Assembly (NCBI GenBank): GCA_016839845.1
Contig: JAEOTL010000221.1
Span: 1-46,327 of the forward strand
Length of the DNA: 46,327 nucleotides
Direction: 5' to 3'
Source: Promethearchaeota archaeon
GTDB taxonomy: Archaea; Asgardarchaeota; Lokiarchaeia; Sigynarchaeales; SOKP01
Below the pieces are notes generated by a model. That model was not told where the DNA came from. It did not search any database and saw only the letters and a program-made list of their open reading frames with translations. Each line of letters opens with the position of its first letter. Positions within the stretch are counted from its first letter, which is position 1. The position numbers were made by a program, and so were the translations under genes. Shown piece after piece: positions 1-46,327 of this stretch.

Positions 1-432
1 CATTTTCTGTTGAATCGTATATTTGGTCAGTAGGGTCTTCAGATAAATGCCAAACCCCAACATAATTAGCATCCCACACTCCCGTGGGATTTTCTTGTGG
101 GCCCATTGTAGAATTTCCATAATACATATTGATTTTTGTATCAGTGGTGGGAGAAAGAGAGGGAATTCGAACCCATGCTATTAATTGTGCTTCTGTGCCA
201 CTATAAGTTTGATTGAATACTTCTATTTCATGATCTAACCAATGAGTACCATTATAAAAAGCGATATCATTCCCATTTGATTGGACTTCATCATGTAAGT
301 CTGTGTCCAAAATGGATATTAAAACTGGGAAATTTATGAGATTACTGGAACCACTTACTTTCGTATGATCTATCGTTATTTCCTTATAATAATTAAAATC
401 ATTTATTGAAAGTCCAACCGTTTCTTCAGTCC
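1..432. repeat. Tandem copy B of a coding repeat (period 1020 bp)
   Basis: This stretch aligns with 1021-1452 at a constant offset of exactly 1020 bp, with long identical runs such as the 20 bases at 161-180 and 1181-1200. The offset is a multiple of three, so the reading frame is kept; it encodes the last visible DUF2341 module and the start of the next LamG-like module. Confidence 0.85.
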
Positions 433-3400
433 CAATAGAATAAAAAGAACTGGGATCATATTGATTGTTATATTCAGTAGCAATCCAATCAGTTGAACGA
501 TCAATGTTTGAAATATGAACCTCATCAATAATTCCATTAAAACTATTTCCATCATGAGTATTTCTGCCAATATTTATATGTCTACGATTATTCCTTATGT
601 TTCCGCTGTGAGGTGTAGAGCTGTCAAAAGATCCATCCAAATATATGTTTAAATCTCCGTCATATACAAACACAAAATACGTAAATTGTGTTGTAGGTAA
701 AACTGTAGATGAATCTACATATTCAAATCCTGATGTTGTCCAAACATTACCTCTAGGAACCCTTGTTGATCGTAATTCCATAGCTGCATCAAAACTATTA
801 CCATCAGTAGTATTATCATATTCAATTATTCCACAAAAATCGGATTGAGTGCTAAGGGGTTTTATCCAAGCAGACATTGTTAAACTTGAACGACCGGCTA
901 GAAGATTATTTTCCCCTGTGGCAATATTATCATCATTTCCGTCGAAATTAATGCTTCCATCTATTTTCCCAAGAATTTGATCTCCAGAATCCATTGAACC
1001 AGAAGAATAGCCATCGTTATTATTAGTAGTAGAATCATAAACTGTTCCAGTGGGGTCTTCTGATAGATGCCAAACTCCAACATAATTAGCATCCCATACC
1101 CCCATCGGATTCTCTTGTGAACTCATAGTAGAGTTTCCATAATACATATAAATTTTGGTGTCCTTAGTGGGAGAAAGAGAGGGAATTCGAACCCATGCTA
1201 TTAATTGTGCTTGTGTACCACTATAAGTTTGATTGAATACTTCTATTTCATGGTCTAGCCAATCTGTCCCATTATAAAAGGCGATATCATTCCCATTCGA
1301 CTGAGCTTTATCATGCAAGTCTGTATCTAAAATTGAAATTAGTACAGGAAAATCAGTAAGATTACTGGAACCACTTACTTTCGTATGATCGATTGTTATT
1401 TCTTTATAAAAATTAAAATAATTTAGTGAAGGTCTAAATATTTCTTCCTCACCTAATGTGACTATAGGTTCTGGATCTACGCTTAACCTTAGATGGATGT
1501 CATCTATGAAAAGAGTGTTAAATTCATTATCACCAGCCCAATAAATACCCGTGGCAAATCTGTCGGTTGGTTCAGTTCCCAAATCAATAGAAGTGTTATC
1601 AATATCGAGGTTACCATCTAACCATAGTCTAGCCATTCCAAAGTTATCTGAAACGTTAACTTGTACATCCAAAGTATGCCAAGATCCCAATGAAATAGTA
1701 CCTCCCCCCCCATAACCATAGGCTTCCCCAATAACTGCATTCCACATATATAAGGTCAAATCATCATCAATAGTGACACTTATGAGGTTTTGCCAACCTG
1801 AGGATGTATCAATAAATTGCATAACAGTTACTCTATCTGAAGTAGAGAAACTTGGATCAAGATAGATATGAACCCGGGCAAAAAGGCTTTCTTCATCTGG
1901 AAAATCCTCATAAACCATAGCCTGAGGAGAAGCAACATCGTCCATGTCGCACTTAGCGCCATAATTACCTGTGTTAGCTTGATCGGTGGACGCAATGATA
2001 GAATCCCCCGCAGAACCTGTGCTATTCGCATCCCATCCATTCAAATTCCCGCTTTCAAAACCATCATAAAAGAAAAAGATATTATCACTATTGGTCGGGG
2101 GCGAACTTGCCAAAGTATTGCCATAATAAAGATAATAATTGTTGTCAAATGAAGATGCTGCTATGGCTGCTTGCGTTCTGAACCAGATCTTTGTTGAACT
2201 GCTATTCCATGAGGAATCAGAATCTAGCATCCTGTCCAACTCCCTCCAGTCAGAGCCATTCCAATATACAACTCGAATATCATCACCATCTACACGAGAC
2301 CTTCCTGCACTTACTAACGATTGGTGATTAAAAGTAAGGGAGACCGTGTAATCTATGGGAGTAATAGCTGAGCTGGTAGTAATCGTGATTTTTTTATGAT
2401 AGTTCCAGTCTTTGTCATACCAGGAACCATACACTTCTTCAGTACCAGCAGTTAAAATTGGCGGTGTCGCTACTAATAGACCAACTTTTAAATCATCAAA
2501 ATAGACATTTAAATTATTCGTCCAGGTCATAAATCCTATTTGACCGGCATTTAGATGATCACTATTAGTAACACTATTCTTTAATGAATCATTTAAATAA
2601 ACATCATATTGATTTCCAAGCATTTCAATCCTCAAATCATACCAAATATTTGTAGATAAAACAGATTCTGAAGTAGCTGTCCCATCCAATTGTGCTGGAG
2701 CACCACCTGTCCATCTACCAGTCGCCACCTCGTCTCCCCAAAATCCAGGTCCACTGGTATAAAAATTATTTCCATCAGAATAACGAAACATGACGCCTCC
2801 TCCAAATGTGGCTCCCCCCCCAAGATGCATGATCCGGACTTCTATTGTCGCATTTTCCACTATATACGTATCCAGAATAGACCTGCGATCGGTAGCTGCT
2901 TCATTTTCCCGATATCGATTAGTTATAACAGACCACCCAGTCCCCTGGGTTACTGTCCACCCGACAGCGGGCCCATCAGATTGCGTAAAATCATCAAAAA
3001 AGTCATAAATTTTGCTTTTGTTTGTCGGTGGGTCATCTACATTTTCATTCCCATAGTAAAGATGATAGCTAGTATCATCAGCGCTTGGGTTTATGGAAGC
3101 TTGAGTTTTAAACCAAATTTGTGTGTCTGCGGTGTCAAAATTAGTACCATTTATTCTATCGAGTTCTAACCAAGTTGTACTGGTAGAGTTATACCAGACT
3201 ATACGAAGATCTTTCCCATCAGATCTTAGCTTTCCTGTAGAAATAAGTTTAGTGGTATTAATTGAGATATTCACAGAATATCCCTTTGGAAGGTTACTAA
3301 TGTGATTGTTGGTTATATTTATAGGTATCCTGTATTTATATGAGGAATCCCACCAATTCTTATCTGATGGGGCAGATAATTGAATCTTTGAGAAATAATC

Positions 3401-3529
3401 CTCTCGATTGTCATCATAAGTGTAATTAAAATTATCATTTTCGATATTATTTATATTCAGAAAAACGCTAGAAATTAATCCAATTAATAAAATTGACAAA
3501 AATTCTATCCTATATCTTTTTACTCTCAA
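1..3529 (-). CDS. Large secreted multidomain surface protein (DUF2341 and LamG/ConA-like repeats), C-terminus outside window
   Basis: One open frame runs without a stop from the left edge to a TTG at 3527-3529, giving 1176 visible codons. The frame is closed upstream by a TAG, so TTG is the best start; a purine-rich GGGG stretch lies just upstream. Residues 1-27 form a signal peptide: basic start, then a hydrophobic run (LSILLIGLISSVFL). DUF2341-type modules follow, recognisable by 'W(Y/W)D..Y.. (K/I)I.I', 'DDIRVVYWNGSDWRELDR' and the closing 'YYLYYGN', near residues 60-165, 367-480, 704-820 and again from about 1042. Between them lie concanavalin/LamG-like jelly-roll modules (about 177-350, 490-683, 830-1027), the third with 'VGVWHLSEDP' and a 'SINFDGNDD' stretch. 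Such proteins are normally extracellular and bind glycans or cells. No anchor is visible because the C-terminus is missing. Confidence 0.85.
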   Translation of the reverse strand, partial: MRVKRYRIEFLSILLIGLISSVFLNINNIENDNFNYTYDDNREDYFSKIQLSAPSDKNWWDSSYKYRIPINITNNHISNLPKGYSVNISINTTKLISTGKLRSDGKDLRIVWYNSTSTTWLELDRINGTNFDTADTQIWFKTQASINPSADDTSYHLYYGNENVDDPPTNKSKIYDFFDDFTQSDGPAVGWTVTQGTGWSVITNRYRENEAATDRRSILDTYIVENATIEVRIMHLGGGATFGGGVMFRYSDGNNFYTSGPGFWGDEVATGRWTGGAPAQLDGTATSESVLSTNIWYDLRIEMLGNQYDVYLNDSLKNSVTNSDHLNAGQIGFMTWTNNLNVYFDDLKVGLLVATPPILTAGTEEVYGSWYDKDWNYHKKITITTSSAITPIDYTVSLTFNHQSLVSAGRSRVDGDDIRVVYWNGSDWRELDRMLDSDSSWNSSSTKIWFRTQAAIAASSFDNNYYLYYGNTLASSPPTNSDNIFFFYDGFESGNLNGWDANSTGSAGDSIIASTDQANTGNYGAKCDMDDVASPQAMVYEDFPDEESLFARVHIYLDPSFSTSDRVTVMQFIDTSSGWQNLISVTIDDDLTLYMWNAVIGEAYGYGGGGTISLGSWHTLDVQVNVSDNFGMARLWLDGNLDIDNTSIDLGTEPTDRFATGIYWAGDNEFNTLFIDDIHLRLSVDPEPIVTLGEEEIFRPSLNYFNFYKEITIDHTKVSGSSNLTDFPVLISILDTDLHDKAQSNGNDIAFYNGTDWLDHEIEVFNQTYSGTQAQLIAWVRIPSLSPTKDTKIYMYYGNSTMSSQENPMGVWDANYVGVWHLSEDPTGTVYDSTTNNNDGYSSGSMDSGDQILGKIDGSINFDGNDDNIATGENNLLAGRSSLTMSAWIKPLSTQSDFCGIIEYDNTTDGNSFDAAMELRSTRVPRGNVWTTSGFEYVDSSTVLPTTQFTYFVFVYDGDLNIYLDGSFDSSTPHSGNIRNNRRHINIGRNTHDGNSFNGIIDEVHISNIDRSTDWIATEYNNQYDPSSFYSIGTEETVGLSINDFNYYKEITIDHTKVSGSSNLINFPVLISILDTDLHDEVQSNGNDIAFYNGTHWLDHEIEVFNQTYSGTEAQLIAWVRIPSLSPTTDTKINMYYGNSTMGPQENPTGVWDANYVGVWHLSEDPTDQIYDSTEN
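1021..1452. repeat. Tandem copy A of the same 1020-bp-period coding repeat
   Basis: Partner of 1-432. DNA identity is high in the DUF2341 part (about 1080-1420) and fades at both ends, which suggests a fairly recent duplication or gene conversion of one 340-residue unit. Confidence 0.85.
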
Positions 3530-3861
3530 CTTAAAATCCCCTTGGTTATTAGAAATAAACTAAAACAATAGATCGATCGATATACTACTTTGTAAAAAAC
3601 ATAACGTCTCATATATATAAATGAAATTACAAAACGCTCCCTTAAGATTCAAAACTCACGATAGAGATAAGTCACATAAAAGTGTAGGGATTATTGCGGA
3701 AAATGTCCAAGTTATGGGGAAACTCTTCATAAGGATTTAATACTTTGTACATAGCCCGACAATTTGATATAAAAGCTTTAAATATGAAGATGGTTTTTAT
3801 TATCTGTTGAAGCTAGAACCAATGTGGTTATACCATATAAAACGGGATTAGGTGTAAATAG
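3530..3861. other. Intergenic region between divergent genes; promoters only
   Basis: This 332-bp AT-rich spacer separates the large surface protein (-) from the longin-like protein (+). A TATATATAA stretch at about 3612-3620 can serve the minus-strand gene. TATAAAAG at 3768-3775, followed by TTTAAATAT, can serve the plus-strand gene. I found no RNA gene or small ORF with support here. Confidence 0.5.
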
Positions 3862-4704
3862 ATGGATGAAATTTTAAAATTAGCAGATAGTAAGATCCAT
3901 ACCTTATATATTCTCAGAGATTCTGGCACTTGCATTTATAGCAGAAATTTTACAGATAAATTTGAAAAGATCGATATTGATTTAGTAACAAACTTCTTTG
4001 CAGCGTTTTTTTCATTTGCAGAGGAAGTTACCTCAGAAAAAATGGAAAGTCTTGAAATGGTTAATCTGAAATTACTTTTTATATCAAGCAAGGATTTTTT
4101 AGAAGAACCTAAGGAAAACCTTATCTTTGCTCTCATGTCTGATATTGATGAGAATAAAGTGTTTTTGAAGAACAGCTTAATTATGATAATGTCGCATTTT
4201 TACAATGTCTATGATGATTTACTTCCAGATCGGGTTAAAGGTACTCCCAAATCGGTATGGGATGTAAGGAAGGATTATGTCGCAATAAAAAATGATGAGT
4301 TGAATTTAATTATTGACTCAGTTATATCAGGAGGATGGGAAATAGATAGTTATAGAAGCTATTATGAAGATGTAGAGCACTTGACTAATGATTTAATCGC
4401 TGAAAACGAGATACTGGGAGCGGCGCTTTTATCCATTACTGGAAATAAAATATTTTCTAGCTTGTCACCTAAATTAATAACACGTGCTTTAAAAGAATTA
4501 GAAATTAGACTCCATCTAGGATATTCAGATCTTCCACTAACGATACAAGTGTTAGAAGATGGATGCAAAGTGATTACTAAAGAAATTGTGAACAATGAAT
4601 ATTTAATTCTTCATTACGACTCTACAGTTACCTTGGGAATGTGTAATTTAACCTCTACTAAAATAGCAAATCATATTGAGAAATTATTTAAAAGCTGGAG
4701 TTAA
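3862..4704 (+). CDS. Stand-alone longin/roadblock-like sensor protein
   Basis: 280 residues, soluble, no signal peptide. Residues about 12-120 look like an alpha/beta longin- or roadblock-type domain: a beta hairpin ('IHTLYILRDSGTCIYSRNF'), a long amphipathic helix ('DLVTNFFAAFFSFAEEV'), then a beta meander ('LEMVNLKLLFIS', 'LIFALMSDID') and a second helix. The same layout is seen in the N-terminus of the protein at 21840 and the C-termini of those at 14124 and 17472. The remaining 160 residues are mixed alpha/beta without a recognised motif and end in another strand-rich segment. In Asgard archaea such domains are expected to work with small GTPases, but no partner is encoded next to it. ATG start; GGTG at 3851-3854 is a plausible ribosome site. 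The exact family name is uncertain. Confidence 0.65.
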   Translation: MDEILKLADSKIHTLYILRDSGTCIYSRNFTDKFEKIDIDLVTNFFAAFFSFAEEVTSEKMESLEMVNLKLLFISSKDFLEEPKENLIFALMSDIDENKVFLKNSLIMIMSHFYNVYDDLLPDRVKGTPKSVWDVRKDYVAIKNDELNLIIDSVISGGWEIDSYRSYYEDVEHLTNDLIAENEILGAALLSITGNKIFSSLSPKLITRALKELEIRLHLGYSDLPLTIQVLEDGCKVITKEIVNNEYLILHYDSTVTLGMCNLTSTKIANHIEKLFKSWS

Positions 4705-4716
4705 TAAAGATTAAAA

Positions 4717-5496
4717 TTAAAATTTGGTCTTTTTCTGGAATATAAAAATACCCAGTAATATGAAAGCGACTGTAAACGCTACTACAATTAAAAGTCCTCC
4801 CAATAATGAAATTGGGATTTGTTGAGCAGAGACACCTATTAAAGAACTATTATACAAAGGATCAAGTAACCCGTCTCCCAATACCGTTATTTGAAGAAAT
4901 ATTTGTTTAGCCCAGTAAGGGGGTGTGAAAAATACAATAGGGCTTTCAAACGGCCATAAACTTCCTGAAAGAAATAAAATTGGCATGTAATAGAATAATG
5001 CGATTGCGTTCGCAATATCAGGAGTTTTTGCTATTCCAGAGATGATAATTCCTATTCCAACAGATGAAATACCAAATAGAACCGCTATAAAAAAACCGAT
5101 AAATAATTCATATATCCCTTTATATGGGACTTGAAGTACACCATATCCGAGAATAAACATCAAAATAATCTGTAGTGAGATCATAAAGGTTTCAGACAAT
5201 AAAGCCCCTAAAAATAAATTTTTTCTTCCCGTGGGCATGGTGTCCAATCGCGCTAGCATACCAGATGTTTTATCAACGGCAAAAGATATAGCTGCACTTG
5301 TTGTACCTGCAGCTGTAGTATATATTATCATCCCTGGAAACCCATACTGGAACTCCTCACGACCTAGAAAGAAGTAAAACAGCAATGTAAACATAACAGC
5401 AAATCCTAGAGAAAAAACCATGTATTGCCAATGACGGATCTTATCTTTAATATTTTTAATTGCGATTTGGATAGCCTTAATTTCTAAAATATTCAC
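4717..5496 (-). CDS. ABC-2 type transporter permease
   Basis: 259 residues with six predicted membrane helices: about 25-45, 53-75, 105-127, 135-160, 168-187 and 228-252. The layout matches the DrrB/ABC-2 permease family, including the family-type stretch around 'LSGSLWPFESPIVFFTPPYWAKQ' (residues about 175-197) ahead of the last helix. It is the membrane half of an exporter with the ATPase directly upstream. The start is GTG at 5494-5496, one base after the ATPase stop; a strong GGAGGAGG site lies inside the end of the ATPase gene, so the two are translationally coupled. Substrate unknown; DrrAB homologues export drugs or lipids. Confidence 0.9.
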   Translation of the reverse strand: MNILEIKAIQIAIKNIKDKIRHWQYMVFSLGFAVMFTLLFYFFLGREEFQYGFPGMIIYTTAAGTTSAAISFAVDKTSGMLARLDTMPTGRKNLFLGALLSETFMISLQIILMFILGYGVLQVPYKGIYELFIGFFIAVLFGISSVGIGIIISGIAKTPDIANAIALFYYMPILFLSGSLWPFESPIVFFTPPYWAKQIFLQITVLGDGLLDPLYNSSLIGVSAQQIPISLLGGLLIVVAFTVAFILLGIFIFQKKTKF

Positions 5497-5497
5497 C

Positions 5498-6469
5498 TTA
5501 ATCTCTCAACCTCCTCCCAGTTAAATTTAGAAATACATCCTCCAGTGAATTTTGCCGAAACTTTATATTTTCAACCTCATCGATATTTTCTATTAGCCCC
5601 TGCTGAATGAGTTTCGCAAGGTTTTTTAAACCACCTTGAAAAGCGATTAACAACGTTTTCCTTTCCTTCCTGTGGATTTCATGACAACTCGCAACAAACG
5701 AAATGTTTTTTATATTGGTTTTCACTACTTCAAGGTCTTCTTGTTTAAGGAAGGAAACTTCTAACGCATTATCACTTCCATATTTTTCTTTCAATTCAGT
5801 TGGGGTTCCTTCAGCGATGATCTTACCTTGGTCGATTATTGCAATACGATCACTTAAAGAATCGGCTTCAACCATATCGTGTGTCATAAGAATAATTGTA
5901 ACATTCTTATTTTTCAGGTCTCGAATAAAATCCCATACAAGACGCCTTGCCTGGGGATCAAGACCAGCAGTAGGTTCATCAAGAAATAAAATCTCCGGTT
6001 CGAATACTAAAGACATTGCGAGATTTAGACGACGTTGCATGCCCCCCGAAAAGCGTTTAGACCAGTCTTTTCTTCCTGCTATTCCAAAATCTTCCAGTAA
6101 TTTTTTAGATTTCTCTTTTGCTTCTTTGCGCGACATTCCGTGCATTAATGCTACGAACTCAACATTTTCCTCAGCTCGTAAAACTTCATAAATAGTTATT
6201 ATCTGTGGACATACCCCTATACTCTTAACAATCTTATTTTTACTAGTTAAAATACTATGATTATTGACGGTAGCATCACCAGAAGTAGGTGTTAATACTG
6301 TAGTTAGCATTCGCGCCAATGTGGTCTTTCCAGCACCGTTAGGTCCAAGAATGCTATATAATTCACCTTTTTTAATTTTTAAGGACACACCATCTACTGC
6401 CTTAACTTCTTTGAAATGCTTTTTAAGATCCTTTATTTCTATCGCAATAGGTTCTTTGCTTTGACTCAT
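5498..6469 (-). CDS. ABC transporter ATP-binding protein, DrrA-like
   Basis: 323 residues. Walker A is GPNGAGKTT (42-50), the Q-loop is in 'GVCPQI' (about 85-90), the ABC signature is SGGMQRR (141-147), Walker B is ILFLDEPTAGLD (about 160-171) and the switch histidine is in 'MTHDM' (195-199). The C-terminal 95 residues (about 230-323) carry the accessory domain of DrrA/CcmA-type ATPases, ending 'SLEDVFLNLTGR', a sequence typical of drug and lipid exporters. It powers the permease encoded immediately downstream. ATG start. Confidence 0.95.
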   Translation of the reverse strand: MSQSKEPIAIEIKDLKKHFKEVKAVDGVSLKIKKGELYSILGPNGAGKTTLARMLTTVLTPTSGDATVNNHSILTSKNKIVKSIGVCPQIITIYEVLRAEENVEFVALMHGMSRKEAKEKSKKLLEDFGIAGRKDWSKRFSGGMQRRLNLAMSLVFEPEILFLDEPTAGLDPQARRLVWDFIRDLKNKNVTIILMTHDMVEADSLSDRIAIIDQGKIIAEGTPTELKEKYGSDNALEVSFLKQEDLEVVKTNIKNISFVASCHEIHRKERKTLLIAFQGGLKNLAKLIQQGLIENIDEVENIKFRQNSLEDVFLNLTGRRLRD

Positions 6470-6627
6470 GGTTTAAAAATCCCTTCAACAACTTGAATTT
6501 TATTTAATAACTGTATTAATATTAAGAATTCCCATTTGTAAAATAGGTTCCCTTGTTTTTAACTATTAGTTATTATTTAATAGACTATCAAGATCTAATA
6601 AAAAAAAGAAGTTGGAGGTGCAAAGAG

Positions 6628-7233
6628 TTAATGCGTATGAGTACCAAACCCAAAGTAGTTTCTGGGAAATTCAGCGGGATACTCAAACTTTTTGTCAACG
6701 AGGTGCACCATTTCTTTACCCAACCTAAAGGCAGCTTCCATACCCTTTTCACGCTCTCTAACATTTCCTTTATCTGTAGCATACGCTGCAACGAAATTGG
6801 CGGGGAGCATCCGTTGCAGAGTGATAAAGAAATAATAATCTTTAAGGGCATCAATGAGGCCTAAACTGCCTGCTACAACGATTACACCTCCCACCTTGTT
6901 TCCCAAGTTCTTGCCTGGTCGGTTCATCGCAAAAGTACGATCCATAATGGTCTTAGCTTGTGCTGTCATACCGTAATAATGGATGGGGGTACCAAAGACA
7001 ATGCCATCTGCTTCCACCAATTTTTCATAAAGAGGTTGCATATCGTCTTTGATATGACACTCACCCGTTGCTATACAAGAATAACAAGCATCACACCCTC
7101 TAATATCTTTGCCCGACACACTGAATAGTTCTGTGTCAGCTCCATGTTCTGCCGCACCCTTGAGCATTTCCTCCAGTAAGATTACTGTATTCCCCTTTTT
7201 ACGCGGGCTGCATGAGATAGCTAATATTTTCAT
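6628..7233 (-). CDS. Iron-sulfur flavoprotein (NADPH-dependent FMN reductase fold)
   Basis: 201 residues. The N-terminus 'MKILAISCSPRKKGNT' is the FMN phosphate-binding loop of the flavodoxin-like NADPH:FMN reductase family. It is followed by a compact cysteine motif C47-x2-C50-x2-C53-x5-C59, matching the CX2CX2CX4-7C motif of archaeal iron-sulfur flavoproteins that bind a 4Fe-4S cluster next to FMN. 'GIVFGTPIHYYGMTAQAKTIMDR' (about 95-117) is the second flavin loop. It probably moves electrons between ferredoxin and a small acceptor. It lies on the same strand as the acyl-CoA dehydrogenase 106 bp upstream, but joint transcription is uncertain. Confidence 0.88.
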   Translation of the reverse strand: MKILAISCSPRKKGNTVILLEEMLKGAAEHGADTELFSVSGKDIRGCDACYSCIATGECHIKDDMQPLYEKLVEADGIVFGTPIHYYGMTAQAKTIMDRTFAMNRPGKNLGNKVGGVIVVAGSLGLIDALKDYYFFITLQRMLPANFVAAYATDKGNVREREKGMEAAFRLGKEMVHLVDKKFEYPAEFPRNYFGFGTHTH

Positions 7234-7339
7234 TTTTTTCTTCTCACCTTGATATTAACTTAAAAACCAATATGAAGGTTTTTAAACTTTTTTAGAGCAA
7301 TTAAAGAAGATTATAATAAGTTCAATTAGAAGTGTATTC

Positions 7340-8575
7340 TTATAAGCCTAAGTCTTTATACACTTCTCTTTGGACGAGATATCTAAGAATTTCTGCTGTT
7401 CCCCCACCGATTTGAGCAATCTTTACATCTCGATAATATCGTTCCAAGGGAAATTCTTTGGTATATCCCATACCCCCGACAACTTGGAGAGCATCAGTGA
7501 CGATTTGGACTGCATTATCACTGGCAAAACATTTTGCGGCTCCTGCTTCTTTTGTAGCACGTTTGTTATCATCAATCATTCTTGCTGCTCTTAAAAGCAT
7601 TAAGCGCCCTGCTTCTATTTTCATATACATCTCGGCAATTTTAAAACTAATTCCTTCAAACTCTCTAAGCTTCTTCTTAAATTGTGTCCTCACGGAAGAA
7701 TATTTCGTCGCAACTTCAAATGCAGAACGAGATATACCTAAATATTGACTTCCTACAAAGACTCGTTCTGCATCAAGCCCTCGCATCATAACTTGAACTC
7801 CTTCATTTTCTTTTCCAATAAGATTGTCAATTGGAACTTCACAGTTATTAAATCTTAGATGTGAATTTACACATCCTTTACGTCCCATTAATTCATAATC
7901 TTTTACAACCTCAAAACCAGGAGTATCCGTAGGAAAGACTATCGCACTTATACCTTCTCGGGGATGTACATTGGGATTGGTAATACAGTAAAGAAGAATA
8001 AATTGAGCAATACTACCATTTGTAATGAATCTTTTTTCACCATTTATTATAAACTGATCCCCTTTTTTTACAGCAGTAGTTCGCATACCTCCAACTGCAT
8101 CACTCCCGGCCGTTGGTTCGGTAATTCCCAAGGCACCCAACGCTGAACCATCCATTATAGGCTTGAGAAACCTTTCATGTTGCTCAGGAGTCCCAAAGTA
8201 GATAATAGGAACACCAAAAAGATTACAGCTACATCCATAAATAACTGCAGTTGGATAGTGAACAGCTGATAACTCTTCACCAAAGATCATTCTGTATACG
8301 GTACCTTTTCCGAAACCGCCAATTTCTTCTGGAAAGGCTAGGGGGAAATATTTCTTCCCCAATTTTTCAATTAATTTTAAAGTCAATTTAACATTGTCCT
8401 CCCGATCAATTTGCTGAACATATGGATCTATTTCCTTTTTTGCATATTCCTGAATCTCTTTACGAAAATGGTTTTCTTCATCTGTAAACATATATAAACT
8501 TCCGGGGGACATACTTTCACCATACCGGACGTTTAAATCTTCATAACTTATATGCCCATCATTAGTCACAAACAT
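7340..8575 (-). CDS. Acyl-CoA dehydrogenase
   Basis: 411 residues from the ATG at 8573-8575; a GTG directly before it (8578) is an alternative. FAD-dependent alpha,beta-dehydrogenation of acyl-CoA thioesters. Family signatures: 'GALGITEPTAGSD' in the middle beta-domain and 'QVVGGMGYTKEFPLERYYRDVKI' in the C-terminal helical domain. The usual medium-chain catalytic glutamate site (YEGT) reads GGGT here. However 'MRGLDAER' (glutamate about residue 270) matches the position of the catalytic base in isovaleryl-CoA and long-chain dehydrogenases, so it is probably active on branched or longer acyl chains. No electron-transfer flavoprotein genes are in the window. Confidence 0.93.
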   Translation of the reverse strand: MFVTNDGHISYEDLNVRYGESMSPGSLYMFTDEENHFRKEIQEYAKKEIDPYVQQIDREDNVKLTLKLIEKLGKKYFPLAFPEEIGGFGKGTVYRMIFGEELSAVHYPTAVIYGCSCNLFGVPIIYFGTPEQHERFLKPIMDGSALGALGITEPTAGSDAVGGMRTTAVKKGDQFIINGEKRFITNGSIAQFILLYCITNPNVHPREGISAIVFPTDTPGFEVVKDYELMGRKGCVNSHLRFNNCEVPIDNLIGKENEGVQVMMRGLDAERVFVGSQYLGISRSAFEVATKYSSVRTQFKKKLREFEGISFKIAEMYMKIEAGRLMLLRAARMIDDNKRATKEAGAAKCFASDNAVQIVTDALQVVGGMGYTKEFPLERYYRDVKIAQIGGGTAEILRYLVQREVYKDLGL

Positions 8576-8676
8576 CACTTATTTTTTTGATTGCAGTCGA
8601 GAAATAATAATGATTATATAAATAGTAGAACCAAATTAAATTATACAATTATCATCGGATGATGAGGTAGACAAGA

Positions 8677-9819
8677 ATGGAAGGATTCGAAATTGCGGCT
8701 GTACGACCTCCAACTGAGAATTTTAGTCTTTCAATCACAACTCAATTTAATTGTCCATGGAGAAAATGTGCTTTTTGTGGGAGTAGTATACCCTCAAAAA
8801 CAAGGAAGTTTCAACAGAGATCCATCGATGATGTAAAGCAAGATATCGATAATGCTGCTGAATTGAATGAATATATTGTTGAATCTGGTTCAGTTAATCC
8901 CGCAAAAGCTCTTAGTATCCTACCTGACAATCCTGAATTGAATAATTGTATTTATCACCTTATTTACTGGCATTTATATACGAACGCAACCACCGCTTTC
9001 TTAGGAGGAGCGAATCCTCTAATATATAAAGAGGATTATTTGGACGAGGTTTTAAATCATTTGCAAAATCGTTTTCCTTCTGTAAATCGGATAACCAGCT
9101 ATGGTAGAACTAGAACGGCATCGAAAAAATCACAGGAATACTTCTCTAATCTCCATAACGCAGGATTGGATCGTATCCATGTAGGACTAGAATCAGGGGC
9201 AGATTCAGTACTGACATTCATGAATAAGGGGGTCACCAGTGAAGGTCATATTATGGGGGGGAAGAAAATAAAGGATGGAGGGATTTCGTTGTGTACCTAT
9301 GTAATGCCTGGATTAGGAGGAAAATATTTAAGTAACGAGCATGCCCTTGAGACTGCACGTGTTTTAAATGAAGTAGAACCCGATTTTGTGAGATTACGAA
9401 CGTTGGAAATCTTCCCATTTACAGGACTTTTTTTAAAAAAACAGGCAGGAGAATTTCAGGAATTAACTGAAGAGGAAGTAGTAAGAGAAGAAAAACTATT
9501 AATCGAAAATATGACATGCAACACCACTGTAACCAGTGATTCCGCGGCTAACTTGCTACTCGAAATCTGGGGAGAATTGCCCAATGATAAAAAAAAGATT
9601 TTACGAGCAATAGATAATTATTTGAATATGGGTGAAAATGAAAAGTTAGAATTCAGTTTAAAACGAAGATTAGAAGCATTTGAGAGTCAATTTGGAGGAA
9701 TAACGATGAACATTAAACGAAGGTTAGACATACTTGCAAATACGAATAAAAGCGACGAAGATTATTATAAGAAAGTATATAAGCTAATCAGATATATAAG
9801 ACAAAGATTAATTCCTTAG
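8677..9819 (+). CDS. Radical SAM protein of unknown substrate
   Basis: 380 residues. C26-x4-C31-x2-C34 in 'FNCPWRKCAFCG' is the radical SAM cluster motif in the CPWxxCxFC form, with one residue more than the common CX3CX2C spacing. 'RTRTASKKSQEYFSNLHNAG' and 'RIHVGLESGADSVLTFMNKG' (about residues 165-182) match the GLESG SAM-contact strand, and 'ISLCTYVMPGLGG' follows as a later barrel strand. The C-terminal 90 residues are helical and highly charged. No B12-binding domain. GAGGT at 8664-8668 is a good ribosome site for the ATG. It stands alone, divergent from the acyl-CoA dehydrogenase, so context does not reveal the reaction. Confidence 0.88.
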   Translation: MEGFEIAAVRPPTENFSLSITTQFNCPWRKCAFCGSSIPSKTRKFQQRSIDDVKQDIDNAAELNEYIVESGSVNPAKALSILPDNPELNNCIYHLIYWHLYTNATTAFLGGANPLIYKEDYLDEVLNHLQNRFPSVNRITSYGRTRTASKKSQEYFSNLHNAGLDRIHVGLESGADSVLTFMNKGVTSEGHIMGGKKIKDGGISLCTYVMPGLGGKYLSNEHALETARVLNEVEPDFVRLRTLEIFPFTGLFLKKQAGEFQELTEEEVVREEKLLIENMTCNTTVTSDSAANLLLEIWGELPNDKKKILRAIDNYLNMGENEKLEFSLKRRLEAFESQFGGITMNIKRRLDILANTNKSDEDYYKKVYKLIRYIRQRLIP

Positions 9820-9933
9820 CATAATAGATAATATTAATAGCAAACAACGAGAAAAACAAATTAGAATTTAAGTATTTAACCTATTACTACAAATCTTATA
9901 TCTTAGACTTTAAAGGAGAGAAAATGAATTATT

Positions 9934-11196
9934 TTAAGAAATACGGGGTGAAAATATATCAGAAAGCTTTTTCCAAAATTCTTTTATAATCCATTTCTCC
10001 CGCTTTTTATAGACAGAGGATAATTCCAAAAATATTTGTTTTATTTGTAATGATTGGAAATAGCTGATTTTTGATGCAATAAGTGAGAACATATAATTCC
10101 TTCTTCCCTCTCTACAAGATTCATCAGGATACGAATCAAAAAAGGCATATGCCATAATTCGAACATTTTGTATATTTATTAGTGCACCTTCTGCATTTAA
10201 TATATGATCTTGTCCATATATTGGAACTGATACTTCATAGAGCTGCTCACCAATGTCACTGAGTGAGAAGTCTAATTCTGTATCATAAGGGAAATAACTT
10301 ATCAATTTTGGACCTTCTCTATCATCCCATTGTACTTCAACTAATATTAATAAATCTTTATGGGCCTCGGGACCTAAATCCTCTTTGATTTCATAAGACG
10401 AAAAAATTTCATTAATCTTTTCATTAATTAATTTAACAATTTTTACATCATCTAACTTCTTTTCAATACCATTGAATTTTTTTTCAAGTATTTCTAGCTT
10501 CTGAAATATCGCTTTTTGACTTAAAATGCTTAGATCTTGAGGAGTCAAAGAAGAGACTGGGGAAATTATTTGAGTCATACTAGTTTTTGGATGATAAATT
10601 ATGTCTTTTGATAAGAAATAATCACTCTGAATATCCACTCCGAGCATCAAGCTGGTAATACAATAAAAACTATCCACTACACCTTCTTCTGTTTTAGTAG
10701 ACGTTTCTATATAAATTAAATTATGTTTACGTATAAATTGGTTAATTTCTTTTGGTGATACAGCAAAAAAATCCACTCTACTTTTATTTCCTACTAGAAG
10801 AATTGGTATTTCACCTCTAGAGAGTTTGTCCTTTTCTAAAACTTCATTTATACTTTCCATCCAATTTAATAAGCGTATGAAGGATTCTCGATTTGCTAAA
10901 TCAAAAAATAAAATTATACCGTTAGAACCTAAAGAATATTGAGGTAATAAAAATCTGAATCTCTCTTCACCTGAAAAATCCCAAAGCTGAATAGCACAAA
11001 TTTTAGGTCCTTCCTCTGTATTTACAGTTATATTCTTAGCATAAAGTTCAGCACCGATTGTTGGAGACATTTCATCCTCTTCATAACGACTCTCCAGAAT
11101 AAATGATTTCACAAACGCCTCTTTACCAATCCCTTTATCTCCTACAGCGCATATCTTAAAAGTAATATCCACTGCATTTTTCACTATTTTACTCAC
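9934..11196 (-). CDS. Degenerate Ras-like GTPase fused to a C-terminal longin-like domain
   Basis: 420 residues. Residues 10-185 follow the Ras/Rab plan: P-loop GDKGIGKE (19-26), switch I 'SPTIGAEL', switch II 'WDFSGEERF' (72-80), G4 'VGNKSRVD' (135-142) and G5 'ETSTK' (164-168). Two key positions deviate: the P-loop Ser/Thr that ligates Mg is Glu26, and the Asp of NKxD is Arg140, so GTP binding may be weak or lost. A linker with coiled coil (about 222-268) leads to residues 282-415, a longin-like module opening 'VEVQWDDREGPKLISYFP', resembling the DxxxGP...YP opening of longin domains in Nprl2/DENN-type proteins. GTG start at 11196; in-frame GTG codons follow closely, so the exact start is uncertain. 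Confidence 0.85.
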   Translation of the reverse strand: MSKIVKNAVDITFKICAVGDKGIGKEAFVKSFILESRYEEDEMSPTIGAELYAKNITVNTEEGPKICAIQLWDFSGEERFRFLLPQYSLGSNGIILFFDLANRESFIRLLNWMESINEVLEKDKLSRGEIPILLVGNKSRVDFFAVSPKEINQFIRKHNLIYIETSTKTEEGVVDSFYCITSLMLGVDIQSDYFLSKDIIYHPKTSMTQIISPVSSLTPQDLSILSQKAIFQKLEILEKKFNGIEKKLDDVKIVKLINEKINEIFSSYEIKEDLGPEAHKDLLILVEVQWDDREGPKLISYFPYDTELDFSLSDIGEQLYEVSVPIYGQDHILNAEGALINIQNVRIMAYAFFDSYPDESCREGRRNYMFSLIASKISYFQSLQIKQIFLELSSVYKKREKWIIKEFWKKLSDIFSPRIS

Positions 11197-11633
11197 TGCT
11201 TTAATAACCCTTGATGATAATTTTCATAAGTTCAAAAAATCCTCATAAGCGGGAGGATCCACTAAATCTATTATATTAAGATGAGTACAATATATTGTAT
11301 GGAAACCAAATTTAACACTGGAATAGGATACGCATAGGATTTGATTCCAGCCCAGTTTGTTCAATAGAATCCCTACCCAATATTCAGATTTTCTAAATTT
11401 TGTGAAATTAGTATTACTAATAGATATTTAAAAGTTTACATTTTTGTAATAGAACAATTATTTGAACATAAAAAAGTGTATCTCAAAAAAAAAAAAATCA
11501 ATGTATAAGGCTCTAAATTTTTAGATTCCCTTGAAATCAGATTTTGAGTTTAATCTTAAGGTATTTCTATGTAAAATCTAAATTTTTGACCTCAAAATCC
11601 CCAGATACTCATAGTAGTAGAAGTGAAATTTAA
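11197..11633. other. 437-bp intergenic region, no gene seen
   Basis: AT-rich spacer on the 5' side of the GTPase-longin gene. It contains a run of 13 A near 11487-11499 and a weak 9-bp inverted repeat (GATTTTGAG near 11540 with CTCAAAATC near 11593). No ORF with a ribosome site, no tRNA-like fold and no clear hairpin-plus-U terminator was found. The promoter of the minus-strand GTPase gene must lie at its left end. Confidence 0.4.
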
Positions 11634-12176
11634 TTAAATATAAAGCACCGAATAAAATACACCAACTAGCAAAGTTATAATTCCGTACACATAAAATACA
11701 ATGATATAACGTCTACTTACGAACATTAAATGAGTTATATACCAGGCTACGAGACCACCAATGCTCCAAACAATAATATCTGAACTTGCATTTAATGGAC
11801 TATCAAGTATGGGTTTCATTCCCAAATATAAACCTAAGGTATTTTCAATAATTTCCCATACTATAGCCACTATGACACTAATTATCCAACTTACAAACAT
11901 CTTCCATGGTACTGGTATTTTTACTGTGTGGATAGAAACATTCTCAGGAGAAACATCGCGATTATTACGTATAAAATAAATTGTAAAAGCCAAAATAAAA
12001 AATGCAATTCCGAGTAGTAGATGTCCCATGCTCCAGAAATCGAATACCGCAATTGAAATAGGTTCTCCAATTACATGGATTATTGGCCAACCTATCAGAG
12101 CCGCAATGAGGACAAGTACTAGTTGCACAATTGCCAGACACCCTAATATTACTAAAATTTGCCATCTTAATTTCAT
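11634..12176 (-). CDS. Multi-pass membrane protein, distantly VanZ/DUF2238-like
   Basis: 180 residues with about five membrane helices: 5-28, 47-69, 93-113, 131-148 and 155-178. The pattern 'DFWSMGHLLLG' in helix 2, 'WEIIENT' in helix 3 and 'NASSDIIVWSIGG' before helix 4 resembles the H...WE..E...D..xG arrangement of YjdF/DUF2238-like membrane proteins, but similarity is weak. ATG start. Divergent from the beta-lactamase-like gene. Function unknown. Confidence 0.7.
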   Translation of the reverse strand: MKLRWQILVILGCLAIVQLVLVLIAALIGWPIIHVIGEPISIAVFDFWSMGHLLLGIAFFILAFTIYFIRNNRDVSPENVSIHTVKIPVPWKMFVSWIISVIVAIVWEIIENTLGLYLGMKPILDSPLNASSDIIVWSIGGLVAWYITHLMFVSRRYIIVFYVYGIITLLVGVFYSVLYI

Positions 12177-12386
12177 CTTAAATCAATCCCAATTTTATTT
12201 TATTTAATCAAAAGTATTTTGGATTACAAATAAAATTAGTGAATAAGTACTTAATATGGTCTCGTTCACGGATGATTTTGTTAAATAAAAGAGCATTCCC
12301 CTTACATGATATACAAATTTCTTTATATATCTTAATTTTTTTTATACCAATATATCCGATAATTCGATTACAGGTGATCCTTAAAA

Positions 12387-13988
12387 TTGAACACAGAAGT
12401 TTCCTCTAATTTAATCCATAATATTGACATTGTTTTCAAAAAAATAGACAAAGAAAACACCCCAGGTTGTGCGCTTGCTATTGTAAAACATGGCGATATA
12501 TGTTATAAAAAGGGATATGGTATGGCCAATCTTGAGTATGGAATTCCCATTACTCCACAAACTATCTTTCATGTAGCTTCAGTATCCAAACAGTTTACAG
12601 CTTTTTCAATCCTACTTTTAGAACAAGAAAACAAATTATCACTGAAAGATGAAATTCAATCATATTTATCTGATATTCCTCAATGCGGAAAAAAAATCAC
12701 CATCCAACACCTACTAAACCACACTAGTGGTTTACGTAGTCAATTTGGTTTATTAAGAATGGCTGGCTGGCGGCTGGATGATGTTATTACCCAGAGTGAT
12801 ATTTTAAATATAGTCAAACAGCAGCAAGAATTAAATTATGAGCCAGGTTCTAAATTTCTATACTCAAATACAGGATACACATTATTAGCCGAAATTGTAT
12901 CGACAGTTTCAGGTAAAAAATTTAAAGATTTCACAAATCTTAAAATCTTTATACCATTGGAAATGGGCCAAACCCATTTTCACCATGACCATCAGCAAAT
13001 TGTAAAAAATCGTGCATACTCATATGGATTGAAAAACCGAAAGATAGTAAAAAATATATTAAATTTTGCAAATGTGGGTGCAACAAGTTTGTTCACCACT
13101 GTTGAAGATTTGGCAAAGTGGGATAAAAACTTCTACACTGGTAAGGTGGGCGGCAAGATTGTGCTAAAAAAAATGGTCCAAAAAGGTGTTTTAAATAATG
13201 GTAGGGAAATTGTGTATGCCAATGGGCTATCCATAAAAAAATATCGAGGATTGGATACCGTTGAACATGGTGGGGCCGATGCTGGATTTCGAGCTTATTT
13301 CATACGGTTTCCTAATCAACAGACTACCATTATTTGTGTTAGCAATTTCGGAAGATTTCGAGCTGAACTAAAAGCAAAAAAAATTGCTGATATTATACTT
13401 AAAAAAGATATAGAAAAGATACCTAAAGTAAAACTAAAAACGAAGCAAAGTAAAATTAAAATCCCATATGAAATTATTGGGCTATACGGCGTAAAAAATA
13501 CGTTATTACTGCTAATTGCCTTTCAAGATGGCCAATTTTATGTCAGTTTTGATTTTATCAATCCACTCGGATTACCTAATAATCCACTCACACCTAAGGG
13601 GGATTTTCTTTTTCAAGATATCGAGGGCGGTGAATATGCTTTTCAAGATTTTGATGATAAAAGATTTCAATCCGTCTATCTATCTGGATTGGATCTTATA
13701 GCAAAACGCTTAGTACCTAAAGATGTTTCTCATGAAAAATTATTAGAGTTCACCGGCAAGTATTATAGTCATGAGTTAGAAAGCGTGTATAATTTTTCAA
13801 TAAAAGAAGACCAATTAAGTATAATCCCCCCACGGGGTGAACCAACTAAATTACTCTATTTAGGCAACGATATCTTCAGAAATTGGCTTCAATTTATAAA
13901 ATTTAAACGTGATGAACAAAATAATGTTAAAAGCTTTAGAATCAGCGAGGGACGGATTAAGAATTTAAAATTCGAGAGAATGGTTTAA
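12387..13988 (+). CDS. Serine beta-lactamase-like hydrolase (class C / penicillin-binding protein fold)
   Basis: 533 residues, no signal peptide. The catalytic triad motifs are visible: SxxK in 'ASVSKQFTAF' (about residues 67-70), YxN in 'YSNTGYT' (about 160-162), and HGG in 'VEHGGADAGF' (about 293-295) in place of KTG. The helix after SxxK and 'ITIQHLLNHTSGL' are typical of the Pfam beta-lactamase family. Residues 350-533 form a strand-rich accessory region with two similar halves of a kind often appended to these hydrolases. Members include esterases, D-amino acid peptidases and carboxypeptidases; the archaeal substrate is unknown. The start is TTG at 12387, supported by GGTGA at 12373-12377. 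Confidence 0.9.
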   Translation: MNTEVSSNLIHNIDIVFKKIDKENTPGCALAIVKHGDICYKKGYGMANLEYGIPITPQTIFHVASVSKQFTAFSILLLEQENKLSLKDEIQSYLSDIPQCGKKITIQHLLNHTSGLRSQFGLLRMAGWRLDDVITQSDILNIVKQQQELNYEPGSKFLYSNTGYTLLAEIVSTVSGKKFKDFTNLKIFIPLEMGQTHFHHDHQQIVKNRAYSYGLKNRKIVKNILNFANVGATSLFTTVEDLAKWDKNFYTGKVGGKIVLKKMVQKGVLNNGREIVYANGLSIKKYRGLDTVEHGGADAGFRAYFIRFPNQQTTIICVSNFGRFRAELKAKKIADIILKKDIEKIPKVKLKTKQSKIKIPYEIIGLYGVKNTLLLLIAFQDGQFYVSFDFINPLGLPNNPLTPKGDFLFQDIEGGEYAFQDFDDKRFQSVYLSGLDLIAKRLVPKDVSHEKLLEFTGKYYSHELESVYNFSIKEDQLSIIPPRGEPTKLLYLGNDIFRNWLQFIKFKRDEQNNVKSFRISEGRIKNLKFERMV

Positions 13989-14123
13989 ATTTAAAAAATA
14001 TAAAAACCAATGAAAGATATTGATTATAAATAAAATCAGGGAATAATTATTTCATATTTGTCTCAAACTCGCTTAAAACCCTCTCAATTTAAATATTCCC
14101 ATATTATCAATCCAAATCTCTAA

Positions 14124-15197
14124 TTATTGCAAAAAGTATTGTTTTACTAAGTTGCTCGCTTTTTTAAACTTGGTGATTTCTTCAAAAAACTCTGATTCCA
14201 ATTCCTTTTTAAACATTCTCTCAAATGATAAATGAAACATTTCTAATCGATATTTAAATTCATTAGAGGGAACGGTTGTAATTAAAATGCTTAGTGAATG
14301 GCTACCATGTGTAAAATATATTCTCTTATTTTCATAGTCAATTTCTTTTATATGCCCTTTGGTAGTCAAAATTTCTTTTAGAATCATATTTACTCCCCCT
14401 ATAACTGTACCTGCAATATCATCATTAACTTGAGTTACCAATGTTTTAAATTTATACTGGTATAGCATTAAAGATGACCTTGGTTCAATAACCATCAATC
14501 GTTCCATTTTCATCATCCATTCCAACTCTGAAAGAATTGGGAAGCGACTCCACCCATGGTTCAACATCAAAGCCCCAATTATAACTAGAATGGAGTTTAT
14601 GTTAAAAGTCCATAAATTGTAGAGTAGTAAAATAAAATTTGATAAACCTGCCAGAAGTAGACCTAGAAGAAACCATGGAATTGCCTTAGCTCGTCTAACT
14701 ATTTCAAGAGATTTAAGGTTTTTTATGAATTTAACCCCAACAATCAATAACGGTAGACAGCTTACTATGAAAATAAAAAAGGGTTCAATAAACTTAAAAA
14801 TATAAAGAGAAAAAATAATTCCTGTACCGATAAGTGAAGTAATTGTATATGGGTATGAAAATTTCACAGTTTTTGGATTTAGAGCACGAAGTTTTGTTTC
14901 GATTTCTATAAAAAAGATGAGAAAAATAATACCAGCACTAAGATCAATAAATCTTATTGTATCTATTAAGTCATATAGAGGATACTCAATATAGAAATAT
15001 TGAAAAGCACCAGTTAAATTGAAGATCCCAAGACTTATAAGAAAAATTGTGAATCCCGTTGTTATTGACAGAAATTTTCCTGTTTTGATTTTTTTGCCAT
15101 TTTGAACAGCTACATAGAATAATAGAAATGCCGCAAAAAACCTTAACAATACAAAAATATCCTGAATGGGCCCATAATCAGAAGTTTGAAAAAACAT
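14124..15197 (-). CDS. Seven-TM receptor-like protein with C-terminal longin/roadblock-like domain
   Basis: 357 residues. Seven membrane helices can be placed: about 11-31, 43-63, 82-100, 118-136, 139-157, 174-194 and 199-214. They are followed by a short juxtamembrane stretch and a soluble domain (about 236-345): hairpin 'MVIEPRSSLMLYQYKF', helix 'DDIAGTVIGGVNMILKEIL', strands 'HIKEIDYENKRIYFTHG' and 'HSLSILITT', then helices. That tail has the same order of elements as the sensor-like domains at 3862, 17472 and 21840. The N-terminus resembles the 7-TM sensor regions placed before histidine kinases in other prokaryotes, but here no kinase follows. ATG start, no clear ribosome site. Inference: a membrane receptor that signals through a longin-type module. 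Confidence 0.75.
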   Translation of the reverse strand: MFFQTSDYGPIQDIFVLLRFFAAFLLFYVAVQNGKKIKTGKFLSITTGFTIFLISLGIFNLTGAFQYFYIEYPLYDLIDTIRFIDLSAGIIFLIFFIEIETKLRALNPKTVKFSYPYTITSLIGTGIIFSLYIFKFIEPFFIFIVSCLPLLIVGVKFIKNLKSLEIVRRAKAIPWFLLGLLLAGLSNFILLLYNLWTFNINSILVIIGALMLNHGWSRFPILSELEWMMKMERLMVIEPRSSLMLYQYKFKTLVTQVNDDIAGTVIGGVNMILKEILTTKGHIKEIDYENKRIYFTHGSHSLSILITTVPSNEFKYRLEMFHLSFERMFKKELESEFFEEITKFKKASNLVKQYFLQ

Positions 15198-15612
15198 ACC
15201 AGGCGCCTGATTGCATAAATTTCTTTATGGGGAAGAGGATTTCCTTTTACCCTTATAAAAAATTCTTTGAATGATCTATATTAAGCTAACCTTGTTAATA
15301 ATTGTACATGATTGCTAAAACACTCTGAATTTAAATAGCTCTTATTTTAATATCTTTGATAGATTTGGTGAGACAAAGAAAAGTTAAATAATTGTTTATA
15401 ATCTCTTTTAATAAAAACCACTAATTTTCAGCGATTAAGATGAAGAGAGAGCAGTAAATCTGTATTATTTTACTAATTTTTGGCAGTAGTCTCATGTTTT
15501 CTCTTCTGCTTAGTTTTAGGTTCTATTTCAATATCTTAAATTAACTCAATTTAAGATTAAATAAGAATAAGAAATAAAAATAAAAAATAAATTAAAAATA
15601 AAACATCTTTTA
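15198..15612. other. 415-bp intergenic region
   Basis: Spacer between the 7-TM gene and the thermosome gene, both on the minus strand. Its right part holds the thermosome terminator region described separately; its left part must contain the promoter of the 7-TM gene. No ORF or RNA gene is supported. Confidence 0.45.
15533..15605 (-). terminator. U-rich terminator region and AT hairpin after the thermosome gene
   Basis: On the minus strand the region directly after the thermosome stop is a long T-rich tract (about 15558-15605), as expected for archaeal transcription termination. It is followed by a perfect 10-bp inverted repeat, ATCTTAAATT / AATTTAAGAT at 15533-15542 and 15548-15557 with a 5-base loop. 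The stem is almost all A/T, so the T tract is probably the working signal. Confidence 0.5.
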
Positions 15613-17301
15613 CTAGTAATCCATCCCCGGGGGCATACCCATGCCACCGCCCATCCCTGGAGGCATACCCATACCACCGCCCATTCCCGGAGGCATTCCA
15701 CCAGGTGGTCCAGCAGATCTTTGGCTTGCGATAACATCATCAATTCTGAGGATCATTGATGTTGCTTCAGTGGAGCTTTTGATAGCTTGTATCTTAACGA
15801 CAGTTGGTTCGACAACACCAATTTTCATCATATCAGGGACAGTTTCTCCAGTGTCTAGGTTAGTGCCAGCGAAAACATTGCCTTTTTGATGTGAGGACCT
15901 TAGTTGCATTAAAATATCAATTTGGTCTAAGCCAGCGTTTTCAGCTAAGGTTTTTGGGATGATATCAAGTGAATCGGCAAAGACTTCGACAGCAAGCTGT
16001 TCACGGCCGCCCAGAGTAGATGCATAAGCCCGTAATTGAATAGCAGTTTCAATTTCAGGAGCGCCACCACCGCCGACAATTTTCTGGTCTTCAACTACGT
16101 CGCGAACTACGCAAAGGGCGTCATGAATTGCTCTATCAACTTCATCGATGACGAGTTCAGTTCCTCCCCTTATAAGAATTACCACAGATTTAGGATCTTT
16201 GCATTCTTCAATGAAGATCCAGGAATCATTCATAATTTTGCGTTCTTCGACAATTCCAGCCCATCCAAGTTTATCTTCAGTGACGTCGTCGAGGTTGGTA
16301 TAGATCATACCACCAGTTGCTTTAGCGAGTTTCTCTATATCAGATTTTTTAACCCTTCTGATGGCCATAATTCCTGCTTTGGTAAGGAAATGTTGCGCCA
16401 AGTCATCAATTCCTTTTTGGCAGACGAGTACGTTTGCCCCAGATTTTTCAATTTTTTCAACCATAATTCTGAGCATTTTTTCTTCTTCGTCAAGAAATTC
16501 TTGAATTTGTTCTGGTCTTGTAATTTGAAGTTTAGTATCGAATTCAGTTTTCTCAATTTCGACAGCGCTTTGTAATAGAAGAATTTTGGCATCTTTCATG
16601 CTTTTTGGCATTCCAGGGCTTACAACTTCTTTGTCAAGGATGATACCCTTAATTAAACTGGTATCATCAATGCTGTCTCCCGCTTTCTTTTGAATTTGAA
16701 CTTTATCAATGTCAGCTACCCAATCTCCGTTTTCTTGTTTTTCAGCTACAGCTTTAATAGCATCCATACAGATTTTGGCAAGCATAATTTTTGATTCCGA
16801 GACGATTTTACTGGACATACACGTTTGTGCCGCGTTTAGTAATCCTTGTTCGTCATCGATCCCGCTCTTTACTGAGATACTTTCAAGTATTTCAACTGCT
16901 TTATCAGCCGCTTTTCGAAATCCTTCGGTAATCACGGTTGGGTGAATTTTTTGTTCAACGAGTTTCTTGGCTCGTTTTAAGAGTTCACCTGCGAGAATCA
17001 CGGAGGTTGTGGTACCATCGCCAACTTCAGAGTCTTGAGTCTTCGAAACTTCTACCATCATTTTGGCAGCTGGATGTTGTACATCAATCTCTTTTAAGAT
17101 TGTCGCACCATCATTGGTTATAACAACATCGCCAAATTGGTCTACGAGCATTTTATCCATACCTAGTGGACCAAGTGAAGTTCGTACTGCCTCAGCGATA
17201 ACAATTGCCGCGGCAATATTGTTTGACATCGCATCTCTGCCCCGTTGTCGCTCTGTACCTTCCTTCATAATTAATACAGGTGTTCCGCCTAATTGTGCCA
17301 T
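15613..17301 (-). CDS. thsA: Thermosome subunit (group II chaperonin)
   Basis: 562 residues, the full length of archaeal chaperonin subunits. ATP-site motifs: '[12 protein letters not shown]' (41-52), '[11 protein letters not shown]' with Asp64 (60-70), GDGTTT (94-99), and late '[13 protein letters not shown]'. The flexible C-terminus carries Gly-Met repeats ('GMPPGMGGG' type), the usual tail projecting into the folding chamber; the repeats are also near-identical in DNA (about 15617-15700). It assembles into double rings that fold cytosolic proteins with ATP. Only this subunit is in the window; other paralogues may lie elsewhere. ATG start; an AT-rich TATA-like stretch (ATTATAAAG on the minus strand) sits about 60 bp upstream. 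Confidence 0.98.
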
Positions 17302-17471
17302 ATTTTATCACGTTTTGTTAATTTAGTATTGAATTTTTTTTTTGAAATAATATTTTCTTTATAATGATCTCTAAGTCATAAAATTAAAAAAGTTTACGAA
17401 TTATGGAAAAGATGGAAATATTTTAATAGTATCAATTAAAAATAGTTTAAGTCATATCATTTGATACAGTA

Positions 17472-19529
17472 TTAAGAAAAAATTTCGTTAATCACAGACT
17501 TAAGAGCTGGTGATCTTTCAAGTTCTAATACTTCACTGGTTTTAACTGATTTGTTTAAGGCTTGCCATATTTCTGAATTTTCTCTTATGGTATCAGAAAA
17601 TCGAACTAACTTCTGTAGGGCAGGATAGGATTGCCCCTTGATAACATAGCAAGCCAGAAATGGATCAATTGGGTGTATCAGGATGGTATTTTCACCGATT
17701 CGAATCCGATCAATCGATTTTGAGAAGAGTTCAGAACTGAAATCATTAAATGCTGACATGAACGAGCTAAATATTCCATCAATATCCCAATTACTCTCAA
17801 AATTATGATTGAAATAAGGAATTCCACTGTTGTCCATAATGAGTAGTAATATTGATTCTTCATCTTTTGCTTTTGGGGGATCTACTGTACGTTTTCTTTT
17901 CAAGCGGTTAAGAACTCCGTCAACAGATGCTAATTCAATACGATCTGCCATTGAAGTCTCACCTTTTTTGATCTTTTCCCAGATGTCAATTTGATCCAAT
18001 AATTTGTCATGTTCGCTTGAAATCCCCCACGCTAATAAATTAAGACCGTGAGATTCAGCGACATGTTGCGCTTCCATTAGAATTCTTTTTGCTTCCTCGA
18101 TATCCATCTTAATTAAGGCTAACTTGGCCTGTAATAATTTGACGTTAGCTAACCAAGAATAATGATTTCTTGTTTCTACTATTTTTAAACTCTTATCAAT
18201 AAGTGGTTCTATCTCATCTAAAATTTGAGGATCATTATACATAAATAACTCCTCAAACAGAAGATTACATAAATTACCCATTGACCAAATTGGGATATCG
18301 ACATTATTAGGTTGATCTACAATTATAAAATCAAATAATTCTTTAAATACGGTTTGTGCTTCTACGTGATCTCGCATTCTTGTACTTGTTTTTAAGACAT
18401 ATGCTTTTGACATCAAATAATCGACATGAAGATGAGCATCCCCTATTTCCTTTCTTTGTTCATAAAGTTCAGATATACGAGAATAGTATTGAATTGCTTT
18501 TTCGCGAGAGTCTGCATCAATATATAAAAAAACAAGGAACACGAGAGCTTGTCCTATTCGGATTTTAAAATCCCATTTTTCAGCAAGCTTTAAACTGCGT
18601 TCACAATACTCGATCGCCAAACTATCTTCTCCCATAAAACGGTATGTATACCCCACTTGTCTTAAGGAAGAGACAAGAATATCTTTAAGATTTGACTTTT
18701 CAGCAAGTTCGGCTGCTTGCAGTTGATAATTTATAGCTAGATTTAATTCACCTTTCGCAATATAGATCTCGGACAAATACATTTGTGTCCTTACTTGTGT
18801 TAGGCTGCTGATTTCCTTAATCGATAAACCTTGCTTACAGTATTCAATAGCTTGATCGTTGTTCCCTTTACTATAATGAATCATTGCAATCAGAAAACAA
18901 ACATCTGGGATTACAACATTGTGATTTAGATTTTTATTAAGCTCCATGCTTTTCATGGCATATTTTAACGCTTTAGTAAGATTCCCTTTAATATTATTAA
19001 CCCATCCTAATAACAGATATGTTGCGGCGAGATCTAATTTATTGCCCAATTTTTCTTTCTCAATTAAATTCACGCATTCCTCAGCTAATTTTACGGCTTC
19101 ATCGTATTTACCCATAAAATATAAGATCCAAGATTTTATGAATGAGATTCCTCTTCTGTACAGCCTTAGAGAAGGATCATCAGCAAGCGAATTTAGTTTT
19201 GTTTCAGCATCTAATATGTATGTAGATGCAATATCAGTATCCCCTAAGAATGCTAAATATGCTTTTCCAGTAAGAGCACTGATAGATTCAAGTGTTGACC
19301 CGAGGTCTTGGCTCATTTGATATGCAATATTGTATATATTCACAGCCTTCCTAGTTCGTTGTTTGTATAGATATACACTCCCTTTTATCAAAAGCGCGGA
19401 GAGGCGTTCTCCAGCATCGAGTGACTCTTTCTTTTCAAAATTCTCTATAATTTCAAGTGTTTCATCTAATTTGCCTTGATCCAGAAGTTCTCTTGCATGA
19501 ATTAATTCTTTTGGAGGTTGTTTAGCCAT
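17472..19529 (-). CDS. TPR-repeat protein with C-terminal longin/roadblock-like domain
   Basis: 685 residues, soluble. Residues about 5-500 are helical repeats of TPR type: repeated W/Y-G-A-Y/F pairs such as 'ATYLLLGWVNNIKGNLTKALKYAMKSM' and 'IAMIHYSKGNNDQAIEYCKQGL', resembling the TPR arrays of LGN-like and bacterial signalling scaffolds. After a basic linker, residues about 557-665 form a sensor-like domain: 'SILLLIMDNSGIPYFNHNF', helix 'IDGIFSSFMSAFNDFSSELF', then strands 'RIRIGENTILIH' and 'FLACYVIKG'. This is the clearest case of the domain shared with 3862, 14124 and 21840. Inference: a scaffold whose longin-like end binds a GTPase or another such domain. ATG start; monocistronic by spacing. 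Confidence 0.85.
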   Translation of the reverse strand: MAKQPPKELIHARELLDQGKLDETLEIIENFEKKESLDAGERLSALLIKGSVYLYKQRTRKAVNIYNIAYQMSQDLGSTLESISALTGKAYLAFLGDTDIASTYILDAETKLNSLADDPSLRLYRRGISFIKSWILYFMGKYDEAVKLAEECVNLIEKEKLGNKLDLAATYLLLGWVNNIKGNLTKALKYAMKSMELNKNLNHNVVIPDVCFLIAMIHYSKGNNDQAIEYCKQGLSIKEISSLTQVRTQMYLSEIYIAKGELNLAINYQLQAAELAEKSNLKDILVSSLRQVGYTYRFMGEDSLAIEYCERSLKLAEKWDFKIRIGQALVFLVFLYIDADSREKAIQYYSRISELYEQRKEIGDAHLHVDYLMSKAYVLKTSTRMRDHVEAQTVFKELFDFIIVDQPNNVDIPIWSMGNLCNLLFEELFMYNDPQILDEIEPLIDKSLKIVETRNHYSWLANVKLLQAKLALIKMDIEEAKRILMEAQHVAESHGLNLLAWGISSEHDKLLDQIDIWEKIKKGETSMADRIELASVDGVLNRLKRKRTVDPPKAKDEESILLLIMDNSGIPYFNHNFESNWDIDGIFSSFMSAFNDFSSELFSKSIDRIRIGENTILIHPIDPFLACYVIKGQSYPALQKLVRFSDTIRENSEIWQALNKSVKTSEVLELERSPALKSVINEIFS

Positions 19530-19706
19530 TATACTCGGATTTGCAATTTATGGATTAAAAATATGGAAGAAGAGTTTCCTTAAAAGTCTTTAGTACATCT
19601 TTTTAAGTTCAAATTTAGAGAGCATCTAAGAATTAACTAATGAGATTTCAGAAAAGCGTAAAAAAAAAGAATTAATGATAATGTATTTATTCGGAATATT
19701 AGTTAT

Positions 19707-20021
19707 TCATCCAAGTCCTATCATGGGTAGTGCTTCTTGAACTGTGAGTAAAGGTTCGATTTGATACCTGAAACCTTCAACTGTTCTATACCCGGCATAT
19801 CTAGCTGCTATTGATTTCATTGCCTCATACATTTTATCATTTGGAGCCTCGTACAGCGCATAGATTTTATATTCTCGATCGGAGGATCCAGCAGTGGAAA
19901 CCCATATATTTACACGTTTTACAAAATCTGCTACTTTGGGGACTTTGTCTCCTACAAACATTTGTCCAATTTCATCTGCTCTATGGCCAGGATACGAAGA
20001 AGCTACCATTATGGATACCAT
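19707..20021 (-). CDS. Small conserved-looking alpha/beta protein, function unknown
   Basis: 104 residues with no membrane segment or cysteine motif. It reads as a ferredoxin-like alpha/beta fold: strand 'VSIMVASSYP', helix 'ADEIGQMFVGDKVPKVADFVKRV', strand 'NIWVSTAGSSDREYKIYALYEAPND', helix 'KMYEAMKSIAARYAGY', and strand 'FRYQIEPLLTVQEALPMIG'. The residue composition and codon use are those of a real gene, and its ATG start is isolated between two spacers. I do not recognise the family; dimeric alpha/beta-barrel proteins are one possibility. Confidence 0.7.
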   Translation of the reverse strand: MVSIMVASSYPGHRADEIGQMFVGDKVPKVADFVKRVNIWVSTAGSSDREYKIYALYEAPNDKMYEAMKSIAARYAGYRTVEGFRYQIEPLLTVQEALPMIGLG

Positions 20022-20214
20022 TTAGAATTTTTCACCTTTATTTTGAATTTTATATAGTTTAAGACCAATTTGTAATTAGATTTCTTAGTAAAATAATAAA
20101 GGCATTATCATATATATATGGAAATGGGGGAAGTGTACAAAATTGTAAATTTGGGTTTGTAAGTTATAAAAAAAGTAAAATTAGAAATATTTAAATTCCC
20201 AAAATGTGAAGTTT

Positions 20215-20901
20215 TCACCAATCGGGCATTCCTAAACTATTTAACTTACCAACATTAGGCATATTACTGGTAACGTTTGGTTCACCGTAATATGAGACAT
20301 TTCCAAGCCCATGAACAGTAACATCAAACTCCTCAGTAACCCAAACTGTTGTGCTTCCTACTCCTTGTACTGTTAACGTAGCTTTCTTACTTTCTAATTT
20401 AGGAGCATAATATTCTCCAGCACCCTTAACAGTTATTTTTTGTTCTAATGTCTTTCCCATTAAAGTAATCCTACCCGCACCAGGTAATGTAACTTCTAAA
20501 TTTTTTGTTTCAAGATCAGTAATATTAACATTTCCTGCACCACTCAACTGTAACCATAAGCTATCTGATTTTATTCGTGTCGCGGTGGTGCGAACTAAGC
20601 CGGCTATTTCTAAATATTTAAGGTTTTTGACTGTTAGATTATATCTTATCACATTTCTGGTTACACTTGTTCTTACCGCATCGCCTACTTTTTCAAACCA
20701 TTTCCCTCTTGAAGATATCATTAGAATCCCATCTTTCACTGTCGATTCTATTCTTTCAAGTATATCTTTAGGTGCGATTATGGTAAGTGATTCTTGTTTG
20801 CCTTGAGTGATTGTCAATTCTGCTTCGTGTCTTACCTTTAAATAAACTTGGTCAAAATTCTTCACATCTCGCTTTTCTGAAGTCATTTCTCTTGAGCTCA
20901 T
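20215..20901 (-). CDS. DUF2807 (head GIN domain) beta-solenoid protein
   Basis: 228 residues. It starts 'FDQVYLKVRHEAELTITQGKQESLTI', then has repeated short strands with the family's G-[AV]-G turns: 'LSGAGNVNI', 'LPGAGRITL', 'VKGAGEYYA', 'VQGVGSTTV', 'VHGLGNVSY'. This is the DUF2807/putative auto-transporter head GIN pattern, a right-handed beta-helix. Bacterial members are often exported, but there is no signal peptide or anchor here, so it appears cytosolic. ATG start. Role unknown. Confidence 0.85.
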   Translation of the reverse strand: MSSREMTSEKRDVKNFDQVYLKVRHEAELTITQGKQESLTIIAPKDILERIESTVKDGILMISSRGKWFEKVGDAVRTSVTRNVIRYNLTVKNLKYLEIAGLVRTTATRIKSDSLWLQLSGAGNVNITDLETKNLEVTLPGAGRITLMGKTLEQKITVKGAGEYYAPKLESKKATLTVQGVGSTTVWVTEEFDVTVHGLGNVSYYGEPNVTSNMPNVGKLNSLGMPDW

Positions 20902-21089
20902 CTTATTTTATAACTCCCATTTTTGATGATTCTGAATTGTGTTTGAATTCTGAGACCACGTTATACTCAGCCCACATGGTCCACAGTTTCATAATTCAAC
21001 ATCTTTTAATAATATTATCTTAGCTTTTAATCTTCGTAACTAAAAGATGATATTGGATTTGAAACTTAGAAGAACAATATCAGAATGAA

Positions 21090-21251
21090 TTACTTAGTAA
21101 GTTCCCTTCTCTTAGGTCTTAAATCTTTACTGAAGCATCGCCGACATTTTTTGGCTTTTACAGGATTTAAAGCACCACATTTTCGGCAAACAGATTTCTC
21201 CAATAAGTGGTATCTGGCAATTCTTCTTTTAACGGGGTCGTCGATCGGCAC
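21090..21251 (-). CDS. rpl40e: 50S ribosomal protein eL40
   Basis: 53 residues. A zinc ribbon with CRKCG (C22, C25) and CRRC (C37, C40) pairs, then the basic tail 'SKDLRPKRRE', is the eL40 signature; in eukaryotes this protein is made as a ubiquitin fusion, here it is free. The start is GTG at 21249-21251: an in-frame TAA lies two codons upstream and no ATG is available, so the start is well fixed. Divergent from eL38, 194 bp away. Confidence 0.93.
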   Translation of the reverse strand: MPIDDPVKRRIARYHLLEKSVCRKCGALNPVKAKKCRRCFSKDLRPKRRELTK

Positions 21252-21445
21252 TTTTTATCAGTTTTTCTATTTTATTCTGGTTCCCTAGGCTGAACTTAGG
21301 AAAATAAATAATATGAATAATTTCAAAAACACGCGATTCAAAATAAAATTTTTGATTGAATTGAAGGTGAACTATGATAAAATTAAAATTCTATAGTAAA
21401 TAGATCTTATTATTAAGTACACATTAGATTCTGAGTTGAATAACC

Positions 21446-21640
21446 TTGCCGCGAGAAATAAAGGATGAAGAAAAGTTTTTAGAATTGGCTGAATTTGCAG
21501 TTCATTGTCGTGTGAAGAGATTACGAGACGTAGTTAAGTTAAAGTTGAGAACCAAGAAGATTCTTTATACATATAAAACTGATCCCGCAACTGCAGAAAG
21601 ACTTCTCAGAGATATTAGCTGCGAAGTTATTGAGCTCTAA
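21446..21640 (+). CDS. rpl38e: 50S ribosomal protein eL38
   Basis: 64 residues, the usual size of eL38. The start 'MPREIKDEEKFLELAEFA' matches the family opening (MPR-I-(D/E)-x-F-L), followed by 'VKLKLRTKKILYTYKTDPATAERLL', equivalent to the K-R-x-x-x-YLYT strand, and a short C-terminal helix. eL38 is a eukaryote/archaea-specific large-subunit protein found in only part of the archaea. The start is TTG at 21446-21448, with no better in-frame codon that keeps the family N-terminus. Confidence 0.92.
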   Translation: MPREIKDEEKFLELAEFAVHCRVKRLRDVVKLKLRTKKILYTYKTDPATAERLLRDISCEVIEL

Positions 21641-21839
21641 AAGACTCAAAAATTTTTGTTAGAACTTATTCTTTTTCTGAGTTTTGTGTGAACATGGTTT
21701 TTGTACTAGTTTTTAACCTATAAATCAAAAAAGGAAAATTATAAATTTTCAAATTAAGTTAAATTATTTATAGTTGCGATCGATTTTGAAGGAAAGTAAT
21801 TAAAATAATTAAAAATATAACATAGGGTTAAATTAATTC

Positions 21840-22760
21840 ATGATTCAATCGCTTTATTTTTTCCAGAGCAACTCAAGGAATTTGTTATACAACAAGAATT
21901 TTCAAAGCGATGAGAAGATGGAGATGTTTAGCTCTTTTTTTGGGGCACTCCAGACGTTTGTATCTGAATTAACAACAAGCACCACTGAATCTTTAAGTAC
22001 AATTGAATTAGGTGAATATCTAGTTTTAATTTCAAGAGTTCCTGAGGTGTCCTCCGATTTAGTCATAATTATAGATAAGGAAGACAACAAAGAAGCACAG
22101 AAATTGATTCCCAAGATTGTCAAAATTGTAATGAATTATCAGGATTTGTTTGTAAATTGGGACAAAGATCTGGAAATGCTTGAAAAATTCGATTTAAAAA
22201 TAGTAGAGTTAATTTTATCAAATAAAAAATTGATCTCTGAATCCTCCATGACTATCGATCAAAGTTCCATTCTAAAATCCATTTGGGAGCTCAAAGGTAC
22301 ATTATCTGATCAAATACGGGAAACATTATTAAAAAAAAAAGAGAAACTCACTGCAATCTACTTGACCGAGGAAAATTATCTCAAAAAATATGAAACTGCC
22401 AAGAGGTTAATTAAAATCTCAGAAAAGCTTAGAGATGATGAAAAATTTATAGAGTACGAGATTGAAGCAAAATCGCTTAGAGACGAAATAAAGGATAGAA
22501 GACTCCGATTGCAGTATTATTTGGATATGGTTAAGGAATCTTTAGAGTTTTCACGGTATGCTGAGACATATTCCTACCTGTATTCGTTTTGCTTAAAACT
22601 TAAAAACTTCACTGACCCTCAAGTTATTGAGAAATATACAGCATTAGCAAAAGTGGTGTTAAATAGAGAGAAAATTACTACAGAAGAATTTAGGGAGGCT
22701 GTGAAGAGCATAACAACGATTGAAGATGAAATCGATAAAATTCTTACTGTAGAAATATAA
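21840..22760 (+). CDS. Longin/roadblock-like N-terminal domain with long helical C-terminus
   Basis: 306 residues. Residues 1-100 repeat the sensor-like layout: 'MIQSLYFFQSNSRNLLYNKNF' hairpin, helix 'MEMFSSFFGALQTFVSEL', strands 'LSTIELGEYLVLIS' and 'DLVIIID', helix 'EAQKLIPKIVKIVMNYQDLF'. Residues 100-306 are charged helices, probably a helical-repeat or coiled-coil region, rich in Lys and Glu. ATG at 21840. It is monocistronic between eL38 and the Cys-motif/KH-like gene. Partner unknown. Confidence 0.72.
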   Translation: MIQSLYFFQSNSRNLLYNKNFQSDEKMEMFSSFFGALQTFVSELTTSTTESLSTIELGEYLVLISRVPEVSSDLVIIIDKEDNKEAQKLIPKIVKIVMNYQDLFVNWDKDLEMLEKFDLKIVELILSNKKLISESSMTIDQSSILKSIWELKGTLSDQIRETLLKKKEKLTAIYLTEENYLKKYETAKRLIKISEKLRDDEKFIEYEIEAKSLRDEIKDRRLRLQYYLDMVKESLEFSRYAETYSYLYSFCLKLKNFTDPQVIEKYTALAKVVLNREKITTEEFREAVKSITTIEDEIDKILTVEI

Positions 22761-23017
22761 ATCAACAATTATTCGTCAATGCCTTTTTTCATAGGAGTGT
22801 CAATGGATTCATTTTATAGATTGATAATCTAACGCTTCTTGATTGTAATTGAGACTAATTATGTAATCTCATTCTAAACCTTAATAAATGACGAATTTAA
22901 GAAACTATATCATAAAATTAATTAAATATTGTTAATAGATATAAATTACATTAAAATCTATTATAACTAAATAATCGACGCGTAGTTTATTAATATACTT
23001 ACTTTAATTTAAGAAAC

Positions 23018-23530
23018 ATGAAAGTTCTTCCTGCTGATAAGACTTGTATAAATTCTGGTTTTTTATGCACTAATTGTCAAGCTAGATTGGATTCTGGCGA
23101 AATAACAGAATTCGAAATAGATTTGGCAAAAGATTTGCTTAGTTTAGAGGAAGAAAATGAAAAATTTGCCTTTCTAAAAGGTATATCCTTTTACAAGGCG
23201 ATTGATTTTGAAGATGTTGTGATTCTGGTAGTAGGAAGAAAAGATAAGCTAAAAATTACTCCAGAATTGATCGATTGGATAAAGGAAACATATGAAATAG
23301 ACGAAATAATTCTAGTTCAAAACACCAAGAAACCCCGAATAGTAGTTGAAGCCTTAATAAATCCCTATAAACTTGTGTCCTTGAACGAGATCTTTTTAGC
23401 TACTGGTGATGTACAATTTAGAGCTGTCTTATGGAAGGAGGACAAAGAAAAAATCCTCTTTACTAAGGAAGAGCTTGAGGAATTAGTTCATGAGCTGACT
23501 GGGAATATTACTAGAGTTGAATTTCAATAA
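23018..23530 (+). CDS. Cys-motif RNA-binding-like protein, archaeal transcription factor/KH-like
   Basis: 170 residues. N-terminal C10-x6-C17-x2-C20 in 'CINSGFLCTNCQARLDSGEITEFE' is a hallmark of a conserved archaeal family often labelled NusA-like or KH-domain transcription elongation protein. The middle has a mixed alpha/beta segment ('AIDFEDVVILVVGRKDKL'), and the C-terminal 60 residues ('FLATGDVQFRAVLWKEDKEKI... HELTGNITRVEF') are compatible with a KH-like fold. It sits just upstream of pth2 and truD, supporting an RNA-related role. ATG start; TAATATACTT at 22991-23000 places the transcript start almost at the ATG (leaderless). Confidence 0.65.
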   Translation: MKVLPADKTCINSGFLCTNCQARLDSGEITEFEIDLAKDLLSLEEENEKFAFLKGISFYKAIDFEDVVILVVGRKDKLKITPELIDWIKETYEIDEIILVQNTKKPRIVVEALINPYKLVSLNEIFLATGDVQFRAVLWKEDKEKILFTKEELEELVHELTGNITRVEFQ

Positions 23531-23577
23531 TCAATAATGTTTAATTTATTCTATTCCTACTATTTACTAGAATTACA

Positions 23578-23934
23578 GTGGAAGAATATAAACAAATCAT
23601 CCTAATCAGAACAGATTTAAAAATGGGCACTGGAAAAAAGTGTGTTCAATCCTGTCATGCTAGTGTATCCGCATCAGATCTGGTGCGAATTCAAAATAAA
23701 AATGCATGGAAAAACTGGAAGAACTCGGGGCAAAAAAAAGTAGTTCTTAAAATTTCCAGTTTAGAGCAGTTGAAAGAAATGATAAACCTTTTAGAGTCAA
23801 ATAATTTCCCATATTTCGTTGTTAAAGATGCAGGTCTAACTCAATTAGAACCAGGGACAACAACTGCTATAGGAATTGGTCCAGTGTTATCCAAAGATAT
23901 TGATAAAATTACTGGAGTTCTAAAATTATTATAA
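23578..23934 (+). CDS. pth2: Peptidyl-tRNA hydrolase, archaeal/eukaryotic type (Pth2)
   Basis: 118 residues, the normal Pth2 size. '[24 protein letters not shown]' is the family N-terminal strand and helix, with 'GQKKVVLKI' next, and '[23 protein letters not shown]' is the conserved active-site region. It cleaves peptides from peptidyl-tRNAs that drop off ribosomes. GTG start at 23578. It lies 47 bp after the preceding gene and 25 bp before truD, so the three form a probable operon. Confidence 0.95.
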
Positions 23935-23959
23935 AGCTAAAAATTCAGGCATCCTAAAA

Positions 23960-25345
23960 GTGCAAAACCAAAACACTCCTAATTTCTCATTTAGGGATAA
24001 CACTAAAAATGAAGTAGAAAAATATGTTGGTATTGAATCCTATTCTACTTCTGACATTAAAGGGATAGGAGGAGTTTATAAAAATGATTTTAAAGATTTC
24101 ATCGTAAAAGAAATAGATCATACTGGAAAAACCCTTGATATAAAAACGGATATCCCCAGCCCATCTTTTTCCGATGATCTTACTGATAAATATACTACTT
24201 TTAATCTAATAAAAATAAATAGAGATACTTTTGAAGCTTCAAGACAAATCAGTAAAGCTCTTGGGATTCCATATAGTTCGGTAAGGTATTCAGGATTAAA
24301 AGACAAACAGTCAATTTCGGTACAACAAATATCCGTAAAGGGAAACCATGTCGAGAAATTGAGAAATCTAAAAATCCCAAATATTTACGTACGAAATATC
24401 CATCCTACAAAAAAACCGTTAAAAGTAGGCTCCCATTTGGGCAACAACTTCACTGTGGTTATAAGAAATATCGAACTCTCAAAAAATCTTAAAATGGATA
24501 TAGAGAATCTTTTAGGATTTATTAATCAAAACGGAATCCCTAATTATTATGGTTTACAAAGGTTTGGATATTTTAGACCAAATTCTCACATTGTTGGGCG
24601 TTTTCTACTTGAGGGCAATTATGAAAAAGCCTTTAATGAATATGTTTTAACCACATATTCCACAGAATCGAATGAATCAATGCTAGCAAGGAACAATCTG
24701 CAAATTGATAAAGATTTAGAGAAGGCATATGTGAATTTCCCTAATAGTCTAAATTATGAAAAAGATATGATCTTTCATTTAATGAATCACCCCAATGATT
24801 TTTTCGGAGCGATTAATACGTTATCATATGATTTAAGAAGATTATTAAAAAGTTCATTTCAGTCATATTTATTCAACAAGATGCTTTCTGTTAGAGTCAA
24901 GAGGGGACTTCCCTTATTTAAACCAGTCAAAGGTGATGTAATTTCTATACTAGATGATAATCATGGGAATATTACTCAAGTAAAATACATTTATGGGGGT
25001 GACTATGATACGTACTTAGAAAAGGCCATTGAATTAAACCGGGCTTCTATAATTATACCTATTATTGGAAATACTACGAATTTAGACGATTTTCCTTTGA
25101 TGAAGTCGATTTATTATGAAGTAGCTGATTCAGAGAAATTTGAAAAAAGCATTTTTAGAAATGAAGTTGCCAATGGAGAAGAATTTAAAGGAACAATTCG
25201 AGCTATGACTATCAAACCTAATGACCTAAAATTGATTGAACTTGCTGATGATGACTTGAATCCTCAAAAGAAAAAATTAAAGATTGAATTTTCACTTCAA
25301 AAAGGGAGTTATGCTACAATGCTAATAAGAGAACTAATCAAGTAA
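23960..25345 (+). CDS. truD: tRNA pseudouridine synthase D
   Basis: 461 residues. 'IGGVYKNDFKDFIVKEID' is the TruD N-terminal strand; 'YSGLKDKQSISVQQIS' (about 110-125) contains catalytic Asp115; 'GNNFTVVIRN' and 'GIPNYYGLQRFG' (about 194-205) are the TruD-specific motifs. It converts U13 of tRNAs to pseudouridine. The insertion between the motifs is typical of archaeal TruD. GTG start at 23960 after an AGG-containing stretch; third gene of the transcription/translation operon. Confidence 0.95.
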   Translation: MQNQNTPNFSFRDNTKNEVEKYVGIESYSTSDIKGIGGVYKNDFKDFIVKEIDHTGKTLDIKTDIPSPSFSDDLTDKYTTFNLIKINRDTFEASRQISKALGIPYSSVRYSGLKDKQSISVQQISVKGNHVEKLRNLKIPNIYVRNIHPTKKPLKVGSHLGNNFTVVIRNIELSKNLKMDIENLLGFINQNGIPNYYGLQRFGYFRPNSHIVGRFLLEGNYEKAFNEYVLTTYSTESNESMLARNNLQIDKDLEKAYVNFPNSLNYEKDMIFHLMNHPNDFFGAINTLSYDLRRLLKSSFQSYLFNKMLSVRVKRGLPLFKPVKGDVISILDDNHGNITQVKYIYGGDYDTYLEKAIELNRASIIIPIIGNTTNLDDFPLMKSIYYEVADSEKFEKSIFRNEVANGEEFKGTIRAMTIKPNDLKLIELADDDLNPQKKKLKIEFSLQKGSYATMLIRELIK

Positions 25346-25347
25346 CT

Positions 25348-26832
25348 TCAAACTTTAATCTCATATGAATTCTGAGTTCCCAATCCAAAAATATCAATGA
25401 CTTTGACTGAAAGAGTATAAGTACCGGGTTTTTCGTAACAAAACGGGGCTGCTTTTAACTCTAATTGCTTTCTCTTGGGAGATCGAAAAGACCACCATGA
25501 ATGTTTGAAAATTTTCTCATTATGATCGTAATCAATTGACCAGAAATCAACCCAATCAGAAAAAGAGAAGATATTTTCTCGTATTTTTTTAGAAATAAAG
25601 GTTTCATATGAATTTTTATAATCTGTAAGTTCTACAACCACATTGTTATCATTTTGGTCTATTTTTATCTCAAGTTCAAGTGAATCTTTAATCTTAGGTA
25701 TTAATGGAGTTTGACTGATATTGCTCGTAAATTCTTTAGGGAAAACGGATAAACTTTTTTCATTATCTAGTATAAGAAATTTAAAGGTGTTTGCATCGAT
25801 GTTATATTTCTTTTTCCAATCAAGTACGTTATTGCTGTTGGCTATATTGAGAATTCTCTTTCTTGCAATGTGAATAGCATTTCCATTTAGGTCACACCCG
25901 ATCCACCTTCTCCCCAACTTTTCTGCTACTGCTAATGTAGTTCCGGACCCACAAAAGAAATCTGCAACTAGATCTTTTTCCCGTGATGATGCTAATATAA
26001 TTCTTTTTAGAAGACGCTCAGGTTTTTGAGTAGTGAATCCCTGATATTCCTTTGTATTTGCTCTAATATAAGGAATATCACTCCAAACATCTCGAGGAAA
26101 AATACCTTCATTATCGACATAGACTTTTCTCGATAATTTTCTCCCATCATGACTCCCGCCCCTGTAATAAAATATACCCTTATCATCTTTCTTTAGGGCA
26201 TTTTTGACTCGAGAAGAATATTCTTGGTAAATGTTAGGATCATCTCTGAAGATATACTCATTTGAGTTCGAGTAAAAGAGAATTGTATCATAGGATCTTA
26301 TAAAAAATCGTCTAGTTTTAACCGAGGCTGCGGGATACGCCCATACAATCTCATTTCTAAAATTCTCAATCCCAAATATTTCATCCATTATTAATTTAAC
26401 ATAATGAGATACATGCCAATCTAAATGAACGTATATAGAACCTTCGTTAATCAACAATTTTTTCATTTTAGTAAGTCGCTTGTGAAGAAATGTTAGATAG
26501 GAATCTAATCCCTCTTTCCATTTATCTGTATATGCAATATTACTGATATATTCTCCTTCTACACCAATATGTGTCTTGAGGTTAAATTCCCCACCTGTGG
26601 CAAAAGGTGGATCAATATAAATAAGAGTAATTTTGTTCTCAAAATCATCTATCAACCTATCTAAAATATCCCCGTTTTCCCCTCTAATTAGCAGATTTTG
26701 CCAATTTTCTGATGGTATTGAAGTGATTTTTTTAGAGGGATAGAGATCTAGAATTTGAAGTGGTGTGGTTCCTACTTCATTTTTTTCAAGGTAACCGTTT
26801 TTCTCCTTCCCATCCCATATCAAATTTGCCAT
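25348..26832 (-). CDS. Site-specific DNA methyltransferase (beta class) with C-terminal beta-sandwich
   Basis: 494 residues from ATG at 26832; a TTG seven codons earlier (26853) is possible but adds a poorly conserved hydrophobic stretch. Catalytic motif IV 'LIYIDPPF' (DPPF, about 74-77) precedes SAM motif I 'DFFCGSGTT' (291-299), the order of beta-class N6-adenine/N4-cytosine enzymes, often type III-like. 'TQKPERLLKRII' is motif X. Residues about 400-494 are separate, ending in 'PGTYTLSVKVIDIFG', which looks like a PKD/Ig-like beta-sandwich and is unusual on a methyltransferase. No restriction gene is adjacent. It is convergent with truD, the stop codons being only 2 bp apart. Confidence 0.88.
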   Translation of the reverse strand: MANLIWDGKEKNGYLEKNEVGTTPLQILDLYPSKKITSIPSENWQNLLIRGENGDILDRLIDDFENKITLIYIDPPFATGGEFNLKTHIGVEGEYISNIAYTDKWKEGLDSYLTFLHKRLTKMKKLLINEGSIYVHLDWHVSHYVKLIMDEIFGIENFRNEIVWAYPAASVKTRRFFIRSYDTILFYSNSNEYIFRDDPNIYQEYSSRVKNALKKDDKGIFYYRGGSHDGRKLSRKVYVDNEGIFPRDVWSDIPYIRANTKEYQGFTTQKPERLLKRIILASSREKDLVADFFCGSGTTLAVAEKLGRRWIGCDLNGNAIHIARKRILNIANSNNVLDWKKKYNIDANTFKFLILDNEKSLSVFPKEFTSNISQTPLIPKIKDSLELEIKIDQNDNNVVVELTDYKNSYETFISKKIRENIFSFSDWVDFWSIDYDHNEKIFKHSWWSFRSPKRKQLELKAAPFCYEKPGTYTLSVKVIDIFGLGTQNSYEIKV

Positions 26833-26881
26833 AAATAATAGATAAGAAGGCAAAAATTTAATTTCTATTTTAATTTTTAGA

Positions 26882-26891
26882 AATATATTTA
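26882..26891 (+). promoter_or_regulatory. TATA box of aspS
   Basis: AATATATTTA lies about 21-30 bp before the ATG at 26912, the distance expected between an archaeal TATA box and a transcript starting at or next to the start codon. The mRNA is therefore probably leaderless, consistent with the lack of a ribosome-binding site. Confidence 0.5.
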
Positions 26892-26911
26892 AGAAAAATA
26901 TAAGAGATGCT

Positions 26912-28240
26912 ATGAAAATGTCACTTGACGAGATGGGTGAATGGAGGAAATCTCACTATACAAAGGATGTCACAGAGGATTTAATTGATACAGAGGTTAT
27001 AATCGGCGGTTGGGTTCGAAATTACCGAGATCTAGGTGGTTTAAAGTTCATTAATTTACAGGATATATATGGAGAGCGGCAGATCACCTTAAAAAAAGGA
27101 GTTGTCTCCGATGAGCTGTTTGAAAAGGCAAAACTCGGGTATCACTATTGCATTATGGTGAAGGGAAAGGTTCATGCTTTCAAAAAAGCTCCTGGTGGAA
27201 TTGAGATTATACCCTCTGAGATTAAAATTCTTAATAAAACTCCAGAAAAGCTCCCAATTGATATGACAGGAGAAACAATTTCTGAATTGGATTTAAGATT
27301 GAATAATAGGGCATTAGATTTGAGATCTGTTAGAAATCATGCAGTCTTTGCAATCAGAGGTGAAATTCTTAGAGCTTCAAGAAACTTCTTGTTTGACCAT
27401 GATTTCAGAGAGATTTATACACCCAAGATAATTGGTTCAGCAACAGAAGGCGGAACAGAATTGTTCCCAATTATGTATTTCGATCGGGAAGCATTTCTCT
27501 CACAATCTGCTCAACTCTATAAGGAACAATTAAGTGGTGTATTTGAGAATGTATTTGAAATTGGACCCTGTTTTCGTGCTGAAAAGTCACATACTAAAAG
27601 GCATCTCTGTGAGATTGTACAGTTAGATCTTGAAATGGCCTTTGCTACAATGGATGATGTTCTCAAGACTCTTGAAGAACTTGTGCATTTTGTTATGACT
27701 AGCATCAAACAAAATCAAATGAGTTCATTAAAAATATTACAAGTAGAGGATAAAACCGAGATTCCTGAGGTTCCATTTCCAAGGTATACTTATGATGAGA
27801 TAGTAGATCTTCTAAATTCAAAATATAATATGAATATTGAATGGGGTGAAGATTTTTCAACAGAAGCTATTCGAAAACTCGGGAATGAGCTGCCGGGATA
27901 TTATTATATTACTCATTGGCCAATGGCTGCAAAGCCATTTTATATAATGCCTTCCAAGGATCCGAAATACAGTGAATCATTTGATTTACAAAAAGGATAT
28001 TTAGAACTGACTTCAGGTGGAACCAGAGTGCATGATAAGGATCAATTGGTAATCGCTTTAGAAGAAAAAGGCTTAAATCCTATTGATTTTGAATCACACC
28101 TTAAAGCATTTGAATTTGGTATGCCCCCTCATGCGGGATTGGGATTAGGAATAGCTCGTTGGTTAACAGTAATTTGTGGATTAGATGATATAAGGGAGGC
28201 TGTTATGTATCCTCGAACACCTGAGCGTTTAACACCTTAA
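26912..28240 (+). CDS. aspS: Aspartyl-tRNA synthetase, archaeal type
   Basis: 442 residues. N-terminal OB-fold anticodon-binding domain ('IIGGWVRNYRDLGGLKFINLQDIYG', about 30-54). Class II catalytic motifs: motif 1 region 'FREIYTPKIIGSATEGGTELF', motif 2 'FEIGPCFRAEKSHTKRHLCE', motif 3 'GLGLGIARWLTVICGLDDIREAVMYPRTPERLTP' at the end. It charges tRNA-Asp (and perhaps tRNA-Asn if non-discriminating, which cannot be judged here). It is followed 20 bp later by methionine aminopeptidase, so the two are likely co-transcribed. Confidence 0.97.
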   Translation: MKMSLDEMGEWRKSHYTKDVTEDLIDTEVIIGGWVRNYRDLGGLKFINLQDIYGERQITLKKGVVSDELFEKAKLGYHYCIMVKGKVHAFKKAPGGIEIIPSEIKILNKTPEKLPIDMTGETISELDLRLNNRALDLRSVRNHAVFAIRGEILRASRNFLFDHDFREIYTPKIIGSATEGGTELFPIMYFDREAFLSQSAQLYKEQLSGVFENVFEIGPCFRAEKSHTKRHLCEIVQLDLEMAFATMDDVLKTLEELVHFVMTSIKQNQMSSLKILQVEDKTEIPEVPFPRYTYDEIVDLLNSKYNMNIEWGEDFSTEAIRKLGNELPGYYYITHWPMAAKPFYIMPSKDPKYSESFDLQKGYLELTSGGTRVHDKDQLVIALEEKGLNPIDFESHLKAFEFGMPPHAGLGLGIARWLTVICGLDDIREAVMYPRTPERLTP

Positions 28241-28260
28241 AAAGTTTGAAATATGTCTCA

Positions 28261-29187
28261 ATGATAAAAATGAATGATAATTACCTTCAGGATTATATTA
28301 AAGCCGGTAAAGGAGTTATTGCAGCCAAGAAATTAGCAAGGCAAATTATCAAACCAGGAGCAACCCTTTTAGATATCGCTACGAAATGTGAAGCTGAAAT
28401 AATAGCAAACGGGTGTGAGTTATCATTTCCCATCAACTTGTCATTGAATGAGATTGCCGCCCATTACAGCCCACCTATCGACGATGAGACAGTTGTTCCT
28501 GAAAGGGGGCTGTTAAAAATTGATGTCGGGGCTCATTTTAATGGTTACATAGCAGATTCGGCTTTTACCGTTAATATTGATGAGGATCCAAAACTGCAAA
28601 ACTACGTTGATGCCGCAAAAGAAGCTCTTGATGCTGCTATTGAGCTTTTTACTCCTGGTACTAAATTATATGAATTAGGGGAGGCAATTGCTCAGAAAAT
28701 TGTTAATCGTGGGTTAAGACCAATAACTAATCTGGGTGGCCATGAACTAAAACAGAATCTACTGCACGCCGGACCCTTCATCCCAAATTATAAAGAAAAG
28801 CTTCATAGTCAGATTTTAAAACCAGGAGATGCTTATGCTTGTGAACCATTCTCTACTTCTGGTGTGGGGAAAGTAGAAAACGGTATCCTTTCTTATATCT
28901 TTAGATTTATGAAAAGAGTTAAAAAAAATTTACCATATGAACAGCAAGGCTATATGAGTAAAATAGAAAAGAATTTCAAGCATCTCCCATTTTCTCCACG
29001 ATGGATTGTAGATAAAAAGATCATACCAAAAGATAAAACTAGAAGAATAATTGAAACATTTATTGGCAGAAAAATTTTAGATAAATATCCAATTTTAATT
29101 GAAAAAAGTAGAGAACCCGTAGCCCAAGAAGAACACACAATCATATTGGATATGGACGGAAACAGAATTGTCACTACAAGAAAGTAA
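28261..29187 (+). CDS. map: Methionine aminopeptidase, type 2
   Basis: 308 residues from ATG 28261 (an upstream TTG at 28246 would add five residues). Metal ligands of the pita-bread fold: Asp88 and Asp99 in 'LKIDVGAHFNGYIADSAFTV', a His in 'GHELKQNLLHAG', Glu in 'ACEPFS' and Glu in 'QEEHTIIL'. His68 ('AAHYSP') is the substrate-side histidine. The 60-residue helical insertion near the C-terminus ('RVKKNLPYEQQGYM...SPRW') marks type 2. It removes the initiator Met. It follows aspS and overlaps the next gene by 20 bp. Confidence 0.96.
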   Translation: MIKMNDNYLQDYIKAGKGVIAAKKLARQIIKPGATLLDIATKCEAEIIANGCELSFPINLSLNEIAAHYSPPIDDETVVPERGLLKIDVGAHFNGYIADSAFTVNIDEDPKLQNYVDAAKEALDAAIELFTPGTKLYELGEAIAQKIVNRGLRPITNLGGHELKQNLLHAGPFIPNYKEKLHSQILKPGDAYACEPFSTSGVGKVENGILSYIFRFMKRVKKNLPYEQQGYMSKIEKNFKHLPFSPRWIVDKKIIPKDKTRRIIETFIGRKILDKYPILIEKSREPVAQEEHTIILDMDGNRIVTTRK

Positions 29188-30019
29188 ACTAAATGAAAAA
29201 TTAGTATCCATTGTTTTATGTGCAGGAAAAGGGAAAAGGATAAAAAGGATCGTCTCTCAAATCCCAAAACCATTAATTAAAGTCGACAATAAGCCTCTCC
29301 TTTCTTATCTCATTTCTAATTTAATTCATGCTGATATCAATTCAATATATATCATAACTGGTCACAAAAGAGAGAAAATTGAAGACTATATATGTTCTCT
29401 CATTGAAAATGACACTTCACTTCAAAATAGGGTTATTACAATTAATTCCGGGAATGACTATAAAAAAGGACCACTTTATTCCTTTCTTTCGATAACGAAA
29501 AATACAGAAATAATTAAAAAAGGAGGAATCTATTTAATTTTCCCAGGGGATACGTATTTTGAATCGGAACTATTGAAATCAATTTTTAAATCCCTTCACG
29601 ACTATCTTTTTACTATTGAAGAGAATCCTATTGTTTTTTACCAAAAAATGAACGGACAACAATTAAAAAGTTCACAGGATCCCAATAGATTAATATCGAC
29701 TTTAGAATTTAGAGAAGAAACACCTTATATGAGAGTAAAACAAATTTGGCAGAAAAAAATAAGTACAATAACCAACCAGGAAACCATAAATCAATTGATT
29801 CCTTTATTTATCTTTTCTACCAGCTTTATTAATAAAATCGTAAATAATGAAAGGAAGTTATCAGCAAAAACTATATGGGAAATAGTCAATTACTTAATAC
29901 AAGGAGATAGTACTCTCTCTGCTTATCCAATAAACGCACAATTTAGATTCTATGATATAGACACTGGATTTGATCTTGTAAGATTAAAAGAAAAAAAAAG
30001 GGAAAAGGACAATAGGTAA
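29168..30019 (+). CDS. Sugar-nucleotidyltransferase family protein
   Basis: 283 residues. 'IVLCAGKGKRIKRIVSQIPKPLIKVDNKPLLSYLI' (about 14-48) is the nucleotide-binding signature of NTP_transferase enzymes such as RmlA/GlmU or CTP:phosphocholine types, and 'YLIFPGDTYFES' (about 118-129) holds the Asp that binds the metal. No hexapeptide repeats follow, so it is a single-domain transferase. It could supply NDP-sugar or CDP-alcohol for lipid or glycan synthesis. TTG start at 29168 inside the end of map; start uncertain by a few codons. Confidence 0.85.
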   Translation: MSLQESKLNEKLVSIVLCAGKGKRIKRIVSQIPKPLIKVDNKPLLSYLISNLIHADINSIYIITGHKREKIEDYICSLIENDTSLQNRVITINSGNDYKKGPLYSFLSITKNTEIIKKGGIYLIFPGDTYFESELLKSIFKSLHDYLFTIEENPIVFYQKMNGQQLKSSQDPNRLISTLEFREETPYMRVKQIWQKKISTITNQETINQLIPLFIFSTSFINKIVNNERKLSAKTIWEIVNYLIQGDSTLSAYPINAQFRFYDIDTGFDLVRLKEKKREKDNR

Positions 30020-30535
30020 TAAACTTACTCATTTAAAACCATGCGTTTCAGGTTTTTTTGTCTTGTGTATCAAACATTAAACCTACATTTACATTGAACT
30101 CAAAGTTCATTGTTAATATGTCTTTAGCAACAATTCTTCATGGATTAAATGAATTACTCATGTGATTGCTCCAGTATGCTACTCTTTAAGAATACTTATG
30201 TATCTCGGTGTTGAGTGCGATAGGAACATACGAAAATATATCGATTGACAAAGAACGAAATAATTTTAATTCGAGTGATATCATAAAATAAAAATTGGTG
30301 TAAAAAAGGAATCAGTTTTGTTAAGTCAATAATAAATTCGGTGTTAAAACCGCATATATGTATCTAATTCCAATGCAATAAGGACCTATTATCCTCTTCA
30401 ACATATTATATGATAAAAGAAGTATTTAAATCTTGTTATTAAAAAGAATCACGATTCCTCAAATTTATTTTGATTTTTGTAATAATTTTTGGATGAATAT
30501 AATATAAATATCTGTATTTACATTATTTATAAAAC
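30020..30535. other. 516-bp intergenic region, nothing identified
   Basis: This is the longest non-coding stretch in the window. I found no ORF with coding character, no tRNA arm pattern and no repeat. Its last 40 bp contain the TATA box of the next operon. A small non-coding RNA cannot be excluded. Confidence 0.4.
30501..30510 (+). promoter_or_regulatory. TATA box of the cyclophilin-like/VTT operon
   Basis: AATATAAATA is placed 26-35 bp before the ATG at 30536, predicting a leaderless or nearly leaderless mRNA. Confidence 0.5.
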
Positions 30536-30928
30536 ATGAATAGTGATTCTGGTACAATACCAATAATCCTTGATTTATTTGACATTGGGAAAATGGAAGG
30601 AAATATCATACGACATCTCTCACCCCTTTCAGCTGATGCGATAATTGATAAAATACCGTTTGCTTTAAGAGGAAGATTTAGTTTTGGTTCAAAGAATTAC
30701 TGGACACTTCCCGGAATAGGAATTTTTAAAGGAACTAACCCTAAATCCAAAAAGGATGTAAAGAAGGGAGATATGGTTTATAATCCGAAAACTGACGAAT
30801 TAATCATCATAATCGAAGATATTGAGATGCCCAATAAGGTTAATGTGGTCGGGAAAGTGAGTTCAAATCTTGACTTATTACTAAAAGCCCGAAATGGATT
30901 AAATACAAAGTTCTCTAGAAGACGTTAG
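30536..30928 (+). CDS. Cyclophilin-like protein (DUF369/COG2164 type)
   Basis: 130 residues. The pattern 'EGNIIRHLSPLSADAIIDKIPFALRGRFSFG' followed by 'KKGDMVYNPKTDELIIIIE' and 'NVVGKVSSNLDLL' matches the small cyclophilin-like beta-barrel family seen in TM1367 (conserved RHLSP, GD-Y-P, and N-GK-). It lacks the catalytic residues of true prolyl isomerases, and its ligand is unknown. The next gene begins 4 bp after its stop, implying co-transcription. Confidence 0.72.
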   Translation: MNSDSGTIPIILDLFDIGKMEGNIIRHLSPLSADAIIDKIPFALRGRFSFGSKNYWTLPGIGIFKGTNPKSKKDVKKGDMVYNPKTDELIIIIEDIEMPNKVNVVGKVSSNLDLLLKARNGLNTKFSRRR

Positions 30929-30932
30929 AAAA

Positions 30933-31757
30933 ATGCCAATTTCAAAAAAATTAACCCTGGTATTTGTTAGTTTCTATTTAATAGTTATGATTTATATGTT
31001 CTTATTTCTATTGGTTCCTGATGTCCAAAACGCGATAATTCACTCTAGGCAAAATTTAGCATTAATCACAGAAGGTTCTAATTATATTTGGGCGTTGGTA
31101 ATTTCTCTTGTTATATGTTTTTTAGGATCTGCATCCATAGGGTTCCCTGTACCTTTTCCTTTTGTACTGTTTTCCATATCAAATTCCTTATTAATTAAAT
31201 ATTCTAATTTTGGGTACGAAATCAATCAGATTCTGCAATTAGGTCCTTTTTGGTTTGAAATTTTAGGCATCACACTGATTGGAGGATTAGGAAGTGCTCT
31301 AGGAGAATTTACAGGATATGCAATAGGTTTCAGTACTAAAAAAATTATAAAAGAGAGAGATTCCAGCGTTTTAAACAATGTTGATGGATTCGGGAAATTA
31401 TTATTGCAAAACAAAAAACGTGCTCCTGTATATATCTTTCTATTTGCTTTAACACCTCTTCCCGATGATATTTTATTTCTACCCTTAGGTATAATGAAAT
31501 ATCCATTTTGGAAATGCATTATCCCTGCATGGATTGGAAAGAACTTTACTATCTTATTTTATTGTGTTTGGCCTATTTTCGTTGCAATTGGTCTAACTTC
31601 TCAGGGGATTTCGACAAATGATGCATCAAGCATAATAACTGAAGCAATACTTTTATTAGTAACTATAACCGTAATGTTTTTTATTATGTCATTCGATTGG
31701 ACCAAATTTCTAGAGAAAAGGAAACTAAGAAAAGAAAAACCTATTAATCTTGCATAA
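30933..31757 (+). CDS. VTT/DedA-like integral membrane protein
   Basis: 274 residues with about six hydrophobic segments (9-29, 52-74, 76-90, 110-132, about 163-182, 198-222, 235-255). Family-type features are 'GSASIGFPVPFPFVLF', 'GGLGSALGEFTGYAIG' and 'FALTPLPDDILFLPLGIMKYPFWK.IIPAWIGK', matching re-entrant loops and conserved Gly/Pro residues of VTT-domain (DedA/TMEM41/VMP1-related) proteins, which scramble or transport lipids. Short charged C-terminus. Translation is probably coupled to the preceding cyclophilin-like gene. Confidence 0.85.
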   Translation: MPISKKLTLVFVSFYLIVMIYMFLFLLVPDVQNAIIHSRQNLALITEGSNYIWALVISLVICFLGSASIGFPVPFPFVLFSISNSLLIKYSNFGYEINQILQLGPFWFEILGITLIGGLGSALGEFTGYAIGFSTKKIIKERDSSVLNNVDGFGKLLLQNKKRAPVYIFLFALTPLPDDILFLPLGIMKYPFWKCIIPAWIGKNFTILFYCVWPIFVAIGLTSQGISTNDASSIITEAILLLVTITVMFFIMSFDWTKFLEKRKLRKEKPINLA

Positions 31758-31760
31758 GTT

Positions 31761-31931
31761 TCATTTGTCGTTATCTAGACAATTTTTGCAGACGAATATA
31801 GTTTTTCTTTTTTTATCCGAATTTTCATCATAATACACCCGTTTGTAAATAAAATTATTGCATAGGGCACAAATTTCGGATGTACGAGATTCGTCTAATA
31901 AGGGACCAAGGTGTTTAAAATTAGATTTCAT
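31761..31931 (-). CDS. Small zinc-ribbon protein
   Basis: 56 residues. ATG at 31929-31931, stop TGA at 31761-31763. Two CxxC pairs: 'EICALCNNF' (C21, C24) and 'FVCKNCLDN' (C48, C51), separated by 23 residues rich in Lys and Tyr: a zinc ribbon with a basic loop. It begins 3 bp after the stop of the Alba-like gene, so it is very likely the second gene of that operon. Function unknown; nucleic-acid or ribosome binding would fit. It is convergent with, and 3 bp from, the VTT gene. Confidence 0.75.
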   Translation of the reverse strand: MKSNFKHLGPLLDESRTSEICALCNNFIYKRVYYDENSDKKRKTIFVCKNCLDNDK

Positions 31932-31934
31932 AGA

Positions 31935-32261
31935 TTAAAATGTTGGTTTTGTTTGTATCGTTATCTCTATATTGGAAATGATATCAATTTTCTTGTTGGT
32001 AGGTTTCTTACTTCTATTATTATAACGATTATTTTTGTATTGTAAAAAGGGGCGACTTCCTAATGATACGTTCGCGATTTCCAGCCGGGGATACATACGG
32101 TTTTTTAATATTTCCGCAACTTCAACCGCTGTGCTTATTTCTTGCCCCTCTCCTTTAATGAGTAATGATTTTTTTCCCCCCGAAAAGGCAAAAATCGCAT
32201 CTTTAATAGATTTCTCTTTGTCACTTCTATTTCTTATAATAATTTTAGTTTCATAAACCAT
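31935..32261 (-). CDS. Alba-like nucleic-acid-binding protein
   Basis: 108 residues. 'IIIRNRSDKEKSIKDAIFAFS' then 'KSLLIKGEGQEISTAVEVAEILKNRM' and 'LEIANVSLGSRPF' is the strand-helix-helix-strand pattern of the Alba/Rpp20-Rpp25 superfamily, where the second helix dimerises and the strands contact DNA or RNA. The tail is basic ('NNRYNNRSKKPTNKK') and followed by a beta strand. In archaea Alba coats DNA and RNA; RNase P/MRP subunits are related. AGAGG just upstream is a good ribosome site for the ATG. First gene of a pair with the zinc ribbon. Confidence 0.75.
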   Translation of the reverse strand: MVYETKIIIRNRSDKEKSIKDAIFAFSGGKKSLLIKGEGQEISTAVEVAEILKNRMYPRLEIANVSLGSRPFLQYKNNRYNNRSKKPTNKKIDIISNIEITIQTKPTF

Positions 32262-32418
32262 GAATGAACCTCTTTCGATGAAAAAAGTCTGTATTCATTA
32301 AAAAAGAAGCTTTACTCCTAATGATATAATATTTGTATATAATTTTAGTAAAAGTCCTTATTTGTTATTATTTTCTCATACATTTAAACTTTAACAATTA
32401 AATCAGTAAATTTTTGCT

Positions 32419-33555
32419 TTAAAAATCTTCTAATTTTAATTCCATCCTTCTATTTAGATCATCTAGTACTTTATAATAGTCAGAACTTCTTTCTTCAAAA
32501 TACTCGATAATTTTTCTCTCACTAGTATCTAAATAAGTGAAAAAATCACTAATAATTTCAATCTTTTTTGAAAAATCTTCCATTAATTTATCATACCAAT
32601 CATTTGGTTTCTTTAAAAGGTTTTGAATTTTTTTAGTTAACTTGAACCGTTTGCTCTCATATTTTTCAGTATCTTCTTTTTTATCGAATTTGTCTAGTTC
32701 GTCATGAGCTTCTGAGATTAATTTTTCTATTTTTTCTCTAAATTTAGGTATTCGATAAGATTTTTTAAAAAATTCAGGATCCCATTCATATAAATATCGT
32801 TCATCCTCTTGGGCTTCCTCCTCATCCTCAGTCACTTTCACATCTTCCTTTGGGACCATAATTAAACCGTAGTTCCTCTGAAGTTGGGCTAAAGCTTTTT
32901 TTCGCAGAGTTTCATCAATATAATTAACTTCTTTTAAGACATCTTCAATATTTTTATAAACATTTTTAATTACAATTTCAGATTCTTTTAGCATTTCTTC
33001 CTCATCAAATTCAAAATCTAAACTGATTAAGTCATACGTGGAAGAAATACCCCGTTCAGGGTCTTTTAATCTTATTCCTGCGATCCCTAATAGATTCGAA
33101 TTAGAATTCATTTCACAATGATCGAAAACCAAACCAACAGCATAAGGATTAGGGATCTGGTAACCTAATTGCGTCATACAATCTATAGGCGAGAAAAAGA
33201 AACCGTTCCGTGAAAAACCAGGATGAGTATGCCACCAACCAATAATAAAATCATTCTTATCATCCTGCACTGCTCTTTCATATATTGATGCATCAATTTG
33301 TGCCATATCGACATATTGTTTATTCTCATACTTCACTCCTGCTCTGTCACCAACGATCATTGGAATTGCGTCTTTGACAATAAGCTTTGAATCGTTTTCA
33401 ATAGAGCCAATTAAAATACCATATACTTCACGCCATTTGTTTTCATTGATTTTCTCGTTTGCATATCTAATAGCGTAACCAACGATTCTCTCGTAGGCTT
33501 TTAATGTTAGCAAAACTGGTGAATTGAAAGGGTCACTTTTTTTCTTTTTTTTCAT
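32419..33555 (-). CDS. JAMM/MPN+ metalloprotease, Rpn11-like, with coiled-coil tail
   Basis: 378 residues. Residues 12-180 form an MPN+ domain with all JAMM residues: Glu43 ('REVYGILIG'), His109 and His111 ('GWWHTHPGF'), Ser122 and Asp125 ('FFSPIDCMTQ'). The HTHPG..SPID spacing and following 'TQ' closely match Rpn11/CSN5-type isopeptidases. Residues 190-378 are acidic and helical with coiled coils. In Asgard archaea such enzymes are proposed to remove ubiquitin-like modifiers, but no ubiquitin, E1 or E2 gene is in this window. ATG start. The 114-bp divergent gap to the UPF0200 kinase gene holds its promoter. Confidence 0.92.
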   Translation of the reverse strand: MKKKKKSDPFNSPVLLTLKAYERIVGYAIRYANEKINENKWREVYGILIGSIENDSKLIVKDAIPMIVGDRAGVKYENKQYVDMAQIDASIYERAVQDDKNDFIIGWWHTHPGFSRNGFFFSPIDCMTQLGYQIPNPYAVGLVFDHCEMNSNSNLLGIAGIRLKDPERGISSTYDLISLDFEFDEEEMLKESEIVIKNVYKNIEDVLKEVNYIDETLRKKALAQLQRNYGLIMVPKEDVKVTEDEEEAQEDERYLYEWDPEFFKKSYRIPKFREKIEKLISEAHDELDKFDKKEDTEKYESKRFKLTKKIQNLLKKPNDWYDKLMEDFSKKIEIISDFFTYLDTSERKIIEYFEERSSDYYKVLDDLNRRMELKLEDF

Positions 33556-33669
33556 TTTAGTCGAAATTATTGCTCTTTAGGTCACGTTTTAAATTTAATA
33601 TTTCTTTTTCTTTATAGAATCTAAACAAATTCTAGATATTTAAATTATCTTAGTTATACTTTTTTATAA

Positions 33670-34212
33670 ATGAAAGTTATTGCGATTTGCGGTCTCCCTG
33701 GCTCTGGGAAAACCACTGCGATTGAAGCAGTACAGGATTTAGGGACAGTTGTTACCATGGGTGATGTTGTTCGAAGTGAGGCCAGAAAAAGGAATTTAGA
33801 ACCCACTGGTAATAATATAGGTAAAATCGCAAAAGAACTTCGAAAAAAAGATGGATCTGCTATAATTGCCCAAAAATGTGTTGAATTAATAAAGGAAATT
33901 AAGTCAGAAGTGTTTTTCGTTGATGGTGTAAGATCACCATCCGAAGTTAATGTGTTTCGAAAATTTTGGAAATTCCCCGTTATTGCAATTATAGTTAAGG
34001 AAGAAGACAGATTTACTTGGCTTTTTGAAAGAAATCGTATTGACGATCCTAGGAACCTTGAAGAACTAGAAGAAAGAGATCGTAGGGAAATTCAATTTGG
34101 GCTTGAAGAGGTTCTTAAAAATGCCGATTATTTTGTTAATAATGAGTCTACAATTGAAGAATTAAAACATAGTGTTAGGCAATTAGTACTAAAAATAATC
34201 GAAAACTATTGA
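33670..34212 (+). CDS. UPF0200 family nucleotide kinase-like protein
   Basis: 180 residues. P-loop GLPGSGKTT (8-16), 'VTMGDVVRSEA' (28-38), 'GNNIGKIAKELR' and 'FFVDGVRSPSEV' are the motifs of the archaeal UPF0200 family related to dephospho-CoA/adenylate kinase. 'FERNRIDDPRNLEELEERDRRE' is the lid segment. The true substrate is not established. GATATTTAAAT at about 33635-33645 implies a nearly leaderless mRNA. Confidence 0.9.
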   Translation: MKVIAICGLPGSGKTTAIEAVQDLGTVVTMGDVVRSEARKRNLEPTGNNIGKIAKELRKKDGSAIIAQKCVELIKEIKSEVFFVDGVRSPSEVNVFRKFWKFPVIAIIVKEEDRFTWLFERNRIDDPRNLEELEERDRREIQFGLEEVLKNADYFVNNESTIEELKHSVRQLVLKIIENY

Positions 34213-34226
34213 TTTTGGGAATGCGA

Positions 34227-35126
34227 TTATTTTAAATAATCTGCAATTATTTTTGCTAGTGAAACTTTGCTTGCTTCATTGTCTATTGAATCCGTCCCTA
34301 TGATTTCATCCGCGCCCGCATCTAGGATTCGGAACTTTGCCTGTTCTAATAACAGTGCATGAGTTGCCACGGCATATACATTCTCAGCTCCATTTTCTCT
34401 TGCAAGTTTTATAGCAGTTGCCATTGTACCACCTGAAGCTATAATATCATCAGCTATTACAACATCCTTATCTTTCAAGTTTGAACTTCCGGTCATCTTT
34501 ATTTCACCTGTTTTTAGATCTCTCTCCTTTTCGAATACCTCTACTGGAACGTTTTCTCCAAAATGCTTAGCAAATGCTTTCGTTCTCTCAATTGCCCCTT
34601 TGTCTGGAGATATTACAACAATCTCGTTTTGTCCTTTTGATTTTATATAATCTGCAAGCAATTTCATAGAATCGATGTTTATAGTTTTACAAGTACACCA
34701 GTCTAAAACTTCTGGAGCGTGTACATCTACAACATACAAGGCATCGATTCCTAAGGAATTAATAATCCCAAAAATTACATTGGCAAATTGACTTTCTCCT
34801 GGCCTAAAAACTTTGTCTTGGCGAGCGTAGGCTAGATATGGGGCAACAACTATTGTTTTTGCAGCACCCATTCTTTTTACTGAATCAATCATCATAAAGA
34901 GCTCCATCAACCGACTATTCTGATCTCCACTAGCACTTGGGCCAGTAGATTGAACTATTATAACTTCTTTATCCGCTATTAGAGTCTCATTCTCAAGATT
35001 GATTCTTAGGTAATTCTCACCATCTGGAAACTTTTTTACCTCAGCGTTAATAACATCAATATCTAACTCATGGGCAATTTTTACCCCTAGAATTTGAGAG
35101 GCTGGTCCCGCAATAAGTATTTTTTC
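34227..35126 (-). CDS. prs: Ribose-phosphate pyrophosphokinase (PRPP synthetase)
   Basis: About 300 residues. 'YARQDKVFRPGE' is the ATP-binding flexible loop and 'VVIADDIIASGGTMATAIKLA' (about 223-243) is the PRPP-binding loop of the phosphoribosyltransferase fold. It makes PRPP for nucleotide, His and Trp synthesis. The start is a TTG at 35127-35129 with a GGTGA site about 8 bp upstream; the coordinate given ends one codon inside it, so the full CDS reaches 35129. Last gene of a four-gene minus-strand run. Confidence 0.95.
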   Translation of the reverse strand, partial: EKILIAGPASQILGVKIAHELDIDVINAEVKKFPDGENYLRINLENETLIADKEVIIVQSTGPSASGDQNSRLMELFMMIDSVKRMGAAKTIVVAPYLAYARQDKVFRPGESQFANVIFGIINSLGIDALYVVDVHAPEVLDWCTCKTINIDSMKLLADYIKSKGQNEIVVISPDKGAIERTKAFAKHFGENVPVEVFEKERDLKTGEIKMTGSSNLKDKDVVIADDIIASGGTMATAIKLARENGAENVYAVATHALLLEQAKFRILDAGADEIIGTDSIDNEASKVSLAKIIADYLK

Positions 35127-35175
35127 CAAATTTCATTCACCGTATATAATAGGTAATATTAACTTTTCATTTTTA

Positions 35176-35913
35176 CTACAACTTCTTTAAAAATTCAAGA
35201 GAATATTTAAAAATTTCTTCTCGATGTCCTTTAAAAGTATGCCCTCCAGTAGAGAACTCTATAACATTTTCACTTCTTAATCCCAGATGATCTCCTATCT
35301 GATATAAATTTTTGAAAGGCACAATTTCATCATCTCTGCAGTGGGCAATCAGAATTCTCTCATTGTTCAATTTATCTTCCTTTACAAAAAACTTAGGACT
35401 AATTTTCTTAACATATTCATCATGTTTTTCTTCTGGGAGTCTAGTTGGGTATCTGTTTTGAGCAGTATAGTAATCATACCGGGCACTGAGAGATATTAAG
35501 ATCCTTGCTCTTTCATCTATAAATCCATGGGTTAAGATAATTGCCCCACCAAGGCTCCTCCCAAACAACGCAATTTTGTTTTCTAAAACTCTACTTGATT
35601 GTCTTTTGATAATCCAATCAAGAACTACATGGATATCGGTAAATATTTGGGGCATCAATTTAAAATAATTAGATCCTGTTTGTTGTTTTGTTTCCCCATG
35701 AGCACGGTAATCATACGACAATACATAATATCCGGCATTTGCAAATTTTTCAGAAAAAAATTTTACTAAGTAATTTTCCCTACTATGCATGAATGCTGCT
35801 AGGTTGATTAACCATGGAGCTTTAACGGGAGTGTTTGATGTATAGTATATTGAACCTTTAAGAAATATGTTATCCAATTCTACTGGAATATCCACTTTTT
35901 CAACTATTACCAT
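35176..35913 (-). CDS. Alpha/beta hydrolase
   Basis: 245 residues. Nucleophile elbow 'LFGRSLGGAI' (G-R-S-L-G, Ser about 118), acid Asp in 'AHCRDDEIVPF' (about 195) and His in 'GGHTFKGH' (about 228) form the triad. The oxyanion region is 'NLAAFMHSRENYLVKFFSE'. Likely an esterase or peptidase of the dienelactone/serine-aminopeptidase type. ATG start 4 bp after the IscU-like gene stop, so coupled. Substrate unknown. Confidence 0.9.
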   Translation of the reverse strand: MVIVEKVDIPVELDNIFLKGSIYYTSNTPVKAPWLINLAAFMHSRENYLVKFFSEKFANAGYYVLSYDYRAHGETKQQTGSNYFKLMPQIFTDIHVVLDWIIKRQSSRVLENKIALFGRSLGGAIILTHGFIDERARILISLSARYDYYTAQNRYPTRLPEEKHDEYVKKISPKFFVKEDKLNNERILIAHCRDDEIVPFKNLYQIGDHLGLRSENVIEFSTGGHTFKGHREEIFKYSLEFLKKL

Positions 35914-35917
35914 TATT

Positions 35918-36361
35918 CTAATGCTTGTTTCCTGTTTTGTATTTTTGGATTGCTGCTCTAATCGTACTAATCGTTAAATCTGCACAGTATTTTTCATCGT
36001 CAGGTAAACCCATTAAGGCTTCATCAATATCTTGTGCCTCTAAATTTTCAGCAAATTCTAATGATTTGCCTTCAATTAAAATTGTTGCTTGACTTCCAGT
36101 GGCAACTAAAACCCCGCAACCATCTGTAAAAAAGTTTGCTTTAACAATAATGTTTTCTTTTATCTTTAAATATATACCAAACAAGTATCCTTTGGGACCT
36201 CCCTTTGTTTCTTCAAGAACTGTAAGTTCCTCGTTCGAGAGTTTCCCCCAATTTTGAGGATTGTGAAATAGATTCACAATTTTTTCATTATGATCTTCAA
36301 TTTCCTTTTCAATTATTTCCCTTTGCAAGTTTTCCACGAATTTTTCAAAACGATCAGGCAC
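35918..36361 (-). CDS. IscU/NifU-like scaffold protein with one conserved Cys missing
   Basis: 147 residues. 'NPQNWGKLSNEE' and 'FFTDGCGVLVATGSQATILIEGKSLEFAENL' followed by 'EALMGLPDDEKYCADLTISTIRAAIQKY' align with the NifU N-terminal/IscU scaffold fold. Two of the three cluster cysteines are present (C82, C126), but the first, normally in a GxCGD motif, is replaced: that segment reads 'GGPKGYL' (54-60). An altered metal site or a non-scaffold role is possible. GTG start at 36361. It lies between the helical gene and the hydrolase, with 20-bp and 4-bp spacers. Confidence 0.85.
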   Translation of the reverse strand: MPDRFEKFVENLQREIIEKEIEDHNEKIVNLFHNPQNWGKLSNEELTVLEETKGGPKGYLFGIYLKIKENIIVKANFFTDGCGVLVATGSQATILIEGKSLEFAENLEAQDIDEALMGLPDDEKYCADLTISTIRAAIQKYKTGNKH

Positions 36362-36381
36362 TTTTGACCAATAATCTCTTA

Positions 36382-36651
36382 TTATTTTTTATTATGTTTT
36401 AAAACGTGACTATCAAGTCCCGCTAAATCTTCGGGGGATTTTTGATATTTCTTCAAAATTTCAATAACTTTTTTATTTAATTTATTATGTTCCTCAAGGC
36501 AAGTTGTTGTCTTTAAAAATTCTTCTCCCTTACGAATTGTTGCGGTATTTTCCGTTACTTTTATCAACTCAGTTGCAATAATCCCATTGATGTAAATTAG
36601 ATCTGCTAGCATATTTTTAATATATAATAAAATTGCAATTTGTTCGGACAT
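36382..36651 (-). CDS. Small helical protein of unknown function
   Basis: 89 residues from ATG 36651. The open frame extends further upstream to 36756, but that part is very hydrophobic (FFIFV, FIFIL) and lies in AT-rich promoter-like DNA, so the internal ATG is preferred. The protein is almost all helix, with a mildly hydrophobic first half and a basic tail 'LDSHVLKHNKK'. No motif recognised. It is the first gene of the run leading to IscU-like, hydrolase and PRPP synthetase genes. Confidence 0.6.
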   Translation of the reverse strand: MSEQIAILLYIKNMLADLIYINGIIATELIKVTENTATIRKGEEFLKTTTCLEEHNKLNKKVIEILKKYQKSPEDLAGLDSHVLKHNKK

Positions 36652-36824
36652 AATGATGAAAAGGGTACTTAAAATAAAAATGAAATGTAGTTGATTAACA
36701 AAAATAAAAAAACATATTCTTATAGAGAACATATTTCTTATGTAATCAAACTTCAAATTAAATTAAAATTAAAAATACTGGAAAAGGTGATAAAACCTTA
36801 GATTATAAAGATTTTCATGACGGG

Positions 36825-37286
36825 ATGTTATCTCTTGTACTATTATTGTTGATCTCTTCATTAACATTTATAACCAGTTCAATATTTTTAAAATCATATA
36901 TTACTTTGGGAATTCAAGATATCTATTTCATCTCGATAATTTGTTCAATAAATATTTTGTTTGGTATTTATTATTTATGGGAAGTTATTAACTTAAAGAA
37001 AGTTCTCAAATTGGAAAACAGATATATTATAAAGTTTGGAAGACGAATTGGGTTTGTCACTGTCTTTTATCTTGTACCATTTATATTATTTTGTACCCTT
37101 TTCTTTAGAAAATTGGGTATTCTCGAAACATTTCTAATCTTATTCATCTTTATAATTGAATCCTTACTTATTGGTGTTATTCTAAAGGAGGTTTACGACC
37201 TAATATTTCAAGAGGAAGCCCAAAGAGATTTTTCTATTGAGGAAAACCGTAAAAAATATTTTCAAAAAGAGGAGAGACCGCTCTAA
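36825..37286 (+). CDS. Four-TM membrane protein, function unknown
   Basis: 153 residues with four hydrophobic helices at about 3-24, 32-54, 74-95 and 99-120, separated by short charged loops, then a 30-residue acidic/basic cytosolic tail ('EEAQRDFSIEENRKKYFQKEERP'). ATG start, preceded by CGGG but no clear ribosome site. No family recognised. Convergent with the BRO1-like gene. Confidence 0.65.
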   Translation: MLSLVLLLLISSLTFITSSIFLKSYITLGIQDIYFISIICSINILFGIYYLWEVINLKKVLKLENRYIIKFGRRIGFVTVFYLVPFILFCTLFFRKLGILETFLILFIFIIESLLIGVILKEVYDLIFQEEAQRDFSIEENRKKYFQKEERPL

Positions 37287-37305
37287 ATTTATAATTCCAT
37301 GAAAT

Positions 37306-38541
37306 TTATTTTTTTCCGAGTTTTTCAATTGCAGAATCAATCATTTGAAGTTTAGTAGAATATTTTTCCATTAACTCGGCAAATTTATCAACTTCTATTT
37401 CATTACTTTCTTTCAGTAATTTTAATTCGTTAATCGTTCGAACAACACCTGCCTTTTGATCAATGAGCTTTTCTTTTTTGCTGTAGGGTATTTTTTCTTC
37501 TAATTTTTTGCGTTGATATGTTTTAAACCTTTTAATGTTTAAATCCTTTGGTACAAATTTAGTGAGGTATATGATATTTTTGGGAACAAATGGTGCCAAA
37601 TTCTCAGGAATTATAATGATTGGTTCAGGATCCTGTATTTTTTTAATATCATCGTATTCAAGCTGTTCTACTTCAGTTGATCTAAAATTATCCTCTACTA
37701 TTGATAAATTAAGTTCAACATTTTCCTTTTCTTCTGGTGAAAGTTGAAGATTTTCAAGCATTTCCACCCAGATATCTTTAGATTTTAAATAATACCACAA
37801 CGCTTTTTGTTGGAGTCTTTTTACTTTATCTTTGTTTATGTTCGTTATCGATGATTCCAATGAAGCACGTGCTTTTAGAAAACAAGCTTTCCCCATATCG
37901 TAATGAAACTGTGCTCTTATCTGTTGTTTCTTCTTTTCTTCATGTTGTTTTAAATAAAATAATCTCTTTGATAATGAACTGAGACCAGCATATAATTTAG
38001 AAGCAAAATAGATATTATTATTAGTCTCCTCGCGCAAAGCAGCAATACTTTGGGCAATTACTCTAGTTTCTTCTGAATTTAATTCTAAATTCTCAGCAGC
38101 GAGGGTGATCCCACGATCTTTTTGACTTGTTGTAGCAGCACTAAAATACGCTGCAGTTTTGTACGTCTTACTACTCTCGGTCATTGCGATTATTGCATTT
38201 TCCCATTCTTGATCTCCTTCATACTTTTCAGAGAGTTGAGAGTATGCTCGGGCCATTACCCATAGTACACGAGAACACTCGAACATAATATCATTTATCT
38301 CAATTTCATTGCTAGTTTGAGGATCTTGAAAAGATTTTGTTATATCTAAGTTATCTAAGATTTCCGTATGATTTTCGTGCTGGTAATTTCTATTTAAAAT
38401 TTTTGTATACTCTAAAACAAGGTTAAGATCATCAAGGTTAAAATATTCGTCTTCTTTTTCTATTGCATCTTCAATATGCTTTATTTTATAATGGAGGTAT
38501 CTTATTCTTTGCATTACCTCTTCTGGAAAAAAAGTCATCAT
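37306..38541 (-). CDS. Helical protein resembling a BRO1 domain, with C-terminal coiled-coil hairpin
   Basis: 411 residues; start ATG 38541 (a second ATG and a TTG adjoin), with AGGT just upstream. Residues about 85-265 are long helices with small and aromatic residues spaced as in BRO1/ALIX domains: 'FECSRVLWVMARAYSQLSEK', then 'NAIIAMTESSKTYKTAAYFSAA', 'AQSIAALREE' with 'IYFASKLYAGLSSL', and 'ALWYYLKSKDIW'. Residues 355-411 form a helical hairpin with a short acidic turn, similar in length to ESCRT-I steadiness-box hairpins and many coiled-coil linkers. No zinc motif and no membrane helix. A TPR-like or MIT-like protein is the alternative. Partner unknown; the ESCRT link is inferred. Confidence 0.6.
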   Translation of the reverse strand: MMTFFPEEVMQRIRYLHYKIKHIEDAIEKEDEYFNLDDLNLVLEYTKILNRNYQHENHTEILDNLDITKSFQDPQTSNEIEINDIMFECSRVLWVMARAYSQLSEKYEGDQEWENAIIAMTESSKTYKTAAYFSAATTSQKDRGITLAAENLELNSEETRVIAQSIAALREETNNNIYFASKLYAGLSSLSKRLFYLKQHEEKKKQQIRAQFHYDMGKACFLKARASLESSITNINKDKVKRLQQKALWYYLKSKDIWVEMLENLQLSPEEKENVELNLSIVEDNFRSTEVEQLEYDDIKKIQDPEPIIIIPENLAPFVPKNIIYLTKFVPKDLNIKRFKTYQRKKLEEKIPYSKKEKLIDQKAGVVRTINELKLLKESNEIEVDKFAELMEKYSTKLQMIDSAIEKLGKK

Positions 38542-38667
38542 CAAAACCTAAAGTTTTTGTTAAAGTTAAGTTAATTAAAATTATTTAACCATCATTTTAA
38601 AACTAATCTATAAAAATAGTTTTGTGAGATTTATTATAATCTAATAAAAGTGTTTGTAACGTGTACA

Positions 38668-39963
38668 ATGGGTAATCATATCTTCATATTTGAGTTTGTC
38701 TCCGGAGGGGGTTTTAGTAGAGCAGAAATTCCAATCTCTCTTTTCTGTGAAGGTTTTGGTATGCTAAGATCAATAATCCTAGATTTTAAATCCCTTGGTT
38801 TTGAAATTAGCACCTTGTTAGATCACAGAATTTCTCATCTTTCCAAATATCTTCCATGTGATCATATGAAAATAATAAATTCCCATGAAACTCACCTTAA
38901 AAAATATAAGGAATTCGTTCGAGACACTAAATATTCATTTGTTATTGCTCCAGAAACATCTAATATTCTTTATAATTTAACTCAGATCGTGAAAAATTAT
39001 GATAAAATTTGCTTAAGTTCTAATTTAGAAGGAATTAAAATAGGAACATCCAAATTAGATTCTTATAACTTTCTACGACATAATAAAATTTCTACACCGA
39101 AAACATTTTTAATTCCACTTAAGAGAAAAACGTTGGATAAAGATTTCATAATTCAAAAATTCAAATCTCTACAAAGATCGGTAGTAATTAAGCCCGAGGA
39201 TGGTGTGGGTGCGGAATCCATTTTTTACTTCGAATCAATTCAACAGATTGAGCAATTTTTCCAGGAACATGAACATAAAATCGAAGGGGGAAGAAGATTC
39301 ATACTTCAGGAATATATAGACGGTAATGACTTAAGTGCATCAATAATAATACTTTCGACCAAGACTCCAATCTTATTAAGTATTAACTCTCAAAATGTAC
39401 GCATTAAAACCTTTCCTCTTAAATCTGAATATTTAGGAGGGTATTCACCCTTTGAAAATTTTGAAGAAATAAAGAAGCATTTTTTACGCTCACTAGAGAA
39501 AATTAACTTTACCGGATTCAGGGGGTATTTTGGTCTTGATTTTATACTCACCAATGATTCGGAATTTAATTTTATTGAAATTAATCCAAGATTAACGACT
39601 TCATATATTGGATTAAGAAATGTAATTAATCAGAATCCTGCACAAATTATTGTAGATTCATTTTTTAATCGTTGGCAACCTGGTGAAATCTCCTATAAGG
39701 GATTTTCACTCTTTTTAAGAATAGATATGATATATCAAGGACCCTTGATGAATATAGAGTTTAGTGGCCAAGAAGAGTTAGTGAGTAAAATACCCGAAAT
39801 AATAACACCGCCAATTTCTCTTGATGATTCAAACAATTATTCATGTTTCATCGCAACAACCACTAAAGATTTACCATCCTCCCATAGAAGAGTGGAAGAA
39901 ATAATCCAAATTTTGGAAAGATTTAACTTTAAAATTGTTAAAGGAAGGTTAGTAGAATTATAG
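38668..39963 (+). CDS. ATP-grasp ligase, MfnD-like
   Basis: 431 residues from ATG 38668; GTG 38650 is an alternative, but the family begins just before the first strand, as here ('HIFIFEFVSGGGFS'). 'LFCEGFGMLRSIILDFKSLGFEI' matches the N-terminus of MfnD (tyramine-glutamate ligase, COG1821). ATP-grasp signatures are 'VVIKPEDGVGAESIF' (phosphate loop), 'FILQEYIDGNDLSASI', 'GFRGYFGLDFIL' and 'FIEINPRLTTSYIGL' (metal ligands Glu and Asn). It joins an amine to a carboxylate with ATP. Whether the product is a methanofuran-type cofactor cannot be told. Its 3' end overlaps the convergent next gene by 26 bp. Confidence 0.85.
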   Translation: MGNHIFIFEFVSGGGFSRAEIPISLFCEGFGMLRSIILDFKSLGFEISTLLDHRISHLSKYLPCDHMKIINSHETHLKKYKEFVRDTKYSFVIAPETSNILYNLTQIVKNYDKICLSSNLEGIKIGTSKLDSYNFLRHNKISTPKTFLIPLKRKTLDKDFIIQKFKSLQRSVVIKPEDGVGAESIFYFESIQQIEQFFQEHEHKIEGGRRFILQEYIDGNDLSASIIILSTKTPILLSINSQNVRIKTFPLKSEYLGGYSPFENFEEIKKHFLRSLEKINFTGFRGYFGLDFILTNDSEFNFIEINPRLTTSYIGLRNVINQNPAQIIVDSFFNRWQPGEISYKGFSLFLRIDMIYQGPLMNIEFSGQEELVSKIPEIITPPISLDDSNNYSCFIATTTKDLPSSHRRVEEIIQILERFNFKIVKGRLVEL

Positions 39964-40747
39964 TAAAGCCACTATAATGAAGCAATAGAGTAAAAATTAA
40001 GCTACTCTCAATTTTCAATCCTTTCTTTACACTTAAACTATATGATAATAACCACAGGGACCATACTTGGAAGACAATCATTAAAATATTATCTAATAGA
40101 TTTATACTACTAAGAATTATTAATCCTGATGCCTCAAATACAAAATGTAATATCAAATAAATTACCATTGGAAACTGAATAATCCCAAAGGATGTGAAAA
40201 GATTTATAGTATTTTCCTTCTTGTTATAGAAGAACCGAGTAACACCCTCAATAATAATAAAGAAAAAAAAGAAATTCAGCATAAAACTTAGGTTACTGAG
40301 AGTTTTATAAAATAAACTTGTATTTTCACTGCTTAAATCAACAAAAAACAAGAGTATAGATGTGAATCCACTCAGGTTACACAAAATCAAACCAAGAACT
40401 ATTATCCCAATTGATAACAATATGGTAATAATTCTATCTCTTTTATTAAAAACTATGAATCGCTTAGCTGTTATCCGCATCATCTTTCTCAATATTGGAG
40501 ATTTAAACTCTCTCTGGGGAGTATTAATTGTTTCAATATTGTCTTTTAATGAATTATAAGCATACAATCCTAAGTCTTTTAAGTAGTACTTTTTATCTTC
40601 TTTTTGTTCAATTAATCCAGATAAAGTTTCAAGATGGTGATAAATTGTTCCCGTACTCACTTTTAATTCATTTTTTAATTGAGTAAATGATGTGAACTCG
40701 TTTTCTCCTATTATTGTGATTATTTTTCTACGGATCTCATGACTCAA
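39938..40747 (-). CDS. Winged-helix regulator with membrane domain, start region irregular
   Basis: At least 269 residues as read from TTG 40747. The N-terminus is a winged helix of ArsR/HTH_20 type: 'SHEIRRKIITIIGENEFTSFTQLKNELKVSTGTIYHHLETLSGLI'. Five hydrophobic helices follow (about 107-128, 148-172, 190-215, 220-243, 250-268). Membrane-tethered transcription regulator is inferred. The TTG start would clip the helix-turn-helix domain. In the same frame 24 coding-like codons lie upstream without ATG/GTG/TTG, while an ATG at 40826 that overlaps the previous gene's stop (TAATG) and follows a GGAGG site is in another frame. A +1 shift after four codons would join them. Confidence 0.75.
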   Translation of the reverse strand: MSHEIRRKIITIIGENEFTSFTQLKNELKVSTGTIYHHLETLSGLIEQKEDKKYYLKDLGLYAYNSLKDNIETINTPQREFKSPILRKMMRITAKRFIVFNKRDRIITILLSIGIIVLGLILCNLSGFTSILLFFVDLSSENTSLFYKTLSNLSFMLNFFFFFIIIEGVTRFFYNKKENTINLFTSFGIIQFPMVIYLILHFVFEASGLIILSSINLLDNILMIVFQVWSLWLLSYSLSVKKGLKIESSLIFTLLLHYSGFTIILLTFL

Positions 40748-40825
40748 AGCATAATAAAAATTAGATTCCGCGTCAACACCTTTTATTATTTTCTTATCTT
40801 TTTCATCTTTATTACTGATTGCTCA

Positions 40826-41245
40826 TTAACCTCCTGATTCTTTATCTACTACCGTTAAAACATAAATTAGATTAATAATAATTAATAGAAAGCCAAAAAC
40901 TCCTAGATAAAGACCCGCACCCGCTTCAGGGAAGAAAGCTATAACTTCTGAAATATAAAAAATAAAAAAGAGAAGTTGAAATCCCAATCCCAAGAATGAA
41001 AGTATAACAAATTTAATTCTTAATTCAATTTTGTAAATAATTAATCCACTTGCTATCAAGCAGATGATTCCAGATATTATCGGAAATAGAAAGAGAAATG
41101 AATCTCCAATTTGTCCTAAGGTGAAGATAACATATAATTCAATTAAATTTTCGTCTGAAAACCAAGGAAAAAATTCAGAAAGTATTAGGAGAATTGGACC
41201 AATCAATATAAGTAATTGGATATTAAGAAATCGTTTGAATTCCAT
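40826..41245 (-). CDS. Four-TM membrane protein, function unknown
   Basis: 139 residues with four hydrophobic helices at about 10-27, 48-72, 78-103 and 108-132, and short loops. ATG start at 41245; the stop TAA at 40826-40828 overlaps an ATG on the same strand. It is placed directly before the membrane-bound winged-helix regulator, so the two are probably co-transcribed, perhaps as a sensor-regulator pair. Confidence 0.7.
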   Translation of the reverse strand: MEFKRFLNIQLLILIGPILLILSEFFPWFSDENLIELYVIFTLGQIGDSFLFLFPIISGIICLIASGLIIYKIELRIKFVILSFLGLGFQLLFFIFYISEVIAFFPEAGAGLYLGVFGFLLIIINLIYVLTVVDKESGG

Positions 41246-41378
41246 TCACAATCAATTTATTCTTTTTAATAATTTTAAAAAACTATAAAAATTCGAAAAG
41301 AATAATATTAAAATAAATTCTAAAAATATTAATTTAACTTAGACATGTAATAAGTAAGTAAAATATTAGGTTAATCTT

Positions 41379-42770
41379 ATGAACGCTCAATTGGAGGCAG
41401 AAATTGAAACTGAATCACCACCTCTCTTTAATTATCTAAGACAGGAAATTCCCCTTGAAGATATTAAAGATTATGCGTCACCAAGAAGAATTCAATCGAT
41501 AGATTTTGTGAAAGGATTTGCCATCGTTTTTATTATATTGGCTCACACTGCTAGCGGGTGGCTAGATCCTGAATCTAGATATGTATACGGGATATTATTC
41601 ACATTACTTGATATTTTAGGACCATCCTTATTTGTTTTTCTCTCTGCTTTGAGTGTAATATTCAGTATAAAGAGGAAAGAAGGAATTTTACCTCAAAAAA
41701 TCATACGCAATCGTATTTTCACGAGAGGGATTGTGATGATTGTAATAGGGATGCTCACCAATATAGCTATTATTGAGGGCGGAGAATTTAAGATCGCGAT
41801 ATGGGGGTGGAATATTATCACGTTTTTAGGATTTTCTCAGATTTTCTCTTTTTATATTCTCAAATTAAGGAAAACTCGACGTATTTTAATAGGTATTTTG
41901 ATAATAATCTTGTCCCCCGTCTTAAGAGCACTAATATTTGAAGGAAAAGAAGCAGGGAATATAATTTTCGGTTTCTTGCATTATATAGTCACATCCCCCA
42001 CTCCTCATCTTACCCTTTTACCTTGGATTTCTATTAGTTTTATCTCCACGATTTTTGGTGAATATATTTTTGAAGCAATGAATAAGGGAACAGAAGATGC
42101 ATATACTGGATTGTTTAGGATTTTCTTTATTTGGGGGATAGTCTTAATATTAATTGGGATACTTTCCATTTTTCCGATTGGTTTAAATATCACGGATTGG
42201 CAACCTGGTTGGGCATTGCAAACATCAAGTTCTATTGAGCTATATGAGTATCCTCATCTGAGATTGCTAGACGTAGCTAATGATCAAAGTTTATTTGTAA
42301 TTCCGGGAATGCCTACCTTTTTGATCAGAGGTACTAGTGCAAATATGTTTTACAATCAAGGTTCAGCATTACTAATAATTTCAATATTCTTCTATTACAT
42401 CGACATAAAACATAAATCTACTAATATTGTTAAAATGTTAATTTATTATGGCAAAGTATCATTAAGTTTATTTTTAATCCATTTTCTATTTATCCCCTTA
42501 TTTATCGGACAATTTGGGATACCTCTATTTTTGACAATAGCTCTCTCTTACATCGGTTTTATGGGGGTATTCATGTATCTATGGATGGAATACGCAAAAG
42601 GTGTTGGTTCACCGGAATGGCTTATGGTACAATTCGGTAGAATTGGGCAAAAATCGGGTGAAGCTGTAAAGAAAACGTCGATAACAGTTTATAAAAAAAT
42701 TAAAAAGGAAGGAGTCGAGAGAATGGAAGAATTCATGAAAAGGCTAAGTAAGGATGATGAAAAAGAGTAA
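41379..42770 (+). CDS. Membrane acyltransferase, HGSNAT/DUF1624-like (copy 1)
   Basis: 463 residues, about ten membrane helices. 'RIQSIDFVKGFAIVFIILAHTASGWLD' (about 35-61) gives the R-x-x-SIDF-KG motif and the His of helix 1 typical of heparan-alpha-glucosaminide acetyltransferase-like/DUF1624 proteins; 'GPSLFVFLSALSVIFSIKRK' follows in helix 2. Such enzymes transfer acetyl or other acyl groups across a membrane to sugars. The C-terminal 50 residues are a basic helical cytosolic tail absent from its paralogue at 44256. AGG precedes the ATG. Two genes away from the paralogue, with a GT87 gene between. Confidence 0.85.
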   Translation: MNAQLEAEIETESPPLFNYLRQEIPLEDIKDYASPRRIQSIDFVKGFAIVFIILAHTASGWLDPESRYVYGILFTLLDILGPSLFVFLSALSVIFSIKRKEGILPQKIIRNRIFTRGIVMIVIGMLTNIAIIEGGEFKIAIWGWNIITFLGFSQIFSFYILKLRKTRRILIGILIIILSPVLRALIFEGKEAGNIIFGFLHYIVTSPTPHLTLLPWISISFISTIFGEYIFEAMNKGTEDAYTGLFRIFFIWGIVLILIGILSIFPIGLNITDWQPGWALQTSSSIELYEYPHLRLLDVANDQSLFVIPGMPTFLIRGTSANMFYNQGSALLIISIFFYYIDIKHKSTNIVKMLIYYGKVSLSLFLIHFLFIPLFIGQFGIPLFLTIALSYIGFMGVFMYLWMEYAKGVGSPEWLMVQFGRIGQKSGEAVKKTSITVYKKIKKEGVERMEEFMKRLSKDDEKE

Positions 42771-42861
42771 ATTCATCATTGTTCCTCAATATTTTTTAAC
42801 TTTCTATGATTAATACACAACTAATTACCTAAGGCTCTTAAAGATTACAATTAAAAAACAT

Positions 42862-44142
42862 ATGAATAACACTCAAAGATTTTTTATTCTCGCGATAATA
42901 ATTAATGGGCTTTATTTAGTCATCACATTCATTTTCTTTTATTTTTTAGATAGTTTTTTAATGAGCAGTGATAACACTGATTATTTAACATTTCATAATG
43001 CCGGGTTGATTGCTGTCAATGATTTACCGAAGTTGTATGACCCTTCCCTATATTTATTCCCTTTCAGGTACCTCCCTCTCGCGGCTTACTTTTTCACACC
43101 GTTCTCATTATTAGGACTCGAATTGGGTTATTTTTTCTATCAAATATTTAACTTCTTTCTCAATTTTGTGATCATCTACCTAATTTACAGAATATTTTTG
43201 TTTTATAGAAATCAAAATTTGGATAGTACCAAACATATTGATTCATACAATTTAAAATACATTTTCAGTGAGCCCGAGAATAAATCCTTACTACACCATG
43301 GCTCGATCTATCTCCTTATGCTCCCTCAATTTATGAATTATTTCTTAGGCCAAATAAATGTAATCGTATTAATTTTAGTTCTTACATCCTTTTTGTTTTT
43401 ATTGAAAGGAGGTAATAGAAATGATTTTTTGGGAGGCTTGATGTTAGGACTTGGAATTCTCTTTAAACCAACCTTAGCTCTAATAATCCCCTTTATAATT
43501 CCCATTGGCTTTGACAAATTACATAGAAAATTAACACTCCAATTTAAAAAAATGATATTACGACTTAGCGGTCCTGTAATCTTAGTTCTCTTCTCTGGAT
43601 TGATTTTCTTAGCTTATCCCCAGATGTTAAATGATTTTATTGATGTCAATCTTGCAGGAGACTATATATATACCACAGGAAGTGGTCTGGAAATTAATCC
43701 TTCTTTCAGTCTAACAAGGATAATCCTAATTCTCTTCGAAGTAATTGGGCTCAATATTAATGGATTTCTAATTATGTCGCTGGTAACCCTGATTGTTTTG
43801 ATCCCTATGTTTATACTTTTTATATTTTCTTCAAACCAATCAAATAAATTAATGATAGGTTTTCTTTCAGGTATTTCTGTTATGTTACTTGTTTATTTTG
43901 ACTCATGGCCACATCATCTTGTTGTGTTGGCACCATTTATGATAATATTCATCCTTTTAAACAAAAATTTTAAACATCTTAAGTTGTTTAAATACGTTTA
44001 CTATTTATTAACGAATTTATCGTTAGTCTTCTGGGGGATATATTTTCTTACATTTGAGTTTTTCCCATTCAATATCGGGGGTCTCATTTTCCTCCTTCTG
44101 CTCTATTATAATTTAACTATTTTCTTAAAAAAAAAAGATTGA
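42862..44142 (+). CDS. GT87-type glycosyltransferase (DUF2029)
   Basis: 426 residues with about ten membrane helices. The large first extracellular loop has 'DYLTFHNAGLIAVNDLPKLYDPSLYLFPFRYLPLAAYFFTPF', with the Asp and YDP motifs of polyprenol-phosphate-sugar dependent mannosyltransferases (GT87). 'LGQINVIVLILVLTSFLFLLKGGNRNDFLGGLMLGLGILFKPTLAL' (about 157-203) is the second family motif. It probably adds sugars to an external lipid or glycan on the cell surface. ATG start. It lies between two acyltransferase genes. Confidence 0.88.
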   Translation: MNNTQRFFILAIIINGLYLVITFIFFYFLDSFLMSSDNTDYLTFHNAGLIAVNDLPKLYDPSLYLFPFRYLPLAAYFFTPFSLLGLELGYFFYQIFNFFLNFVIIYLIYRIFLFYRNQNLDSTKHIDSYNLKYIFSEPENKSLLHHGSIYLLMLPQFMNYFLGQINVIVLILVLTSFLFLLKGGNRNDFLGGLMLGLGILFKPTLALIIPFIIPIGFDKLHRKLTLQFKKMILRLSGPVILVLFSGLIFLAYPQMLNDFIDVNLAGDYIYTTGSGLEINPSFSLTRIILILFEVIGLNINGFLIMSLVTLIVLIPMFILFIFSSNQSNKLMIGFLSGISVMLLVYFDSWPHHLVVLAPFMIIFILLNKNFKHLKLFKYVYYLLTNLSLVFWGIYFLTFEFFPFNIGGLIFLLLLYYNLTIFLKKKD

Positions 44143-44255
44143 GAGATTATCTCGTATAGCTAATTACTTATAGTTTTTTATAAATATTTAATTAGGAACT
44201 TATATTTTTCTTTTTTAATTTTAAAATTGAAATTTTTTGTTTTTGTTGATGAAAA

Positions 44256-45530
44256 TTGTCTAATCCCTCCAATAAAGCTCAAGAAGTAGAAACACAACCC
44301 ATAAGCAAGTATATTGAAGAAGAAATTCCTGTTGAAGCGTTAGAAGACTCAGATTCTCCAAAAAGGATAGCATCAATTGATTTTGTTAAGGGACTTGCCA
44401 TGGTATTTATCATATTAGCTCATGCAGCTTTCGCGTGGCTTGATGCTGAATGGCGACACGCATATGGGTTAGTGTTTGCGTTTTTGGATATATTAGGTCC
44501 AAGTTTATTTGTTTTTCTTTCTGCACTAAGCGTGGTTTTCAGCATTAAAAGAAAGAAGAAGACTACTTCGCATAAAGCTATACGTTCTCGTATACTAACA
44601 AGGGGGCTAGTTATAATGATCATCGGTGTAATTTTTAATCCTATGTCACTAATAACCTCCGGAGAAGGGAGTGTTGCTTTCCCACTTAATCTTTGGGGCT
44701 GGAATATCCTTATGTTTGTAGGATTTGCCCAAATTTTATCATATTATGCACTTAAATTTAGTAAAGTTGCTCGAGGTATAATCGGAATTATTATCATCTT
44801 CATCTCACCATTTTTACGAGAATTGCTTTATACTTTTAAAGTTGCTCCTGTAGGAGAATGGAATTTTCTTAGCATTGTTGATATTTTGCATTTTATAATT
44901 ACTTCCCCATTACCTCAAGTACCGCTTTTACCATACTTATCTATATGCTTTCTTTCTACGCTTTTCGGTGAGATGCTCTACGATGCAATGAATGGGCCAA
45001 AAGGAGCTTATAATAAACTCTATAAAAATTTTTTAAGGTGGGGTATTTTTTTGGTAGTAGTTGGGCTTATAATGGGATTTAGATTACTACCCGAAGCAGC
45101 TACTCAAACTGATTTTTGGAAAACAGAATACATTCATGTACAATTACTAAGAATCGCGAATCAACAGAATTATATTCACTATCCTGGGATATTAGATTTC
45201 ATGATTAGAGGGACATCATCAAATATGATATACAACCTTGGAGCTGCTCTGCTCTTAATTGCGGTCAGTTTTTACTATTTGGATATAAAAAAGAAGTCTA
45301 ACAATGTAATAAAGATGGTAATTTTTTATGGTACATCCAGTTTATCATTGTTTCTTATCCAATACATGTTTCTTCCGCTTTACCTTGGACAATTTCCAAT
45401 AACTTTCTTTTTTTTTCCAGTTGCAGGATATGCTGGATTTCTTGGGTTCCTAATGTATCTATGGATAAGATATTTCAAGGGGGTGGGTACTCCCGAATGG
45501 ATAATGACTCAGCTTGGGAAAAGGACTTAA
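44256..45530 (+). CDS. Membrane acyltransferase, HGSNAT/DUF1624-like (copy 2)
   Basis: 424 residues; paralogue of the protein at 41379. Shared motifs are 'RIASIDFVKGLAMVFIILAHAAFAWLD', 'DILGPSLFVFLSALSVVFSIKRK' and 'NLWGWNILMFVGFAQILS'; 'GTSSNMIYNLGAALL' matches 'GTSANMFYNQGSALL' of copy 1. The basic tail of copy 1 is missing, and the loop between helices 3 and 4 is longer. TTG start at 44256; an ATG nearby (44250) hits a stop after four codons and is not used. Role as for copy 1; the acceptor may be the glycan made by the adjacent GT87 protein. Confidence 0.85.
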   Translation: MSNPSNKAQEVETQPISKYIEEEIPVEALEDSDSPKRIASIDFVKGLAMVFIILAHAAFAWLDAEWRHAYGLVFAFLDILGPSLFVFLSALSVVFSIKRKKKTTSHKAIRSRILTRGLVIMIIGVIFNPMSLITSGEGSVAFPLNLWGWNILMFVGFAQILSYYALKFSKVARGIIGIIIIFISPFLRELLYTFKVAPVGEWNFLSIVDILHFIITSPLPQVPLLPYLSICFLSTLFGEMLYDAMNGPKGAYNKLYKNFLRWGIFLVVVGLIMGFRLLPEAATQTDFWKTEYIHVQLLRIANQQNYIHYPGILDFMIRGTSSNMIYNLGAALLLIAVSFYYLDIKKKSNNVIKMVIFYGTSSLSLFLIQYMFLPLYLGQFPITFFFFPVAGYAGFLGFLMYLWIRYFKGVGTPEWIMTQLGKRT

Positions 45531-45812
45531 AATAAATAAGGAAATCATTAAAAAAGAAAAAAGATCATTGTTGGATATATAAGCATTGCATCCAAAAAAA
45601 TTAACAAAGAAGAATGAAAACATAAAAAATTGGCTAACGCTTATTTGCTTGTTAAGTAAATATATAAATATCGGAGAAGAATAATATTTTAAATAACAAA
45701 TAAGTGAATTTTTTATTACTATAATACATTAAGTTCATATTAAGTAATTTAATATAAATTGTAAATTTTAAGGAAATAAATTTAATAGTATTTTCAAACA
45801 AGGAGTCAGATT

Positions 45813-46327
45813 ATGTCTGCGGCAGGGCAATATAAATTTAAAATAACTCTCTTTGGACCTGGGGGAGTAGGAAAGACGTCTTTATTATTACGATACATTA
45901 AGGATTCTTTTAGTGATGACCTTAAGAAGACAATTGGGAGTAGTTTTCTTATGAATGATGTTGAAATTGATGGAAAACAAGTTCGCCTGCTTCTTTGGGA
46001 TATAGGAGGGCAGCCTCAATTTCAGAAACTAAGAACAATCTATTTCAAAGGAAGTAATGGTGCTCTTGGTGTTTTTGATTTAGCATCTAGTCAAACTCTT
46101 TTAAAAATCCCGGGATGGATAAGTTCTATTAAGAAAACGGTGAAAAAGTCAATCCCAATGATATTGTTAGGCAACAAATCGGATTTGGAGAGAGACGTTG
46201 ATAGAGAGGAGGCTGAGGACCTAGCAAAAAGATTAAATTGTGAATATCTGGAAACATCAGCTAAGACAGGAGATAATGTAGAAGCGGCTTTTGAATCTAT
46301 CGCCAGAGCTTGTCTTGAGAGTGTAGA
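45813..46327 (+). CDS. Ras/Rab-like small GTPase, 3' end outside window
   Basis: 171 codons visible. All G motifs are canonical: P-loop GPGGVGKTS (15-23), switch I 'KKTIGSSFL' with the conserved Thr, G3 'WDIGGQPQF' with the catalytic-type Gln, G4 'GNKSDLE', and G5 'ETSAKTG'. The G4 and G5 forms are those of eukaryote-like Rab/Ras proteins of Asgard archaea. No lipid-attachment site can be judged because the C-terminus is cut. ATG start with AGGAG at 45801-45805. A contrast to the degenerate GTPase at 9934. Confidence 0.95.
   Translation, partial: MSAAGQYKFKITLFGPGGVGKTSLLLRYIKDSFSDDLKKTIGSSFLMNDVEIDGKQVRLLLWDIGGQPQFQKLRTIYFKGSNGALGVFDLASSQTLLKIPGWISSIKKTVKKSIPMILLGNKSDLERDVDREEAEDLAKRLNCEYLETSAKTGDNVEAAFESIARACLESV

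Follow-up and report, generated by a model that had tools for sequence, protein, structure and literature searches.

Four proteins encoded in a 46,327-nucleotide stretch of DNA from a Promethearchaeota archaeon (hereafter the window) share a homologous domain, which we identify as a longin of the kind found in TRAPP subunits and as the first longin domain of FUZ/MON1/HPS1. In Lokiarchaeal genomes this promiscuous Asgard module comes after 7TM-like regions, after MFS-like transporters and after ectodomain-TM receptors, or is joined to TPR scaffolds or GTPases. We consider it rather probable that the shared longin is a pairing and small-GTPase-binding platform that is coupled to different inputs and changes the nucleotide state of the GTPase. 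The four ORFs that an earlier note had placed at 3862, 14124, 17472 and 21840 (proteins A to D) are present there, and the small GTPases it saw at 9934 and 45813 are real. The features are as follows.

3889..4233, + strand, longin domain of protein A, residues 10-124 (matches to the profiles of its own family and of B, C and D)
4297..4701, + strand, second domain of protein A, residues 146-280 (weak MglB resemblance)
9937..11196, - strand, small GTPase with a C-terminal extension (Pfam Ras, 4.7e-30, residues 14-182)
14127..14537, - strand, longin domain of protein B, residues 221-357 (family-profile matches)
14562..15161, - strand, membrane region of protein B, about seven helices (hydropathy scan)
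17475..17867, - strand, longin domain of protein C, residues 555-685 (hhalign and AF2)
17901..19511, - strand, TPR scaffold of protein C, residues 7-543 (Pfam TPR_12, 5e-23; AF2 pTM 0.86)
21840..22229, + strand, longin domain of protein D, residues 1-130
22257..22745, + strand, helical region of protein D, residues ~140-302 (AF2)
45813..46325, + strand, small GTPase cut by the window end (Pfam Ras, 3.3e-48)

The claim of one domain in four protein contexts was borne out by profile comparisons. We gathered 105 relatives of protein A, 25 places in 12 of 14 Lokiarchaeal genomes for protein B, 309 relatives of the C-terminal longin end of protein C (best 120 listed) and 187 of protein D at E≤0.001 (best 120 listed), and built family profile HMMs from 104 (A), 19 (B), 121 (C) and 121 (D) sequences. 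Of all window ORFs of 60 aa or more, only named ones matched the profile of another family below 0.01, namely A, C and D. The B profile matched A (3e-11), C (1.5e-7) and D (5.8e-6), the C profile A (5.9e-5) and D (5e-7), the D profile A (1.8e-6) and C (4.7e-7), and the A profile C (2.6e-4) and D (5.9e-5). The B sequence of the window was matched by its own profile only (3.3 with the C profile, unlisted by the A and D profiles), and protein B is therefore grouped via its family profile. The next-best window ORF (36385-36756, E 0.018) was excluded from the count as a fifth copy. Comparison of the family profiles with hhalign gave probabilities of 98 (A-B), 96 (B-C), 93 (C-D), 83 (B-D), 82 (A-D) and 40 (A-C); for each pair, none of 40 column-shuffled decoys scored as high as observed, and reversed profiles scored at most 18.5 versus observed scores of 28.6-74.8. 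The four proteins might instead be unrelated and share a common β-β-α-β-β-β-α layout by chance or convergence, as the modest A-C similarity on its own and the unmatched B sequence would allow, but the decoys, the cross-family E-values and the transitive chain from A through B and C to D make this very improbable.

Pfam and NCBIfam gave nothing convincing in proteins A, B and D and identified TPRs in protein C, and none of the four window longin domains passed the Pfam cut-off on its own sequence. The best family members reached 3e-5 to 5e-5 with longin families in Pfam. At E≤1, Sybindin matched 35 of 51 members of family A (best 4.5e-5) and 8 of 19 of family B (best 3.1e-5), and Fuz_longin_1 matched 23 of 51 of family A (best 4.8e-5); protein A of the window itself matched neither, and none of 24 D members matched a Pfam longin family. 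A stand-alone relative (locus L107) passed the cut-off of PF19036 (Fuz_longin_1). In profile searches of the PDB, family B matched Trs23 (6.4e-4) and then TRAPPC1, with V-ATPase F also listed at 0.41. The best match of family A was SRX at 0.036, its list also holding unrelated chains at 0.12 (GntR regulators, cyanoglobin), and the D and C-type longins gave nothing credible.

Structure prediction, which the earlier note had proposed, was run on C and D with AF2 and gave both domains the longin order β1-β2-α1-β3-β4-β5-α2-α3, which the order of elements described in that note fits. The longin of protein C runs β558-565, β571-576, α583-601, β608-611, β614-621, β624-631, α634-650 and α652-664. A structural search with the full C model returned, among the matches listed, mostly chains aligned to the helical repeats (residues 4-544), which leaves element order and profiles as the basis for the C longin. 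The model of protein D, of moderate confidence and with pLDDT below 50 at residues 24-32, starts with a strand at residues 2-9, has helices at 80-99 and 111-126 beyond its last strand and matches solved longins; AP-1 sigma, AP-2 sigma and Sec22b, with tied Z, are among its best neighbors. An N-terminal helix before the first strand is described as a roadblock trait absent in longins in a section of PMC10933270. This helix is absent from the D model, and the helices preceding the C longin belong to the TPR part. Of the earlier description as longin/roadblock-like, the longin fold thus stands for D and C, and we reject a roadblock identity on the element order of D, despite roadblock chains among the Foldseek matches of its model; these chains count against a GTPase-binding platform. 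Proteins A and B presumably have the longin fold too, given their homology to C and D.

Protein A had been described as a stand-alone domain, which it is not, as a second domain is present at residues ~146-280. This domain is possibly roadblock-like, judging by a weak match to MglB (E 0.7-1.3); hhalign probabilities with the longins of B, C and D and with A's own longin were below 1% in a control. We did not adopt an assignment as a roadblock, the MglB match being weak and the ortholog of protein A in genome G010 lying outside that genome's 23 Robl_LC7 matches. Of the seven membrane helices proposed for protein B, six exceed the threshold of the hydropathy scan, and the seventh (~residues 115-133) is seen by eye only. 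The K+R counts of successive loops are 0, 4, 0, 5 and 6, and this positive-inside pattern puts the predicted location of the C-terminus in the cytosol. Matches to the B longin in other proteins are mostly C-terminal parts (12 of 14 Lokiarchaeal genomes), and other Lokiarchaeal genomes encode longin-tailed MFS-like proteins of ~550 residues (MFS_1 1.3e-5, under the cut-off).

The longin of protein C follows a TPR scaffold, as the earlier note had it, and TPRs are present in all three C-type proteins of G010 that were scanned. Within the C family (17475-19529), the ~130-residue longin end is ~70-83% identical to the window sequence, counting relatives that differ from it among the best 120 of 309, versus 38-57% for the whole protein. 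With the longin end better kept than the TPR part, a common output fits better than a variable input. C-type genes also form tandem arrays, such as the same-strand runs of five in L149 (G025:C148) and L150 (G085:C50), each gene TPR-longin-sized (~730 aa), with no adjoining GTPase within the fetched stretch. The long helical region noted after the longin of protein D is present in the AF2 model at residues ~140-302, with pLDDT block means of 79-95 over residues 161-300; the structural neighbors listed for the model reach residues 1-135 at most.

We scanned genomes with the D alignment and found 14 loci, all from Lokiarchaeota or Lokiarchaeia. A thermosome gene lies near D in all 14, the gene at 23018 follows D in 13, and PTH2 and TruD lie by D in 12, the remainder being short contigs. 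Protein D (21840-22760) has no Pfam family despite these neighbors. A conserved neighborhood within the window was found for D only, which looks like a core gene, and protein C looks like a local insertion between the thermosome gene and D. No matches to A, B or C at 1e-8 were found in the fetched stretches of the D loci. The signaling toolkit suggested earlier is genome-wide and not a local cluster, and its genomic links to small GTPases hold up.

Across the phylum, the B-type profile had at least one match at 1e-5 in 117 of 119 genomes and the C-type profile at 1e-10 in 49 of 119, where the per-genome counts, with some of the first-look candidates scored, are lower bounds for many genomes. 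All 13 Lokiarchaeal genomes searched (of 14, G009 omitted) had 11-42 places matching the B-type profile. The complete chromosome of G010 carries 33 domain-bearing ORFs in 26 regions, a few of them cut by region ends. Hydropathy places membrane helices before the domain in 11 of these. Two neighboring proteins show six peaks (7TM-like), single proteins show four, seven and ten, and the other six have a single helix immediately ahead of the domain, joined in four of them by another close to the N-terminus. Two further ORFs with a single peak elsewhere were excluded. In a relative (L113), the longin and an Arf/Roc-type GTPase form one protein. One G010 protein (L103:6013-8616) combines a longin, a P-loop region and a carbon-nitrogen hydrolase (CN_hydrolase), and its gene lies just downstream of a separate GTPase gene.

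Ras-family matches number 53-75 per genome in the nine Lokiarchaeal genomes searched. The window GTPase at 9934-11196 has a C-terminal extension of ~240 residues; searched as a single sequence, this part gave no longin match (hhalign probability below 0.4). Linkage of TPR-longin and GTPase genes is operon-like. In 84 non-overlapping loci analyzed under one gene-calling rule (overlapping loci L101, L105, L116, L118, L135 and L136 omitted), a GTPase gene lies directly downstream of 19 of 87 TPR-longin (C-type) genes versus 11 of 635 other genes; the same locus set gave 2 of 34 for GTPase genes and 0 of 40 for non-TPR longin genes. In G010 alone the figures are 4 of 14 versus 6 of 208. The Fisher values (1e-11 overall, 0.0017 for G010) overstate independence, because the loci were fetched around longins and partly from related genomes. 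Counting TPR-longin ORFs that reach 400 aa and are followed by 300 bp or more of sequence, a Ras-like gene lies ~85-195 bp downstream on the same strand in 11 of 43 cases in a first set and in 6 of 37 in another set drawn from different genomes, several of the fetched region sets being hand-picked from match lists and not random. Where complete, these Ras-like genes mostly have 176-185 codons.

In three genomes (G010, L120; G008, L125; G014, L127), TPR-longins are followed by a GTPase (Ras 1.3e-42 in G010), a second, Ras/Arf-like GTPase (1.5e-8 to 1.2e-10) and a receptor-longin of 753-757 aa with a helix near the N-terminus, a helix at ~511-517 and the longin at ~532-684. The first three genes are present but spread out in G003, with no longin receptor within the fetched stretch, and the run reaches the contig edge in G011. 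Several counts point away from a GTPase-binding platform: no longin gene of the window, protein C's included, adjoins a GTPase gene, 68 of 87 TPR-longin genes likewise have no GTPase directly downstream, and neither the non-TPR longins, with none of 40 so placed, nor the window domains, none of which passes Pfam, favor it.

Longin genes also pair with each other. Among 148 domain copies in five genomes there are 12 pairs of adjacent copies on the same strand and none on opposite strands, with a mean of 2.3 and a maximum of 9 adjacent pairs expected at random in 2000 trials. This count covers 148 of 149 listed matches (E≤0.001 in four genomes, 0.01 in G010), a 33-residue fragment at G010 1095068 being omitted. 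In a tree of the longin part of the 7TM-like pair from four genomes, the upstream members, three of them cut by locus ends, form one clade (support 0.995) and the downstream members another (0.759), a topology that marks the tandem pair as old. An old tandem pair is what a heterodimer would leave, yet duplication alone makes pairs too. The MFS-longin pair of G008 looks recent, which counts against the platform, and a heterodimer reading of MFS-longin pairs is only partly supported.

Dimerization, GTPase binding, the direction of the effect and the ligands are what we infer from these patterns. Two longins, often from neighboring genes, would together build a composite surface to hold a Ras/Rab-like GTPase, and the pair would alter its nucleotide state through GEF or GAP activity. 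The platform is probably paired and possibly a GEF. The fused part would supply the input or place: a seven-helix membrane receptor in B, a TPR scaffold in C, a helical adaptor in D and a second platform-like domain in A. The domain had been called a sensor, but nothing shows that the longin itself senses, and sensing more likely falls to what it is fused to (7TM regions, ectodomains, TPRs). We put forward a broader scenario as a tentative idea: membrane receptors and transporters would end in a longin half-site, which would combine with another longin, either its tandem partner or a TPR-longin, into a switchable GEF acting on a co-encoded Ras-like GTPase. Asgard archaea would have receptor-controlled GTPase signaling without a kinase or heterotrimeric G protein, and eukaryotic TRAPP and tri-longin GEFs would descend from receptor and scaffold longins.

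The eukaryotic longin fold often helps to control small GTPases, and eukaryotic longins are also adaptors and SNARE regulators, a point against the GTPase-binding platform. The window longin could be an adaptor or cargo-type platform in the cytosol, in the manner of AP sigma or SRX longins, that recruits coat-like or targeting proteins, with the GTPases acting as recruiters and not being regulated. The sigma subunits and Sec22b beside the D model and SRX as the best match of family A, if at 0.036 only, speak for such a role, as do Asgard proteins that join a longin to an adaptin appendage and Vps28-C, according to parts of PMC10936438. The family B profile leads instead to Trs23 and TRAPPC1, and the close TPR-longin/GTPase gene pairs suggest a tighter functional pair; we regard an adaptor as unlikely but worth keeping in view. 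Use of the domain as a small-molecule or ligand sensor, in the manner of PAS/GAF and with secondary GTPase links, strikes us as quite improbable. Its position just after membrane helices or TPRs is PAS/GAF-like, and longins belong to a broad PAS/GAF superfamily in the account given in part of PMC4917890, but the much stronger conservation of the longin end than of the TPR part in the C family fits a common output better than a variable input.

Several known systems resemble the window longins. Asgard longin-domain proteins share the fold and occur in many copies per Lokiarchaeal genome; 41 longins were predicted in Lokiarchaeum, and some Asgard longins are fused to GTPases or TRAPPC3 (sections of PMC10933270 and PMC4917890). 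They differ in that these sections describe no 7TM, MFS-like, ectodomain-receptor or TPR-scaffold fusion, and the words transmembrane, TPR and receptor have no occurrence in the main text of PMC10933270. The same sections place MK-D1 GTPase genes generally outside longin operons, and the 2024 structural study found the pairing of GTPases with regulators by gene layout difficult in MK-D1 (PMC10933270, in part). Vps28-C/adaptin-appendage/longin proteins are likewise multidomain, with TPR and Ig-like domains noted and GTPase activation suggested, but are ESCRT-linked, and the relevant parts of PMC10936438 describe no membrane receptors, transporters or GTPase operons. TRAPPC1/TRAPPC4 (Bet5/Trs23), to which family B is linked by its Trs23 and Sybindin matches, form a longin heterodimer contacting a Rab (PMC10933270, in part). 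TRAPP is a soluble complex with TRAPPC3-type subunits, whereas the window longins are fused to other modules. In the tri-longin RabGEFs Mon1-Ccz1 and Fuzzy-Inturned, a heterodimer of the first longins forms the GTPase site (PMC12383261, in part), and the Fuz_longin_1 profile matches relatives of the window domains. These proteins have three longins per subunit, whereas profile HMMs find one significant longin match in each window protein. MglB, a GAP/GEF for MglA, is a prokaryotic longin/roadblock-type regulator of a Ras-like GTPase and weakly similar to A's second domain, but is itself a roadblock and not a longin, and is not known to be fused to a membrane or TPR part.

Longin abundance and longin-GTPase fusions were known: sections of PMC10933270, PMC4917890, PMC7997004, PMC12383261, PMC9834061, PMC10936438, PMC11291895 and PMC4915359 describe numerous longins, their fusions to GTPases and to TRAPPC3, and Vps28-C/longin proteins that also carry TPR or Ig-like domains. 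Our literature search, light on subscription papers and bioRxiv preprints, found no description in the sections consulted of 7TM, MFS-like or ectodomain receptors with a longin tail, or of operons joining TPR-longin and GTPase genes. Relative to this literature, the receptor and transporter contexts and the TPR-longin/GTPase operons appear to be new. The TPR-longin/GTPase gene pairs offer specific candidates for testing as partners, and the receptor-longin fusions point to a route by which external signals could get to GTPases in the archaea most closely related to eukaryotes.
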